Of a stretch of DNA of 64,000 nucleotides, positions 1 to 64,000 are shown piece after piece (position 1 is the stretch's first letter; every line of letters starts with the position of its first letter). The notes under the pieces are model-generated. The model saw only the letters and a list, made by a program, of their open reading frames with translations. It ran no database searches and was not told the DNA's origin. Both the position numbers and the translations under genes were made by a program. Source of the stretch: Enterococcus haemoperoxidus ATCC BAA-382 (GTDB taxonomy: Bacteria; Bacillota; Bacilli; Lactobacillales; Enterococcaceae). The stretch is taken from the NCBI RefSeq assembly GCF_000407165.1, contig NZ_KE136480.1, positions 992,001-1,056,000 on the forward strand, written 5' to 3'.

Positions 1-8
1 GAATTCCA

Positions 9-55
9 AAGAGTAAAAGATAAATTGGGTTATAATTTATCTTTTACTCTTTTTT
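9..55. terminator. Rho-independent terminator, probably bidirectional
   Basis: An 18-bp perfect stem (9-26 with 34-51) and a 7-base loop is followed by a T-run. It probably ends a gene lying left of the window. The following stretch to 295 is very AT-rich and holds the promoter region of the next gene; no other gene is visible in it. Confidence 0.85.
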
Positions 56-295
56 GTTACTATATTTTTCGGGAAAATAAATCTAAAATAGATTTTTGGA
101 TTTTAATATCTTTTTTTGGGACAAAAATTTCTAAAAAAAAATAATAAAAAATATGTGAATTACTGCATAATAGTTTTAATCTAATCGAATTATTTCTTTT
201 TTTGCTGAAAAAATAGTAAAAAAAGAAATAAAAAACGAGGAATAAAGGATATATTTATTGAAATAGAGTACTTTTTTTATTTTTAGGAGGGAATA

Positions 296-1843
296 ATGAG
301 AGCTTTTTTGGATGAAACGTATGATAGGCAATTAAAAATTTTAAGTTATATAGATAATAAAAAAAAGGTAGTCACGATAAAGCAAATTTCTGATGATACT
401 AATCTTTCAGAGAAAACAGTATTACAAATAATCAGAAGGTTCGAACAAGAACTTGATTTCCAAGAACATCAGTTTCAGATTATTCATTCCAATAAATCAA
501 TTAGAGGAATTTATGCAGAAAACCTAGATTTGATGAGAATCTCATCAGGGTATGTAAAAAAATCTGTCCTTTATAAAATGATCCGCAATATTTTTTTATA
601 TGAAAAAGTAGATGTTAAAAAATTTTGTGAGTTAGAATATATAAGTCCACCAACATTTTCTCGCTATCGGCAACGGCTAGTTACTATCTTAAAACAGTTT
701 GGTTTAAGGTTATCCCGTGAAAACCAAATTCATGGAGATGAAATGAAGATCAGAAACTTCTTTTACCAGTTTTTCTCTCAATCATCAAGTGAATGGGAAT
801 TTAGCTTACAAGAATATCGTGAAATTGAAACGTATATTTATAAGCAAATCAACACTTGGCAAGCTAACAACAAAATCAAACAACGAAAAATTTGCCTGCT
901 TGTTTATATCAGTAACGTTCGTTCTTCGCAAAGACACTATTGTGAAAATAATATAATGACTCAACTAACAAAACAGCTTAATATGGATTATCATTCAGAC
1001 TACAAATATTTAAGTGGATTATTTGGTTATTTTTTATCAAAGAAAAATAGAACATTGGAGCAAGTTTGGAGTGAGTTAGCTTTCATACAATTGTTTTTAT
1101 ACATAGAAGATTTAAGTGATGAAACAATCGACTACGACAATTATGAAGCATATTTTAGTGAACAGAACTTTTCTTTTATTAAACAAAGTAATTTATTAAC
1201 AGAAACAATCATTACGACTTTTTTTTCAGAAATTGATACGACCGATAAAAAACTATTTTTACAAATCAGACAAGAAATTGATAAAATGCATCTAGTATTG
1301 TCTGAATTTTATATCGATTCGCGCATATTTTATTATGTTTATGATCCAGTCAATTTTTATTACCGTGATTCATTTGAAGATAAAATTTTTGAGCAGGTAA
1401 AGCAAATCGTGGCTGAACTGATTGAAGAACCTAAATATCAATATTTATGGAGTCAATTAAAAAGAAATACGAATGAAGAAGCCTTTGTAAATTACCTGTA
1501 TTTAATCGTTTATGCTCTTTTGAGCAAGCTTCAACAGTATACATATAAAACAGTCAAAGTGATGATCCAAAATTCAAAATTATTTATAGAAGGTATTATT
1601 TCCAATAAATTGAGGTTGATTTTTGGAGATAGAATTCAATTAGTAGATGGGTTTCGAAATAATCCTGATATTTTGATTACAGATGTATATTTACCTGACA
1701 CACCAAAGCAAACCAAAGAACTATTCGTCAGTTCCTTCTCCGACCTCGTGGATTTTAATAGCGCTGTTGATGGAATAAAAAAGGAAATCATCAATCAATA
1801 TGACCAACGAGTAGTTAAAAAAATTCAATCAATGTTCATTTAG
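296..1843 (+). CDS. Mga/AtxA-type helix-turn-helix transcriptional regulator
   Basis: A 515-aa cytoplasmic DNA-binding protein. The N-terminus (about residues 10-60) has a winged-helix pattern, and a second HTH around 100-130 (SPPTFSRYRQRL) fits the Mga HTH domain. The long middle resembles the PRD-like part of Mga/AtxA regulators, and the end resembles an EIIB-like domain (ILITDVYLP). The length fits the family (about 480-520 aa). The start has a good AGGAGG site at 284-289. It converges on the next regulator with a 4-base overlap. By position it may control the surface-protein locus downstream, which is typical of Mga relatives but not shown here. The target and any signal are unknown. Confidence 0.8.
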   Translation: MRAFLDETYDRQLKILSYIDNKKKVVTIKQISDDTNLSEKTVLQIIRRFEQELDFQEHQFQIIHSNKSIRGIYAENLDLMRISSGYVKKSVLYKMIRNIFLYEKVDVKKFCELEYISPPTFSRYRQRLVTILKQFGLRLSRENQIHGDEMKIRNFFYQFFSQSSSEWEFSLQEYREIETYIYKQINTWQANNKIKQRKICLLVYISNVRSSQRHYCENNIMTQLTKQLNMDYHSDYKYLSGLFGYFLSKKNRTLEQVWSELAFIQLFLYIEDLSDETIDYDNYEAYFSEQNFSFIKQSNLLTETIITTFFSEIDTTDKKLFLQIRQEIDKMHLVLSEFYIDSRIFYYVYDPVNFYYRDSFEDKIFEQVKQIVAELIEEPKYQYLWSQLKRNTNEEAFVNYLYLIVYALLSKLQQYTYKTVKVMIQNSKLFIEGIISNKLRLIFGDRIQLVDGFRNNPDILITDVYLPDTPKQTKELFVSSFSDLVDFNSAVDGIKKEIINQYDQRVVKKIQSMFI

Positions 1844-3333
1844 AAGTAGCCAGTCTGAATTCTTGTGCTTACGAATAGAGATAGAGCTTCCCAAGTAGCC
1901 GAATTGAAAGGATCATCAAAGAAGAAAAAGTCTTGATTACTAATATCCCCTTCATAACTGTCAGAAATGACTAAGTTTGCTTGCTGAATATCTGAAGTAA
2001 AATGAATGACTCGCGTTCCCAAGGTAGTTAATAAGTATTTTTTGATCTTATCTCCAATATAAAAATTTTTTGAGTATTGGCAAAAAATATACAACGGTTC
2101 TATATTTCGAGCACTATCTATTATGCAATAAAGCAAATTGGTCATATAAGTAACTAATCCTTTATTAGTTATTTTTTTTAAGAATGAATCGGTTATAGAA
2201 AATTGTACTATTAGATTATCAATTTCTTTTTCAATTTTTGAAAAATTCTGCCCATCATTATCTAGGAAAGTAAGTCGATCCTCATTCTCTAAAGTAGAAT
2301 GATAATCAACGTTGATGTAGTGCACATAAAGTAAAGCAATCATTAAATTGTAGTAATAGAGAAGATATTCTTCTGAATTCATGACTAAATCATATTTTAC
2401 TTGTATTAACTCTAGTAAATCAGTACAGCTTTTAGTTAAAGCTAGTTGTGAATTGATCAATCGTTGAGCTGTTTTTTGTTTGGTCTTTTTTGTATCAATA
2501 TCAGAAATAAAAAAACGGCTTAAAAAACCAAAATAAACTTGTTCATTTTTTAGTTCTTCCAAGGTCAGTGTATTGTTGAAGTCAATAGTAAATGTTGTCG
2601 GATTTTCTGTTTCTAAAATAAATAAGTAAGAAAAAAATTCCTCTGTAATCGAGATTTTTTCTTGTAAATATAAGCTTCTCCAGTAAGTAATATTTTGATG
2701 GTAACGTAGTCGCGTGTGTTGAGATGGGGCTAATGTCGTGTTGATTGGCAAAGGCAACTCCTTGAAATAATCTGGTGATTTGTTGAATGGCCAGACGATC
2801 CCTTTATTCGTGTTCCAATACATATAAAAAAGAAAAAAACGAATATCAGCCTCAGCTCCATAAACATTAGATTTACGGGAAAAGTCGCCAAAAGCAATTT
2901 TTACTCTAAAGTAACTAAGTTGTTGGTTGATCGTGTTCAAACTTTTGTATGTATATGAGGGACTCAAGTTAATGCTTTGAGCAAGTGACTCTAAAGAAGC
3001 ATGATTTTTGTTAGCCGCCGCAGCAAAAATTAAAATTTCGGGCGAAATATAGATATAGCTAAGTCTCACTTTATCAAGCACAAATGCAATGTTTAACGAA
3101 TCAGGCAGCACAACATAAAATGTTGTGTTTTTTTGCTGTATCTGGATGGGTGTTTTAGTGAATAGAAGGCTTAAATCTTCATTTAACTGTTTAATATAGC
3201 GATAGATAGTACTTTTAGATTCTTGACTATCAGTGATGATTTCTTGAATTCCAAGACCTTGTTTACTATATAGAAGTTTTTTTAGAAGCTCAAATTTATT
3301 GGCTTCATTTTTTTTCATAAATTTTTTATTCAT
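1840..3333 (-). CDS. Second Mga/AtxA-type transcriptional regulator
   Basis: A protein of about 497 aa with the same architecture as the preceding regulator: N-terminal HTH (IQEIITDSQESKSTIYRYI), a second HTH (LAQSINLSPSYTYKSLNTI), a long helical middle, and an EIIB-like end (NLVISDSYEGD). The frame stays open upstream to 3402, but that part is lysine/asparagine-rich AT sequence. I prefer the ATG at 3333, preceded by AAAAGGA at a long spacing; 3345 and 3318 are alternatives. It diverges from the winged-helix regulator at 3631, sharing the 3334-3630 control region, so cross-regulation of the surface module is plausible. It converges with the 296 gene, and their stop codons overlap. Confidence 0.78.
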   Translation of the reverse strand: MNKKFMKKNEANKFELLKKLLYSKQGLGIQEIITDSQESKSTIYRYIKQLNEDLSLLFTKTPIQIQQKNTTFYVVLPDSLNIAFVLDKVRLSYIYISPEILIFAAAANKNHASLESLAQSINLSPSYTYKSLNTINQQLSYFRVKIAFGDFSRKSNVYGAEADIRFFLFYMYWNTNKGIVWPFNKSPDYFKELPLPINTTLAPSQHTRLRYHQNITYWRSLYLQEKISITEEFFSYLFILETENPTTFTIDFNNTLTLEELKNEQVYFGFLSRFFISDIDTKKTKQKTAQRLINSQLALTKSCTDLLELIQVKYDLVMNSEEYLLYYYNLMIALLYVHYINVDYHSTLENEDRLTFLDNDGQNFSKIEKEIDNLIVQFSITDSFLKKITNKGLVTYMTNLLYCIIDSARNIEPLYIFCQYSKNFYIGDKIKKYLLTTLGTRVIHFTSDIQQANLVISDSYEGDISNQDFFFFDDPFNSATWEALSLFVSTRIQTGYF

Positions 3334-3457
3334 AGTATCATACATTCCTTTTGTATTAAAAAAAAACGATTTTTTATTTTTATTATTATGGAAATATAAC
3401 ATAAAAAACTGAATTAGTTAAAAGGTAAACACTATAATTTAAGCATATCTCAACTAT

Positions 3458-3523
3458 TTTTCAAAAAAAACGGGAAAAATAGTAATTTTTGTAATTTTTA
3501 TTAAAAATCAAAAGATATAATTT
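3458..3523 (+). promoter_or_regulatory. Promoter block conserved between the two module regulators (copy 1)
   Basis: The sequence TTTCAAAAAAAACGG followed by an A/T-rich stretch, TTTTTGTAATT and AAAAGATATAATT is repeated with few changes ahead of the paralogous regulator at 10957. TATAAT (3516-3521) is a good -10, but the -35 position (about 3493-3498, AATTTT) is poor, which suggests activator dependence. The conserved upstream box is the likely activator site. Activator identity is inference; the Mga-like proteins or the regulator itself are candidates. Confidence 0.55.
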
Positions 3524-3630
3524 AGGAGAAATGAATATCTGTTTTGAAACAAAAAACATTTTTTTTATTTTATTTTTGAAATTATTTAACAGAGTCATTT
3601 TATTATTTCTTAAAAAGAAAGGAAAATAAT

Positions 3631-4356
3631 ATGTACAACATAGGGATTATACCAGTAGAAGAATTAAAGAACAGTACATATACTGAGCAGTTTAGCAAAA
3701 CAAGGTATCGATTATATCCTTTAACAAAGGCTGAAATATGCACCAAAGCTTCACAAATGGATGCCTTAATAATAGAGGAATCTCCATTAGTTGGGCTAAA
3801 AAGTACCTGTGAATTAATTTTAGAACTTAGGCGTAACGCCAAAGCCTTGATTTGGGTGGTATCTAAGGCAGTCACTAAAACAAGTAAAATTGTTTATCTT
3901 CAGTTAGGTGCAGATGGTGTAGTAGATACAGAAACAGAGAAGGAAGAATTTTTATTACAATTTTCCAATATATTAAGCAGATTTACGAATGAACAAGAAA
4001 CGGAAAATAAAACATTCTCATATGCTGTACAAGAGTCATTTCAAAGGCAGTTAAAACTCATCCCAAGCAACTTAAGTATTGTTGTAGAGGGAAAAGAAAT
4101 CAGTTTAACCCAACTTGAATTTCAAACAATCGCACTTTTGCTAGAAAATATAGGAAGAGCTGTGACTTATGAAGAAATCTTTGCAGCCGTTTGGCAAGAT
4201 AAATATGCTGATAACCAATTAGAGAATAAGCAATATCGAATCAGCAACCTAATCTTTCATTTACGGAAGAAGATGGAAATAGACATTGGACATCCTAACT
4301 ATATCAAAACGGTCCGCTCAAAAGGATATATGTTAATGAATACAAAAAATGCATAA
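3631..4356 (+). CDS. OmpR/PhoB-type winged-helix regulator with atypical N-terminal domain (module A)
   Basis: A 241-aa protein. Residues about 145-240 form a Trans_reg_C winged helix: ISLTQLEFQTIALLLENIG, the VTYEEIFAAVW recognition segment, and IKTVRSKGYML at the end. The N-terminal half (about 1-120) has the size and LGADGV motif of a receiver domain, but the acidic pocket and phospho-accepting Asp are not evident. No histidine kinase gene is nearby, so it may not be phosphorylated. GAAAGGA lies before the ATG. It directly precedes the SipW/TasA-like genes and is a clear paralogue of the protein at 10957, so each probably governs its own module. Confidence 0.8.
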   Translation: MYNIGIIPVEELKNSTYTEQFSKTRYRLYPLTKAEICTKASQMDALIIEESPLVGLKSTCELILELRRNAKALIWVVSKAVTKTSKIVYLQLGADGVVDTETEKEEFLLQFSNILSRFTNEQETENKTFSYAVQESFQRQLKLIPSNLSIVVEGKEISLTQLEFQTIALLLENIGRAVTYEEIFAAVWQDKYADNQLENKQYRISNLIFHLRKKMEIDIGHPNYIKTVRSKGYMLMNTKNA

Positions 4357-4449
4357 TCCTAATTAATATATGGAATATCAGAAACAAGCTGATCGTTAGT
4401 ATAAAAGGCCGTTAAATATAAAGCTAGTAAAAAAACGATAGAGGATGAA

Positions 4450-5280
4450 ATGATGAGTAAAGAAAAAGTAAAAGGTTCTGCAAAAAAAAAGAAAGCGGGA
4501 AAGTCTAACTCTGGTCATACTCATAAAGCTAAAAGTAAAGTAAGAAGGTCTGAATCACCCACTAAAAATGGTGTGGTCAATCGAAAAAAGAAAAAAAAAT
4601 CTCCAATTTCACCTTCAAAAGGACACAGAGTATTTCTCTTTATTTGGAATTTTATTTTCTATGTTTTAATGCTGAGTCTATTGGTAGGTTCCAGCTTAAT
4701 GGCGATGATGCAGCAACAAGATAAAGCATTAAACGGTTATCGAATGTTTGGCGTTTTAACGAACTCAATGGTCTCGCCAGATAATACATTAAAAAATGGT
4801 GGATTTCGAGCTGGAGACATGTTGATTATTAAAGAAGTCGCTGATAATCAAGTAAAAGTTGGGGACGTGATCACTTATCGTCCATCAACGAATCCAACGA
4901 ATAAAAGTACTAATTTTCTAACACATAGAGTGGCGAAAATAGAGGATCACTTAGGCGAAGAAAAAGGTATCTTTTTCACTACTCGGGGAGATGCGAATAG
5001 ATCAGATGATATGCCCATCAGTGCTAGAGCACTAGTTGGGAAAGTAACAGTTCGTGTACCGAAAATCGGTGGCATTTTAGCGTTCGTAAAAGAAAATTGG
5101 TTCATTTCATTAATTTTTATGATTAGTATTATTGGTTTTATATGGGTCATTCGTATTTATATTCTAAACGAATCTGGAAAAACTCATAATCAGAAAAACC
5201 GAAAAGCAAAATCTAAAACGGATATTACCTTATCTAAGGTTAATATAAATAAAACACACACTAGGAGGAAACACGAATGA
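4450..5280 (+). CDS. sipW: SipW-type (ER-like, S26B) signal peptidase
   Basis: A 276-aa membrane-bound signal peptidase of the S26B class, which cleaves TasA/CalY-type precursors in Bacillus. The first 60 residues are a strongly basic Lys/Ser-rich cytoplasmic tail. A TM segment follows (about 61-85), then the catalytic Ser in TNSM (about residue 106), His in LTHRV (about 159) and Asp in GDANRSDD (about 181). This is the Ser-His-Asp set of ER-type enzymes, not the Ser-Lys dyad. A second TM (about 215-238) and a basic tail end the protein. The start could be either of two adjacent ATGs (4450 or 4453) after GAGG. Its TGA overlaps the next gene's ATG (ATGA), so it is translationally coupled to its likely substrate. 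The long basic N-terminal tail is unusual. Confidence 0.88.
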   Translation: MMSKEKVKGSAKKKKAGKSNSGHTHKAKSKVRRSESPTKNGVVNRKKKKKSPISPSKGHRVFLFIWNFIFYVLMLSLLVGSSLMAMMQQQDKALNGYRMFGVLTNSMVSPDNTLKNGGFRAGDMLIIKEVADNQVKVGDVITYRPSTNPTNKSTNFLTHRVAKIEDHLGEEKGIFFTTRGDANRSDDMPISARALVGKVTVRVPKIGGILAFVKENWFISLIFMISIIGFIWVIRIYILNESGKTHNQKNRKAKSKTDITLSKVNINKTHTRRKHE

Positions 5281-6302
5281 AACAAAATAAGAACAAGAAA
5301 AAATGGGTTGTAGCTGCTACAACACTAGCAGCAATAGCTGCTTTAGCAGGAACTTTTGCTTGGTTTACCAGCCAAGATAGCGCAAAAAACCACTTTGAAG
5401 GAAGCATTGCTGGTAGTGACGTAGAAGTAGTCGAAACATTTACACCACCAACTGATTGGAAACCTGGACAAAAAGTGAATAAGGACGTAGCCATTTTAAA
5501 CTCAGGTGATTATGATTCAATGATTCGTGTATCTTTTAATGAAGTTTTAACAAAACTAACAGATGCTTCTTCAAAAACAAGTAATGATGTAACGAATTTA
5601 GATGGAAAAACAAAAGATCAAGTTTATCTATTTCCTTTGAGTAAAACAGAAGGAACGTGGCAAGATGCTAAAGTAGTAGATACTAAAATGACTGTTGCTA
5701 CCGGTGATTATGCTGGAACGTATACATTGAAAGCAAAAGAACAAGTGGTGACAACAGATGCAGGTTCAACATACCGTTATGCCTCTTATTGGGATAATGG
5801 GACAGAACAATACTATGCAAAAGCAGGTTCATATAGCCGTGCAGAAGATGGAATCATTACTCCTTCAACACCAGAATTTAAATATGTTGATCTAGCAGCA
5901 ACTCCAGTGAATATGGACTGGACAAAACCCGTGTACAACCCAACTTTAACAATTGATGCCAATGGTAATGCTACAGTTTTGGCTGGTTCAGATACAGGGA
6001 AACAGATTACATTAGATTTTGTTAATTTATCAGCAACTCCAACAGCGGGTAAATGGTACTATAATGCGAATGATGGCTATTTCTATTATGTAGGAATTGT
6101 AGCATCACAAACGCAAACACCACAATTATTAGACTCAGTTACTTTAGGAAATGGTGCAGATAACAGCTATAGTAAAGTACAATTTGACTTAGTTGTTAAT
6201 TCTTCATCTATTCAAGCAGCAAAAGAGGCAGTGAATAGTGATCAATGGGTAAAAGATACAAATGCTGATTTAAAAACAGCTTTAGAAAGCTTATACAAAT
6301 AA
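5277..6302 (+). CDS. TasA/CalY-like secreted protein with SipW-type signal peptide (341 aa)
   Basis: The N-terminus has a basic stretch, a hydrophobic segment and the SipW-type motif AGTFAWFTSQDSAKNHF, as in TasA and camelysin precursors. The mature part shares two blocks with the proteins at 7325 and 8184: an early one (FTPP-x-DWKPGQ, then a strand ending in IRVSFNE) and a late one (GYFYYVG, then LLDSVTL). In Bacillus, TasA forms extracellular matrix fibres; that role here is inference. It overlaps sipW by 4 bases, and a terminator hairpin lies just downstream, so it may be the most abundant product of the module. AGGAGG lies upstream at 5262-5267. Confidence 0.85.
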   Translation: MKQNKNKKKWVVAATTLAAIAALAGTFAWFTSQDSAKNHFEGSIAGSDVEVVETFTPPTDWKPGQKVNKDVAILNSGDYDSMIRVSFNEVLTKLTDASSKTSNDVTNLDGKTKDQVYLFPLSKTEGTWQDAKVVDTKMTVATGDYAGTYTLKAKEQVVTTDAGSTYRYASYWDNGTEQYYAKAGSYSRAEDGIITPSTPEFKYVDLAATPVNMDWTKPVYNPTLTIDANGNATVLAGSDTGKQITLDFVNLSATPTAGKWYYNANDGYFYYVGIVASQTQTPQLLDSVTLGNGADNSYSKVQFDLVVNSSSIQAAKEAVNSDQWVKDTNADLKTALESLYK

Positions 6303-6366
6303 AAGGTGAAATGAAAAAATAAAATTATAAAATAGAAGCAATTCAATAAGTACATTAATACTAGCT

Positions 6367-6416
6367 GGTTAGTGAGTGATGCATCCAATCATCAACCACT
6401 AACCTGCTTTTGTTTT
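6367..6416 (+). terminator. Terminator after the first TasA-like gene
   Basis: GGTTAGTG (6367-6374) pairs with CACTAACC (6397-6404), with further pairing inside, followed by a T-rich tail. It probably limits read-through from sipW and the first TasA-like gene into the rest of module A. Confidence 0.7.
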
Positions 6417-6592
6417 GAAAAATGAAAAGTGAAGTAATTTGATTACTGACTATTTTCTCTAGCTCTATGGGCTAGTTTCACGGGAAAAGAGAAAACGTGA
6501 TTGGGATAAAAAGCACCGCACTTAATGTTCCTGTTTTTTCAGATGAGGCTAAATGAGCCCATTCCGCTTTTAAATTAGAAAGGAGGCAAAGA
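6417..6592 (+). other. Intergenic leader before the FPSTG-protein gene
   Basis: This stretch holds no gene. ATGGGCT near 6463 can pair with AGCCCAT near 6556, and TTTTCTCT (6450s) with AGAGAAAA (6480s), giving a possible folded leader. A GTGATTGGGATAA-like string near 6496-6510 resembles the left arms of the terminators at 10727 and 62940. I see no clear sigma-A promoter. Confidence 0.35.
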
Positions 6593-7291
6593 ATGACTCA
6601 TAAAAAATGGGTACAAATCTTTTCTCTCTTGTTTTTTGGATTGATAGTCGTAGGATATCCACCCAATCAGGCTTTGGCACAGGAACTTCCAAAAGGAATG
6701 GTTGTTGGCGATGATCAAGGAATCGTTGCTAAGAAAAATGGCGAATACTTAATGGAAGTCAGAGAGGTCATGCCTGGTAAAAAATGGCATACGACCATTT
6801 CGATGGTCAATATGGAAAAAGGAATTCCGTACAGACTTACAATGCTTATTTCACCTCCTGAAGTGTCAGGAAATCTTGATTTATCAAAATCAATCCAAAT
6901 GACATTAACCTACCAAAATAAGCAGGTATATAAGGGACCGATTTCAGGAGTGAGTAGCAAGCTAGATTTACAACGTACACCACTAGACCTAGGCGTCTTC
7001 CAAGCAGGAGATAGCCGAGCTTTGGAAGTGGACTTTTCTTTATCAGGAGAATATACAAATCAAGATTTTGCTGTTAAAAATGTAATGGATAATATTTGGA
7101 CTTTTTATGCTGTGACAACGACAGAACCATCCTCCGGTTCGATAACAGATTCACTAACTCCAAAACAACATGGATTATTTCCTTCAACAGGGGAGGCCAT
7201 GAAGCAAGGGATGATTTTTCTTTGTTTAGGGTTGTTTATTATTCTAATCGTTTTGCTGATTGGAAAAGCAAAACGAAAAGGAAATGAATAA
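6593..7291 (+). CDS. Cell-wall-anchored surface protein with FPSTG sorting signal
   Basis: A 232-aa secreted protein: signal peptide ending near ALAQ (about residue 29), a beta-rich ectodomain, and a C-terminal sorting signal LFPSTGE followed by a hydrophobic helix and the tail KAKRKGNE. FPSTG is a variant of LPxTG, and the sortase A gene at 27193 could process it. It sits between TasA-like genes, so it may anchor a TasA-type polymer to peptidoglycan, in the way TapA serves TasA in Bacillus; that comparison is functional inference, with no sequence similarity seen. The start has AAAGGAGG at 6580-6587. Confidence 0.8.
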   Translation: MTHKKWVQIFSLLFFGLIVVGYPPNQALAQELPKGMVVGDDQGIVAKKNGEYLMEVREVMPGKKWHTTISMVNMEKGIPYRLTMLISPPEVSGNLDLSKSIQMTLTYQNKQVYKGPISGVSSKLDLQRTPLDLGVFQAGDSRALEVDFSLSGEYTNQDFAVKNVMDNIWTFYAVTTTEPSSGSITDSLTPKQHGLFPSTGEAMKQGMIFLCLGLFIILIVLLIGKAKRKGNE

Positions 7292-7324
7292 AAAGTGGCG
7301 GGTCTTAGAAAGTAGGTGATGGAG

Positions 7325-8170
7325 ATGAAAAAAAAGTTAAGATATAAAAAAATAAACTATTTATTAAAAAACAAATGGTTCGTTACGTTATTTACACTTG
7401 GATTTATTGTGAGTGTAACTGCCTTGAGTGAAACATATGCTTGGTTTGAATCATCGGACAATCGCAAAAACTCTTTTGAAGGAACTAAGCTTGTAGCAGA
7501 AATCGATGAGATATTTACTCCAAATAAAGAATGGCAACCAGGTAGTAGAACAACAAAAGAAGTACGTATCAAAAATGTCGGACCTGCTACTGCTTTTGTT
7601 CGTGTCTCTCTTTACGAATTTTTAGCAAGTTTCCAAATAGACGTGACCGACCAAACTGGAAATGGCAATTTAAAAACAGTTGCTACAACAATTCAGCCGA
7701 GTCTAAATGAAGCGAATACTGATACTTGGGAAATAGCAGCTAAAAATCATAGCACGTATACAAGTGCCGGGGAAAATTATGTTACAGATTCAGCGCTAAT
7801 TTCAGATCCATTAAACAATACGGGCATGTATGAATACAATAGTCCTGAAAGAGAAAAATCAGCTTTAAAATACTTGGATTTAAATTTTTCCAAAACATTT
7901 GAAGCAACAATACCAAATGAAACAGGAAAAAAGTGGGTCTATGAGAATGGCTACTTTTATTATTTGAGTCCATTAAAATCTGGAGAATTAAGCGAACCAT
8001 TGCTAGATAGTGTAACTTTATCTGATACACTATCTAATCAATACAAAGGAGCACTTTATAAACTAAAAGTTTATATGGACGCACATGATTTAACACAACC
8101 GCTGATAAATGAATGGCAATTAGACCAGAAAGGTAAGGTTTACCCATTATTAGTCGACCAACTAAAATGA
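7325..8170 (+). CDS. TasA/CalY-like secreted protein with SipW-type signal peptide (282 aa)
   Basis: The N-terminus has a basic segment, a long hydrophobic helix and ETYAWFESSDNRKNSF, the SipW-type leader pattern. The mature protein repeats the FTP-x-x-EWQPG block, the FVRVSLYE strand and the late GYFYYL/LLDSVTL block of the 341-aa paralogue. I chose the third possible start (ATG 7325) because AGGTG at 7314-7318 is best spaced for it; GTG 7316 and ATG 7319 are alternatives. The next gene begins 13 bases after its stop. It is likely a minor or accessory subunit of the same polymer. Confidence 0.82.
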   Translation: MKKKLRYKKINYLLKNKWFVTLFTLGFIVSVTALSETYAWFESSDNRKNSFEGTKLVAEIDEIFTPNKEWQPGSRTTKEVRIKNVGPATAFVRVSLYEFLASFQIDVTDQTGNGNLKTVATTIQPSLNEANTDTWEIAAKNHSTYTSAGENYVTDSALISDPLNNTGMYEYNSPEREKSALKYLDLNFSKTFEATIPNETGKKWVYENGYFYYLSPLKSGELSEPLLDSVTLSDTLSNQYKGALYKLKVYMDAHDLTQPLINEWQLDQKGKVYPLLVDQLK

Positions 8171-8183
8171 GGAGGACGAAAAA

Positions 8184-8807
8184 ATGGAAAATAAACAGCA
8201 GAAAAAATCATTGAAAGTGACATGTCTTTTTTACTCATTCTTCGTTTCTATACTCATACTTGGAATATGGGGAGCTAAAGTGGTATATGCCTCACTAATT
8301 TCAGCCGATCATGTTGTAAACGACTTTCAAGTAAGTGATTTGAAAGGAACGATTAAAGAAGACTTTGTGCCGCCAACCAATGATAATCCAATGAAGCCGG
8401 GAATGAGCTATCCTAAAAAAGTAGCGATAAACAATACAAGTACAACACCATTTTATGTAAGAGTTTTGGTGACTCCAGAAATTCAATCAGCAGATGGAAC
8501 GTTGTTAACTGGTAATATTGGAAAAGAAGTGAGCATTGATTTGGGAGAAGACTGGTTATTAGGTGAAGATGGATATTATTACTATCTAGGAAAAGTTGGG
8601 AAAGGCCAAACCACGTCTCCTTTATTTACCCAAGTAACTTTAGCAGATAATGTAGATGAAGCTTATACTGGTGCGGTTATGCAGATTCATGTTAAAAGCG
8701 AAACGATTATTGCGGGGAAGAAGCAATATAGAGAAGCTTGGTGGGATGGAAGTATCCCGAACACAGGTGTATTGCAGAAGATAGATACTAAATTACAAAA
8801 TTTATAG
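8184..8807 (+). CDS. Short TasA/CalY-like secreted protein (207 aa)
   Basis: The N-terminal hydrophobic segment (about 12-35) ends in VVYASLISADHVVNDF, a degenerate SipW-type leader. The mature part keeps the FVPP-x(5)-MKPG block, the FYVRVLVTPE strand and GYYYYLG followed by FTQVTLAD, so it is a third paralogue of the proteins at 5277 and 7325. The C-terminus contains SIPNTGVLQKI, which resembles an xPxTG core but has no hydrophobic anchor or basic tail after it, so I do not call it a sorting signal. GAGGAGG precedes the ATG. Confidence 0.78.
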   Translation: MENKQQKKSLKVTCLFYSFFVSILILGIWGAKVVYASLISADHVVNDFQVSDLKGTIKEDFVPPTNDNPMKPGMSYPKKVAINNTSTTPFYVRVLVTPEIQSADGTLLTGNIGKEVSIDLGEDWLLGEDGYYYYLGKVGKGQTTSPLFTQVTLADNVDEAYTGAVMQIHVKSETIIAGKKQYREAWWDGSIPNTGVLQKIDTKLQNL

Positions 8808-8825
8808 GAAAGGAGGACAATCATT

Positions 8826-10577
8826 TTGGGAAAAAATATATTTTTGACAATCGCCAAGGCATTTGTATTCTTCAGTGCTTTATTTCTAGTCAGTTTTTTT
8901 ACATCTACAAAGGTATATGGATCGGAAGAGGTTGCAACGATTCCTAAGAGTACAAATTATGTGTACGGATTAACATCTCCCGATGAACAGGACTTCACCG
9001 CTATTTATGCTTATGACATAAATGGATACGACCAAATAGCAAAATATTTCAAAAAAATAACTACGAAGGCTGGTAAAATAGCTGTTATAAAAAATGCTAA
9101 TAATCTAGGTGTTAGAGAAGATGGATTCTATTTTAAAGAAAATACAGGGATTAAAATGTATCATGTGGATTGGGACGGGATTATTCAAGAAACTTGGGAT
9201 GATCCTAGTTTGACTGGAAGTGCTCGGTCAGGTACTTTTCTTACAACTGGAAAATATGTTACTACATCAGATCAGTTAAGTAACAAAAAAAATGAACTCT
9301 ATATTTATGATATAAATTATCATATGCTGGAAAAAAAGGTTCCATTGACCAATAAAACTGATATACCTTTACCTGTCAGTAAGTTGAATAGTATGGGAGA
9401 TATCGTAGGTGATGCAGATGATTATTTATATGCCACTATTTCTGAGGCAAAATTATCTTCTACAACAGTGTTAAAAATAGATAGCAATAATGGGGATATA
9501 GTAGATATCTTACCTGTACCTGGATTACAGCATAGTCCAGCTATTGCTTTTATGGAAGATGGCCGATTATTACTTGCAGACAAGAATGATACAGGTGCTA
9601 TAGTCGATTTTTCAACTGGTCTTGTAACTTATACTGACAAGATAGGTGATAAATTACCTGCGATGGGCGGAACTCAATCACATGTTAGGGACTTTGCATC
9701 ACTGAATTTCCCTTCATTTAATGTTGAGTTATTTGCAATTAAGCAAGGCCCAGAGACAGCGGTCTATGGAGAAGAATATGAATATACAATTAAGGTTTCC
9801 AATACAGGGAATATTATGTCTTTACACAATACCTTGATAGATTCTCTATCTAATTACTTAGAGTATGTACCTAATTCAACTTTATTAAATGGGAATAAAG
9901 TTGTTGACGTAAATGGTACTAGTCAGATGTTTTTAGGCGGAATGAAAATTGAATCTCCAGGCGGTGTTGAGGGTGCAATTACCAAAGATAAGCCAGCGGT
10001 TATAACCTTTAAAGTAAAAGTGAAAGACACTGGTGATACAACAGTTGGGATTGATATTCCAAATATTGCCTACATCGCTAATACTAGTACTAATTTAGTG
10101 AGTACAAATAAGGTTATTACTAAAGTGCCTGGCATTCCTATATCAGAATATATATTAAATCTGTATATCAAACAGGAAGTGCTTAATAGTCGTTTAGATT
10201 TAGTTTCACCGTCAATTGGGTTTGCAGATGTCAAAAATAATTTCGATCAATATCAGTTGACGATTCCCTCGTATCTGAGCGATACGAATCAGGCTTTCAA
10301 GTTTGTTAAAATCAAAGTAGCTGATATGAATGATCCTTACAACGTTAGTATCAAGATACCTGAGTTCTATTCCTACGCAGGTTATCAACTAACAGCAACA
10401 AAATCGAATCATCTTGCTTCTAATAGAATGAAGACTCCAATTGAATCAATCGATCCTTCTAAAGGATTAGATCGTTGGCTAACAGTGTATATTGAACCTA
10501 AACTATTTGCCGATGCACCTCCATTTTATAGTTGGGATTATAAAAACAATGATTTTGGTAAGATAGGTATCGAGTAG
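8826..10577 (+). CDS. Secreted DUF11-type surface protein, TTG start, probable premature stop
   Basis: A 583-aa secreted protein beginning at TTG after AAGGAGGA (8811-8818). A signal peptide (about 1-33) precedes a region with repeated DxxLYAT- and MEDGRLLLAD-like strands, suggesting a beta-propeller. Around residues 300-430 lies a DUF11/conserved-repeat domain (YTIKVSNTG, LEYVPNSTLLNG, ITFKVKVKDTG), common in Gram-positive surface proteins. No sorting signal or TM helix ends it. The frame is open for 25 more codons beyond the TAG, so the C-terminus looks shortened by a nonsense change. It is the last gene of module A. Confidence 0.75.
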   Translation: MGKNIFLTIAKAFVFFSALFLVSFFTSTKVYGSEEVATIPKSTNYVYGLTSPDEQDFTAIYAYDINGYDQIAKYFKKITTKAGKIAVIKNANNLGVREDGFYFKENTGIKMYHVDWDGIIQETWDDPSLTGSARSGTFLTTGKYVTTSDQLSNKKNELYIYDINYHMLEKKVPLTNKTDIPLPVSKLNSMGDIVGDADDYLYATISEAKLSSTTVLKIDSNNGDIVDILPVPGLQHSPAIAFMEDGRLLLADKNDTGAIVDFSTGLVTYTDKIGDKLPAMGGTQSHVRDFASLNFPSFNVELFAIKQGPETAVYGEEYEYTIKVSNTGNIMSLHNTLIDSLSNYLEYVPNSTLLNGNKVVDVNGTSQMFLGGMKIESPGGVEGAITKDKPAVITFKVKVKDTGDTTVGIDIPNIAYIANTSTNLVSTNKVITKVPGIPISEYILNLYIKQEVLNSRLDLVSPSIGFADVKNNFDQYQLTIPSYLSDTNQAFKFVKIKVADMNDPYNVSIKIPEFYSYAGYQLTATKSNHLASNRMKTPIESIDPSKGLDRWLTVYIEPKLFADAPPFYSWDYKNNDFGKIGIE

Positions 10578-10655
10578 GTCGTTGAAAATGATCTGCCAGC
10601 TGAAGTATATCTAAAAAATTTAGACATGATTAGTATTGAAGGACTAAAACGCTAA
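10578..10655 (+). pseudogene. In-frame C-terminal remnant after a TAG stop
   Basis: After the TAG at 10575-10577 the same frame continues for 25 codons (VVENDLPAEVYLKNLDMISI and five more) to TAA at 10653-10655. The composition looks like ordinary protein (ENDLPAEVYLKNLD). This suggests a recent nonsense mutation, or less likely stop read-through. Confidence 0.5.
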
Positions 10656-10726
10656 TGCTAATAGACGAATATGATTGAAGTTAGATTGATTCTAATTAAT
10701 TTTTTTATCGTATATTCGAATTTTAT

Positions 10727-10770
10727 GTGACTGGGATAATGCTCTTAGCGTTATCCCAGTCACTTTTTTT
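10727..10770 (+). terminator. Strong terminator closing module A
   Basis: A 13-bp stem, GTGACTGGGATAA (10727-10739) with TTATCCCAGTCAC (10751-10763), is followed by seven T. The arm and flanking TTTTATGTGA resemble the terminator at 62940, suggesting a repeated terminator cassette. Confidence 0.92.
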
Positions 10771-10833
10771 AAGTAATATAACTACAATAGGATACAGAGT
10801 GAATAATAGCTTATCTAACTATCGTAATACCAA

Positions 10834-10898
10834 ATTTCAAAAAAAACGGAAAAATAAGTATTTTTTGTAATTGTTATTTAAATTTAAAAGATATAATT
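10834..10898 (+). promoter_or_regulatory. Promoter block conserved between the two module regulators (copy 2)
   Basis: The block repeats the one at 3458: TTTCAAAAAAAACGG, then an A/T stretch, TTTTTTGTAATT and AAAAGATATAATT. TATAAT lies at 10892-10897, again with a poor -35 (AATTGT). Conservation outside coding sequence between two paralogous loci points to a shared activator. The rest of 10656-10956 shows only the terminator. Confidence 0.55.
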
Positions 10899-10956
10899 GT
10901 GTAATGAAAACAAAGAAGTTGGGGTAAGCAAAACTAAAAATAGAAAGGAAAATGAT

Positions 10957-11679
10957 ATGTACAACATAGGAATCATACAAGAAAAAGAACAAAAAGTTAA
11001 TACATATTCTGGAAACTTAAATATGAAGACGTATCGTTTATATTCTTTAAAAAATGAAGATGTTTTTAAAGAAGCTTTAAAAATGGATGCGTTGATAATT
11101 GAAGAGTCGACAGCTGTGGATTTAAAAGGGACTTGTGAATTAATTCTAGAACTCAGACGTAATTTTAAATCATTGATTTGGATCATGTGTAAAAGAATGT
11201 CTCAAACCAATAAGATTGTATATCTTCAGTTAGGGGCTGATGGAGTATCTGGTGAAGAAGAACAGGAAGAAGCGATTCTTCAATTTTCAAATATATTAAA
11301 TAGAATAAAAAACGAACGTGAAAATTTAGACGAAACAGTGACTTATGGACAAGAGAAGGTAAATAATAGGCATCTGGAGTTGGTTCAAAATAATTTAAGT
11401 ATTATTTTGGCAGGCAAAGAGATTAGTCTTACTAGATTGGAATTTCAAACGATCACATTCTTATTAGAACACATTGGAAAAGCAGTCACGTATGAAGAAC
11501 TTTATAAGAACGTTTGGCAAAATGATTTTGGTAATGAGAAAAAAGGGACGAAACAATATCGAATTAGTAATTTGATTTTCCTTTTGCGCAAGAAATTAGA
11601 AATAGATCCAGCTCAACCAAGTTATATTAAAACAATTCGTTCGAAAGGGTACATGTTTGTTGATGGTAACAAAGTTTAG
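10957..11679 (+). CDS. OmpR/PhoB-type winged-helix regulator, paralogue (module B)
   Basis: A 240-aa paralogue of the 3631 protein, nearly collinear: MYNIGII start, MDALIIEES, a CELILELRR segment, YLQLGADGV, then the C-terminal winged helix (ISLTRLEFQTITFLLEHIG, VTYEELYKNVW, YIKTIRSKGYMF). The frame is open upstream to 10897, but the ATG at 10957 has GAAAGGA and matches the paralogue's start. It precedes the WxL module as its sister precedes the SipW/TasA-like module. No partner kinase is visible. Confidence 0.8.
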   Translation: MYNIGIIQEKEQKVNTYSGNLNMKTYRLYSLKNEDVFKEALKMDALIIEESTAVDLKGTCELILELRRNFKSLIWIMCKRMSQTNKIVYLQLGADGVSGEEEQEEAILQFSNILNRIKNERENLDETVTYGQEKVNNRHLELVQNNLSIILAGKEISLTRLEFQTITFLLEHIGKAVTYEELYKNVWQNDFGNEKKGTKQYRISNLIFLLRKKLEIDPAQPSYIKTIRSKGYMFVDGNKV

Positions 11680-11865
11680 GCAAAATATGTTATGGCAGTT
11701 GGTTTATGAAATACATAAGTGAGAGTTTTGGAAATAAAGTTGATTTCCTTTTTTCATTGATATAGCCCAACAATTATCTAGTTTTATTGAGACTATACAA
11801 GAAAAAATCGAAATAAATGTGTTTTACTTTGAAATACAAAAGACTAGCAAGAAAGGAGGAAAAAG

Positions 11866-14800
11866 ATGAAAAATAAAAAGATATGTTTTTTAAGTAGCTT
11901 AATCGTCCTTTCAGGGATGATACTAGGTTCGCATACTGCTAAAGCTGAAGTTCCAACATGGCCAGATTGGGACGGTAATCCGAAAACAGGATGGCAAAAA
12001 GTTGCAGATCCTGTTAGAACAGATATCACTTCGTGGCTCAATAATCCAGATAAAAATATCATAGTTGGTGACAAGAACAAGGCGCTAGCAACTGTTGCTA
12101 CAGGTTTTTCTCCTGGTGGAGTTAAAAGAGCTACTGCTTATCCCTCGGAAGATACCTATTTTCTGAGAAGGAGAGTGGATATACCATTCATAGAGTTTTT
12201 GCCTAAAAGTGTTGGATTAAATTTAGGAATACCATACAAACGAGCATCTTTAGGAAGAAACGTTGACTTAGGGCAAAGTGGGGCTGTAAGACCTGCTTGG
12301 AATCTTAATTTAAAATCTTTAGGGTTAGTTTTTGCTGTAGAGGACGATGTTAGTACAATTCAAGAAGCTTCGATGGGAAAAATTACGAAGTACGATCTAT
12401 CACCAGAGGAGCCGACAATAGATCGTACAACATTTAAGGTCTATACAAAGGAGGTATCCAGAGTTAATTTAGTCAATGGCTTTACGATGACTGCATTAAA
12501 ATATTTATATGAAGTGACTATTAAAGATAGGCAAGGAGATTCTTATCGTGTTCAAGTTGACCAATCTTATTTTCCTTCAAAAGATGGACGAGTAAGGGTA
12601 AGCTTTGATATTAAAAATATCGGTGATAAGGTGATTCCTAAATTGATGGTTGGGTATAATTATACACCAGAAGTGAAATTTACTAACTATAATATCAATA
12701 ATACTCCGAGTGGTTCTGGTATCCCTGGTACAGTCAAATATTTAGGGAAAAATTTGGGTGTTTACGCTGTTGATGGCGAAGGAATCTATCGAGCAGAAAT
12801 TTATCCAACCTTTGATAGATATGGAGCGGATAGTTGGGCAGTTTGGGCAGAACCATTTATTGGTACTTATGGAATGGGCAGCCGAGACAGTTCTGTTTTT
12901 ATGAAAGGATTTGATGATCCAAGCAATTTGTTTTCTAAAGGACAAGAAGATAAGGGAATAGTCAAAGATACGCCTATTAATGATGAGCCCAAAACGAATG
13001 TTGAAGGTGGTTCCGATACAACCATAAGTATGAAGTGGAATCCTCAAGATCTAGCAGTTGGAGACACGAGAAATACGGCATGGATATATGGTTCAGAGAT
13101 CAAGGATATTTATCCGCTTTTGAACCTAATTGATGAGGATCGAAAATATGCTGTAGCAAAAGATGGGGAAGCTAATGCAATCCTTAGAGGAACTTGGAGA
13201 ACTTATGAAACCATTACTGGAGCGATCAAATATACAATCGATGATGGAGAAGAACATTCACTACATGTTCATTACGATTCAGAAAATGATATGGGGAGTA
13301 TAGAACTTTTTGAGATTCCTTTAACGTTTAAACCGACAGCTAATCATACAGTGAAGATTTACATGGAAGATGCTGAGAAACGTAAGACTGATATTAAAAC
13401 AATTGTCTACTCGTTTGACTATCCTGAACCAAAGATTAAGGGGACATCATCAATCAAGGTCAATAATAAAGTTAGCAATAAAATAGCAATTGGCGGAGAA
13501 TTTACCTACAACATGAATTTAGCAATGCAGACGCCGTATTCGAAACTATTTGGCAACAAAGCTTCAATCCCAATTAATACCACAATCATTGATCCTACAT
13601 CACTGAAGGATATTTCAATTACTGATGGGAATAAAGTAGTTAAAGGAATGTTCAATTCTATTGGAAAGACGTTAGATTTTACTTTTGACGATGACATTCT
13701 TGCAGATAGTTCATTACAAGCTCAATTTACTGGAAAAATTATTGATTCTGACTCTTTAATTGGAGAGAGCTTGGTTATAACTCCGAGTGAAGTAATAGGC
13801 AAATCAGGTGTTGAAACTGATTTTAAAGATTATTCGATGCCGATAGCTGATCTACCACAAGCGACAGCAACGATCGTCTCTAAAGTATCAGCAATCAATA
13901 TACGTTATTTAATAGAAGGAACAACTACGCCGCTAGGAGATGAACTGTCAAAGGAAGGCTTGATTGGTAGCTCAGACAGTATTCCATCCAAAGTTTTTAC
14001 AGGCTATCTATTAAGTAAAATCATGATTGATGGTGTTGAACAAAGGCCATTGACTGATCCAGTTGCAATCGAATACGGTGAGATCGCAGAAGTGATTTTT
14101 TATTATCAAGTAAAGCCAGTTTTGGAAACAAGTTTAGCAATTTCTTTACCAGAAATTTCAGAAGGTGGAAAGGTAACATTTACATCAACCTTTAAAAATA
14201 CTGCGACAGCACCATCATATTTAACGGATGTACTGTATGAAACGACAGAAGCATTCCCTAAAAATGTCACTGTTGATTTAGACAGTGTAAAACTGAATGG
14301 GCAGCATTTGGAAGCTAAGGCAGCTGTTGTTGATAATGGTGGTAAATTAAAGGTCAATTTAGGGGAATTAGAATCAGGTGATGAATACACACTAACGTAT
14401 GATGTTGTTTCTACAATTACTACACCACCATTAGCAAACGTTTTAGAAGTCAAGCAAGCCTATATACTTAGCGGGAAATCGGCAGATAAAGCCACTGTTA
14501 CAGCTAGCTCTGGAGAAGTAAAAACATTCACAATAAAACCAAGAGTTGCAGATATCGCTGTGCAGCATTTAGAAGAAGAGACAGAAACTGAACTTGCACA
14601 GGAACAACTAAAACAGGGCGTTATTGGTGAAGAAACTACGTTTAATGCAAATACAATTAAAGGATATGTACTAAGCAAAGTCATTATTGATAGTGACGAA
14701 CAACCACTTTCAAGCGTTGTTAAAGTGAAGTATGGTGAACATTCTACTGTCCGATTTTACTACAAAGGAGTTCTAGAGTTTTCTTCCGTTCCAAGTACAA

Positions 14801-15192
14801 TGAACTTCGGAACGAAAGCATTGGATGGTAATGAAATTAGAGTGAACCAACCAAGCTATGATGCTCCTTTAGTCGTTAGCGACAGCCGTTCTGATAAAAA
14901 ATCATGGACGCTAAAAGCGAAAATAACAACACCTTTAACCAATGAAAATGGCAAGATTATTGTAGGAGCAATCCGCTATAAGAGCCCTGAAAGTGATGAG
15001 TTCCTATTAAATGAGGGAACACAAACGTTATTGACGGCTTCAAACACTGAAACTTATGATATTAGTGCAACTTGGGGTGCTTTAAAAGACAGCCCTGGTT
15101 TCAAATTTGAATTACCAGCAGTCAAAGTAAAAGAGTTAGGTAAGTACAAAGGAATGATCGAATATTCCTTAGAAGATACCTACAAGCCATAA
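11866..15192 (+). CDS. Large secreted MucBP/WxL surface protein (1108 aa)
   Basis: A signal peptide ends near AKAE (about residue 28). The N-terminal 450 residues have no family I recognise. Two MucBP-like repeats (about 674-748 and 893-965, each a strand IRYL/VQHL-type followed by YLLSK/YVLSK and FYYQ/FYYK) flank a DUF11-like segment (about 750-890). The C-terminal 140 residues are a WxL domain with W-T-L in SWTLKA (about residue 1013). The usual second motif near the end reads MIEYSLEDT, with Tyr where Trp is normal. WxL domains bind peptidoglycan non-covalently. AAAGGAGG precedes the start. MucBP repeats suggest glycoprotein or mucin contact, which is inference. Confidence 0.85.
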   Translation: MKNKKICFLSSLIVLSGMILGSHTAKAEVPTWPDWDGNPKTGWQKVADPVRTDITSWLNNPDKNIIVGDKNKALATVATGFSPGGVKRATAYPSEDTYFLRRRVDIPFIEFLPKSVGLNLGIPYKRASLGRNVDLGQSGAVRPAWNLNLKSLGLVFAVEDDVSTIQEASMGKITKYDLSPEEPTIDRTTFKVYTKEVSRVNLVNGFTMTALKYLYEVTIKDRQGDSYRVQVDQSYFPSKDGRVRVSFDIKNIGDKVIPKLMVGYNYTPEVKFTNYNINNTPSGSGIPGTVKYLGKNLGVYAVDGEGIYRAEIYPTFDRYGADSWAVWAEPFIGTYGMGSRDSSVFMKGFDDPSNLFSKGQEDKGIVKDTPINDEPKTNVEGGSDTTISMKWNPQDLAVGDTRNTAWIYGSEIKDIYPLLNLIDEDRKYAVAKDGEANAILRGTWRTYETITGAIKYTIDDGEEHSLHVHYDSENDMGSIELFEIPLTFKPTANHTVKIYMEDAEKRKTDIKTIVYSFDYPEPKIKGTSSIKVNNKVSNKIAIGGEFTYNMNLAMQTPYSKLFGNKASIPINTTIIDPTSLKDISITDGNKVVKGMFNSIGKTLDFTFDDDILADSSLQAQFTGKIIDSDSLIGESLVITPSEVIGKSGVETDFKDYSMPIADLPQATATIVSKVSAINIRYLIEGTTTPLGDELSKEGLIGSSDSIPSKVFTGYLLSKIMIDGVEQRPLTDPVAIEYGEIAEVIFYYQVKPVLETSLAISLPEISEGGKVTFTSTFKNTATAPSYLTDVLYETTEAFPKNVTVDLDSVKLNGQHLEAKAAVVDNGGKLKVNLGELESGDEYTLTYDVVSTITTPPLANVLEVKQAYILSGKSADKATVTASSGEVKTFTIKPRVADIAVQHLEEETETELAQEQLKQGVIGEETTFNANTIKGYVLSKVIIDSDEQPLSSVVKVKYGEHSTVRFYYKGVLEFSSVPSTMNFGTKALDGNEIRVNQPSYDAPLVVSDSRSDKKSWTLKAKITTPLTNENGKIIVGAIRYKSPESDEFLLNEGTQTLLTASNTETYDISATWGALKDSPGFKFELPAVKVKELGKYKGMIEYSLEDTYKP

Positions 15193-15203
15193 CGGAGGAG
15201 AAA

Positions 15204-15584
15204 ATGAAAAATAAATCATTTTATATACGAGTAGTAACCTCTGTGTTTTTCTTAGGAATGTTAAGTATGATGGGTATTCAAGCAGTAGCACAAGAAAATG
15301 GTGGTGCTATCGGAACTAAAGGGGAAATTATTCTTCAAGAAGAAACCGCCCCATCATCAGAAACGTCAGCAAGTACAACGGATACGGCAAGTGTTACTAC
15401 AAAATCAGGTCCTTCAGGAATAGCATCAAGCAAATCTAAACCCAGAGGTAGGTATCCATCTACCGGTGAATTAGCAAGAACAAGTTTATCTATTGCTGGT
15501 CTAATCTCACTGATTGCAGCTTTACTTCTATTTATTTGGAAGCGAAAAAGCAAAAGGAAAGGGGTTAAGGAGGATGAAGTATAA
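15204..15584 (+). CDS. Small PSTG-anchored wall protein
   Basis: A 126-aa protein with signal peptide (about 1-30), a Ser/Thr-rich linker (SSETSASTTDTASVTT), then the sorting signal RYPSTGELA, a hydrophobic helix (about 90-110) and the basic tail WKRKSKRKG. YPSTG is a variant LPxTG, likely a sortase substrate. Small sortase-anchored proteins of this kind are usual in WxL operons. It starts 12 bases after the large WxL gene and overlaps the next gene. Confidence 0.82.
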   Translation: MKNKSFYIRVVTSVFFLGMLSMMGIQAVAQENGGAIGTKGEIILQEETAPSSETSASTTDTASVTTKSGPSGIASSKSKPRGRYPSTGELARTSLSIAGLISLIAALLLFIWKRKSKRKGVKEDEV

Positions 15585-16377
15585 GCTAATTAATACAGCG
15601 CTAGTACTTTTATTGGGAAGTTGTAGTTTTTCACAAGTATACTGGGCACAAGAGTCAAAGTTAGGGACAGGTGATATTGAGTTCTCAGGAAAAGAAGATC
15701 CCAATCTGAAAATTAGACATCCAGAAACATTAGAAGATGCTGATCCAGGTGTTATTGCTAGTACTATAGGTGCTTTGAGAATTGATTTTGCTCCACAATT
15801 GTCTTTCGATATAGGCGATATTTCTAAAAAAGATGCTAAGTATTTAGTAAATGCCCAGCTATATAAAGGTGAGATGAAACCGAGTGGGAATTTTGTTCAG
15901 GTGTCAGATTATCGTGGGAGTACAACTGGTTGGAAATTACAAGTACGTCAAGAAAATCAATTTCAGAAAAGTGATCGGCCGGAAAATCAATTAAATGGTG
16001 CAGTACTTTCCTTTGATAAAGCGTGGACGAATACTTCGGCAGAAAATCCCAGTGATGCACCTTTGGTTTCTAAAGAGATTGTTCAAATGAACAATATTGG
16101 TGATACATACACCCTTGCCGATGCTACGGTTAAACATAGTGCTGGAGCTGGCACTTGGAACATTGTATTTGGTGCATCAAAAGATAATATCAACGACCAG
16201 GATGCAACATTAAGTCCGCGTTTAAATAAAAATGGGAAAGTAATGACTGACCCGGACTTCAATAATCAAGAAGTCTACATGAATAGTGCCATCAATTTAT
16301 CCATCCCCGGCGAAACTAAAAAGGTACCGGGAACTTATTCAACGGTGTTAACTTGGATTATAGCCGAGTTGCCATAG
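15574..16377 (+). CDS. WxL-domain secreted protein (267 aa)
   Basis: A signal peptide (about 1-26) is followed by GTGDIEFSG, a typical WxL-protein opening. The first WxL motif is GWKLQV (about residue 119), the second is VLTWIIAELP at the C-terminus. The whole mature protein is one WxL domain, so it should coat peptidoglycan and pair with the DUF916 protein at 17434. ATG 15574 overlaps the upstream gene by 11 bases; AAAGGGG at 15558-15564 is the usable ribosome site, since the AAGGAGG beside the ATG is too close. Confidence 0.88.
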   Translation: MKYKLINTALVLLLGSCSFSQVYWAQESKLGTGDIEFSGKEDPNLKIRHPETLEDADPGVIASTIGALRIDFAPQLSFDIGDISKKDAKYLVNAQLYKGEMKPSGNFVQVSDYRGSTTGWKLQVRQENQFQKSDRPENQLNGAVLSFDKAWTNTSAENPSDAPLVSKEIVQMNNIGDTYTLADATVKHSAGAGTWNIVFGASKDNINDQDATLSPRLNKNGKVMTDPDFNNQEVYMNSAINLSIPGETKKVPGTYSTVLTWIIAELP

Positions 16378-16409
16378 ATCAAACACACATAAAATAGGAG
16401 GAAACACAA

Positions 16410-17249
16410 ATGAAATTAACACACAAATTATGCGGCGCTGCATTATTAGCAGTAGCTGGGGTAGCAGTAGCTCTACCGAACAACACGAAAGCAACAGATG
16501 GTGACCCTCGTTCTGCAGGAGCGGATATCGAATTTACTTCAACTGAGATCACTGCAGAAAAACCTGATCCAAACCACAGTGGTTCTGGTGATGGCGTTCC
16601 TGGAAATAGCTCAGATCTTCCTTGGACAGATGCTAAAGGGTTCGGGGTTTCTGCTGTAACACGTTTAGAATTCAGTAAACACGCAATTGTACAAGATGGT
16701 AAAGATCAACCTTACCAAGCTAAAAAATGGGTATCAACTGACGAAGCTGGTGAAGCGATTGAAAATGCTAACTTTGTTTCATTTGAAGATCTACGTGTCA
16801 TTGATGATCACAGCTACAAAATCACTGCAAAAATTGCAAAACCATTTACAAACTCAAGAAAAGCTGCTAATGGCAAAGACGTATCCTACACATTAGATGG
16901 GACAACCTTGGCATATAGTAATATGACTTTGAGCTCAACAAATGGTGCTCCAGCTGAGGCATATCCAACAACTGGGTTACAAGAAGGCGCTACTTTATCA
17001 TATGATAAGACAACTGGAGGAGCTCCAGTTGTAATGTTAGATAACACCAACACAGCAAGCTTAGACCAATATGAAAAAGGTGCTGGTAAATATAACCTGT
17101 ACTTTGGTCAATATGGTTCAACAGAAAAAGACCCAGAAAAATCAGTTTTATTAACAATTCCAACAAGCAAAAATATTATGCAAGAAGGTAAATATAGCGG
17201 AGTTGTTGAATGGACAATGGCATCAATTCCAACAACTCCTAAAGGGTAA
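16410..17249 (+). CDS. Divergent WxL-family secreted protein (279 aa)
   Basis: A signal peptide (about 1-28, ending near NTKATDG) is followed by SAGADIEFTSTEI, the usual opening of short WxL proteins. The body follows the WxL layout, but the first motif is SYKITA (about residue 135), with Tyr for Trp. The second, GVVEWTMASIP at the end, keeps Trp. AGGAGG lies at 16397-16402. It follows the canonical WxL gene by 32 bases, suggesting duplication and divergence. Confidence 0.82.
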   Translation: MKLTHKLCGAALLAVAGVAVALPNNTKATDGDPRSAGADIEFTSTEITAEKPDPNHSGSGDGVPGNSSDLPWTDAKGFGVSAVTRLEFSKHAIVQDGKDQPYQAKKWVSTDEAGEAIENANFVSFEDLRVIDDHSYKITAKIAKPFTNSRKAANGKDVSYTLDGTTLAYSNMTLSSTNGAPAEAYPTTGLQEGATLSYDKTTGGAPVVMLDNTNTASLDQYEKGAGKYNLYFGQYGSTEKDPEKSVLLTIPTSKNIMQEGKYSGVVEWTMASIPTTPKG

Positions 17250-17255
17250 TTAATC

Positions 17256-17401
17256 CTCAATATCGATTTTATTGAGAAAAAGGAACAAAAAAGCAAGGTG
17301 AGTCAAGGGAAAACTAACTAGTTTTACCCTTGACTAAAAATCAAATATTGACTGGAAAAGTCTAGTTTTTCCAAATAGTTGACTCGAAGTCTGTCGCCTT
17401 G
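17256..17401 (+). other. Structured intergenic region with nested inverted repeats
   Basis: Four pairings are visible. CTCAATA (17256-17262) pairs with TATTGAG (17270-17276). AGTCAAGGGAAAACT (17301-17315) pairs with AGTTTTACCCTTGACT (17320-17335) apart from one bulged A. TGGAAAA (17353-17359) pairs with TTTTCCA (17367-17373). An outer pairing joins CAAGG and GAGTCAA (17294-17306) to TTGACTC and CCTTG (17379-17401). The outer helix competes with the second hairpin, so alternative folds are possible. No T-run follows, so these are not simple terminators. It lies between the WxL and DUF916 genes. Confidence 0.5.
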
Positions 17402-17433
17402 TTTTATCGCAAGTAAGAAAGGTTAGAATAAGA

Positions 17434-18504
17434 ATGAAAACAATAACAAAAATTTACCTATTTTTATTATACATAGTTTGTTTAGGGACTTTTTCGCAAG
17501 ATGTGTTTGCAGAAGAACAAGCACAAAATCCCGGAGCCTTTACATATAAGGTGATCCATCCAGAAAATCAACGTTCTAACGCTGGTTATTTTGATTTACG
17601 AATGACTCCAGATGAAAAACAGACTATTCAAATCGAAATAAACAATCCTTCAGACAAAGAAGAGGTGACAGTCAGCGTTTCTCTAAATAGTACCAAAACA
17701 AATGCTAATGGAGTTTTAGAATATGGACCATCACTGTTGCAAAAAGATCCGTCGATGAAAAAAGATTTATCCGATATTGCCAAAGCACCTGAGTCAATTA
17801 CACTTAAGCCAGGGGAAAAGAAAAATTTGGACATTGATATTACAATGCCAAAAGATTCTTATGATGGATTTATATCTGGTGGTATCCAACTGAAAAGGCA
17901 ATTGACTGAAGCTGAAAAAAAAGAACGTGAAAAAAAATCAGGGATTCAAAATGAATATGCGTTTATTATTGGGGTATTATTAACTGAAACTGATACAAAA
18001 GTTGAACCCAATTTAGAGTTCAATAAGTTCTATGCAGAGTTATCTAATTACCGTAATGCTGTTTTTGCAAGCATCTCTAATATTAATTCAGCTTATGTAG
18101 ATGATATGACGATTGATATGCAAGTCATGAAAAAAGGGTCAACTGAGGTTTTATATGATACGAAAAAAACAACGATGCAAATGGCGCCTAATTCAGTAAT
18201 AAACTTTCCTTTAATTATGAATGGGGATGAAATGGTACCCGGAGAATATACAGGGCATGTACTAGTGACTAGCAATGAAAAAAAATGGGAATGGACAGAA
18301 GGGTTTACAATCAGCAAAGAAGAAGCTGATAAATACAATAAGCAGGATGTTTCAATTACGCAAGAACGCGGCATTGACTGGAAGCTAATCGTGATGATCG
18401 TTTGCGGTATCTTGATTGTTCTACTGGGTATTTTCTTATTTGTTCGCACATTAAATAATAAAAAAACAGAAAAAAAGAGAAAACAATCTAAGAAAAAGAA
18501 ATAA
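17434..18504 (+). CDS. DUF916/DUF3324 WxL-associated cell-surface protein
   Basis: A 356-aa membrane-anchored protein: signal peptide (about 1-27), a DUF916-type Ig-like domain (about 30-150, with YFDLRMTPDEKQTIQIEI and ITLKPGEKKNLDIDITMP), a DUF3324 domain (about 155-300), a TM helix (about 312-335) and a very basic tail. DUF916 proteins, called WxLIPs, bind WxL domains and peptidoglycan and occur in nearly every WxL operon. It marks module B as a complete WxL locus and probably tethers the WxL proteins to the membrane. Confidence 0.92.
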   Translation: MKTITKIYLFLLYIVCLGTFSQDVFAEEQAQNPGAFTYKVIHPENQRSNAGYFDLRMTPDEKQTIQIEINNPSDKEEVTVSVSLNSTKTNANGVLEYGPSLLQKDPSMKKDLSDIAKAPESITLKPGEKKNLDIDITMPKDSYDGFISGGIQLKRQLTEAEKKEREKKSGIQNEYAFIIGVLLTETDTKVEPNLEFNKFYAELSNYRNAVFASISNINSAYVDDMTIDMQVMKKGSTEVLYDTKKTTMQMAPNSVINFPLIMNGDEMVPGEYTGHVLVTSNEKKWEWTEGFTISKEEADKYNKQDVSITQERGIDWKLIVMIVCGILIVLLGIFLFVRTLNNKKTEKKRKQSKKKK

Positions 18505-18524
18505 TCTAATGGAGGATCGATGAA

Positions 18525-19190
18525 GTGGGGATATTATATTGGTTATTCATTGGTCTGTTAGTTAGTAGTATTCTCCTTATACTTGTGAGTATTTGGTATA
18601 TCTATTTAGGGATCCAAAGCTCTAGAAAAAGACAGATGTTGAAAATGCGACGTCCTAAAAATAAACAAAAACGTCGGAAGTTAAAAAAAGAAATATTGCG
18701 ATTACAAAAACAAAAACAACGTTATATGCGCAGTAGTTTTCTCCTTCTGCTTGTGAGTATTCTGCTAACTATGGGAGCATTCTATACAAGGTTCTATCAA
18801 CAGACATCGTTAAGTGCCAACGATGGTGAAATTATTGTTCAAAGCTATTTTTTAGTAGATTCTATTGAAAAAGATATCCAAGGTATCCAAAATGGAGCAG
18901 ACCCAGAAAAATCACAGGAAAAAATCAGAACAATGACGGCATTGATGGTCACTTATGGAAACCTGCCGCCATCTGGTAGTTTAACAAAAGAGCGACAACA
19001 AATGTTGAAAAAATACTATCAAGGAATCCGTGAATTAGGGATGAATTTGAATAGTCAAGCAGCTAGAAGATTGGGAGATCCTAAAATAGTAGAAGATTAT
19101 CTATCTGACATCAAACAATTAAAACAAAGTCAACAAAAAATTTTTCAAACATTTAAAGTAAACGAATCCGCTTTAAAGCAAAAGAAATAG
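18525..19190 (+). CDS. Two-TM membrane protein with extracytoplasmic helical domain
   Basis: A 221-aa protein, GTG start after GGAGG (18511-18515); the nearby ATG at 18520 leads to a short frame and is rejected. TM1 spans about 4-27, a basic cytoplasmic loop (KMRRPKNKQKRRKLKKEI) follows, then TM2 about 68-88. About 130 extracytoplasmic residues come next, with long amphipathic helices (SDIKQLKQSQQKIFQTF). I recognise no family. Its place between the WxL-binding protein and two signal peptidases suggests a role in secretion or assembly. Confidence 0.7.
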   Translation: MGILYWLFIGLLVSSILLILVSIWYIYLGIQSSRKRQMLKMRRPKNKQKRRKLKKEILRLQKQKQRYMRSSFLLLLVSILLTMGAFYTRFYQQTSLSANDGEIIVQSYFLVDSIEKDIQGIQNGADPEKSQEKIRTMTALMVTYGNLPPSGSLTKERQQMLKKYYQGIRELGMNLNSQAARRLGDPKIVEDYLSDIKQLKQSQQKIFQTFKVNESALKQKK

Positions 19191-19208
19191 CTTGGGAATA
19201 GGAGAAAG

Positions 19209-19880
19209 ATGATGAGTGCAACCAAGTCAAAATCGAACCCTTCATCTCAAGCTTTTCCTGTGAAAAAGATTAGTTCAAAAAAAATAAAACAACGATCTAA
19301 ATATCCAAGTAAAACGTTCAAAAGGAAAAAAAAGCGACATTCAAGAAGAAAAATAGTGAAAGAGCTGTATCAAACTTTTAGTATATTCTTTGCTCTTTTG
19401 CTACTAATACAAAAAATGACAATTGCTTTACCAAAAGTTGAGGGATATTCTATGATTCCAACATTAGTGGATGGAAATCGTGTGGTTGTTAATAAGTTTG
19501 GTCAGGTGAAAAGATTCAAACTCATTTATTTTAAAGATACAACAGGAAAAATAGGCGCGGTTCGTAGAATAATCGGAATACCAGGTGATCGAATCAAGTA
19601 TAAGAATGATCAATTGTGGATTAACGAACAAGAAGTAGTTGAACGGTTCTTGGAAAACTCAGTACATAAAGTTCAAGAGTCTACAATGAAATTTACAGAC
19701 GACTTTACATTGATCCAAGCAATTGGAGTAGAAGCTGTTCCGATGGGGAAATATTTTGTCATGGGAGATAATCGACCTTTTGCAACAGATAGCCGAGTCT
19801 ATGGTCTAATCGATGAAAGTCAGGTCGTTGGAACGGCAGAATGGTTGCTGTTTCCGCTGCGTAAATTAGACTATTTTTAA
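19209..19880 (+). CDS. Type I signal peptidase homologue with Arg at the catalytic Lys position
   Basis: A 223-aa S26A-family protein: basic cytoplasmic tail (about 1-52), one TM (about 53-72), the Ser motif GYSMIPT (Ser about 81), the box-D region AVRRIIGIPGD (about 117-127) and the late GDNRPFATDSR box. Active enzymes read VKRxIGxPGD; here the general-base Lys is Arg (codon CGT, about residue 119). Loss of that Lys normally abolishes activity in the family. It may be an assembly factor, as with inactive SipA-type homologues in streptococcal pilus loci. The neighbouring paralogue keeps both residues. Confidence 0.88.
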   Translation: MMSATKSKSNPSSQAFPVKKISSKKIKQRSKYPSKTFKRKKKRHSRRKIVKELYQTFSIFFALLLLIQKMTIALPKVEGYSMIPTLVDGNRVVVNKFGQVKRFKLIYFKDTTGKIGAVRRIIGIPGDRIKYKNDQLWINEQEVVERFLENSVHKVQESTMKFTDDFTLIQAIGVEAVPMGKYFVMGDNRPFATDSRVYGLIDESQVVGTAEWLLFPLRKLDYF

Positions 19881-19914
19881 CAGTATTTTATTTTTATAGA
19901 AAAGAAGGAGCGCT

Positions 19915-20586
19915 ATGGCTGAGACAAAAAGGAAACCGTCGAGAAAGCTTATTTCAGTTTCCAAACGTAGAAAAGTTAAACTTAAAAAGAAACTATTTGT
20001 AAAAAAGCAGTCACAAGAAATACAACCCAAACGAATAGTAAAGAGATCACGATTGTTCTTCGTTGGGGGAATATGTGTAGTTGTTCTTTTTGTGTTAATT
20101 CGAATGACTGTGCGTAGAGTAGATGGACAATCAATGGATCCAAATTTAGCAAATAGCGATCGAGTTTTGGTTTTCAAAGATAGTCAACCAAAGCGCTATA
20201 ATATCATAACATTTCGTCCGAAAGGAAAGCCAAATGAATCGTATGTTAAAAGAGTAATCGGCATTCCAGGGGATGCGATTTGGATGGACAATAATACGTT
20301 GTATATCAACCATCAATTGGTCAGTGAAACAGAGCGGCCATTAACGAATAGTAATCTTTTAGGTAGAAAATTACCTGACGGTACCATCAAAGTTTGGTTG
20401 AATCAAAAATTGATCAAAGAGTTTGCTGGTAAACAGATGATTCCAGAGAATAAGTATTTTGTTTTAGGGGATAATCGTAATCATTCATCTGATAGCCGAG
20501 TCTTTGGCTTGGTGGATACTTCTCAAATAGAAGGTGTTGTTAAGTGGCGTTACTATCCATTTAATAAGATTGGAACAATAGATTAA
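19915..20586 (+). CDS. Type I signal peptidase (S26A), catalytic residues intact
   Basis: A 223-aa paralogue of the preceding protein: basic tail (about 1-45), one TM (about 46-66), DGQSMDPN with catalytic Ser about 73, YVKRVIGIPGD with catalytic Lys about 112, and GDNRNHSSDSR. It should remove ordinary signal peptides outside the membrane, probably those of the WxL and anchored proteins. GAAGGAG precedes the ATG. Unlike SipW (Ser-His), it belongs to the bacterial Ser-Lys class, so the whole locus carries three signal-peptidase-like genes. Confidence 0.92.
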   Translation: MAETKRKPSRKLISVSKRRKVKLKKKLFVKKQSQEIQPKRIVKRSRLFFVGGICVVVLFVLIRMTVRRVDGQSMDPNLANSDRVLVFKDSQPKRYNIITFRPKGKPNESYVKRVIGIPGDAIWMDNNTLYINHQLVSETERPLTNSNLLGRKLPDGTIKVWLNQKLIKEFAGKQMIPENKYFVLGDNRNHSSDSRVFGLVDTSQIEGVVKWRYYPFNKIGTID

Positions 20587-20621
20587 GTAAATCGAGTGGG
20601 ACAATATGAAACGAGGCTATT

Positions 20622-23213
20622 ATGAATAAAGCAATAAAACAATTTGTTAAAGATGAGGCATGGAGTCTGTTTATGAGTATCATGATTCCAATCATTATTT
20701 TAGGTGTTATTTATTATCAAAATGGAATCTATCTAGGTAGTGAAAAGACAGTTTTAGCTAGTGATGCCTACCCACAACTTTCTAATTTTTTAGCGAGTTT
20801 TCACAACGTTATGCATGGTAAGCAAAGCATTTTCTATACATGGTATGGTTCATTGGGACTTAATTATTGGTCATTAGCTGCTTACTACTTGAATGGGATC
20901 TTTACACCGCTAGTTTATTTTTTTAAGAATGAAGCCATCGCGGATACATTTTACTTACTGACATTACTCAAATTTGGTGCGATTGGCGGTAGCTTTTGGC
21001 TCTTTGCTAGGCAAACCTTTGATCTTTCTAAATGGTTATTAGCAGGTTTGAGTATTAGTTATGCTTTAATGGGGTTTTCTGTAGCATACTCTCCAATGTT
21101 GATGTGGTTGGATGCAATAATGTATCTGCCATTAGTGATTCTGGGAATTCATCGCTTGATGGATAAACGTAAATCGGGCGTATTATTTGTTAGCTACCTT
21201 TTATTGTTTTTATCTAATTTTTATTTAGCTTTTATGATTGGTGTTTTTTCTTTTCTCTATTACTGGGTAAGATATGGTACTGATCCAACTAGGTATAAAG
21301 CAAGTATTTTGTTATATTTAGTCACTGCTATTCTTGCGGGAACAGCTTCAATGATTACAGTTATCCCAACGGTCATTGATTTAAGTAGTAATGGCGAAAC
21401 ACTAAGCGAAATCAGTCAATTTTTAACGCCTGATACGGGTCCGTGGGATTTGGTCGTAAAAAGTATGATTGGCACATATGATACAGCTAAATATAATGGT
21501 GCTCCGTTTATATACATAAGTTTGCTTTTTCTTTTGTTTGCCGGTGTTTATTTTTTCAGTAAAAGAATTAATTTACGAAACAAACTACTCTACGGTACGT
21601 TATGTTTATTTTTAGTATTGAGCATCTATATTCAGCCACTGAATTTATTTTGGCATGGTCTACATGCACCGAATATGTTGCTGTTCCGCTTTAGCTTTTT
21701 GCTTTCGTTTCTATTATTGACTCTTTCTGCGTATGGGTTGGAAGTACTTGAACAAGAGGCGGTTGATTCCTTGTTAAATAGCGCTATTTTGTTATTAGGC
21801 TTATTTTTAGCAGCGTTTTTACTGGCCAATAGAAAACGGTATGATTATTTTTCAGGAAGAAATGTACTGATTACGTTAGGTTTTATTAGTGCGTATTTTA
21901 TATTATCCTACTTATTAGTCAAAAAAAGGGGCTGGAAACAGTTTATTTTTATCGCGATGTTGCTACTCGTTATTTGTGAAATGACTTTTAATAGTCACGC
22001 AATGATTCAGGGAATAGCGAAAGACTGGGTTTATCCAGAACGAAGAGGATACACGCAAAAATATCATGAGATTCAAACGCTAGTTGATCAAACGAAAAAA
22101 GATCAGTCTGTGAGTTGTCGAATGACTAATCTAGACCCCATTAGTGTGAACGAAAGTTTTAATTTTGGCTATAGTGGTGTTTCTATGTTTTCTTCTATTC
22201 GAAATCGTCATTCGTCAATGTATTTAAATGAGCTAGGTTTTCGTTCAGAAGGGACAAATTTAAATATCAATTATTCCAATAATACACTGATTATGGACTC
22301 TGTATTAGGGATTCAGTATAATCTGGCAAAAAATAATCCTAATAAATTTGGTTTTACAAAAGAAGCACAAAGTGGAGAGTACGGGTTATATAAAAATGAG
22401 TATGCATTACCACTAGGAATAGTGACAGATAAAGGAATTTATGCCGATGGAGCGGTACATAATCAGACAACTTTACTTGATTATCTAGCCGAAAGTCAGA
22501 CGACATTTGTATCTTTTACTGAACCCAAAGAAATCAGTCATGAAAATGTCTTGATTCAAGAAGAAGGACCTGTAGTCTATTATTCAGAAGAAACACCGCA
22601 GGCCAAGAAAATTATGAATTGGTCAATTTCAATCCCAGCACATACTCAGGCCTATTTAAGTTTGTATGACGTAAATGATTACTCTGTTGCATTCAAAACA
22701 AAAGTGGAAATAACAGTTGAAAATGAAGCTGCACGAGTGTATCAAATGAAGGATGTCGGACAATATTATGATCTGGGGAATTATGAAAAAGCAAAGATGA
22801 TCCAGGTTAAAGTAGTTTTTTCTGGTTCACCGTTAGTCAGTATTTTACGACCGGATGTTTTATTACTTGATACGGAGGCTTTTAAAACAACCATTGAAAA
22901 GATCAAAAAAAAGGGTGTTGCATTTGAGACGAGTGGACGAAAAGCCAAGGCTGAAGTCACGCTTGATAAAGAACAAGTGATAGTAACTACGATTCCTTAT
23001 GATCAAGGGTGGTCGGTCAAAATTGATGGAAAAAAAACAGACGTCATCCAGTTTAAAGAGGCTTTCTTAAGCGTTACTGTACCGCAAGGCAAACACACGA
23101 TTGAATTTGTTTTTCTGCCTAAAGGCTTTAAAGCTGGTAGCATTTTGTTTGGTGGAAGTCTAACAATTTATGCCTGTTTTTATTGGTATAAAAGAAGGGA
23201 TAGGATTAATTAA
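20622..23213 (+). CDS. YfhO-family polytopic membrane protein
   Basis: An 863-aa protein with about a dozen TM helices in the first 450 residues and one near the end (about 838-857), with a large extracytoplasmic beta-rich domain between. DAYPQLSNF near residue 50 and FNFGYSGVSMFSS are typical of YfhO. YfhO-type proteins are linked to glycosylation of teichoic acids or surface polymers; the donor and acceptor here are unknown. Its stop overlaps the next start by one base (TAATG), so it is in one operon with the two lipoproteins. It may decorate wall polymers or the secreted fibre proteins. Confidence 0.82.
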   Translation: MNKAIKQFVKDEAWSLFMSIMIPIIILGVIYYQNGIYLGSEKTVLASDAYPQLSNFLASFHNVMHGKQSIFYTWYGSLGLNYWSLAAYYLNGIFTPLVYFFKNEAIADTFYLLTLLKFGAIGGSFWLFARQTFDLSKWLLAGLSISYALMGFSVAYSPMLMWLDAIMYLPLVILGIHRLMDKRKSGVLFVSYLLLFLSNFYLAFMIGVFSFLYYWVRYGTDPTRYKASILLYLVTAILAGTASMITVIPTVIDLSSNGETLSEISQFLTPDTGPWDLVVKSMIGTYDTAKYNGAPFIYISLLFLLFAGVYFFSKRINLRNKLLYGTLCLFLVLSIYIQPLNLFWHGLHAPNMLLFRFSFLLSFLLLTLSAYGLEVLEQEAVDSLLNSAILLLGLFLAAFLLANRKRYDYFSGRNVLITLGFISAYFILSYLLVKKRGWKQFIFIAMLLLVICEMTFNSHAMIQGIAKDWVYPERRGYTQKYHEIQTLVDQTKKDQSVSCRMTNLDPISVNESFNFGYSGVSMFSSIRNRHSSMYLNELGFRSEGTNLNINYSNNTLIMDSVLGIQYNLAKNNPNKFGFTKEAQSGEYGLYKNEYALPLGIVTDKGIYADGAVHNQTTLLDYLAESQTTFVSFTEPKEISHENVLIQEEGPVVYYSEETPQAKKIMNWSISIPAHTQAYLSLYDVNDYSVAFKTKVEITVENEAARVYQMKDVGQYYDLGNYEKAKMIQVKVVFSGSPLVSILRPDVLLLDTEAFKTTIEKIKKKGVAFETSGRKAKAEVTLDKEQVIVTTIPYDQGWSVKIDGKKTDVIQFKEAFLSVTVPQGKHTIEFVFLPKGFKAGSILFGGSLTIYACFYWYKRRDRIN

Positions 23214-24202
23214 TGAAAAAGAAACATCGTTTTATTCTTTTGATGATTCCGTTGAGTATCTTCTTTTTATTTGGGTGTTCAAAAGAAGTAATTGAAACAA
23301 ACAAACAAACAATTGAAGGTGAAGGCTTGACTTATCATTTACAACTTCCTAGAGGATGGAAAAAACAAGCAAATTATCAAACAATATATGGCCGTCAATC
23401 CGCTTTTGGAGCAGAAGATACTAAGAGTAAATCAGGGATGTCGGTTTTACTTTTTCCTAAAGAAGGGGTAGACCAAAAAGGGTTTGGCGAACGGACTAGA
23501 AAAGAATTGGCAGAGAAAAATAACTATAAAAAAGTTGATGGAGTGTATCTAAAAGAGTATACGATCAATGAAGCACCAGCTTATAAATTTACATTTGAAA
23601 CAAGATTTGGAGACCAGAAGGTTTGGTCGCATTTCTATGCTATTTTTACAAAAAATGGTGTGATCGAAGTGATGTTTTATTCCGCACAAGATACAGCGTA
23701 TAAAGAACGGGCTAAATTAATCGATGCTTCGATGGATACAGTGAAGGAAATCGCCTATGATGAAGTAGCGAATTCAGCTAAAGATGAAGAGAACTCAGAC
23801 AAAATAGAAGTTGAAAATAACGAACTTTCTGCTGTGATCACAGGGATTCGAACGATTTCAGGAAAACATGCAGAGAAAATTTTTGTACTGCGCTATCAAT
23901 TAACAAATCTAAGTGATCAAGTAATCAAACCTGTTGAGTGGCAAAAGTTTATCGAGCTGAAGCAACAAGGAGTTCTTTTAGAAAAAGCAACCTTGCCAGA
24001 AAGTACGACTTCTTTTGATACTAAAGAATTAGTAGACGCTGGTGAAAAAGAGCTGAACAAAGGAGAATCAGTTGAGTCAGTCCTGCTCTACAGGTTACCT
24101 GAGATAGTTAATATCCAACTTACATTTGATTCAACGCATTTTCCTAGACAAAAAACGTATACCTTACTTTTATCAAATAAAGAGGAGAAAAATAACGAAT
24201 GA
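23213..24202 (+). CDS. Lipoprotein with C-terminal DUF5067-like domain
   Basis: A 329-aa lipoprotein. The lipobox is LFGC (Cys about residue 22). A middle domain (about 35-180) has a PsbP/DUF-like beta pattern. The C-terminal part (about 200-320) has the DUF5067/DUF4352-like Ig pattern (VLRYQLTNLSDQVIKPVEW). It should be on the outer face of the membrane. It overlaps both neighbours by a few bases. Function unknown. Confidence 0.75.
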   Translation: MKKKHRFILLMIPLSIFFLFGCSKEVIETNKQTIEGEGLTYHLQLPRGWKKQANYQTIYGRQSAFGAEDTKSKSGMSVLLFPKEGVDQKGFGERTRKELAEKNNYKKVDGVYLKEYTINEAPAYKFTFETRFGDQKVWSHFYAIFTKNGVIEVMFYSAQDTAYKERAKLIDASMDTVKEIAYDEVANSAKDEENSDKIEVENNELSAVITGIRTISGKHAEKIFVLRYQLTNLSDQVIKPVEWQKFIELKQQGVLLEKATLPESTTSFDTKELVDAGEKELNKGESVESVLLYRLPEIVNIQLTFDSTHFPRQKTYTLLLSNKEEKNNE

Positions 24203-24927
24203 AAAGAGTAGCCATTGTTTTAGCAGTCTCATTACTTGCCATCATCGGTTGTACAGTCAAAGAAGATGGGACTAGTTCGTTGCGTAAAACCGATAGGCAG
24301 TATGTTTTGTATAAAGAACGAACGAAAGGATTTGGTAACTATGATTATCCAAACTTAAAAGAAACCGAAGCCGAAAAGCTGTTGACTGAAAAGTTTCAAT
24401 TAGAACTGCCAACTCTGTACAACGAGATTCAACCGATTATAGAAAAAGAGTTGGAAGGAAATGATATTAAAGCTACCAAACCAGTTTTTCAATTATTTGT
24501 CCAACCAACACAAGTGGTATTTACAAGAATGACTTCGTACGAGAAAAATAATCGACCTTATATTCATACAAAAATAGAGCTAAAATATTTTTTTGATGAT
24601 GGAAAGAAAGTAGCGAAATTAAACAATCAGACTGTCATGCTGATCAATCAAACTACAGAATCAAAGGCTCTCTCTGAGAAGCTTCCGTTATTTACAAAGG
24701 AAGTTGGTAAAATGATTAATCTGAATGGACTAGAACAAGGATTGAGTAATTATGAAAAAAAAGTTCAAGCGTCAAAAGGTTTAATAGTTCAACAAGCAAT
24801 ATCTATCGCTGATAATAATAAAGAAGCGAAGAAAGAGAAAGGGTTGTTGAAATCTATACAAGTTTCGTATGATGAACACGGCATTTTACGAGAATTGTAT
24901 GGGAACATAGCTGATATAACAGAATAG
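24199..24927 (+). CDS. Lipoprotein of unknown function
   Basis: A 242-aa lipoprotein with lipobox AIIGC (Cys about residue 18). The mature part is lysine/glutamate-rich and mixed alpha/beta; I recognise no family. It starts within an ATGA overlap with the preceding lipoprotein gene, so the two are co-translated, and it ends the long module B transcript just before a structured terminator. Confidence 0.72.
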   Translation: MKRVAIVLAVSLLAIIGCTVKEDGTSSLRKTDRQYVLYKERTKGFGNYDYPNLKETEAEKLLTEKFQLELPTLYNEIQPIIEKELEGNDIKATKPVFQLFVQPTQVVFTRMTSYEKNNRPYIHTKIELKYFFDDGKKVAKLNNQTVMLINQTTESKALSEKLPLFTKEVGKMINLNGLEQGLSNYEKKVQASKGLIVQQAISIADNNKEAKKEKGLLKSIQVSYDEHGILRELYGNIADITE

Positions 24928-24948
24928 GTAGTGACTGAAAGCAAGATA

Positions 24949-25010
24949 AACATATCTAGTGTTGAAAGCTAATTAGTGCTTTCAAAGTACCCGTAAGAGG
25001 TATGTTTTTC
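24949..25010 (+). terminator. Branched terminator after module B
   Basis: AACATATCT (24949-24957) pairs with AGGTATGTT (24998-25006), enclosing a second hairpin TTGAAAGC/GCTTTCAA (24962-24985), followed by TTTT. This nested form is less common than a simple hairpin. Confidence 0.55.
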
Positions 25011-25077
25011 TCGCATATATTCTAGTTTAAGAATGAAGTAAGCTTGTTTCGTTTTACTTGTTTACATGGAGGAAATA

Positions 25078-26766
25078 ATGGGGGAATTTAAAAATAATAG
25101 TAGAATACTTGTGCTTAGTAAACGACCATTGTTACTATATTATAGTGTATTTCTATTATTGAGCTTTTTTAGCATCTATTTTGTAATGATTCAAAACCGG
25201 CAATTGTTTTATGGCGATGATCTAGGGTTTCATTTAGGCAGAATCGAAGGTGTGGCAATAGCATTTATAAAAGGGGACTATTTTCCTAGAATCAATTATT
25301 TTCTTACAGGGGGAATGGGCTACGCTACGGGGATTTTTTATCCAGAAATATTTTTATATCCAGCAGCATTATTACGAATCTCTGGCGTATCGTTAATACA
25401 TAGTTATGTTATTTACGTATTTCTAATTAATTTTTTGACTTTTGTAATTGCCTACCATTCCTTTGATTATTTGAAACAAGCGCCCAGAAAAAGTCTACTT
25501 TTTGCAGTGTTGTATGGTTTATCAGCTTATCGTTTATCTGATGTATTGTATCGTGCTGCGGTAGGTGAGTATTTAGCCTTAATGGTGCTACCTTTTGTTT
25601 TTGTAGGAATTCACTTGATTATATTTGATTCATATAAAAAATGGTATGTACTATCAATTGGTATGGCTACTTTATTTATGGCTCATTTGTTAAGTAGTGG
25701 GATTATGATACTATTTATTTTTAGTTTGCTTATTTGTAACTGTGTCCGTTTGTGGCATGAAAAAATCCGACTTATTGCGTTATTCAAAGCTGCGGGAGTA
25801 ACGATTCTATTAGTCGCAGTTTTTCTTTGTCCAATGATTGAACAACTGAGCTTTCAGCATTTACGTGTTCAAGATACGCCCATGTTCTATTTACAAAAAA
25901 TGGCTGAAACGCCACTGAACTATTTAGAGACGGCAGTTAAAAATATTCGGTTTAATAATATTGGTTTACTTGTTTTGTTTTTTTTGATTTTATTAGCAAT
26001 TTGCATGATAAAACTTTCAAGTGAAAATAAACAATTAATAGGAATCAGTCTGCTATTTTTTTATGCTTCAACAAGTTTTTTTCCACATTGGCTTTTTCAC
26101 GAAACGTTATTCAATTCGATTCAATTTCCATGGCGCTACTTCATGATTGTCACGTTTGGTGTACTGTGGGTATTGGCTGACAGTTTAGATCGGTTAGTTG
26201 CCAAACGACAGGGAGCAAAAGCGGTTCTTTATATTTTATTGTTTGTAGTTACGCTTTTTAGTACATTTGATATGGAACAAAAACTTAAACGTAGTACAAG
26301 GGCGACTGTTGACTATAGTTATTTTGAGCAAGTGGACGGCAGTAAAGAACTTGGATTTGGTGAAGAATTTTTACCTAGTGGTATGGAAAATTGGATGGCA
26401 CCCACAGGTCTCTTATCCGAACCTACTACTATTAAAATAAGGAATATGTCTCGCTCCTATAGCACGTTTTTTTTAGATTATGAAGCACCAGAAATGACCA
26501 ATTTAATTTTTCCACTTATCTACTATAAAGGGTATGAAGTAAAAATAGAAGGAGGAGGAACGGTTAGTAAAGTACATGATGCTGGACGTTTTAAAGACGG
26601 AAATATGCATGGCTTTGTGGAAGTTACAGTGGTAGGCAATGGGAAATTAACGCTTTGGTATGCAGGAACTTTCGTTCAAAAAATGTCTTTTTTGGTAACC
26701 TCAATCGCTTGGGTGGGGATGATAGGTGCTCTTCTATGGAGTAAAAAAACAGAAATGAAATCTTAG
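25078..26766 (+). CDS. Large polytopic membrane protein, YfhO/glycosyltransferase-like
   Basis: A 562-aa protein with about 11-12 TM helices and a short C-terminal extracytoplasmic beta domain before a last TM (about 535-553). GDDLGFHLGRIEG near residue 50 resembles the first-loop acidic motif of GT-C-type and YfhO-like membrane proteins. I start at ATG 25078, since GGAGG (25068-25072) fits it and overlaps the alternative ATG at 25066. It parallels the YfhO protein at 20622 in layout and may act on the same surface polymer. Substrate unknown. Confidence 0.7.
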   Translation: MGEFKNNSRILVLSKRPLLLYYSVFLLLSFFSIYFVMIQNRQLFYGDDLGFHLGRIEGVAIAFIKGDYFPRINYFLTGGMGYATGIFYPEIFLYPAALLRISGVSLIHSYVIYVFLINFLTFVIAYHSFDYLKQAPRKSLLFAVLYGLSAYRLSDVLYRAAVGEYLALMVLPFVFVGIHLIIFDSYKKWYVLSIGMATLFMAHLLSSGIMILFIFSLLICNCVRLWHEKIRLIALFKAAGVTILLVAVFLCPMIEQLSFQHLRVQDTPMFYLQKMAETPLNYLETAVKNIRFNNIGLLVLFFLILLAICMIKLSSENKQLIGISLLFFYASTSFFPHWLFHETLFNSIQFPWRYFMIVTFGVLWVLADSLDRLVAKRQGAKAVLYILLFVVTLFSTFDMEQKLKRSTRATVDYSYFEQVDGSKELGFGEEFLPSGMENWMAPTGLLSEPTTIKIRNMSRSYSTFFLDYEAPEMTNLIFPLIYYKGYEVKIEGGGTVSKVHDAGRFKDGNMHGFVEVTVVGNGKLTLWYAGTFVQKMSFLVTSIAWVGMIGALLWSKKTEMKS

Positions 26767-26910
26767 TATATAATCAGCACTATTTGCCTAGAAAAATCTC
26801 GGACTTTAGATGGATGTATCTCTCAAGAAAAAACTTTACAATAAAGAAGTAGAGAAATGACAAAGAAAAAAACCACTAGATAAAGTTAAAAGAGATTGGG
26901 GAAATGGATC

Positions 26911-27132
26911 ATGAAGCGTTTATTTAAATCAGTTGTGTTTGAGATGAGTCTGTATTATGCAGTGTTAGCAGTTGTGTTGCCGTTGATTTATGCAGTGACG
27001 TATCACGTCTCTTATCTATCTGTTTTTAGCGCTGAATGGTTTGCTGTGACAGTGTTCATGTATCCAATTGTACTTGTCTTGTCAGCAATTCGTTATGGTT
27101 ATGGACGTATGAGAAAGACTAGTCACTTCTAA
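26911..27132 (+). CDS. Small two-TM membrane protein (73 aa)
   Basis: Two hydrophobic helices (about 10-30 and 38-60) with a short basic tail (YGYGRMRKTSHF). ATG 26911 has GGGG upstream at a normal spacing; an in-frame TTG at 26896 is the alternative. I recognise no family. It lies between the second polytopic protein and convergent srtA and is followed by a bidirectional terminator. Confidence 0.55.
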   Translation: MKRLFKSVVFEMSLYYAVLAVVLPLIYAVTYHVSYLSVFSAEWFAVTVFMYPIVLVLSAIRYGYGRMRKTSHF

Positions 27133-27141
27133 ATGAAATTG

Positions 27142-27186
27142 AAATAGGCTAGGACAGAAGTGCTCACTTCCATCCTAGCTTATTTT
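27142..27186. terminator. Bidirectional terminator between the surface locus and srtA
   Basis: The imperfect stem AATAGGCTAGGACAGAAGTG (27143-27162) pairs with a complementary arm from 27166 (ACTTCC, then TCCTAGC and TATTTT to 27186). It serves both convergent genes. Confidence 0.8.
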
Positions 27187-27192
27187 GAAATT

Positions 27193-27930
27193 CTATAAGG
27201 TTAATTGTTCCATATTAAACGCATCGGTCATAGCTGGTGTTGCTTCTTTCATTGGTGTAACAGATTCTAATTCACCTTGAACGGCGATTCGTGTTGTAGC
27301 GTACATGTCACCACATGTGATCAACGTGATCATTTTCTTGCCTGGAACGTCATCAATCAGTTCTACTCTGGAAGGATCGATTTTTTCAACATAAGTGATT
27401 TTATATGTATAAACATTATTTAAATCAGTCGTATAAATCAATTCTCCTGGTTTTGAATATTCCAACGGTGAGAATAATGAAATCATATCCTGTACACGGT
27501 GGCTAGCAAGGGCATAATTGCCTTTGCCCATTTCTTGATCGGGTTTCATTGTTCCTGCACCAGTTAGTAAAACAACATTGTCCAACCCTCTAAAAATCGG
27601 TAAGTTGATTTTTACATCGGGGAGTGCGACAGCACCAACAACAGGTAGGTTTTTATTTGCAAGTTGAGCTTTTAAGACAGCTTCTGTGCTCAAAGATTCA
27701 ACTGCTTCAAAATCAAAAGAAGTATCCGTTTGATTATTTTTAGCCACGATCTCAGGTGTTAACTTTTCTACAGCATAAGCTTTACCATTTTGCTGAATTA
27801 GCATATTTCTGATTTGTGTATTAAAAACTAGCGCTAAACCAACGATTAGTAATAAGAATAGGAAGATATTAATCAGCCAATTTCTTTTTCTAGATTTTTT
27901 CTTTTTAGGACGTTCTTTTCTTGAGGCCAT
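27193..27930 (-). CDS. srtA: Class A sortase
   Basis: A 245-aa membrane-anchored transpeptidase that joins LPxTG-type proteins to peptidoglycan. A basic start, one TM (about 18-38), then the catalytic set: His about 144 (ALASHR), Cys about 206 (LITCGD) and Arg about 214 (TTRIAVQG). The spacing and text match E. faecalis SrtA closely. AAGGAGG precedes the start. As the general housekeeping sortase it is the likely enzyme for the FPSTG and YPSTG proteins upstream. No pilus-type class C sortase is present, so the TasA-like proteins are not expected to form sortase-built pili. Confidence 0.93.
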   Translation of the reverse strand: MASRKERPKKKKSRKRNWLINIFLFLLLIVGLALVFNTQIRNMLIQQNGKAYAVEKLTPEIVAKNNQTDTSFDFEAVESLSTEAVLKAQLANKNLPVVGAVALPDVKINLPIFRGLDNVVLLTGAGTMKPDQEMGKGNYALASHRVQDMISLFSPLEYSKPGELIYTTDLNNVYTYKITYVEKIDPSRVELIDDVPGKKMITLITCGDMYATTRIAVQGELESVTPMKEATPAMTDAFNMEQLTL

Positions 27931-28201
27931 AAGCTTCCTCCTTTTTTTTATTTAAGTGTATCATAAATAAAACTGAAACCCTAGTTTAAAATCTTTATTT
28001 TTTTATAAATATGATTATTTAAAAGGAACCTTAAAAATACGACAACTGCGCAGTATTTTTAGGGGGATATCCACTATCTGCTATAGAAAGTGGGCACTTT
28101 TTAACTCTTTGTAACTGAATCTTAAAATAAAAGACACAAGCTTTTCTCACTGAAATATTGTAGAATATAATAGAAGACAAAAGACGGGGGTGATGGAACA
28201 A

Positions 28202-28984
28202 ATGTTGGACTTGATTTATGTACATATTGATATGACAAGTAATGCAGTATTATCAAAAGGGATCACACATACAGATTTTACACGTTCCATTGTTCATCAC
28301 CCTAAGAACCTGCTTTTACTGAATCCTTCTGCCGAAGAAGGCGAATACGATATGCACAGTGGCTTGAAAATTATTCGCGGACAGGAAAACGTAGATCAAT
28401 ATTTTTCTACAGTTGATCGTCGGAAAATGAATGAAGAAATCAAATGGATCGATTTTTCCGACGTTACGATGCTTAAAGAATTGACGCCTTTGGAAATTTC
28501 GGAGTTGCTTTATTTTGGGCACATGAAAACGAGCTTGCATTCACCATTCTTTTATAAATTACAAAATGATTTTGTCTTTTTTGAATTTGTTGATCATATG
28601 ACGAGAGTTTATTATCGTTATATTGATGAGTTTTATAGGATTTTAGCGGATAAGATCACTCGAGTTATTCTAGAGAAAGTCAATGATCGGAAAACGTTCT
28701 TCAAACGAGGCATTTCAGTTGAAAAATTAGACGGAGAATTGTTGAAAGAAATGAAGCCGGTTTTACAAGAAGGTGTTGTTTTCTGCTTTGACCAGATGGA
28801 TATCAAGGGAAAAGAATACCACATCCCGATTCATGTCGTGGAAGATTCTTTATGGAAAACGAAAAATTTTGCTTACCGTAATGAACCAGTCATTGCAATA
28901 TTAATTTATAATACAGCCAAAAGAACATGGCGTCTGATGCAAGAAGATGAGTTTGGATTTACTGAGTTGCCGAGGCAGGCCTAG
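28202..28984 (+). CDS. Conserved hypothetical cytoplasmic protein (260 aa)
   Basis: There is no signal peptide or TM helix. It is acidic and aromatic-rich, with repeated Tyr/Phe clusters (MTRVYYRYIDEFYRIL). I recognise no family. The start is ATG 28202, because GGTGAT (28189-28194) is spaced seven bases from it; the ATG at 28193 overlaps that site. It stands alone between srtA and an RpiR regulator. The upstream gap to srtA (27931-28201) holds an AAATAC/GTATTT hairpin near 28033-28060. Confidence 0.65.
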   Translation: MLDLIYVHIDMTSNAVLSKGITHTDFTRSIVHHPKNLLLLNPSAEEGEYDMHSGLKIIRGQENVDQYFSTVDRRKMNEEIKWIDFSDVTMLKELTPLEISELLYFGHMKTSLHSPFFYKLQNDFVFFEFVDHMTRVYYRYIDEFYRILADKITRVILEKVNDRKTFFKRGISVEKLDGELLKEMKPVLQEGVVFCFDQMDIKGKEYHIPIHVVEDSLWKTKNFAYRNEPVIAILIYNTAKRTWRLMQEDEFGFTELPRQA

Positions 28985-28992
28985 TATACTAG

Positions 28993-29040
28993 AAAAAACG
29001 AGCAGATGAAAGTGAAAAACTTTCTTCTGCTCGTTTTTTT
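28993..29040. terminator. Bidirectional terminator
   Basis: AAAAAACGAGCAGA pairs with TCTGCTCGTTTTTT around a short AAAGT/ACTTT extension. It ends both the 28202 gene and the leftward RpiR gene. Confidence 0.88.
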
Positions 29041-29043
29041 AGG

Positions 29044-29811
29044 TTAAATATTTTTCTGCAATCTTAAGCGTTTAGCAATTTTTTCAATAAGAAAAAGTGC
29101 TGGCAACTGCGAGGTAAGTTCGATTGTTTTATCGTGGTTGTCACTCGTTTTATAAATAGTTTCCCGACTGATCGTATATGGAATATTCAAATCAGACATG
29201 CGGCTGATTGTGGAACTGTCGCTATTTGTGATCGAAATGATCGAGCATTTTTTTGTATTCAGACGTTTTATATAGTGAATGATCTCTTGAGTTTCACCCG
29301 TTACGGAAAGGGCGATCACACAGGTACGTGCCAGGATATCATCTGGAAACCATTCGATTGGATAATTAGAAGGATCCTCGATCCGCAGTGCAGTTTGAGA
29401 TAAATTAGTGAAATACAGTGAGCCGTAAGCGGCAATCGGCTCAGAAGAACCAGACCCAAGAAAAAGAACCAATCCTTTATCGGCTAAAAGAGTAACGGCT
29501 TGTTCAATTTTGCTATCTAGAAAAGGCTCATTAACACGTTCTAAAAAATGAATGTGCTGTGTTTCATCTATGTCGGCGATTTTGGCTTGGTTGATAGATT
29601 CATAATATAACTGAAGTTTCACCTTAAATTCAGAAAAACCATTGCATTCAAATTTGTGACAAAAGCGTAAAATGCTAGCGGTACTCGTGTGTGTTTCATC
29701 TGCTAAATCTCTGATCCGCATATAAGTGACGATGTTTAAATGATTGGCGATATAGTGATAAATCTCATATTCTAAAGGGTTTAGATCAGGAACATAGTCT
29801 AAAAAAAGCAT
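29044..29811 (-). CDS. RpiR/MurR-family transcriptional regulator (HTH + SIS)
   Basis: A 255-aa regulator. The N-terminal HTH_6 (about 15-75: MRIRDLADETHTSTASILRF) and the C-terminal SIS domain (about 105-230: LFLGSGSSEPIA and CVIALSVTGETQEIIHYI) sense phosphosugars. The upstream extension to 29871 is rejected because AAGGAGG sits just before ATG 29811. It diverges from the GH1/EIIC pair at 30143, so it probably controls that beta-glucoside operon. Direction of control (activator or repressor) cannot be read from sequence. Confidence 0.88.
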   Translation of the reverse strand: MLFLDYVPDLNPLEYEIYHYIANHLNIVTYMRIRDLADETHTSTASILRFCHKFECNGFSEFKVKLQLYYESINQAKIADIDETQHIHFLERVNEPFLDSKIEQAVTLLADKGLVLFLGSGSSEPIAAYGSLYFTNLSQTALRIEDPSNYPIEWFPDDILARTCVIALSVTGETQEIIHYIKRLNTKKCSIISITNSDSSTISRMSDLNIPYTISRETIYKTSDNHDKTIELTSQLPALFLIEKIAKRLRLQKNI

Positions 29812-30142
29812 AGCGTCCTCCTTATGGTTACAAACTGTGACAAAATTGTGAGAAATGACAAAAGACGTCACTTATCACAAAGGAATGAAAGCGCATAACA
29901 AAACATTATAATCAATGCTATACTCCAATTATAGAGTGTGAAAGCGCAATCTGCAAGGTGATTGAAACAGAAACTTATTTCTTAGAACTAAACACTTTTA
30001 TCCCAACCAACTTGTATTTTGTATCATGGAATCACGTTGTTCTTCGTGATTTACAATAATGAGATCGAAACGCAGTGTAGTGTTGTTCGTTTCGGATCTT
30101 GCTGTTTATCTGAATTTAGACTAATAATTGGAGGAATAAGCA
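29812..30142 (+). promoter_or_regulatory. Divergent control region with cre-like site and leader hairpins
   Basis: TGAAAGCGCAATCT (29939-29952) matches the catabolite-responsive element consensus at 13 of 14 positions, and a weaker copy, TGAAAGCGCATAAC, begins at 29885. TATACT (29920s) is a possible -10. Two hairpins follow in the leader: ATCACG/CGTGAT (30031-30050) and GATCGAAACG/CGTTTCGGATC (30063-30097). The second is followed by only a weak T-run (ttgctgttt), so attenuation is possible but unproven. CcpA control of the beta-glucoside genes is the main inference. Confidence 0.6.
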
Positions 30143-31525
30143 ATGAAAGTAGAATTTCCAAAAACATTCTTTTGGGGAGCCGCATCTAGCGCAACGCAAG
30201 CGGAAGGACGTCTTGTAGATGATGGTAAAGGGGAAAATATCTGGGATTACGCTTCAAAAGAATATAATCATCGTTTTTATGACGGGGTCACGACGGAAAA
30301 TACTTCTTTATTTTACCGTGACTACCAACAAGATATTCAAAAAATGCAGGATATTTCATTTAACTCATTTCGTACATCCTTATCTTGGTCACGTTTGATA
30401 CCCAATGGTACAGGAGAAGTTAATCCAAAGGCAGTAAAGTTTTACAATCATATGATTGATGAATTGATTGCTAAGGGTGTAGAGCCGTTTATCAATTTAT
30501 ATCATTTCGATATGCCGATGGCGCTACAAGAGAAAGGAGGATTTGAAAACAAAGAAGTAATCCAAGCGTATAAGCAGTATGCTGAAACATGTTTTGAGTT
30601 GTTTGGGGATCGGGTGAACTATTGGTTTACCTTTAATGAGCCGATGATACCAGCAGAAGCAGGTTATCTGCATGACCGTCATTATCCTTATGTTGTTGAT
30701 TTTAAACGGGCGGCGATGGTATTGCACAATATTATTTTAGCGCATTGTGAAGCGGTCAACGTGTACCGTGAAATGAAACTAGCTGGGAAAATCGGAATTA
30801 TCATGGATGTGATACCAGTTTATCCTCGTAGTCAAAATCCAGCAGATTTATATGCGGCTGAAATGGCGGATTTATTTTATACAAAGAGTGTCAATGATGC
30901 GATTTTGAAAGGGCAGTATCCAGCGCGTTTAAAAGAAGTTTTAGAAGAATATGATCAATTACCAGAAGTGACAGAAGCAGATTTAGCATTGATTAGTGCC
31001 ACAAGCATTGATCTTTTAGGTATCAATTATTATCGTCCACGTCGAGTCAAAGCGAAGGAATGTCTGCCAAATCCTGACGGGGTTTTTTCGCCAGAATGGT
31101 TCTTTGATGAATATGTTATGCCTGGTAGACGGATGAATACATCTCGTGGAATTGAGATATATCCTAAAGGAATTTATGATATAGCCAAAAAGATTCAGAC
31201 AGAATATGGTAATATCGATTGGTTTGTTTCTGAAAATGGTATTGGGATCGAAGGCGAAGAGGCATTTATTGAAGAAGGAATGGTCCAAGATGATTATCGA
31301 ATCGACTTTTTGAAAGAACATTTGACGTATCTAAATCAAGCGATGAAAGAAGGCAGTAATTGTTTAGGGTATCATATGTGGACGTTTGTGGATTGTTGGT
31401 CGTGGGGCAATGCGTATAAAAATCGTTATGGTTTTTATCGGTTGAATCTTGCGACAGGAGAAAAGTCAGTGAAAAAATCTGGTGTATGGTTTAAAGAAAC
31501 AATTGAAAATAATGGGTTTGATTAA
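30143..31525 (+). CDS. GH1 6-phospho-beta-glucosidase
   Basis: A 460-aa cytoplasmic glycosidase that hydrolyses PTS-imported phosphorylated beta-glucosides such as cellobiose-6-P. The GH1 N-terminal motif FFWGAASSATQAEG, the acid/base Glu in TFNEP (about residue 166) and the nucleophile Glu in VSENGIG (about 364) are all present, and length is normal. The YKNRYGFYRLN segment near the end (about 433-443) lies at the place that carries phosphate-binding residues in 6-P enzymes. GGAGG precedes the ATG. The next gene, 20 bases downstream, is the PTS permease. Confidence 0.9.
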   Translation: MKVEFPKTFFWGAASSATQAEGRLVDDGKGENIWDYASKEYNHRFYDGVTTENTSLFYRDYQQDIQKMQDISFNSFRTSLSWSRLIPNGTGEVNPKAVKFYNHMIDELIAKGVEPFINLYHFDMPMALQEKGGFENKEVIQAYKQYAETCFELFGDRVNYWFTFNEPMIPAEAGYLHDRHYPYVVDFKRAAMVLHNIILAHCEAVNVYREMKLAGKIGIIMDVIPVYPRSQNPADLYAAEMADLFYTKSVNDAILKGQYPARLKEVLEEYDQLPEVTEADLALISATSIDLLGINYYRPRRVKAKECLPNPDGVFSPEWFFDEYVMPGRRMNTSRGIEIYPKGIYDIAKKIQTEYGNIDWFVSENGIGIEGEEAFIEEGMVQDDYRIDFLKEHLTYLNQAMKEGSNCLGYHMWTFVDCWSWGNAYKNRYGFYRLNLATGEKSVKKSGVWFKETIENNGFD

Positions 31526-31545
31526 AGAAAGGAAAAGTGATTCTT

Positions 31546-32874
31546 ATGATGAAAACTCTTGATAACTTAGCTATGAAACTGTTACCTATTGCAAATGCGA
31601 TTGGTAATCAGCGGCATTTACAGGCCATCAGGAATGGATTGATTTCGATTTTGCCGCTGACAATCGTAGGTTCCTTTTTTACGATTCTGCTTAACTTGCC
31701 AATCCCTGGTTATTCTGAGATGATCGCACCATATCTAGCAGCATTAGATGTTCCGTTTCGATTTACTGTAGGATTGATGTCTTTGTATGCTGCTTTTACA
31801 ATTGGTTCATTTTTAGGCAATACGTATAAGCTGGATAAGATCACTAGCGGTTTTCTTTCAATGCTGGCAACGCTTTTGATGGTTATGCCGGTCAATCTTC
31901 AAGAAGGTGTGGATGTCGCTGGAAATGCGGTAGCAGGTGGCCGTTACATCCCAATCACACCGCTTGGTTCGCAAGGGTTATTCGGGGCGATCGTAGCAGC
32001 CTTGATATCTGTTGAGATTTATCGTTTTACCAAGGAAAAAAAGTTGGAAATCAAAATGCCAGAAGGAGTTCCTCCTGTTGTTGGAGAATCTTTTGCGGCT
32101 CTGTTGCCGACATTGTTAGTAATCTTAGTCTTCTGGGTTCCACGTCACTTTTTCAATTTTAATTTAAATGATTTGTTAAGCGTGGCAATTTCACCTTTGA
32201 AAGTTTTTTTAACTGGAAATAATATTTTTGGCGGTATTATCACACAGTTTATGATTTGTTTATTTTGGGCTTTAGGGATTCATGGACATGCTGTTTTAGG
32301 ACCGATCATTCGTCCTTTTTGGGATCAAGCGATCATTGAAAATGCAGAATTGTTTCAAAATGGGACGAGTGCTTTTCAATTACCCAATATTTTTACAGAA
32401 CAATTTTACCAATGGTATGCACAAATGGGTGGGACTGGCGCGACTTTAGCACTTGTTTGCTTATTTTTATTCTCTAAATCAAAATACTTAAAGCAGTTAG
32501 GGAAATTATCGATTTTACCAGGGATTTTCAATATCAATGAACCTGTTATTTTTGGGACACCAATTGTGATGAATCCATTGCTTGCGATTCCATTTATTAT
32601 AGTTCCGATCGTGAATACGATTTTGGTTTATATTGTGACGGCACTTGGTTGGATGCCTAAAATGATGGTAAAGCCGCCGTTTTCGATTCCAGCACCATTA
32701 GGAGCGCTGATCACTTCTAATTGGAATTGGGTAGCCTGTGTGATGGTTTTTGTTTGTTTTGCGGTTTCATTAGCGATTTATTATCCATTTTTCAAAATGT
32801 TTGAGAAAATCCAAGTAGAGCAAGAAAAACAAGCAGAACAAGAGGACTCTATTGCAGTAACTGAAGGGATTTAA
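31546..32874 (+). CDS. PTS cellobiose/beta-glucoside-type EIIC permease
   Basis: A 442-aa membrane protein with about ten TM helices and the Lac-family EIIC layout (GIHGHAVLGPIIRPFWDQ, FNINEPVIFGTPIVMNP). It moves the sugar while the EIIB partner phosphorylates it. No EIIA or EIIB gene is next to it, so these must be supplied from elsewhere. The start is taken at ATG 31546 (AAAGGA upstream); ATG 31549 or GTG 31537 are possible. It forms an operon with the GH1 gene. Confidence 0.9.
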   Translation: MMKTLDNLAMKLLPIANAIGNQRHLQAIRNGLISILPLTIVGSFFTILLNLPIPGYSEMIAPYLAALDVPFRFTVGLMSLYAAFTIGSFLGNTYKLDKITSGFLSMLATLLMVMPVNLQEGVDVAGNAVAGGRYIPITPLGSQGLFGAIVAALISVEIYRFTKEKKLEIKMPEGVPPVVGESFAALLPTLLVILVFWVPRHFFNFNLNDLLSVAISPLKVFLTGNNIFGGIITQFMICLFWALGIHGHAVLGPIIRPFWDQAIIENAELFQNGTSAFQLPNIFTEQFYQWYAQMGGTGATLALVCLFLFSKSKYLKQLGKLSILPGIFNINEPVIFGTPIVMNPLLAIPFIIVPIVNTILVYIVTALGWMPKMMVKPPFSIPAPLGALITSNWNWVACVMVFVCFAVSLAIYYPFFKMFEKIQVEQEKQAEQEDSIAVTEGI

Positions 32875-32897
32875 CAGGATGTTAGGAGAGTGAAGAG

Positions 32898-33140
32898 ATG
32901 ATTTACGTTATAAGCGGATGCATCATATTTGCTACACATTATTTATTGAAAGAAAATCAGTGGCTATTTCAAAAGAAGCTGTGGCAACTGGTCATAGGCA
33001 CCATTCTTTTAGTGAGTGTCGCAGTGCTATTAAGTACGTGGATAGGGTCGTTGTTTCCGGTCATTGCTGTAACGTTAATTTGTGCAACGATGCTTCAAAT
33101 TAAGTACACACATCAATTGGCTACACAACGGTTAAGTTAG
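32898..33140 (+). CDS. Small membrane protein (80 aa)
   Basis: Three hydrophobic segments fill the protein (about 1-16, 27-47, 49-66), with a short polar tail. No family recognised. TTAGGAGAG precedes the ATG, and it lies 23 bases after the EIIC gene, so it is probably the last gene of that operon. A bidirectional terminator follows. Confidence 0.6.
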   Translation: MIYVISGCIIFATHYLLKENQWLFQKKLWQLVIGTILLVSVAVLLSTWIGSLFPVIAVTLICATMLQIKYTHQLATQRLS

Positions 33141-33180
33141 AAAAAAGACGAGCTGAAACGTAATCAGTTCGTCTTTTTTT
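33141..33180. terminator. Bidirectional terminator
   Basis: AAAAAAGACGAGCTGA pairs with TCAGTTCGTCTTTTTTT. The arm AAGACGAGC-x-GAAACG resembles the terminator at 40609, so the two may share ancestry. It overlaps the 3' end of the DUF1622 gene. Confidence 0.85.
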
Positions 33181-33562
33181 CTTCAGTCTCATTTTCCTTA
33201 TCTTTTAATGCATCTTCAATTTCTTTATGCAAGAAGTAAGAGATTACGGTTCGGATCACTACTAGAATCGCTAATTTTAAAATATCTTGGAATGTTGGTT
33301 TGATAATGGATTCAATAATGTCAGCTGCAATCAGTATTTCTAAACTAAGTAGAATATAGCTGCCTAAAAAACTTTTAATGAAATTATTTTGTCGTGCCAT
33401 CACTACACGATTTCGATCCGTGCGTTCACTTTTTAGAAAATCGATACCAGCCATGATAACGCCCCAAATCAAGACTACGATGGAAAAAATATTCAAGGCT
33501 AAAATAAACAAATCAAAGAATGGAATCAGGTTACCCATAATATTTTGAGCTAAATCGTGCAC
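33164..33562 (-). CDS. DUF1622-family membrane protein
   Basis: A 132-aa protein with three TM helices and the DUF1622 pattern LLSLEILIAADIIESI. The C-terminus is charged (EDALKDKENETEEKK). I use the GTG start at 33562, eight bases after AAGGAGG; the reading frame upstream to 33586 would place that site inside the gene. Function unknown. It overlaps the terminator, as is common for short convergent units. Confidence 0.78.
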   Translation of the reverse strand: MHDLAQNIMGNLIPFFDLFILALNIFSIVVLIWGVIMAGIDFLKSERTDRNRVVMARQNNFIKSFLGSYILLSLEILIAADIIESIIKPTFQDILKLAILVVIRTVISYFLHKEIEDALKDKENETEEKKTN

Positions 33563-33609
33563 TCGATATACCTCCTTTTGCCGCAATGGTTTAAGACTAT
33601 CGAAGGGAG

Positions 33610-34353
33610 TTAGTCTTGTTGAGTAACTTTTTTAGCAGAAACCAACAACATCATTGGCCTACGCAGCTCGTCACGCATTTCGGTGCTTACTTCCAACATT
33701 TCAGGAGCAGGCATCGGTTCGACTAGTCGAGTAATTTGAAAGCCGTTTGTCAATAAGCCATCTAGATAGGTGGTCAACGTTTTGTGATATTTCATTACCG
33801 TCTCCCCTAAAAAGGTTGTTTCACGAATACTTTCATCAAAATATCGGTCAACTGGCCAGTAGATTGGTCGACCATCTTGATCATAAATCCAATCTTCAGT
33901 TCCTTGAGCTGTAAAAATCGGATGTTCCGCAGAAAAAATAAAGTCTCCACCAGAATTTAAACAATGATTGACCTTTTTAGCAATTTCGTCGAATGAAGGA
34001 ACATAGTGGAGTGCTAAAGAACTGATCACAATATCAAATGATTCACCTAATCCATCAATTTCTTCCATCCCCATTAGGTGATAACTGATTTTGGGAGAAT
34101 CGGTCATTTCTTTGGCTTTTTCGATCATCCGTTCAGACAAATCGATGCCAATAACTTTTTCAGCACCGTTCTCAACGGCATAACGGCAATGCCAACCATA
34201 ACCACAGCCAAGATCCAAAACAGATTTTCCTGTAAAATCAGGTAATAATTTTTTCAATTCATGCCATTCACCGGCACCTTCAAGGCCTTTTTTAGAGCGA
34301 TCCATTTGGCTATAGGCCTCGAAAAAGTTTGGGTTATCATATTCGTTTTTCAT
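33610..34353 (-). CDS. Class I SAM-dependent methyltransferase
   Basis: A 247-aa cytoplasmic enzyme. Motif I is VLDLGCGYGWHCRYA (about 41-55), with the acidic end of strand 2 in VIGIDLS and a later DIVISSLALHYV. The fold class is clear; the substrate is not, and the family includes small-molecule and quinone methyltransferases. AAAGGAG lies before the ATG. It is separate from neighbours and probably monocistronic. Confidence 0.85.
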   Translation of the reverse strand: MKNEYDNPNFFEAYSQMDRSKKGLEGAGEWHELKKLLPDFTGKSVLDLGCGYGWHCRYAVENGAEKVIGIDLSERMIEKAKEMTDSPKISYHLMGMEEIDGLGESFDIVISSLALHYVPSFDEIAKKVNHCLNSGGDFIFSAEHPIFTAQGTEDWIYDQDGRPIYWPVDRYFDESIRETTFLGETVMKYHKTLTTYLDGLLTNGFQITRLVEPMPAPEMLEVSTEMRDELRRPMMLLVSAKKVTQQD

Positions 34354-34453
34354 TAGATATCTCCTTTTAACGAGCGTACTTTCTATCTCTTTTATTGTAT
34401 CAGATTGTTAGAATAATACCCATAAAAGAGAATTTAACTAATGTAGAGAAAAG

Positions 34454-34837
34454 TTATTGAAATATATGACCGCAATCGCATAAGACATCGACAGCTTTGT
34501 CTTTGTCTTTGTTTTTAATTAAAAGATAGTCAGTATTATACGTGGACAAAGCAAAAATCGAAATCTGATTTTCAGCTAAAGGATTGGCTAATTGAGTCAA
34601 AATGCCAACTAAGGAAAAATCTAACTCTCCGATGACTTGAATGATGCACCAATCGTTGTCGACAGAAAGTGCTTGGCTGGTTTCAAGTGTGTTAGAAGGA
34701 ACAATAATCGAGCACTCATCTTCTGTGTAGGTAATACTTTTAAATGCGTTTATTTCATGGAATAAAGCAGGTATTTCGGCATGCGCTGGGAATTTTAGGA
34801 TGGTATAGTCAAGGTCATCTAATAGTTTTAACTGCAT
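34454..34837 (-). CDS. ACT-domain protein
   Basis: A 127-aa protein with two ACT-like halves; the second (WCIIQVIGELDFSLVGILTQLANPLAENQISIFAL) is the more typical, of the CASTOR/ACT_7 type that binds amino acids. No catalytic domain is fused. It precedes no biosynthetic gene here; the GNAT gene lies just upstream, 25 bases away, so the two may be co-transcribed. Ligand unknown. Confidence 0.78.
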   Translation of the reverse strand: MQLKLLDDLDYTILKFPAHAEIPALFHEINAFKSITYTEDECSIIVPSNTLETSQALSVDNDWCIIQVIGELDFSLVGILTQLANPLAENQISIFALSTYNTDYLLIKNKDKDKAVDVLCDCGHIFQ

Positions 34838-34861
34838 AGTATTTCCTCCAAATCGCTTTTT

Positions 34862-35329
34862 TTAAATAGAAATCTGTAAAAAGACTTGAGAACCGTAAAC
34901 AGAAGGTAGATTATTTTCTGTATATTCAAAGCCAGCTTCTAAACGTAAAGCTTGAGTGAATGCTTTGTCTTCATTAACAATGATCGTAAGTTGATCAATG
35001 GTTGAAAAATGTTGACGAATGAATGACGGTAATAATTGTACAGCTTTTTTAACATGGCCATTGTTTAAATGGCGATAGTCTGTTGAAAGATCATGTACTA
35101 ATAAACTGTTTTTATTATCAGAATAAGGGCTGCCGCCTCTAGCTTCATACAGGGTCAAAAAGGCAACCAAATGCTCGTCTTTAAAGGCAAGAACAGCATG
35201 ACGTTGTGGATCCTTTTTTGTTAAAGCAATCGCTATTTTGGGCTCACGAACATAGCGTAATTTTCTTTCGGATAAGCAGTAATTATTAATGTGTTCCTGA
35301 TGTGTGTCATCATACATTGTCAGATACAT
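34862..35329 (-). CDS. GNAT-family acetyltransferase-like protein
   Basis: A 155-aa protein with a GNAT-like strand order: AVLAFKDEHLVAFLTLYE, then LLVHDLSTDYRHLNNGHVKKAVQLL, and a C-terminal LEAGFEYTENNLPSVYG. The usual Q/RxxGxG/A pyrophosphate loop is degenerate (HLNNGHVKKA), so catalysis is uncertain. ATG 35329 follows AGGAGG; the longer frame to 35374 is rejected. The 35330-35564 gap holds only a terminator. Confidence 0.7.
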   Translation of the reverse strand: MYLTMYDDTHQEHINNYCLSERKLRYVREPKIAIALTKKDPQRHAVLAFKDEHLVAFLTLYEARGGSPYSDNKNSLLVHDLSTDYRHLNNGHVKKAVQLLPSFIRQHFSTIDQLTIIVNEDKAFTQALRLEAGFEYTENNLPSVYGSQVFLQISI

Positions 35330-35514
35330 GATTTTTCCTCCTGTCTCGTTACGTACAGTTATTTTAGTTAGCAAAAAAAGAACAAATTACTTATTATCTA
35401 TAGTATAGCTTGTTTGAACACTCTTGTGCAGTAGCTTTCTAGTCTTTTTTGAGTGAAAAATAATATTCTTAACTTCTTGCTGTGGGTTTGATTTGATGTA
35501 ACGATGGATAGATA

Positions 35515-35558
35515 GAAAAACAGTCAGAGGAGGAAACATGTTCGTCTCCCTCTGACTG
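35515..35558 (-). terminator. Terminator of the 35565 gene
   Basis: CAGTCAGAGG (35521-35530) pairs with CCTCTGACTG (35549-35558). Read leftwards, five T and a C follow the stem. Confidence 0.8.
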
Positions 35559-35564
35559 CTTTAT

Positions 35565-35930
35565 TTATTTGATGAGGCGTTTATCATTTTTAGACAATGT
35601 ACTTACCTTTTTTATATGTTCAACCGTGATCATCCGGATTTGTTGGCTGTCTTCTTGTAACCGTAACATGATCGAGTCACCTATACTCTTAGAAACGATC
35701 CATCCAGAAACTGTTTCAAATTTTTGAGAAGTCGGCACTTCTTTTAATTGTAACACCACTAAACTTTTTTGAGCAGAAGCAACTTGTAATTTTTTAAGAA
35801 TTTCCTCACGCTCTTTATTTTTACTCTGTTTATCTTTAGAGTCATCTAAAAATGCCGAAAAGAAACTTTGGGAAGATTGGCTGATCAATTTTGAAATGCT
35901 TTTCATTGTTGATTTATGGTTATTGTCCAT
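35565..35930 (-). CDS. Conserved hypothetical protein (121 aa)
   Basis: A cytoplasmic protein: a Ser/Lys-rich N-terminus with a short coiled-coil stretch (KNKEREEILKKLQVA), then a small beta-rich domain (about 55-110: FETVSGWIVSKSIGDSIMLRL, IRMITVEHIKKV) that looks like an SH3/Sm-like fold. I do not recognise the family. The start has AAAGGAGG seven bases upstream. Confidence 0.6.
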   Translation of the reverse strand: MDNNHKSTMKSISKLISQSSQSFFSAFLDDSKDKQSKNKEREEILKKLQVASAQKSLVVLQLKEVPTSQKFETVSGWIVSKSIGDSIMLRLQEDSQQIRMITVEHIKKVSTLSKNDKRLIK

Positions 35931-36172
35931 TCTTCTACCTCCTTTACGAATTTGCTACTACTTTCAGACTCTGAATAATCAGATACTACCATTTTACCTA
36001 AAAAAGTCAAATAGTTCAAGAAAATATGTTCGTAATAATTTTGAAAATAATCATTCCTACTTGCTTTTTTTACTAGTTTCAGTAATATTAGAAGTACCAA
36101 TTACTATTTATGTAATTTGCTTGGAAGTGAGAGGAATGATTAACACTTTCAACTTAAAAGAGGGAGATATCC

Positions 36173-36937
36173 ATGAAGCAAAAACAAAAAAAGAAATCAA
36201 AAGCTTATATCATAGCATTATTAGTCGGAACAGCATTTGCAGGATTCGTTTTAGCAAAAGTAGCACCAATGGAAGAAGGACATGGCTTTTCAGCTTTATT
36301 TAGTGCTGGCAAGGCTGATGAGATAAAATTGACTGAGACAAGTGAAAGTAAAAAAGAACCAGAAAAAGTAAAAAAACTAACCTATACTGAGCAAATCAAC
36401 CAGGATCTGAGTGAAGGGAAATTTGTTAACCGGATGCCGATCAACTTATTATTGCAAACGGATGATAAATGGAAGTCGACACCATATGGTACGGGGAATC
36501 CAGACGGAAATACCTTAGAAATAAATGGTTGTGCGATCCTTTCTTTAGCGATGGTATCTTCTTACCTAGATAATAAAACATACACGCCTCAAGATATTCT
36601 AGACTGGTCAAAAAATGATTATTTTGTAGAAGGTGAAGGTACAGCTTGGTCGGCGTTCTCTGATTTTGCAACAGTCAAAGGTTATCAATTTGAAGATTTA
36701 GAAACGGATATCGCCTCTGTAGAAGAACACTTAAAGCAAAATCATCCTGTGATCATCTCCGTAAAACCAGGTTTATTTACGGAAACAGGCCATATCATGG
36801 TACTGAGCGGAACGAATAACGGTAAATTCTGGGTGAATGATCCAAATGATTCTGAGACAAAAGGACACTCCAAAAAAGAATTTACAGCAGATGAATTGCT
36901 GAATGAAGCATTGAACTTTTGGGTGATCTATAAATAA
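36173..36937 (+). CDS. C39-family (papain-like) peptidase, membrane-anchored
   Basis: A 254-aa protein with an N-terminal signal anchor (about 9-28), a charged linker, then a Peptidase_C39_2 domain (about 85-250). The catalytic Cys is in INGCAILSLAMV, the His in ETGHIMVLSG, and the third residue probably in WVNDPND. It is extracytoplasmic; substrates of this family are mostly unknown. The start follows GAGGGAG. No bacteriocin exporter or precursor is adjacent, so a leader-processing role is unlikely. Confidence 0.82.
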   Translation: MKQKQKKKSKAYIIALLVGTAFAGFVLAKVAPMEEGHGFSALFSAGKADEIKLTETSESKKEPEKVKKLTYTEQINQDLSEGKFVNRMPINLLLQTDDKWKSTPYGTGNPDGNTLEINGCAILSLAMVSSYLDNKTYTPQDILDWSKNDYFVEGEGTAWSAFSDFATVKGYQFEDLETDIASVEEHLKQNHPVIISVKPGLFTETGHIMVLSGTNNGKFWVNDPNDSETKGHSKKEFTADELLNEALNFWVIYK

Positions 36938-36951
36938 GAATATGAATGAGT

Positions 36952-37785
<834 letters not shown>

Positions 37786-37794
37786 TAGGCATGC

Positions 37795-37828
37795 AAAGAC
37801 TAGGGTAACGTTTCCCTAGTCTTTTTTT
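37795..37828 (+). terminator. Terminator of the NagB-family gene
   Basis: AAAGACTAGGG (37795-37805) pairs with CCCTAGTCTTT (37814-37824), followed by more T. Confidence 0.9.
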
Positions 37829-37893
37829 ATCTGATTTACAAACATACGTTCTCGTGTTATGCTTGGATAAAATAAAACTGATTGGAGCAAGAT

Positions 37894-38475
37894 ATGGAAA
37901 AAGTTCGATGTGATTGGGCCAATGGAAATGAATTAGAAGCAAAATATCATGATGAAGAGTGGGGGACGGCAGAGCATACGGATCAAAAGCTTTTTGAAAT
38001 GTTGATATTAGAAAGCATGCAGGCCGGATTGAGCTGGTCGACGATCCTTAAAAAAAGAGAGACGTTGACTAAGGCATATGATCAATTTGACTACGTAAAA
38101 ATTGCTGAATATACGCAAGAAAAAATTGATTCATTACTAGCAGATCCAGGTATTATTAGAAATAAGCTGAAGGTTAATGCGGCGATCAATAATGCGAAAG
38201 TATTTATGGAGATTCAAGTAGAACACGGCAGTTTTGATCAGTTTATTTGGTCTTACGTGGATCATAAGCCTATTAAAAATCGTTGGAAAAATATCAAAGA
38301 AGTGCCAGCATCTACAGAATTATCTGATAAAATCAGTAAAGATTTAAAGAAAAAAGGGTTTAAATTTTTAGGTACAACAACGGTCTATGCGTTTATGCAG
38401 GCGACAGGCATGGTAGATGATCATTTAGCCTATTGTTTTAAGTGCCAAGAAGATTTGGGTGTGAGGCAAAAGTAA
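37894..38475 (+). CDS. tag: DNA-3-methyladenine glycosylase I
   Basis: A 193-aa base-excision repair enzyme that removes 3-methyladenine. Family features: RCDWANGNELEAKYHDEEWG at the start (Cys and His zinc ligands), MLILESMQAGLSW, and the late HLAYCFKC zinc-binding end. ATG 37894 has GGAG upstream; the TTG at 37882 overlaps that site. The last codons (GVRQK and stop) lie in the left arm of a dispersed repeat hairpin (38457-38496), so the repeat supplies or overlaps the C-terminus. Confidence 0.92.
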   Translation: MEKVRCDWANGNELEAKYHDEEWGTAEHTDQKLFEMLILESMQAGLSWSTILKKRETLTKAYDQFDYVKIAEYTQEKIDSLLADPGIIRNKLKVNAAINNAKVFMEIQVEHGSFDQFIWSYVDHKPIKNRWKNIKEVPASTELSDKISKDLKKKGFKFLGTTTVYAFMQATGMVDDHLAYCFKCQEDLGVRQK

Positions 38476-38545
38476 AAACCACTTTTGTTTCACACCTTAA
38501 GTATAAATACATGGTGGGATAAAGAGCAACCTTATTTAAGTATTC
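38457..38545. repeat. Dispersed intergenic repeat, copy C (partial)
   Basis: GGGTGTGAGGCAAAAGT (38457-38473) pairs with ACTTTTGTTTCACACC (38481-38496), then GGTGGGA and AGCAACC follow (38513-38531). The same order and text occur at 62998-63070. It probably also ends tag transcription, though without a strong T-run. Confidence 0.7.
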
Positions 38546-38819
38546 TGTTCTGCCAGATAAAGGGGCATATAAATTGGAAATTTACTCTTGTGCTTTTTCT
38601 AAAATAAGATATTCTTTAAAGAGTAGACTATTTAATTATCTGTTTGTGAACTATTTTTTAATCAGTGACATGTCATGATCACTGGGTAAGATGATGTTGT
38701 ATTGCATAGCGTTCAATCTAAATCAGCTCCTATTCTTGGTAAAATCAGTATGTTTTTTTTACAGGCATTGTATATGACGAAAAAATGATATACGGAATCA
38801 GTAATTATGATAGGAAGAA
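38546..38819. other. Intergenic region without a gene
   Basis: This is AT-rich sequence with no credible reading frame. One imperfect palindrome, CAGTGA(10)TCACTG, lies near 38665-38686 and could be an operator for the former lysR gene. Nothing else is visible. Confidence 0.4.
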
Positions 38820-38831
38820 ATGGGTAGTATG

Positions 38832-39769
38832 ATGGAAGTGAATGACTTGAGAAATTTTCAACGTATAGCAGCTACATGTTCGATGTCACAGGCTACTAGA
38901 ACAATGGAATATGCTCAATCCAACTTAACTGAACGAATCAAATTATTGAAACAAGAGTTGTCAGTTCTTTTTTTTTTACGAACGAATCGAGGCGTTGTAT
39001 TGCTTTCAAAAGGCGAAAAATTATTGAAGTACGCAACTGTAATTTTAGCCCAAATCAACGAAATTGAAACGTATTATAAGAAAATGATGCTGGGGCATAA
39101 CGCTAAGAATCATATCTCAGCATCAAGGAATCCGAATAAACGGTGGGATCAGAAGCAATGCCTAGGGGAATAAGCTGAAATTGTTGTAAAACGCAATGAA
39201 TATAATGAATTGATGTTGCACAATACCGACTTGGTTCTCGTAGTTAAACGCTTCTGTCCTAACCTCTGTACGAAAACTATTGGCTCTAATTACGTTGAGT
39301 TAACGGATGTTCTCGATTACCAACCTGCAATCGAATTATTGATAAGCTAGATCGATTAGAAGCAATGTATGGGGGAACAGAACTAGATATAGTAGTGATT
39401 AACAAAGTGACTTCTTTTAAAAACCACCTTCTACTTAACGAAGAAGTTGGTTGGCTGTCTGCAAAAGGTGTACAGGATGTATACCTAATCAGTTGAGATA
39501 AAGAATGTCCGTATAGAAAGATGATGCTGTCTTTAATCAATCCGCAGACATGTAAAATTGTTGAAGTTGATTCTATTTACTTGATGATTGACCTGATAAA
39601 AAAGGAGCAGGCCGGTCGATTTTACCTAAAATTTTCTTTCAAGAGAAAAAGAATCAATCGTTGCTTTTCGAAAAAATAGAGCAGCAAGTTCCTATTTATC
39701 TCGTTGGAAAGGATAAGAATAGACAACAAGTTCTCTTATTTTTGAAACAAAGTAGCGGTTTGAGATAGA
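38832..39769 (+). pseudogene. Decayed LysR-family regulator gene
   Basis: The first 90 codons give a LysR HTH (LRNFQRIAATCSMSQATRTM, then SNLTERIKLLKQEL), but the frame stops at 39173. Fragments in other frames continue the protein: ELDIVVINKVTS around 39385, then CPYRKMMLSLINPQ and VEVDSIYLMIDLIKK (typical ligand-domain end) at 39506-39605, and YLVGKDKNRQQVLLFLKQSS ending at 39766. Several stops and shifts separate them. A dispersed repeat-like element sits at 39132-39266, where the frame is lost. ATG 38832 or 38820 could be the old start. Confidence 0.72.
39132..39266. repeat. Dispersed repeat, copy B, inside the lysR pseudogene
   Basis: CGAATAAACGGTGGGA, then CAGAAGCAA and AATAAGCTG near the left end, and TTAAAC, CTGTCC and AACCTC near the right end (39244-39266), match the 63046-63167 element in order and spacing. 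The middle is unlike. The two ends are complementary (GGTGGGAtCAGAAGC with GCTTCTGTCCTAACC), so it keeps the outer stem. Confidence 0.62.
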
Positions 39770-39784
39770 GAGGATTTAATTTAT

Positions 39785-40546
39785 ATGAGTGATATTTATA
39801 AAGTTATCAATGCAAACTATGAAAAATTATCAGAAGCTGAACAAGAAGTCATTGATTTCATTTTAAACTTTACGGATATTGGAAATTTAAAATTAAAAGA
39901 TATTAAAGATGAACTGTATGTATCAAATGCTACCGTCATCAGAGCGTGTAAAAAACTGAACTATGCAACATTTAATGAGTTGAAAAAGGCATTCATTGTG
40001 TCTAGAGAAGAAAAACTAGATATTTGTCCAGCAGAATTTGATTTTTATCATCTTTTAGAAGGGATAAATAAGGATACGTTAACGACTTTGAAGTTAGCAG
40101 ATGAGCAGAAGATAGACCAAATCTGTGATTGTTTGACTAATGCTAGAAGAATTTTTTGTGTTGGGATGGGTTCAAGCTCTCAAGTGGCATCTGAATTTAA
40201 CCATAAATTGAACTTGATTGATCTTTGGACGGATAATTATTCAGAACAATTTTTACTTGAACGAATTCCTCAAATCTGCAAAGCACAAGACGTAGTTATT
40301 GTTTTTTCTTTAAGCGGTGAAGAGGACAAAATCAATGAAATTATAGTCAAAGCAAAAAGCAAAGGTACAACGATTATTGCGGTTACTAATATGGTATCTA
40401 ACAAATTAAAGTTGATCAGTACATATTCTTTGTTGACCTATAACAGTCCTAGTAATCGGAAACAACTTCGCTCAAGATTAATGCTATATGTAGCAAGTAC
40501 CTTGATCTATGAAAAGTTGATAGTGAAAATAGCTAGTTTGGGATGA
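39785..40546 (+). CDS. RpiR/MurR-family transcriptional regulator
   Basis: A 253-aa protein with an N-terminal HTH_6 (about 15-75: LKLKDIKDELYVSNATVIRA) and C-terminal SIS domain (about 110-235: RIFCVGMGSSSQVASEF, VVIVFSLSGEEDKI). It should bind DNA in response to a phosphosugar. No sugar operon adjoins it; neighbours are the decayed lysR and a leftward Mga-like gene, so it may control distant genes, or its operon may have been lost. It has only weak similarity in text to the 29044 regulator. Confidence 0.83.
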   Translation: MSDIYKVINANYEKLSEAEQEVIDFILNFTDIGNLKLKDIKDELYVSNATVIRACKKLNYATFNELKKAFIVSREEKLDICPAEFDFYHLLEGINKDTLTTLKLADEQKIDQICDCLTNARRIFCVGMGSSSQVASEFNHKLNLIDLWTDNYSEQFLLERIPQICKAQDVVIVFSLSGEEDKINEIIVKAKSKGTTIIAVTNMVSNKLKLISTYSLLTYNSPSNRKQLRSRLMLYVASTLIYEKLIVKIASLG

Positions 40547-40608
40547 TATCAACTGAATTTGGTATGTGAATTCTCCCAATTTTTTTATAGAATGACTTTT
40601 CTCTTTTA

Positions 40609-40656
40609 AAATAAGACGAGCCAAAACGTATAGTGTGTTTTGGTTCGTCTTATTTC
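40609..40656. terminator. Bidirectional terminator
   Basis: AAATAAGACGAGCCAAAACG pairs with a complementary arm ending TCGTCTTATTT (to 40655), serving the convergent RpiR and Mga-like genes. Confidence 0.88.
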
Positions 40657-40665
40657 TTTATCATT

Positions 40666-42129
40666 TTATTTCGTGTCAAAATAATCTTCGTAAACTAACA
40701 TCAATTTATCAAAACTCTTAGCATCAGGAATCAGTGGAATAACAATTGTCGGAATGTTATCGATATAGATTTCAGGAATATTGGTTATGATGCAATCATA
40801 CGCAGATGCTTCTTTTGCAAGCTCCTCTAATGAAGTGACTTGTAGTGGTGTACAAGAGAAACGGCCCCTTAAATAGTAAGTGATGCGCTCCGAAAGCATG
40901 TTCATATACTCTATTCCAGAATTGAATAAAAGGCAAGCATTCATAGTTGGCGTTGAGTACTCTAAACGATCAAGTAAATGGGGCCAATTAGTAAATAAAA
41001 TCGAGATCGCTTCATAAATCATATATTCTTTATAAGGATTGGAATAAAAAATAGCCTGTAATGAGTGAATCAGTTCCGTTGGAAAATGGCCATATAGGTT
41101 TTTGATGCTTATAAGAAATTCTTTGTTCTTATTGTGCAAGATATACGTTCGTCCGTGTATTTGGCAATCTAAGTTGTAGAGACGCATAAAAATATCATCA
41201 AAATTAGCACATTTACAGCCCATTTTCTTTTCAATTTCTTGCAGAAGAGTTTCAATTTTTTGGTATTTTAAAAAAGCATTACGGTCGACTTTTATCAGTT
41301 CTTGTACAGTATCGAGTGAGTCAGCATATTGATCACTAAAAAATAAATAGAAAAAAGTGTTTAAATTAACGGAAGATAAAGGTAAATGAAATTGACTATA
41401 AAATTCATCGCAAGCATATGTATCATTAAGAATTGGAAATTCTTTTTTAGGTAGATTGTGAAGTTGATTTTCACTATTATGTTTTAACAGATTGATAATC
41501 GTATAAGTGTAGAAACGTAGGCGATTTAGTAGAGAAAAGTCTAAGTTATATGAAGGTTCATTAGGGACTGCTTGTTTAACGATTTGAAGTCCGACTTTAT
41601 CTAAAATAACCAACTGAGCAGGAGTTAAAAGACTTTCAGCCACTCCATACTTCTCATAAAAATAATGCTGCATAAAATTGCAAATACTATGTGGATCACC
41701 AACGAGCTGCATCTTCTTCAAATTGATTGTAAAACCTTCTATTTGAAGTAGTTGGTTAACTCGTAAAACAATTCGTTTGATCGTTGAGACACTGATATAA
41801 AGATCATCTGCTAAATCAACGATAGTAGAGAAATTATGTAAAAAAATTTTTTCGATCAACTGAAATTCAACACTATTTTTTATAAATTTTTGATAAATAC
41901 TCGTTTTACAAAAGCCAAAATTGGTCGCTAAGCGAATACCATATTTTTTTGAGGACTCGATAGTAGCAGGTGCAAGCAATGTTTCTAATTCAATAATATC
42001 TGATTTTAATGTTTTTACAGGAGCGCTTAATGCTTCAGATGCGGTGGAAAACGTGACCCAATCATTGTCAGCTAATAATTCCATTAGCTCTAACTGACGT
42101 TTGGATCGTGAGGAAAGGATTTCTTTCAT
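40666..42129 (-). CDS. Third Mga-type helix-turn-helix regulator
   Basis: A 487-aa regulator with an N-terminal HTH (about 12-50), the Mga HTH domain (about 85-125: IVDLADDLYISVSTIKRIV), a long helical PRD-like middle, and an EIIB-like end (YDCIITNIPEIYIDNIPTIV). Length and layout match the regulators at 296 and 1840. Its start (GATACTATG) has the same context as the 1840 gene. It diverges from the modular LPMO gene at 42518, making it the best local candidate to control that gene; this is position-based inference. Confidence 0.8.
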   Translation of the reverse strand: MKEILSSRSKRQLELMELLADNDWVTFSTASEALSAPVKTLKSDIIELETLLAPATIESSKKYGIRLATNFGFCKTSIYQKFIKNSVEFQLIEKIFLHNFSTIVDLADDLYISVSTIKRIVLRVNQLLQIEGFTINLKKMQLVGDPHSICNFMQHYFYEKYGVAESLLTPAQLVILDKVGLQIVKQAVPNEPSYNLDFSLLNRLRFYTYTIINLLKHNSENQLHNLPKKEFPILNDTYACDEFYSQFHLPLSSVNLNTFFYLFFSDQYADSLDTVQELIKVDRNAFLKYQKIETLLQEIEKKMGCKCANFDDIFMRLYNLDCQIHGRTYILHNKNKEFLISIKNLYGHFPTELIHSLQAIFYSNPYKEYMIYEAISILFTNWPHLLDRLEYSTPTMNACLLFNSGIEYMNMLSERITYYLRGRFSCTPLQVTSLEELAKEASAYDCIITNIPEIYIDNIPTIVIPLIPDAKSFDKLMLVYEDYFDTK

Positions 42130-42517
42130 AGTATCATCACTTTCTATTCTTTATGTTATTTTTTAAATTTGTTCATATTAAGATGAAATAAATTTCACTC
42201 TGATTCTTATTTTAACTCGAAACAATCTATTTTGTCTATATAACAGGGGATAATAATCTATATTTTTTTACAATAATTTAAATATTTAGGTCAAATTCTT
42301 CTGTTTAGTAGAAAAATCTGACCTTTAAATCTGATTTTTTTTGATAACATTTGTAATGTTTAGTGTGTTTTGTTTAAAAATTGATTTAATTTTTATAGAA
42401 TAGCTAAATTAAATCAAGTATTCCTTTTTTTTGACGATAAATGACCCTTTTTTTTCTTACAAAACGTTTAAACTAATGTTAAGCCAGTCGAAGGCAAACG
42501 TTGAATGGAGGAGAATT
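42130..42517 (+). promoter_or_regulatory. Divergent control region upstream of the modular LPMO
   Basis: No gene is present. An imperfect hairpin pairs AGGTCAAATTCTTCT (about 42292-42306) with AGAAAAATCTGACCT (about 42313-42327). A perfect palindrome AACATT-TGT-AATGTT lies at 42346-42360 and has the form of an operator. The frame open from 42431 runs through promoter sequence and is not coding. Confidence 0.5.
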
Positions 42518-43996
42518 ATGAAGAAAAAATTAGTAGGATTAGCATTGATGTCAACAATTATTTTAGGTGGAGTAGGTCTGATGAATGCGGATGAAGCAGA
42601 TGCTCACGGATATGTAGAGACACCAGCTGCACGTGGTTACCAAGGTTCACTAGATAAAAATACAATTGGTTGGGGACCAGCGATGGAGAAGTATGGAATG
42701 GTTATTACCAATCCTCAATCTTTAGAATATGATAAAGGATTTCCGCAAGCTGGACCAGCAGATGGCCGTATCGCATCAGCTCAAGGCGGTAAAGGACAAA
42801 TCACAGATTTCGTAATGGATAGTACTGGCGCAAATCGTTGGACAAAACAAGATATTAAAACTGGGGTAAATACATTCTCTTGGCACTATACAGCGCCACA
42901 CAGCACAACGAAATGGCACTACTATATGACAAAAGTTGGTTGGAACCCAGAAAAACCATTAGCGAGAGCGGATTTTGATTTCATTGGTGAAGTAAAACAT
43001 GATGGATCAGCTGCTTCAAACAATAAATCACATCAAATCGTGGTTCCAGAAAACCGTTCAGGTTACCATGTAATCTTAGCTGTTTGGGATGTTGCTGATA
43101 CAGCAAATGCATTTTATAACGTAATCGATGTAAATGTAAAAGGGAATGGGGAAATTACTCCTCCAGTTGAAGAAGCTCCTGTAACACCGACAAATGTTAA
43201 AGCATCAGAAGTGACAACTTCTTCGCTTAAATTAACTTGGAACAAGGGTTCTAATGTCAAAGAATACAATGTATACCGTGATGGTAAAAAAGTTGCTACA
43301 GTTGGTGGCGCTCAATTTAACGATGCAAACTTAACAGAAAATACAACTTATTCTTACCAAGTAGAAGCAGTTGGAACAAACGGCAAAATTTCTGAGAAGA
43401 GTGCAGCTGTTAAGGTAAAAACACAATCGTCAGCAGTTGAAGATAATCAAAAACCAACAGCACCTACAAACGTTCACTCTATGGGAACTACTGAAAATTC
43501 AGTCGATTTAATGTGGACAAAATCAACGCATTTCTTAGGTGTTAAAAACTATGAAGTATATCGTGACGGTAAAAAAGTGGCGACAACAGAAAAAACAAAC
43601 TTTAAAGATACTGGCTTGAAAGCTAACACAACATACAATTACACTGTCAAAGCAATCAGTCTTGGCGGCAACGTTTCAGAAACGAGTGCAGCATTTTCTG
43701 TGAAGACAAAAGAAGCTCCAAGTGGTCAAACAACATGGGAAGCTGACAAAATTTACAACTATGGTGACAAAGTAATTTTTGACGATTTAGAATATGAAGC
43801 AAGATGGTGGACAAGAGGTGAGCGTCCAGATCAATCAGATGTTTGGAAACTTCTTTCAAAAAAAGCGGTGAACTGGGAAACAAGCAAAGCATATAGCGGT
43901 GGCGATACAGTGACATTCCAAGGTGACACATATAAAGCAAAATGGTGGACACAAGGAAATGAGCCGAAAACTTCAAATGTTTGGGAATTGATTTAA
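42518..43996 (+). CDS. Modular AA10 lytic polysaccharide monooxygenase (AA10-FnIII-FnIII-CBM5/12x2)
   Basis: A 492-aa secreted copper enzyme that oxidatively cleaves chitin or cellulose. The signal peptide is cut to expose His at residue 30 (EADA/HGYVETPAARG), the first copper-brace ligand; the second His is in YTAPHSTTKW. Two FnIII modules follow (about 220-305 and 315-400, each starting PTNV), then two CBM5/12-type modules with ARWWT and AKWWT aromatic strips, both ending in VWKLL/VWELI. Chitin is the likely target because of the CBM type. AGGAGA precedes ATG 42518; the upstream frame to 42431 is rejected. A second, single-domain LPMO is at 63197. Confidence 0.93.
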   Translation: MKKKLVGLALMSTIILGGVGLMNADEADAHGYVETPAARGYQGSLDKNTIGWGPAMEKYGMVITNPQSLEYDKGFPQAGPADGRIASAQGGKGQITDFVMDSTGANRWTKQDIKTGVNTFSWHYTAPHSTTKWHYYMTKVGWNPEKPLARADFDFIGEVKHDGSAASNNKSHQIVVPENRSGYHVILAVWDVADTANAFYNVIDVNVKGNGEITPPVEEAPVTPTNVKASEVTTSSLKLTWNKGSNVKEYNVYRDGKKVATVGGAQFNDANLTENTTYSYQVEAVGTNGKISEKSAAVKVKTQSSAVEDNQKPTAPTNVHSMGTTENSVDLMWTKSTHFLGVKNYEVYRDGKKVATTEKTNFKDTGLKANTTYNYTVKAISLGGNVSETSAAFSVKTKEAPSGQTTWEADKIYNYGDKVIFDDLEYEARWWTRGERPDQSDVWKLLSKKAVNWETSKAYSGGDTVTFQGDTYKAKWWTQGNEPKTSNVWELI

Positions 43997-44050
43997 TCAA
44001 ATAATATCTCTATGACATAGCACTAAAAAACAATCATTACGACATAGAAT

Positions 44051-44101
44051 AAAAAAAGAAACGTTAGACCAGATATGAATCTGTCTAGTGTTTCTTTTTT
44101 T
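44051..44101. terminator. Bidirectional terminator after the modular LPMO
   Basis: An A-run then GAAAC and AGACCAGAT pairs with ATCTGTCTAGTGTTTC and a T-run. Confidence 0.87.
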
Positions 44102-44362
44102 ATAGGTTTTGGATAGGAGTATGTTTAAATTCATCGCGGTATTTAAGACCGTAGCCTAACGTTCGATCCATAAAAATATGAGCGCTCCAAACGATAGCGA
44201 TCGGCAATAAAAGAGCTGTTTGAGTAAAAAGGTAAATGAAAATCAATAAGATTGAGAATACTAAATTATGACCTAGATTATAAATTTTAGTACCAAAAGA
44301 TGGATTACTTATATAACCAATCATTGTGATATCAGGTAAGAAGAGAAAAAGGAAGGAGTATT
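44100..44362 (-). pseudogene. N-terminally truncated DUF4260 membrane protein gene
   Basis: The C-terminal two thirds of a DUF4260 protein are clear: LPDITMIGYISNPSFGTKIYNLGHN, then WSAHIFMDRTLGYGLKYRDEF. Family members have about 110 aa with a TM helix ahead of the LPD motif. Here recognisable sequence begins at about 44362 (FLFLFLPDI), and the frame further up (NPPLTRFKYS) looks unrelated and has no start codon. A 74-codon product from ATG 44324 is possible but would lack the first helix. The 44363-44551 stretch holds a G-run and no gene. Confidence 0.6.
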
Positions 44363-44551
44363 TGAATCTGGTGAGGGGGGGATTTGGAAATAATTTGTTT
44401 AAACAAATGCTAGTAGGATAAATTTTTTTGGTAATTATTGAGCCTCACATCTGCTTATTAAAAAGAGGGATAATGATTTATGAGGAAATATAGACTATAA
44501 TCAAAGGAAAAGATCGCCAAACGAGGTTGCAAGAGAATAGGAGATGAAGAG

Positions 44552-45172
44552 ATGAAATTTGAGTGGCGTAAACAAGAGAAGGCGTTGTATTTACCAAAAG
44601 CAAAACCAATGGAGCTAACAGTGCCGAAACAGAATTTTTATACGATTTCAGGAAAAGGTGATCCTAATGATTCGCAATTTGGGGAAGAGACAGCTGCTTT
44701 ATACGCGATGTCATACGGTATTCGAATGATGCCTAAAAACGGAACCACACCAGAAGGTTATTTTGAATACACGGTTTATCCGTTGGAGGGGATTTGGACA
44801 TTGTCAGATGAAGCGGTAGCTGATGGCAGGGCATTTGATAAGTCGGATTTGGTCTATAAAATCATGATTCGCCAACCAGATTTTGTAACAGAAGAATTGG
44901 CTTTAGCGAATATAGAAAAGATTTCTAAAAAGAAGTCGAATCCTAATAATCAAAATGTAAAGTTTGAAACGATTGAGGATGGAAAATGTGTGCAAATGTT
45001 GCATGTAGGCTCTTATGATGATGAATTTAAGAGCTTTGAAGTGATGCAACATTATTGTGAAGAACATCAGTTGAGTAGAACGACATTTGCCCATAAAGAG
45101 ATTTACCTTTCTGATCCTAGAAAAGTAGCGCCTGAAAAAATGAAGACCGTGTTACGTTACTTTGTTGAATAG
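44552..45172 (+). CDS. GyrI-like small-molecule-binding protein
   Basis: A 206-aa cytoplasmic protein with the GyrI-like/SOUL-type effector-binding fold: KQNFYTISGKGDPN near the start, YTVYPLEGIWTLSD in the middle, and MLHVGSYDDEFKSFEVM late. There is no DNA-binding domain. Members bind hydrophobic cations, and some hydrolyse cyclopropanated compounds; which applies here is unknown. GGAGATGAAG precedes the ATG. It is monocistronic, ended by a perfect terminator. Confidence 0.82.
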   Translation: MKFEWRKQEKALYLPKAKPMELTVPKQNFYTISGKGDPNDSQFGEETAALYAMSYGIRMMPKNGTTPEGYFEYTVYPLEGIWTLSDEAVADGRAFDKSDLVYKIMIRQPDFVTEELALANIEKISKKKSNPNNQNVKFETIEDGKCVQMLHVGSYDDEFKSFEVMQHYCEEHQLSRTTFAHKEIYLSDPRKVAPEKMKTVLRYFVE

Positions 45173-45195
45173 AGAGAAAAAACGTCTGTCTGAGT

Positions 45196-45241
45196 AAAAA
45201 ACCCAAAATAAAATGAATCTTTCATTTTATTTTGGGTTTTT
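45196..45241. terminator. Bidirectional terminator, long perfect stem
   Basis: AAAAACCCAAAATAAAATGA pairs with TCATTTTATTTTGGGTTTTT around a short loop; it ends both the GyrI-like gene and the leftward GH13 operon. Confidence 0.93.
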
Positions 45242-45249
45242 ATATGGAA

Positions 45250-46923
45250 TTAAATGGTCGTTTTTCGATAAATATGAGCTTCGTAATCTGAAAGGCACAT
45301 AAGCTGTTCTAGCGGTTTAGCATCTACTGTGGTTACTATTTCTTCCCATTTAGAATAATCCCAAGAATCCGGAAATGAGACAGTTGTTTGTTTCCTGCCT
45401 AACTGTACTAAAATTAGCCAAGACTCTGTTTGGGTCGTGCGTGTATAACAAAAAACAGTTGGATGTTCAGGTAAAAGTAATTGGAATTTTCCGTAAATAA
45501 GTGCATCTGTCTGTTTTCTTAGTCGAATCAAAGCTTGGTAATGATGGAAAATGCTACTGGTTTTAAGATCTTTCTGTGCGGCATTGATCATTCGGTAATT
45601 TTCGTTGACTTTCAGCCAAGGTTCAGTTGTTGAAAATCCTCCGTGCAAAGCATCCTCCCATTGAAAGGGTGTACGGCTATGGTCTCTGGACCAATTCACT
45701 GCAATTGCTAAAGCATCTGTACTGATTGTTCCTTGTGCTAATAACGTTTGATAAAAATGAATTGTATCTGCTGCATTCAGTTCTTCAATCGAGCTAAATG
45801 GATAATTAGTCATCCCGACCTCTTGGCCTTGATAGATAAAAGGAGTTCCTTTCAATAACAAAAGAACTGTTGCTAAAGCTTTTGCTGCTTCGGGGGAATC
45901 ATCGCCGTAAACAGACACGCTGCGAGGTGTATCGTGATTCTCTAAATACAGAGCATTCCAACCATCCTCTTCTAGGCTGGTTTGCCATTGGTTCAAGGAA
46001 TGTTTTAAATGTGGAATAGAACCTTTTTGACGGCCTATTTCGCCAATACGTTCACAATGTTCCAATTCAAAAATCATATTAAAATACCCATGATCACCCG
46101 TCCAAGCACCAGCTTCATGATGTGGGACACCGCTGGCTTCGCCGACTGTCATAACCGTGTATTCATTAAAAATAGCCTTTAATTCTTTTAAATACATTTC
46201 GATACCAGAGACATTCATAAAGGGGGCCCATTGATTATCAGTAATCTTGAAATCCCAAGGTTCTTTTTGGATATGACTGATTGCGTCAATCCGGAAACCA
46301 TCAATACCAAGATCAAGCCACCAGCGAATCATTTGGTAAATTTCATGGCGAACACGCGGATTTTTCCAGTTAAGATCGGGTTGCTCTTTAGCAAAAACGT
46401 GAAAGTAAGCTTGTTGGGTCGTTTCGTCATAAGTCCAGGTTGAGCCACCGAAAAAGGATTGCCAGTCATTAGGCATCTGGTCTTTTGTTGCATCGGCCCA
46501 ATGATAATAATCACGATAAGGATTATCAAGCGATTTCTTAGACTCGATAAACCAAGGATGTTGGTCGCTAGTGTGATTGACGACTAAATCCATAATAATC
46601 TTTAAATCTAGAGCATGTGCTTCTTTAAGCAACGCTTGAAAATCATCCATCGTACCAAAATCTTCATGAATCGCTTGGTAATCAGAAATATCATAACCGT
46701 TATCAACATTTGGTGAAGCATAGATTGGGTTGATCCAAATAAAATCAACGCCAAGTTCTTTTAAGTAAGGTAGTTTTTGACGGATACCATTCAAATCACC
46801 AATGCCGTCATGGTTACTGTCTTTAAAGCTGCGAGGATAGATTTGATACCCCACCGCATTCTTCCACCAACTATTTTTCTCCAAACTGCTATTTTTTTTA
46901 ACTTCGATTGCTGTATTAGACAT
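45250..46923 (-). CDS. GH13_31 alpha-glucosidase (Asp-Ala type)
   Basis: A 557-aa cytoplasmic alpha-glucosidase. Conserved regions: VGYQIYPRSFKDSNHDGIGD at the start, [14 protein letters not shown], nucleophile in GFRIDAIS, acid/base in TVGEASG, and LENHDTPRS. In GH13_31 the residue after the nucleophile Asp is Ala or Thr in alpha-1,4-active enzymes and Val in alpha-1,6-active ones; here it is Ala, so maltose/maltodextrin hydrolysis is favoured (inference). GGAGGG precedes ATG 46923; the frame up to 47007 is in the tandem repeat and is rejected. It is the last gene of the leftward GH13 group. Confidence 0.88.
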   Translation of the reverse strand: MSNTAIEVKKNSSLEKNSWWKNAVGYQIYPRSFKDSNHDGIGDLNGIRQKLPYLKELGVDFIWINPIYASPNVDNGYDISDYQAIHEDFGTMDDFQALLKEAHALDLKIIMDLVVNHTSDQHPWFIESKKSLDNPYRDYYHWADATKDQMPNDWQSFFGGSTWTYDETTQQAYFHVFAKEQPDLNWKNPRVRHEIYQMIRWWLDLGIDGFRIDAISHIQKEPWDFKITDNQWAPFMNVSGIEMYLKELKAIFNEYTVMTVGEASGVPHHEAGAWTGDHGYFNMIFELEHCERIGEIGRQKGSIPHLKHSLNQWQTSLEEDGWNALYLENHDTPRSVSVYGDDSPEAAKALATVLLLLKGTPFIYQGQEVGMTNYPFSSIEELNAADTIHFYQTLLAQGTISTDALAIAVNWSRDHSRTPFQWEDALHGGFSTTEPWLKVNENYRMINAAQKDLKTSSIFHHYQALIRLRKQTDALIYGKFQLLLPEHPTVFCYTRTTQTESWLILVQLGRKQTTVSFPDSWDYSKWEEIVTTVDAKPLEQLMCLSDYEAHIYRKTTI

Positions 46924-46935
46924 GGACTCCCTCCA

Positions 46936-50596
<3,661 letters not shown>

Positions 50597-50661
50597 CTAA
50601 TTTTTTCCTCCTGATATCGATTCATTTTCTGTTCCTGCCATGTTTTCTAAAAACCACCCAT

Positions 50662-50712
50662 ATTATGACACATAAGAAAACCGTTTTCAACGTATTTTTC
50701 GCAAACGATTGC
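50662..50712 (-). promoter_or_regulatory. Promoter of the GH13 operon with MalR-type operator and cre-like palindrome
   Basis: Read leftwards: -35 TTGAAA (50690-50685), 17-base spacer, -10 CATAAT (50667-50662). GAAAACCGTTTTC (50676-50688) between them is a near-palindrome fitting the cre consensus at 12 of 14 positions on the minus strand. GCAAACGATTGC (50701-50712) lies just upstream of the -35 and matches the operator ahead of the transporter genes. Confidence 0.72.
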
Positions 50713-50897
50713 ATTTTGTTTTAACAAATAGATTATTTGCCCTAGAAATAAAGGTAATCCTTCTGGAAAACCCTATATTTAGCTATATTTAAATTTATAG
50801 TGTTGTTTATCAACGTTTTTTTGTTTGTTAGATAAGTCATTTTTAATACGTTGTGTAAATTTAATGAAAGTATTTTTATAAATTCTTTATATTTCAC

Positions 50898-50926
50898 TTG
50901 ACATTTTACGCAAACGATTGCACAAT
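50898..50926 (+). promoter_or_regulatory. Promoter of the maltodextrin ABC operon with MalR-type operator
   Basis: TTGACA (50898-50903) is the -35. The -10 region falls about 50921-50926 (CACAAT, weak). GCAAACGATTGC (50910-50921) occupies the spacer, a classic place for a LacI-family repressor. The rest of 50713-50897 is AT-rich with no gene. Confidence 0.7.
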
Positions 50927-50969
50927 GTAAGAGAATAGAACAGTAAAAAATTCCTAGGAGGAACAAAAG

Positions 50970-52205
50970 ATGAAAAGAAATATGAAAAAGCTTTTGACAT
51001 TAGGGGTAACAATGACAGCGGCGGCGTTTACACTAGCGGCTTGTGGCGGCGGATCATCAGATGAAAAAACGACTGCCAAAAATGAAAACGCTTCTATAAA
51101 ATTATGGGTAGATGTAGCTTTCGTTGATACGTACAAACCATTAGTAGAACAGTTCGAAAAAGAACATAAAGATTGGAAAGTTACGATCAAGCCAAGTGAA
51201 TCCGCAACAGCACAAGAAAATCTAAAAAAAGATCCTAGTGCTGCAGCAGACGTATTCATGATGCCGCATGACCAACTAGGGCAAATGGTAGATGCAGGGA
51301 TTATCTATGCCAATACAAAATATGAAGATAGCATCAAAGAAAATAGTACAGAAAGTGCAGTGGAAGCTGCGACTTATGATGGGAAATTATATGGGTACCC
51401 ATATGGCGTTGAATCACAAATCTTGTATTATAACAAAGAGAAATTAGCAGAAGCCGATGTTAAAAGCTGGGAAACGCTAACGTCAAAAGGAAAATTAGGA
51501 GCAAACTTTGGCGAAGCTGGAGCAAACTATATCTTCACACCGTTGTTCATGTCAAATGGGGATGAATTATACGGGAAAAACGGGGAAGATATCGAAGGAA
51601 CGAATTTCAACAACGATAAAGGGGTCCAAGTTTTGAAATGGGTTCGTGAGCAAAAAGACAATCCTGGTGTTATTCAATCGAATGCAGATGCACTTTCTAA
51701 TTTAGGAAATGGCAAAATTGATGCCTTCTTATCTGGTCCATGGTCTAAATTAGATGTGGAAAAAGCTTTAGGCGATAACTTTGCGGTTGCACCATATCCA
51801 ACAGTTGATTTGGGCAATGGTCCTGTTCAACAAAAAGCATTCCTAGGGGTGAAATTATTCGGAGTTAATGCATCAACTAAAAGTCCTGTTGCGGCAATGG
51901 CTCTAGCAGACTTCTTAACAAATAAAGAAAATCAATTAACCGTTTTTGAAAAAAATGGTACAGTGCCAGCAAATAAAGAAGCTCAAACAGATGGAAAAGT
52001 GACATCTGACAAGGTGGCAGAAGCTGTGATGACGATGAGTGATGCGGATCATTCTGTTGTAATGCCGAAACTTCCAGCGATGGTTTCTTTCTGGGGCCCA
52101 GCTGATGCAGTATTAAATGATACGTATAATGGCAAGATTGCTGAAGACCAATACTTACCAAAATTAGATAAATTAGTTAAAGATACCAGTAAATCAGACA
52201 AATAA
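50970..52205 (+). CDS. mdxE: Maltodextrin ABC transporter substrate-binding lipoprotein
   Basis: A 411-aa lipoprotein, lipobox LAAC (Cys about residue 25) followed by a Gly/Ser linker. It is a family 1 solute-binding protein with KLWVDVAF near the start, DVFMMPHDQLGQM, and GPWSKLDVEKALG. It captures maltodextrins and maltose outside the cell for the two permeases downstream. CTAGGAGG precedes the ATG. Hairpins after the gene may let it be made in excess over the permeases. Confidence 0.9.
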   Translation: MKRNMKKLLTLGVTMTAAAFTLAACGGGSSDEKTTAKNENASIKLWVDVAFVDTYKPLVEQFEKEHKDWKVTIKPSESATAQENLKKDPSAAADVFMMPHDQLGQMVDAGIIYANTKYEDSIKENSTESAVEAATYDGKLYGYPYGVESQILYYNKEKLAEADVKSWETLTSKGKLGANFGEAGANYIFTPLFMSNGDELYGKNGEDIEGTNFNNDKGVQVLKWVREQKDNPGVIQSNADALSNLGNGKIDAFLSGPWSKLDVEKALGDNFAVAPYPTVDLGNGPVQQKAFLGVKLFGVNASTKSPVAAMALADFLTNKENQLTVFEKNGTVPANKEAQTDGKVTSDKVAEAVMTMSDADHSVVMPKLPAMVSFWGPADAVLNDTYNGKIAEDQYLPKLDKLVKDTSKSDK

Positions 52206-52209
52206 TTCT

Positions 52210-52271
52210 TCACCATTTTCAAGGTGATCTTGAGGCTGGAACGAAACTCTATGAGCTTTGTCTCAGCCTCA
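52210..52271 (+). terminator. Intercistronic hairpins between binding-protein and permease genes
   Basis: TCACC/GGTGA (52210-52227) is followed by TGAGGCTG (52231-52238) paired with CAGCCTCA (52264-52271), with AAA-CTC/GAG-CTTT inside. The tail (TTTCTTATTTTA) is only moderately T-rich, so partial termination or mRNA stabilisation is likely. Confidence 0.65.
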
Positions 52272-52303
52272 TTTCTTATTTTAAGAACAGGATGTGAAAC
52301 GCG

Positions 52304-53659
52304 ATGAAGCGAAAGGCAAAAGCCGATGGACCGATTTCTTTTAGAGAGCTATTCAAAAAAGGGGATAAATCAATCAAGCTTTCTTATGTATTTATGGGAA
52401 CAGCGAATATCATGAATGGACAAATCGTCAAAGGGTTGGCATTTTTAGCACTACAAATTGGATTTGTAGCATGGTTGGTCATTAATGGATTTCATGCACT
52501 GTCGATGCTACAAACATTGGGAACAAAATCGCAAGGTTGGATCATGGATGAGTCGCTAGGTATCGAAGTGCAGCAGCCTGGTGACAATTCGATGTTGCTT
52601 TTATTATTTGGGATCGCTGCAATTATTCTTATTTTGCTCTTTATTTTTCTATACATCGTAAACCTAAGAAGTGCGCGCAACATTTTTACATTAAAACAAG
52701 CAGGGCAACCGTTGCCAACGTTAAAAGAAGATTTGAATAGTTTGTTGAATGAAAAATTTTATATTACGTTGATGAGTATTCCATTATTGGGTGTGCTGGC
52801 ATTTACTATTTTGCCGCTACTTTATATGATTTCCATTGCGTTTACAAGTTATGATCATAATCATTTGCCGCCTAAAAACTTATTCCATTGGGTTGGTTTT
52901 TCAAATTTTGGAAATGTACTGACGGGAGATATTGCTGGAACTTTTTTTCCTGTGCTTACTTGGACCTTGATTTGGGCTGTTTTAGCGACAGCCACAACGT
53001 TTTTCTTTGGGATTTTGTTAGCGCTGTTGATCAATGCTAAGGGAGTGAAAGGGAAAAAAGTTTGGCGGACGATTTTTGTGATCACGATGGCGGTACCGCA
53101 GTTTGTCAGCTTGTTATTGATGGCAAATTTGTTTAACGGCTCAGGACCGGTCAATGCGATGTTGCAAAATTGGGGCTTGATCGATCAGCCAATTCCTTTT
53201 TTAACAGATGCACTACTCGCAAAGGTCACCGTGATTTTCGTGAATATGTGGGTAGGGATTCCGGTAACGATGTTAGTTGCGACGGGGATTATTACAAATT
53301 TACCGACCGATCAAATAGAGGCGGCCGAAATCGATGGTGCAAATAAGTTTCAAATTTTTAGAAATATTACGTTTCCTCAGATTTTGTTTGTGATGGCGCC
53401 TAGTTTGATTCAACAGTTTATTGGAAATATCAATAACTTCAATGTGATTTTCTTGTTGACGGGTGGGCAACCGGCGAATAGTAATTTTCACTCTGCTGGT
53501 GAGACGGACTTACTTGTTACGTGGCTGTATAAACTAACAGTGACAGCTGCTGATTATAATCTCGCATCTGTAATCGGCATCATTATCTTTGTTCTTTCGG
53601 CGGTCTTCTCATTATTTGCCTACACAAGAAGTAGTTCATTCAAAACGGAAGGGGCGTAA
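52304..53659 (+). CDS. mdxF: Maltodextrin ABC transporter permease (MalF type)
   Basis: A 451-aa inner-membrane permease. An N-terminal extension with three TM helices precedes the BPD_transp_1 core (from about 225), and the EAA loop is in EAAEIDGANKFQIFRNITFP. The GGQP and TDLLVTWLYKL segments near the end are typical of MalF/MdxF. No ATPase gene is adjacent, so it probably uses a shared MsmX-type ATPase encoded elsewhere, as in Bacillus. Confidence 0.9.
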   Translation: MKRKAKADGPISFRELFKKGDKSIKLSYVFMGTANIMNGQIVKGLAFLALQIGFVAWLVINGFHALSMLQTLGTKSQGWIMDESLGIEVQQPGDNSMLLLLFGIAAIILILLFIFLYIVNLRSARNIFTLKQAGQPLPTLKEDLNSLLNEKFYITLMSIPLLGVLAFTILPLLYMISIAFTSYDHNHLPPKNLFHWVGFSNFGNVLTGDIAGTFFPVLTWTLIWAVLATATTFFFGILLALLINAKGVKGKKVWRTIFVITMAVPQFVSLLLMANLFNGSGPVNAMLQNWGLIDQPIPFLTDALLAKVTVIFVNMWVGIPVTMLVATGIITNLPTDQIEAAEIDGANKFQIFRNITFPQILFVMAPSLIQQFIGNINNFNVIFLLTGGQPANSNFHSAGETDLLVTWLYKLTVTAADYNLASVIGIIIFVLSAVFSLFAYTRSSSFKTEGA

Positions 53660-53667
53660 ACAGACTT

Positions 53668-54507
53668 ATGAAATCGAAAAAAAGAAAAAATCTATTCTTG
53701 CATTATACATTATTGACGATTTTATCGATCGTCTGGATCTTTCCAATTGTTTGGATTGTGTTGACTAGTTTTAGAAGTGAAGGCGGAGCCTTCGTGACGT
53801 ACTTTATCCCTAAACAATTTACTTTTGAAAATTATAAAATGTTGCTGACAAGTTCAACGTATCCTTTTGTGCAATGGTTTTTAAATACATTGTTTGTAGC
53901 AGTTTGTAGTTGTATTTTATCGACATTGATCACAATTGCGATGGCGTATTCTTTAAGTCGTCTGCGTTTTAGAGCACGTAAACCATTCTTGAAATTAGCA
54001 TTGGTGTTGAACATGTTTCCTGGTTTTATGAGCATGATTGCTGTTTATTATATTTTAAAAGCGATGAACTTGACGGGGAGTTTATTAGCGTTGATTTTAG
54101 TTTATTCATCAGGTGCTGCCTTAGGTTTTTATATAGCAAAAGGATTTTTCGATACTATTCCGATGGCGTTGGATGAATCTGCGATGATCGATGGGGCGAG
54201 CAAGTTTGAGATTTTCACGAAAATCACGTTGCCGCTGAGTAAGCCGATCATTGTTTATACGGCGCTTATGGCGTTTATGGCACCGTGGATGGATTTCATT
54301 TTTGCAAAAATCATTTTAGGTGATAATGTGAACAAATATACGGTTGCGATTGGGTTGTTTACAATGCAAACGAAGGATAAAATCGATCAGTATTTCATGG
54401 CGTTTACCGCAGGCTGTGTGTTGATAGCCGTTCCTATTACATTACTGTTTATCTTTATGCAAAAATATTATGTAGAAGGAATTACGAGTGGTTCTGTGAA
54501 AGGATAA
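53668..54507 (+). CDS. mdxG: Maltodextrin ABC transporter permease (MalG type)
   Basis: A 279-aa permease with six TM helices; the EAA loop is in DESAMIDGASKFEIFTKITLP, and the C-terminus KYYVEGITSGSVKG is typical of MalG/MdxG. It starts 8 bases after the MalF-type gene, so both permeases are made together. A terminator follows directly. Confidence 0.92.
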   Translation: MKSKKRKNLFLHYTLLTILSIVWIFPIVWIVLTSFRSEGGAFVTYFIPKQFTFENYKMLLTSSTYPFVQWFLNTLFVAVCSCILSTLITIAMAYSLSRLRFRARKPFLKLALVLNMFPGFMSMIAVYYILKAMNLTGSLLALILVYSSGAALGFYIAKGFFDTIPMALDESAMIDGASKFEIFTKITLPLSKPIIVYTALMAFMAPWMDFIFAKIILGDNVNKYTVAIGLFTMQTKDKIDQYFMAFTAGCVLIAVPITLLFIFMQKYYVEGITSGSVKG

Positions 54508-54513
54508 GACAGG

Positions 54514-54547
54514 AAAAAGCATTTCCGTATTGGAGATGCTTTTTTTA
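54514..54547. terminator. Bidirectional terminator after the ABC operon
   Basis: AAAAAGCATTTCC (54514-54526) pairs with GGAGATGCTTTTT (54532-54544), then more T. Confidence 0.88.
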
Positions 54548-55180
54548 CGTTCGTCTTTGGGTGTAAGGAGAAATATTTCCTTCGATCACGTTCGCGATTT
54601 CTGCTGCAAGCTTCTCTCTTGAAATAGGATCATAAGCTTTAACAAGCTTATTTACTCCGGGTATTTTTTTAGTCAAGTTGATAGCAGCTGCGCCGATAAC
54701 AGAAGAAAAGCGTTGTTTATCCACAACTAAACTAGGGTAAATAATTGCACTTTTAGTCGTTTGTTCTTTGATCAATTGTTCAGCTTGAAGCTTAGCGTCC
54801 ATGTACTTCCTTAAAGGGAAAGGTGCGCTGTTTGCGGATATGAACAGAAAGCTGGCGGGCATTGCTTGTGTCTTTAAATACGTCAAAATGATTCGAACAG
54901 GTTCTAGAATAAATCGATCGTAGGTAATATTTTTAGAAGGATTCTCTCTAAGAATACCGATCGCATCAATGACCCAATCGGCATTTTTTACAGCTGGATG
55001 CCAATGATCATCTGTTAAAACATCAGAACGAAGCCAGTGGACTTTTTTTGACCAAGAAGTTGTTAAGTCATGCGGTTTTCCGCTACGGGAAATAGCTGTT
55101 ACGTGATGACCTCGGTTGATGAGTTCTTTTGAAAGTTTTTGTCCGATAAAACCGCTACCACCGAAAATAGTTATTTGCAT
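54545..55180 (-). CDS. NAD(P)-binding epimerase/NmrA-like protein
   Basis: A 211-aa Rossmann-fold protein: ITIFGGSGFIGQKLSKEL (the GxxGxxG nucleotide site), WVIDAIGIL, FLFISANSAPFPLRKYMDAK, with YMDAK as the possible YxxxK. Related proteins are atypical SDRs of the NDUFA9/YwnB type; substrate unknown. AGAGAAG lies before the ATG. Its position between maltodextrin transport and mapP gives no clear link. Confidence 0.78.
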   Translation of the reverse strand: MQITIFGGSGFIGQKLSKELINRGHHVTAISRSGKPHDLTTSWSKKVHWLRSDVLTDDHWHPAVKNADWVIDAIGILRENPSKNITYDRFILEPVRIILTYLKTQAMPASFLFISANSAPFPLRKYMDAKLQAEQLIKEQTTKSAIIYPSLVVDKQRFSSVIGAAAINLTKKIPGVNKLVKAYDPISREKLAAEIANVIEGNISPYTQRRT

Positions 55181-55265
55181 CTTCTCTTCCTACTTTCTTG
55201 AAAGTTTCGTGATATATCTATCTTATAGCTAGTTTAGCATTATCCAACGGAAAAAAGGGTAAGGA

Positions 55266-55463
55266 ATGCTTGAGGGAAAGAATAAAGAATTAATATTCAT
55301 TGTAGTTAGTGTTTCTATTTTCTTGATGATTATTTTAGTAGCAGGCTATTTTTGGAAGTGGTTAAATGCTTTATACTATTTAAATGACAAGAAAAGGGAT
55401 ATAGGAAGTTCCTGTGCTAATGATGGAAGGTATTATTGGATAATAGCCGACACGCCGAAATGA
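55266..55463 (+). CDS. Possible small single-TM protein (65 aa)
   Basis: One hydrophobic helix (about 10-32) with a KNK start and a polar tail. The ribosome site (AAGGA) abuts the ATG, and the 3' end overlaps mapP on the opposite strand by 31 bases. I doubt it is real, but the helix is well formed. Confidence 0.25.
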   Translation: MLEGKNKELIFIVVSVSIFLMIILVAGYFWKWLNALYYLNDKKRDIGSSCANDGRYYWIIADTPK

Positions 55464-56254
55464 TCACTAATTACAGGCGTAGTTTTTCCATCGAAAACGA
55501 TTTGATAGCTAGAAACGGATAATGTTTTTGAAGTGAAAATATAGTCGATTCTCAATTTCTCTTGATTTTCTCCCCAACCATCAATTGCTTTTTCAACGGT
55601 GTGTTCCCCAGTTGTTTCATCCGCTAACAAAAAACTATCTTGCAAGTGTAACGAGCTATTAAGAACAAGAGCGTGCCCCGTTTGTTTAGCTGAAGCTGGG
55701 TTATTGAAGTCGCCCATAATCAGTAATGGGGAAATGTGATCTTGTAAGGCTGTCTCGGTTTGCTTCCATTCGTATGCAAATCCGCCAGTTTCGGACCACC
55801 AAGAATAGTGGCAGCTTAAAGCGGTGATGTTTTTGTCTCCGAGTTTTGTCTGACCTATCAATAAAACTCTTCTGCGATAGTCACTGGGATCTTTTTCTTC
55901 GGAAATGACAAAGGCTTGTGGCTGGATCGGTTGTTTTGAAAGTAGGGCAACGCCTTCGTGATAGGTCGAGTAGCCAATGTGATTATACGTCCAACTCCAA
56001 TGATAGTGACAGTCTTGTTCTTTTAATAGCAGAACTAAAAGGTGTGCGAAATTGTCTTCGTGGATGGTTAGCTGATCTTCTGTGGGATGAAAGTTATGAG
56101 TAGAAATAGTTGGTAAGCTATCAATCCGTTGATTGACTTCTTGTAAGGCAATCAATGCGTAATCTTCCTTCATGATGTGATCTGCAAGGTGCTGTAATTT
56201 TTCTAGTGGCTGACTTTCTAACCAGCTGTGGGTATTCAATGTTAAAACCTTCAT
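55433..56254 (-). CDS. mapP: Maltose 6'-phosphate phosphatase (EEP family)
   Basis: A 273-aa protein of the endonuclease/exonuclease/phosphatase fold: MKVLTLNTHSW at the start, Glu in IALQEVNQ (about residue 39), IMGDFNNPAS, IDYIFTSK and VISDHFGVSA. In E. faecalis the gene directly downstream of malT encodes MapP, which removes phosphate from maltose 6'-phosphate so that maltose phosphorylase can act. The same position and family here support that name. AGGAGGAAC precedes the ATG. The hairpin between malT and mapP suggests reduced expression relative to malT. Confidence 0.88.
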   Translation of the reverse strand: MKVLTLNTHSWLESQPLEKLQHLADHIMKEDYALIALQEVNQRIDSLPTISTHNFHPTEDQLTIHEDNFAHLLVLLLKEQDCHYHWSWTYNHIGYSTYHEGVALLSKQPIQPQAFVISEEKDPSDYRRRVLLIGQTKLGDKNITALSCHYSWWSETGGFAYEWKQTETALQDHISPLLIMGDFNNPASAKQTGHALVLNSSLHLQDSFLLADETTGEHTVEKAIDGWGENQEKLRIDYIFTSKTLSVSSYQIVFDGKTTPVISDHFGVSAIIQ

Positions 56255-56315
56255 GTTGTTCCTCCTCGTTTAAAAGCGTAGCGTAGTGGCTAGCTCGCAA
56301 AGCTATATAGATAGA

Positions 56316-56362
56316 AAACAGGGCAAGGATAAAACTCTGTGAGCTTTAAGCCAACCCTGTTT
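56316..56362 (-). terminator. Intercistronic hairpin between malT and mapP
   Basis: AAACAGGG (56316-56323) pairs with CCCTGTTT (56355-56362). Read leftwards, a short T-run follows. The loop shares AACTCTxTGAGCTTT with the hairpin at 52231, an unexplained similarity. Confidence 0.55.
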
Positions 56363-56382
56363 AAACGTGTTTTAAATTATGA

Positions 56383-58560
56383 TTAGATCTCTAAACGTCC
56401 AATAATAGTTCCAGGATCTTGTTTGCCAATTTTATCTAAGTGGAAAGTGTTGATTCTATCGCCGTTTGTAAAGACAACTATCATAGTTGTTTGTTTCCCG
56501 GCGGCTTTGATTTTATCTAAATCGGCTGTGGCAATCGTTTCGCCTGCAGTAATCTTTTGTCCTTCGATTACATGGATTGTAAAAGCAGATTCTTTCATCT
56601 CGACCGTATCAAGTCCCATGTGAATCAAAACGTCGATTCCTTCTGAGGTTGTAATACCTAAGGCATGTTTAGATGGGAAAATACTGCTGATTACACCGTC
56701 GATAGGTGCATAAATCGCTGAATCAATAGGGAGGACTGCGAAACCATCGCCCATCATTTTTTGTGAAAAGACAGGATCGTCAACTTGATCAATAGCAATT
56801 ACTTCGCCATTTGCGACAGGTACAATCGTTTTTGTTACGCCTAGATAATCTGTTTTATCGATTGTCGTGTCAGTCATAGTTGTTTGAGATGAGGGTGGAA
56901 TAGTAACGCCAGAATCCAATAAATCTTGAATGTCTGATTTTAACACATCTGCTTTTGGTCCGTAAACAGCCTGAACCCCGTTATCTTTTACGATCAATCC
57001 CATAGCACCTGCTTTTTTCCAAGCATCTTCTGCTCCGACTTTACTCTTATCAGTAACACTCACTCGTAAACGGGTCATACAAGCATCGACATCTGTAATA
57101 TTTTCCTTGCCACCTAATAAATGAATGATTTCGATGATTTGAGGATCGACACCATCTGCATTTTGAGTGCTTACTTGCGTTGCATCTGTTTGAGTATCAT
57201 TATTATCGTAATTTCCATTTCTGCCAGGTGTGGCAAAATTGAATTTCTTGATCATAAAGTTAGCGATAAAGTAAGTGATGACACCGAATACGAGCACAAA
57301 TAAAACGAAATTCAGTAAATCCATGCCAAGACCGGCCTTTAAGGCTAGTGGCGTGCGCGTCAAAAGTTCGATGTTTCCGAAAGAATGAACACGTAAATTA
57401 ACGATGTCTGCCATAGCGAAGGCAGCACCTTGGATTATGGCGTAAACAATATATAGTGGGACAGCTGCAAACATAAACATAAACTCTAGTGGTTCGGTAA
57501 CGCCGGTCAGAAATACCGCTAATGCGGCTGAGAGATACATTGATTTGTAACTAGCGCGTTTATCAGCATCGACATTGCGGTACATTGCGAGTGTCATGCC
57601 CATCAAAATACCAGAAGCGCCGATCATTTGCCCTACTTTGAATCGTGCAGGAGTCCAATTGCTTAAAACATAATTGTACTGAGAAGTATCACCTGAACCT
57701 TTTAGATTCACCAAATCAGTTGCCCAAGCTAACCACAATGGATCTTGACCGAAAACTTGCGTTCCTGCTTGCGCACCGGATAAAATTTCATAAGTTCCGC
57801 CTAATTGCGTATAGTTGATCGGAATCGTCAGCATATGATGTAAACCGAATGGTAGTAGTAAACGTTCTAAAGTTCCATATAAAAAAGGGGCCAAAATTGG
57901 CGCAGTATCTTGAGATTGCGCGATCCAAAGACCAAAATTATTGATACCGGCTTGGATATACGGCCAAATAAGAGCTAAAAGAATCGAAACGATCGTTGAC
58001 CAAAGGATCACAACGAATGGCACAAAGCGCTTACCGTTGAAAAATGAAAGAGCATCGGGGAGTTTGCGGTAATTATAATATTTATTGAAGGCCATTGCCC
58101 CAACAAAACCAGCGATGATCCCAACGAAAACCCCCATATTTAAAGCTGGTGCTTCTAAGACGCTAGTAAAAAAACCTTTAACCATAATTTTAGTGCCAAA
58201 CAAAGTGTGCGTAAATGCTTTGTCATCAGCTAACATGTCACTGGTTACGCCAAAAATCGAGCCGGTGATTCGATTGATCAAAATAAAAGAAAGTCCAGCA
58301 GCAAATGCGCCGCCAGCGCGTTCTTTTGCCCAGCTACCGCCAATCGCAAGTGCGAATAAAATATGCAAGTTGCTGATGACGCCCCAACCAATATTTTCAA
58401 TAACACCGCCTGTTGTCGCTAGTGCTGTCCAGTCTGGATTGATCAAAGGAATCGTTTTTCCAATACTGATCATCAACCCTGCGGCTGGCATAACAGCAAT
58501 TACAACCATCAATGCTTTACCAAACTTTTGCCAAAACTCGAAACTTAATAACTTTTTCAT
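56383..58560 (-). CDS. malT: Maltose-type PTS permease EIICBA
   Basis: A 725-aa permease that imports and phosphorylates maltose. It has an N-terminal EIIC (about 1-430, many TM helices), EIIB with the phospho-Cys in VDACMTRLRVSV (near residue 500), and EIIA with the active His in VLIHMGLDTVEM (near 655). All three domains are fused, so the transporter is self-contained apart from HPr. The start is ATG 58560 after AAAGGAG; the frame on to 58665 runs through the promoter. It diverges from malP and is followed by mapP, as in E. faecalis. Confidence 0.92.
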   Translation of the reverse strand: MKKLLSFEFWQKFGKALMVVIAVMPAAGLMISIGKTIPLINPDWTALATTGGVIENIGWGVISNLHILFALAIGGSWAKERAGGAFAAGLSFILINRITGSIFGVTSDMLADDKAFTHTLFGTKIMVKGFFTSVLEAPALNMGVFVGIIAGFVGAMAFNKYYNYRKLPDALSFFNGKRFVPFVVILWSTIVSILLALIWPYIQAGINNFGLWIAQSQDTAPILAPFLYGTLERLLLPFGLHHMLTIPINYTQLGGTYEILSGAQAGTQVFGQDPLWLAWATDLVNLKGSGDTSQYNYVLSNWTPARFKVGQMIGASGILMGMTLAMYRNVDADKRASYKSMYLSAALAVFLTGVTEPLEFMFMFAAVPLYIVYAIIQGAAFAMADIVNLRVHSFGNIELLTRTPLALKAGLGMDLLNFVLFVLVFGVITYFIANFMIKKFNFATPGRNGNYDNNDTQTDATQVSTQNADGVDPQIIEIIHLLGGKENITDVDACMTRLRVSVTDKSKVGAEDAWKKAGAMGLIVKDNGVQAVYGPKADVLKSDIQDLLDSGVTIPPSSQTTMTDTTIDKTDYLGVTKTIVPVANGEVIAIDQVDDPVFSQKMMGDGFAVLPIDSAIYAPIDGVISSIFPSKHALGITTSEGIDVLIHMGLDTVEMKESAFTIHVIEGQKITAGETIATADLDKIKAAGKQTTMIVVFTNGDRINTFHLDKIGKQDPGTIIGRLEI

Positions 58561-58587
58561 CTTTTTTCTCTCCTTTGCAATAATAGC

Positions 58588-58637
58588 GCAATCGATTTCG
58601 TTGACTGTAGTATAAAGCAGATTTTTATTTTTGTAAA
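58588..58637 (-). promoter_or_regulatory. malT promoter with operator
   Basis: Read leftwards: -35 TTTACA (58637-58632), 17-base spacer, -10 TATACT (58614-58609). Downstream of the -10, GCAATCGATTTC (58588-58599) resembles the MalR-type operators, with one arm degenerate. The 58638-58737 interval is AT-rich, no gene. Confidence 0.72.
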
Positions 58638-58737
58638 CCCTTAAATAGTGACCATTCTTTTTCACTCTCTATAAAACGATAATATCATTATAGATAAAGA
58701 ATTTTCAACTAATAAGTAGTGAAAGGTAAAGAAATGT

Positions 58738-58766
58738 TTGACAATGCAATCGGTTGCGTTTATTAT
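58738..58766 (+). promoter_or_regulatory. malP promoter with operator in the spacer
   Basis: -35 TTGACA (58738-58743), 17-base spacer, -10 TATTAT (58761-58766). GCAATCGGTTGC (58746-58757) fills the spacer. It is a near-consensus promoter, so repression should be the main control. Confidence 0.82.
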
Positions 58767-58803
58767 GATGTTAATAAGCAAACTATTTATAGGAGGAGAG
58801 AAA

Positions 58804-61083
58804 ATGAATCATTTATTTGAAATAGACCCGTGGAAAATTGCCACACATCAATTAGAACGTAATGAACGTCGTCTTCAAGAGTCGCTAACATCAATGGGGA
58901 ATGGTTATATGGGGATGAGAGGGAATTTTGAAGAACAATATACAGGAGATCACCATCAGGGTACTTATTTAGCAGGTGTTTGGTATCCAGATAAGACCAG
59001 AGTCGGTTGGTGGAAAAATGGTTATCCTGATTACTTTGGGAAAGTCATTAATGCCGTCAATTTCATCGCAATGGATATTTTTGTGAATGGGGAAGTAGTT
59101 GATTTAGGCATTCAAGAACCAAAAGATTTTTATTTAGAATTAGATATGCATAACGGGTTATTGACACGTACATTTATTCTTGAAAACCAGGATACAAAAG
59201 TCAAATTCCAATTTGAACGTTTTTTGAGTATTGTGCAACAAGAACTGGCTGTGATTCGAGTAACGGCAGAGGTTATTGAAGGAATTGCGGATATTCAAAT
59301 CATCTCAAAAATTGATGGAGATGTCCGCAATGAAGACAGCAATTATGATGAAATGTTTTGGGAAGCTCAACAATCTGGTTTTGAAGAATCAATTGGTTTT
59401 TTAACAACTAAGACGATCCCAAATCTGTTTGGCATTGAACAGTTTAGTGTAACCGCAGCAATGAAACATATAACAGAGGCCAAAGAAGGCGTTGTCGAAA
59501 CAGAACCTTTAAACGTACAACAATCATTCCAAGCGACTCTACAAACAAACGAATCAATCGTCCTAGAAAAGCAAGTAATCGTTTTGACTAGCCGTGATAT
59601 TCCAGAAGCTGAGCAACGGGAAAAAGCAGTGCAACTATTGAAGCAAACGTCTAAAACGTTTGATGAATTATTGAGTGAACAAACTGATGCATGGAAAAAA
59701 CGTTGGGATCTTGCAGATGTTGTGATTGAAGGGGACAATGCGGCGCAACAAGGGATTCGCTTTAATTTATTCCAATTATTTACGACTTATTATGGTGAAG
59801 ATGAACGCTTGAATATCGGACCTAAAGGCTTTACGGGTGAAAAGTATGGCGGTGCTACTTATTGGGATACAGAAGCGTATGCGGTTCCTTTATATTTAGC
59901 TTTGGCAAAACCAGAAGTGACAAAAAATCTATTGAAATATCGCTATAATCAATTAGAACAAGCGAAACACAATGCGCGCCAACAAGGATTAGCAGGGGCT
60001 TTGTATCCAATGGTGACATTTACCGGAATTGAGTGTCATAATGAGTGGGAAATTACGTTTGAAGAAATCCATCGAAATGGTGCGATTGCCTATGCTATCT
60101 ATAATTATGTGAATTACACAGGTGACAACGAGTATTTAAAAAATGAAGGGTTACAGGTTTTAACTGAAATCGCACGTTTTTGGGCAGATCGAGTTCATTT
60201 TTCTAAACGAGCAGGAAAATACATGATCCATGGTGTGACTGGACCAAATGAATATGAAAATAATATCAATAATAATTGGTACACAAATACGATTGCAACT
60301 TGGGTATTGCAATATACCTTAGATAATTATGACAAGTACAAGGCTGAAACGCCTGTTGAAATTACTGAAGAAGAACAAACGCATTGGCAAGAAATCGTTG
60401 AAAATATGTATTATCCATTTGATGAAGAACTAGGTGTTTTTGTTCAGCATGATACCTTTTTAGATAAAGATTTGATGCCAAGAACAGCTTTAACGCCAGC
60501 TGATTTACCTTTAAATCAGCATTGGTCTTGGGATCGTATTTTACGCTCTTGCTTCATTAAACAAGCAGATGTGTTACAAGGGATTTATTTCTTTGGCGAA
60601 CGTTTTTCAAGAGCAGAGAAAGAGCGGAATTTCTTGTTCTATGAACCTATGACTGTTCATGAATCCTCTTTATCACCAAGTGTTCACGCGATTTTAGCGG
60701 CTGAACTCGGGATGGAAGAAAAAGCGGTAGAAATGTATCAACGGACAGCACGTTTAGATTTAGATAACTACAATAACGATACAGAAGATGGTCTGCATAT
60801 CACGTCTATGACTGGTAGCTGGCTTGCGATTGTTCAAGGGTTTGCTCAAATGAAGACGGCTGATGAAAAATTAAGCTTTGCACCGTTTTTACCAAGTACA
60901 TGGACAAGCTATGCCTTCCACGTGAATTATCGTGACCGTTTGTTATATGTAACAGTGGATAAAGATAATGTTCGCTTACAGCTTGTATCAGGAGATGAGC
61001 TACCTCTTACCTTATATGGAAATAAAATGGTTTTAGTGGATGAATTAATAAGTACGATGGAAAAGGTGAATGAACATGTTTAA
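58804..61083 (+). CDS. malP: Maltose phosphorylase (GH65)
   Basis: A 759-aa cytoplasmic enzyme that splits maltose with phosphate into glucose and beta-glucose-1-phosphate. It has an N-terminal beta-sandwich (about 1-270), then the (alpha/alpha)6 barrel with [16 protein letters not shown], and the catalytic Glu in [16 protein letters not shown]. The C-terminal part (HITSMTGSW) is also typical of GH65 phosphorylases. AGGAGGAGAG precedes ATG 58804. It overlaps pgmB, so the two act in sequence. Confidence 0.92.
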
Positions 61084-61750
61084 AGGCGTTTTATTTGATT
61101 TAGACGGTGTGTTGACGGATACAGCGGAGTATCATTATCAAGCGTGGCAACGGTTAGGAAAAGAAATCGGGATCACGATCGATCGTGCATTTAATGAAGA
61201 ACTAAAAGGTGTGAGCCGCGAAGATTCTTTGAAATTATTGTTGGCTCATGGAGGTCGCGCACAAGATTTTGACTCAGAGCAGTTTGCTGAACTGGCAAAA
61301 CGGAAAAATGAGTATTATGTAGAGATGATTCAAGAAGTTAGTCCGGCTGATGTTTATCCAGGGATTCTGAACTTGTTAAAGGATTTAAAAAAACAAGGAA
61401 TCAAAATTTCTTTAGCTTCTGCTAGTAAAAATGGACCGTTTTTACTTGAAAGGATGTCTTTGCTGCCCTATTTTGATGGTATTGCTGATCCAGCGGACGT
61501 GGCGAAGGGGAAACCAGATCCAGAAATTTTCCAATTAGCAGCTGAAAAAGTTGGTTTGACTGTGAGAGATTGTATTGGGATCGAAGATGCTAAGGCTGGT
61601 ATTCAAGCAATTTTAGCAAGTGGTGCACTACCAATCGGTGTGGGACGTCCAGAAGATCTTGGGACAGATATCGTTTTAGTTTCTTCTACGAAAGAATTAA
61701 CGGTCGATTTACTAGTTTCTGTATGGCAAACTGCAAGAAATAATGCTTGA
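61076..61750 (+). CDS. pgmB: Beta-phosphoglucomutase
   Basis: A 224-aa HAD-superfamily enzyme converting beta-glucose-1-phosphate to glucose-6-phosphate. Nucleophile Asp is in [18 protein letters not shown] (residues 8 and 10), with the substrate loop [11 protein letters not shown], the Lys/Ser motif LASASKNG, and the metal site [16 protein letters not shown] 61076 is spaced properly from AAGGTGA; ATG 61070 is too close. It overlaps malP by 8 bases. The aldose epimerase (mutarotase) gene reported in this operon in E. faecalis is absent here. Confidence 0.92.
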
Positions 61751-61874
61751 TTCAACAGTTATTTACCTCGAATCAAAATGACGATAGCAACAAGACATCA
61801 ATCTGTGGTATTATTTTCTACGATAGAATGATTTATTGACAGATTTATAATGAACCGTGAAAGGAGTGGGAAAG

Positions 61875-62888
61875 ATGACGATTACAGTGAAAGATGTTGC
61901 TAAAAAGGCTGGAGTTGCGACTTCTACTGTTTCCAGAGTAATCAATGATCATTCCAGTATTTCGGATGCTACGAAGAAAAAAGTCTATAAAGTAATGGAA
62001 GAAATGGGGTATGTCCCGAACATTGCTGCTCGAAATCTTGGGAAACGATCTTCAGGAGCCGTGGGTGTGATCTTGCCGCCATTAGATTCTCGCGAGCGGA
62101 TGGGAAACCCATTTTATTTAGAGATTATTGAGTCGATCAATGACGAGGCACGCCAACACAGCATGACAACAGCGATCGCAACGGCACAGACTTTTGAGAC
62201 TTTACTGGAAAACGTACAGCTAATGCATCGGCAAAAACAAGTTGACGGTTTTATTTTGCTCTATTCTGATAAGGACGATCCCGTCATCGATTACTTATTC
62301 GAAAATCAGGTTCCCTTCTCCTTGATCGGTCAACCTTATACAAATGAAGATAAAGTGATTTATGTAGATAACGATAATCAGCTGCTAGGAAAACATGCAA
62401 CTGATTATTTGATTGAAAATGGCCACAAAACTATTTTATTTATTACGAATACGACACACGAAAATGTTTATTATGAGCGCTATTTTGGGTATCAAAAAGC
62501 GATGATGTTAGCGGATTTAACGGTGCTTCCTTCTGTTGATATGGAGAAGCCAGAAGATTATGTAGCATTTGAGGAGCTTTTAAAAGACACACAAGCAACC
62601 GCGGCTGTCGTGATTGACGATATCTTTGCAATGCGGATGATCCAGTTAGCGCAAATGTATGGCTATCGTGTACCAGATGATTTTTCGGTGATCAGTTTTA
62701 ACAATTCGATTTATGCGACGTTAGTCCATCCTTATTTGACAAGTATTGATATCGATATTGCAGAACTTGGGAGAATGGGGATGCAAAAACTGATTGAGTC
62801 ATTGCAGGAAAAAGAAGCGACAGGCGTTCGGATGGTGATTCCGCATAAATTGATTAAGCGAGAGACGGTACTTTCTTTGAAAGAATAG
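61875..62888 (+). CDS. malR: LacI-family transcriptional regulator of maltose genes
   Basis: A 337-aa regulator: N-terminal LacI HTH with hinge (ITVKDVAKKAGVATSTVSRV, NIAARNLGKRSS), then a periplasmic-binding-type effector domain (about 60-335; HATDYLIENGHKTILFI). It should repress the mal and maltodextrin operons, whose promoters carry matching palindromes, and release on maltose or a maltodextrin. AAAGGAG precedes ATG 61875. The 124-base gap after pgmB holds an inverted repeat (TTGATTC/GAATCAA) and may contain its own promoter, but no clear operator. Confidence 0.88.
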   Translation: MTITVKDVAKKAGVATSTVSRVINDHSSISDATKKKVYKVMEEMGYVPNIAARNLGKRSSGAVGVILPPLDSRERMGNPFYLEIIESINDEARQHSMTTAIATAQTFETLLENVQLMHRQKQVDGFILLYSDKDDPVIDYLFENQVPFSLIGQPYTNEDKVIYVDNDNQLLGKHATDYLIENGHKTILFITNTTHENVYYERYFGYQKAMMLADLTVLPSVDMEKPEDYVAFEELLKDTQATAAVVIDDIFAMRMIQLAQMYGYRVPDDFSVISFNNSIYATLVHPYLTSIDIDIAELGRMGMQKLIESLQEKEATGVRMVIPHKLIKRETVLSLKE

Positions 62889-62939
62889 AGTGTTTTCGGA
62901 GGGGCTACTAGAGCTTTCACCGGTGGTACGGATTTTATG

Positions 62940-62982
62940 TGATTGGGATAAGACTTGTAGAGTTATTTCGCAATCATTTTTT
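62940..62982 (+). terminator. Terminator of malR
   Basis: TGATTGGGATAA (62940-62951) pairs imperfectly with TTATTTCGCAATCA (62963-62976), followed by TTTTTT. Flanking TTTTATGTGA matches the terminator at 10727. Confidence 0.75.
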
Positions 62983-62997
62983 ATTGTAAACTCAAAA

Positions 62998-63172
62998 GGG
63001 TGTGGGACAAAAGTAAACAGCACTTTTGTTTCACACCCTAAATACGAATAAACGGTGGGAGCAGAAGCAACCCCTTCGGAAATAAGCTGGAATTCACAAA
63101 AATTTGAAGAGCAATTTTCGTGAATTCCTTCTTATTTCTCGGGGTTAAACACTCCTGTCCCAACCTCTTTTT
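62998..63172. repeat. Dispersed intergenic repeat, copy A (complete, two hairpins)
   Basis: Hairpin 1 is GGGTGTGGGACAAAAGT (62998-63014) with ACTTTTGTTTCACACCC (63022-63038). Hairpin 2 spans 63054-63165: GGTGGGA with TCCCAACC, AACCCC with GGGGTT, GAAATAAG with CTTATTTC, and GGAATTCAC with GTGAATTCC, ending in a T-run. Copies or parts occur at 38457 and 39132. The remaining 62889-62997 holds the malR terminator only. Confidence 0.82.
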
Positions 63173-63196
63173 TGTTTACATGGAATGTTAAAAATA

Positions 63197-63835
63197 TTAT
63201 TTTACGTTCACATCAATAGCTTGGAAGAATGAGTTAATTGTATCGTTAATGTCCCAAACGGCATAAACGACATGATATCCACTTCTGTCAGTTGGAATAT
63301 TTACTTGTTGCATTTCATCTACAGCTGGCGTAAAGCCTTCTCCTTTAGGGAAGTCTTCACCGATAGGTTGACCGATTACTTTAATAAGATCCATATTTTT
63401 TAAAGTCAAAGGTTCATTTTGGTTCCAACCTTGTTTTGTCATATAGTATCTGTATCTGTTTGTTTTGTGAACAGCGGTATGGTGCCAATTGAAATTATTT
63501 TCTCCAGTGCTGATTGTATTTTTAACCCATCTACTTGAAGTTTGCTCGTTCAATGGTGAGTATACATCTAAACCGGCAGAAGCTAATTTACCATTCAATT
63601 TTCCAGAATCCAAATCAGCAGTCGGAGCTTCAACTCCTTGTGGTGTCGAGATGATTTCAGGATGTGATGAAATTTCGCCAGGTCCCCAACCAAACCCGTT
63701 TGCTTTAGCATTGACCACTCGGCTTGCAGGTTGATTTACGTAACCGTGAGCTGATGCTTCGTTTCCTCCACTAAACATTGTTAATCCTGTAACACCTAAA
63801 GCTAATAAACATAACGTTAAAGATTTCTTTTTCAA
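63197..63835 (-). CDS. Single-domain AA10 lytic polysaccharide monooxygenase
   Basis: A 212-aa secreted chitin-type LPMO. Signal peptide (1-29) is cut to expose His30 (EASA/HGYVNQPASR), the copper ligand, with the second His in WHHTAVHKTNRY. The mature protein is one AA10 domain and ends in SFFQAIDVNVK, as in the E. faecalis CBM33-type enzyme. The start codon is TTG at 63835, with AGGAGAG about eight bases upstream; no better ATG exists. It has no added binding module, unlike the 42518 LPMO, suggesting division of labour. The upstream 63836-64000 is AT-rich promoter sequence. Confidence 0.93.
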   Translation of the reverse strand: MKKKSLTLCLLALGVTGLTMFSGGNEASAHGYVNQPASRVVNAKANGFGWGPGEISSHPEIISTPQGVEAPTADLDSGKLNGKLASAGLDVYSPLNEQTSSRWVKNTISTGENNFNWHHTAVHKTNRYRYYMTKQGWNQNEPLTLKNMDLIKVIGQPIGEDFPKGEGFTPAVDEMQQVNIPTDRSGYHVVYAVWDINDTINSFFQAIDVNVK

Positions 63836-64000
63836 AATGTTCTCTCCTCTACAAATTGGTTAAATAATTATTTACAAACTGATAATAACACTGTTTGACA
63901 AGTTTACGAATCATTATGTATGTTATTTAATGTGAGGAAGGTATTTAAAATAAAATAACATAGTTGGAAATTAAAAAATAGTATCAGAAAAGTTGTTTTA

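Follow-up and report, generated by a model that had tools for sequence, protein, structure and literature searches.

The stretch of Enterococcus haemoperoxidus ATCC BAA-382 DNA analysed here (hereafter the window: 64,000 nucleotides of contig NZ_KE136480.1, assembly GCF_000407165.1) carries, at positions 4450–27930, two surface systems that lie side by side rather than forming one: a cassette on the left and a WxL surface locus on the right. The left half (4450–10577) encodes, in compactly packed genes, a SipW-like signal peptidase, Tas1, Lpx, Tas2, Tas3 and a large secreted protein—probably a kit that builds a protein fibre on the enterococcal cell wall, with an exchangeable binding protein attached. 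The right half is a WxL locus of a common kind, probably transcribed separately from the cassette. We consider it reasonably likely that 4450–10577 is a copy of a modular cassette for a surface fibre, from which the WxL locus is separate. An initial annotation of this DNA had listed most of these genes correctly, but erred in its number of WxL proteins and in a second YfhO-like protein.

SipW-like peptidase and BsaA-family subunits

The first gene of the cassette (4450–5280, plus strand), encoded together with the presumed substrates of its product, specifies an ER-type signal peptidase, as the initial annotation had recognised: it matches TIGR02228 at 70.9 bits (cut-off 51.85), while the SipW equivalog NF046067 scores 44 bits, under its cut-off of 190. 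Ser106 and His159, which we take to be the ER-type dyad, are invariant across the four copies in this genome (alignment A1).

Three TasA/CalY-like proteins had been proposed, and three TasA/BsaA-like proteins were recovered on the plus strand with the BsaA-family model TIGR04090 (cut-off 60 bits): Tas1 (5277–6302) at 116 bits, Tas2 (7316–8170) at 85 bits and the shorter, BsaA-like Tas3 (8184–8807) at 50 bits, under the cut-off, with a profile that matches Tas1 over 77 columns. Tas1, which is probably the major subunit, also exceeds the cut-off of TIGR04088 (20.2 bits) and carries a SipW-type signal peptide; cleavage is predicted after Ala28, leaving an N-terminus that begins WF, because T26-F27-A28 is invariant in alignment A5. 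The AlphaFold model of Tas1 (pLDDT 82.3, pTM 0.73) has a confident beta-rich body and disordered residues 1–46, which include the signal peptide and would be compatible with an unpaired donor strand. The Tas1 profile matches a BsaA/TasA-like profile with 99.8% probability and the latter retrieves TasA (E 8e-4); fold comparison for the TasA beta-sandwich gave matches to beta-sandwiches, but only middling ones. Neither the sequences of Tas1–3 nor searches with Pfam and NCBIfam profiles revealed a sorting signal or anchor family on these proteins, and the same profile searches found no sortase among the cassette's genes.

Lpx, a probable wall anchor

Lpx (6593–7291, plus strand; alignments A2 and A4) is a secreted protein that ends in an FPSTGE sorting signal, a membrane stretch and a basic tail, and is the probable wall anchor of the fibre. 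Its family scores are sub-threshold (Gram_pos_anchor 17.7 bits against 20; EF0750 family 31.6 against 47); [LFY]PxTG is present on Lpx in 62/62 cassettes compared. The sortase-type anchors claimed previously are two LPXTG-type proteins, one at 15204–15584 above the Pfam/NCBIfam cut-offs and Lpx below both. We found 46 copies of Lpx in 21 of the 22 same-genus genomes; as a marker it reaches 16 copies per genome, and 10 of the 80 Lactobacillales genera sampled have it.

A variable head joined to a conserved C-terminal domain

The last gene (8826–10577, plus strand), passed over in the initial annotation, encodes a secreted protein, Big, with TIGR01451 at 37.9 bits (above cut-off) and without LPXTG. 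In the window its variable head contains a DUF11-type repeat and is followed by a conserved C-terminal domain, CT (about 10077–10574), of some 160 amino acids (alignment A6) and with no credible family match.

This gene is the most variable member of the cassette, ranging from 539 to 2351 amino acids, with VWA, L-type lectin, RCC1 or DUF11-type heads (for example, VWA with a GBS104-like Ig domain in locus L014 and RCC1 repeats in locus L032). In Enterococcus sp. DIV0212c (G004) the head differs at the orthologous position, the last gene encoding one made up of an L-type lectin and SpaA: the match to the window's protein is confined to the end domain (49% over 148 aa), against 67–84% identity for the other cassette genes.

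CT occurs in the same 21 of 22 same-genus genomes as Lpx, and a CT match lies within about 10 kb of 46/46 Lpx genes in the genus, a pairing mapped by eye from two tables with a CT model (A6) built partly from same-genus genomes. None of 76 CT-bearing ORFs, a count that includes overlapping-locus duplicates and cut ORFs, ends in an LPXTG signal. Some genomes encode orphan CT proteins elsewhere, which could use the same fibre.

Recurrence of the cassette

Four copies of the cassette occur in this genome, in the same order and with positional homology, and the exact six-gene order was found in 51/62 cassettes compared. Chance adjacency of the cassette genes was excluded, since the module recurs in many genomes in unchanged order. 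The core of the cassette is related to clostridial BsaA operons.

Regulators and a terminator-like stem

One of a pair of paralogous OmpR-type regulators, which the initial annotation did not include, precedes each module on the plus strand. The first, reg1 (3631–4356), is a winged-helix regulator in which Trans_reg_C is the sole Pfam family at E ≤ 0.1, with no receiver-domain match in its N-terminal part; its matches to full-length response regulators in NCBIfam are weak and all far under cut-off. The second, reg2 (10897–11679), is 58% identical to reg1 and, as seen from reg1, its closest paralogue in the genome, the others being 48% identical across part of their length, or at most 44%. Regulators of this family stand beside both cassettes and WxL loci.

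Also new to the description is a terminator-like stem between the modules (10727–10763, plus strand), with 17 pairs, a 3-base loop and seven T, that is probably a Rho-independent terminator closing the cassette. The terminator scan returned six sites, against 4.0 ± 1.8 in shuffles, and the other five had 5–10 pairs.

The adjoining WxL locus

The right half, on the plus strand up to 26766, starts after reg2 with a large WxL-type protein of 1108 aa (11866–15192), in which MucBP and a WxL-like C-terminus (17.3 bits, Pfam cut-off 25) are both sub-threshold. There follow a small LPXTG protein of the EF2685/EF0750 family (15204–15584; NF053819 71.6 bits, cut-off 47), a WxL-domain protein (15571–16377; PF13731 120 bits) and a secreted protein (16410–17249) that is possibly a divergent WxL protein, with no WxL match and a weak resemblance to its neighbour (25% identity over 128 columns, E 0.005). 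Three WxL proteins had been counted here, of which only that at 15571–16377 exceeds the Pfam cut-off. The DUF916 protein reported previously is a WxLIP (DUF916-DUF3324; 17434–18504), with PF11797 at 148 bits and PF06030 at 117 bits, both above cut-off.

Downstream lie a small membrane protein (18525–19190) with no family above cut-off and the two expected bacterial type I signal peptidases (19209–19880 and 19915–20586; PF10502 at 132 and 139 bits). A PgfM-like membrane protein of the YfhO family (20622–23213) matches PF09586 at 678 bits and falls far under the cut-off of NF047589; across the genus, 86 of 116 YfhO matches have a WxLIP no more than 6 kb away. Next come two lipoproteins (23213–24202, DUF5067, and 24199–24927), their lipoboxes recognised by eye, and a membrane protein judged polytopic by eye (25066–26766). 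The latter, previously taken for a second YfhO-like protein, matches no Pfam or NCBIfam family, leaving one of the two. The sortase on the minus strand (27193–27930; PF04203 82 bits), earlier called srtA, is probably the housekeeping SrtA.

Relationship between the cassette and the WxL locus

The initial annotation had suggested that the two modules together make a fibre or matrix for which WxL proteins provide the base on the wall. E. moraviensis (G008) also has them side by side, as does G004, in which the last two cassette genes have been exchanged, so that the neighbourhood is conserved in three species, but it does not hold as a general rule. A WxLIP gene lies within 20 kb of one of the four cassettes in this genome and three of the 42 others in the genus (4/46; three of the 42 had shortened flanks, and flanks were searched by a home-made HMM at E ≤ 1e-8 instead of the Pfam model), compared with 3/20 random places (20 windows, one overlapping a cassette). 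The modules are thus regularly found apart (42/46 cassettes), which the initial annotation had itself named as grounds for refutation, and of the 39 WxLIP places in this genome one has a cassette no more than 20 kb away. On these frequencies we reject a joined SipW-TasA/WxL machine as a rule, and with WxLIP near only 4/46 cassettes, anchoring through WxL proteins is likewise unsupported as a rule; the cassette possesses its own LPXTG partner, Lpx, and the strong terminator-like stem separates it from the WxL module. That the whole of 4450–27930 is one machine, with WxL proteins as the base on the wall for a SipW-TasA fibre, therefore strikes us as very improbable, even though reg1 and reg2 are such close paralogues and the four WxL-flanked cassettes (window, G008, G004 and G021) form one branch of the cassette tree, G021 with a second, different WxL locus. 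The fifth member of that branch, G082 (probably E. sulfureus), has no WxLIP within the 30 kb examined.

The halves might instead be unrelated surface loci that chance brought together in a single lineage and that are only regulated alike, a reading to which we give slightly better than an even chance; it bears on how the halves came to adjoin and is compatible with a fibre cassette. Here, WxLIP genes are no more frequent near cassettes than at random places, 28% of bases in the genome and 44% of those on this contig fall within 20 kb of one, and same-family regulators stand beside both kinds of locus; against this, the four cases cluster within a single branch and share one orientation, and two different WxL loci are involved. 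In the explanation that we favour, and think on balance probable as a whole, the WxL-Lep-YfhO locus (10897–26766) forms its own transcription unit, of a type frequent in the genus, and is not part of the fibre machine. In this branch, the locus and the cassette may be co-regulated through the paired regulators.

Proposed fibre mechanism

The other part of that explanation is a donor-strand fibre, wall-anchored through Lpx and showing interchangeable adhesins, whose assembly and docking we infer. SipW would trim Tas1–3, freeing an N-terminal strand (WF..S.DS..NHF in Tas1), and Tas1, together with Tas2 and Tas3, would polymerise by donor-strand exchange like TasA. Lpx, exported by an ordinary signal peptide, would be attached to peptidoglycan by sortase A and retain the fibre at the wall; the product of the last gene would dock on the fibre via its C-terminal domain and display an interchangeable binding head.

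Alternatively, Tas1–3 might belong to the surface or matrix without forming fibres, and the last gene might encode a secreted enzyme or adhesin that has nothing to do with them. The middling fold matches fit such a reading; yet we judge it unlikely, given the 46/46 co-occurrence of CT with Lpx and the filaments formed by the related BsaA of Clostridium perfringens, as described in an extract of PMC7395162.

Comparison with known systems

In class C sortase pili, Ebp of E. faecalis among them, a surface fibre bears a VWA-type adhesin and has a wall anchor; the proposed fibre resembles them in these respects. A pilus of that class was rejected: with no sortase in the window's cassette and no sorting signal on Tas1–3, polymerisation should differ from the class C type.

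In Bacillus, the tapA-sipW-tasA (B. subtilis) and sipW-tasA/calY (B. cereus) systems likewise have SipW-dependent subunits, with TasA a beta-sandwich bearing an N-terminal donor strand, and an accessory anchor or nucleator, there TapA or CapP, according to extracts of PMC9674648, PMC10151520 and PMC13082335. The word LPXTG is absent from these three papers, and their extracts make no mention of a variable adhesin gene.

The sipW-bsaABCRSD operon of C. perfringens, as presented in the extract of PMC7395162, similarly opens with a SipW-type peptidase, followed by a BsaA-family subunit and further secreted genes. Compared with it, the enterococcal cassettes have in addition Tas2, an Lpx whose sorting signal is recognisable, and the variable-head CT protein in last place; the window's cassette has no internal two-component pair, and a reg1-type regulator adjoins some cassettes. 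Lpx probably corresponds to bsaB, because in other clostridia (loci L038 and L040) sipW, BsaA-like, Lpx-like and Tas3-like genes stand in a row; in C. sardiniense (L040) the row runs sipW, BsaA-like, Lpx-like, Tas-like, VWA protein and class B sortase. CT was not found in 60 more distant SipW loci.

The right half resembles WxL clusters with WxLIP as described in the extract of PMC10599100 in its large WxL-type, small WxL and WxLIP genes, and differs from that description in also having two Lep peptidases and YfhO; our literature search returned no paper naming both 'WxL' and 'YfhO'.

Somewhat more tentatively, the cassette may be a Gram-positive counterpart of tip-adhesin pili that dispenses with pilin-polymerising sortases: a SipW-processed donor-strand fibre that a single LPXTG subunit fixes to the wall, with a plug-in adhesin, in which CT, of no known family, would dock any head (VWA, lectin or RCC1-type) on a conserved fibre, though we rate this as a little less than an even prospect. 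If true, TasA/BsaA-type fibres would be more than the biofilm matrix of bacilli and clostridia, Lpx would suggest a testable means by which such fibres are retained on the cell, CT would provide a sequence handle for finding their adhesins, and enterococci and their relatives would have a wall-anchored, adhesin-bearing organelle of this type with an exchangeable head.

Gene content and boundary of the two halves

The window comes from contig 2 of the 3.58-Mb genome and is matched by Enterococcus moraviensis ATCC BAA-383 at 98% identity across 26.6 kb. Family searches recovered the genes named in the initial annotation, with corrections to its WxL and YfhO labels: of three proteins called WxL, one scored above the family cut-off, one fell below it and one had no match; of two called YfhO-like, one matched YfhO and the other did not. 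The left half (4450–10577) is a cassette encoding SipW (an ER-type signal peptidase), the BsaA-family (TIGR04090) subunits Tas1 and Tas2, the BsaA-like Tas3, an LPXTG-type protein (Lpx) and a large secreted protein, and the right half (10897–26766) is a WxL locus. Behind the cassette, a terminator scan placed a stem of 17 pairs followed by seven T (10727–10763), so that transcription of the left half very probably stops before the right half starts; the scan returned six sites overall, against 4.0 ± 1.8 in shuffled sequences, and the remaining five have 5–10 pairs. Each half is preceded by an OmpR-type regulator (reg1, 3631–4356; reg2, 10897–11679); the two are 58% identical, and a Pfam search gave no receiver match for either. 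Elsewhere in the window, the signal peptides of two secreted proteins (42431–43996 and, on the minus strand, 63197–63835) are followed by HGYV; judged by eye, these are candidate chitin-active LPMO-like proteins.

Linkage of the cassette to WxL loci

The SipW/TasA and WxL genes had been read as one combined system, an interpretation that genome comparison did not bear out as a rule. A DUF916-DUF3324 protein (WxLIP) lay within 20 kb of 4/46 same-genus cassettes (3/42 in other genomes and 1/4 in our own) versus 3/20 random places. The cassettes in our genome lay 11.3, 23.5, 34.6 and 76.8 kb from a WxLIP gene; positions within 20 kb of such a gene make up 28% of the genome and 44% of the window’s contig. 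Two of the three WxLIP-flanked cassettes elsewhere are orthologues of the window locus, while the third (G021) adjoins a different WxL locus in the same orientation, its WxLIP being 40% identical. A tree built from SipW, Tas1, Lpx and Tas3 appears to group the four WxLIP-flanked cassettes with that of a genome taken as E. sulfureus (G082), where WxLIP was absent from the 30 kb examined. This grouping, together with the low overall frequency, indicates a linkage specific to one branch, where it is possibly meaningful; it is probably no part of the cassette’s working.

The right half is itself a common type of WxL locus, with 40 WxLIP matches at 39 places in our genome. YfhO is a member of a recurrent WxL locus type (compare 18525–23213 in the window), with at least 86 of 116 genus-wide matches within 6 kb of WxLIP; no paper containing both “WxL” and “YfhO” was found in the literature searched, which covered few subscription papers. 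Sub-threshold similarity to PgfM allows a guess that this YfhO might act in glycosylation. The OmpR-type family that includes reg1 and reg2 also accompanies WxL loci: genome-wide, 24/35 reg1-family matches lie within 10 kb of WxLIP, and 30 of the 39 WxLIP places have such a regulator.

Conservation and distribution of the cassette

A TIGR04090 search revealed four cassette loci in our genome, all in the order SipW, Tas1, Lpx, Tas2, Tas3, large last gene. The best match of each gene was its positional counterpart, with two exceptions: Tas1 of the fourth cassette (L011) scores slightly higher against the adjacent Tas2, and last genes match mutually only between the window and L014, across their ends. 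A scan of named genomes retained 80 of 194 confirmed loci; the first five genes were present in all 20 Enterococcus and Vagococcus loci, with the last two genes swapped in one and the last gene absent from another. Among 62 cassettes (46 from the same genus and 16 from five further genomes in the family, one of which supplied 12), 51 had the exact six-gene order and one more had it apart from a split Tas2. Tas2 was missing from four, and one carried the final two genes in swapped order. In another five our script saw no conserved C-terminal domain (CT) of the last gene: two of L011 type were recovered by a better model, one spanned a locus boundary and one sat where its contig ends, whereas L193 had no such accounting.

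Lpx occurred as 46 copies in 21/22 same-genus genomes (leaving out eight additional short matches over the anchor end), in 30/105 family genomes with a maximum of 16 copies, and in 34/395 Lactobacillales genomes from 10/80 genera. Three genomes of another genus in the family (G027, G035 and G033) show a large expansion, with 16, 12 and 8 Lpx matches, respectively. A 22-kb stretch holding the fourth cassette (G000:C1:1158000-1179964; L011 and the start of L012) is 98.9% identical to E. plantarum LMG 26214, against 78–86% for the next homologous stretches, a sign of recent transfer. Cassettes L018–L025, L027, L029 and L034 are followed by another large gene; by eye, its end resembles prealbumin-type repeats rather than CT. 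The genes behind the cassette at L235 and L192 (G082) resemble an accessory Sec locus, the first being SecY2-like by eye.

A variable last gene with a conserved end

Last-gene products range from 539 to 2351 residues (one cut piece left out) and end in the ~160 conserved residues of CT, followed in V. fluvialis L017 by a YusW-like stretch. The heads identified are VWA with a GBS104-like Ig, an L-type lectin with SpaA, RCC1, and a DUF11 type. Of eight proteins scanned against Pfam, two lacked any match, and no family covered CT in any of them. Of 18 CT members compared with NCBIfam, 17 had no match and one an implausible match (acetate-CoA ligase, E 1e-4); solved structures gave no credible match, and CT was not found among 60 more distant SipW loci. 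CT and Lpx occur in the identical 21/22 same-genus genomes, with CT at most ~10 kb away for 46/46 Lpx genes. Two further CT proteins, of ~1000 residues (G009:C1:3597051 and G008:C2:329011), lie apart from every Lpx gene and may be orphan adhesins that serve fibres from other loci; one more CT match is a fragment. The orthologous locus of Enterococcus sp. DIV0212c has exchanged the head and retained CT, the strongest sign that the last gene may be a plug-in adhesin.

We found no description of such a variable-head gene with CT, of an LPXTG partner in a SipW-BsaA/TasA system or of cassette spread through Lactobacillales in the literature searched, which covered few subscription papers.

Proposed fibre and comparison with known systems

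At its core, the cassette is related to known SipW-BsaA/TasA systems, and SipW with BsaA-family subunits points to a fibre of TasA/BsaA type. The connection of Tas1 to TasA is indirect: Tas1 matches a BsaA/TasA-like profile at 99.8% probability and that profile matches TasA (E 8e-4), a profile built without Bacillaceae found no match, and fold comparison gave middling beta-sandwich matches. TasA subunits donate an N-terminal strand that completes the neighbouring subunit (PMC9674648). Tas1 has an invariant T26-F27-A28 in 20 aligned sequences, and its model pairs a confident body with disordered residues 1–46 (signal peptide and following part), which would fit a free donor strand.

Lpx carries a sorting signal in 62/62 copies and, by eye, an ordinary signal peptide, so its simplest role would be wall anchoring, with sortase A attaching it. 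C. sardiniense (L040) encodes an Lpx-like protein that has PAQTG where LPXTG would be expected; its gene is flanked by a BsaA-like and a Tas-like gene, and genes for a VWA protein and a class B sortase come next, an arrangement that suggests a division of labour as in the enterococcal cassette. In C. perfringens, the adjacent srtB is reported to be dispensable for polymers, as expected where a sortase anchors rather than polymerises, but BsaA is mostly in the medium, which argues for loose attachment in that species (PMC7395162).
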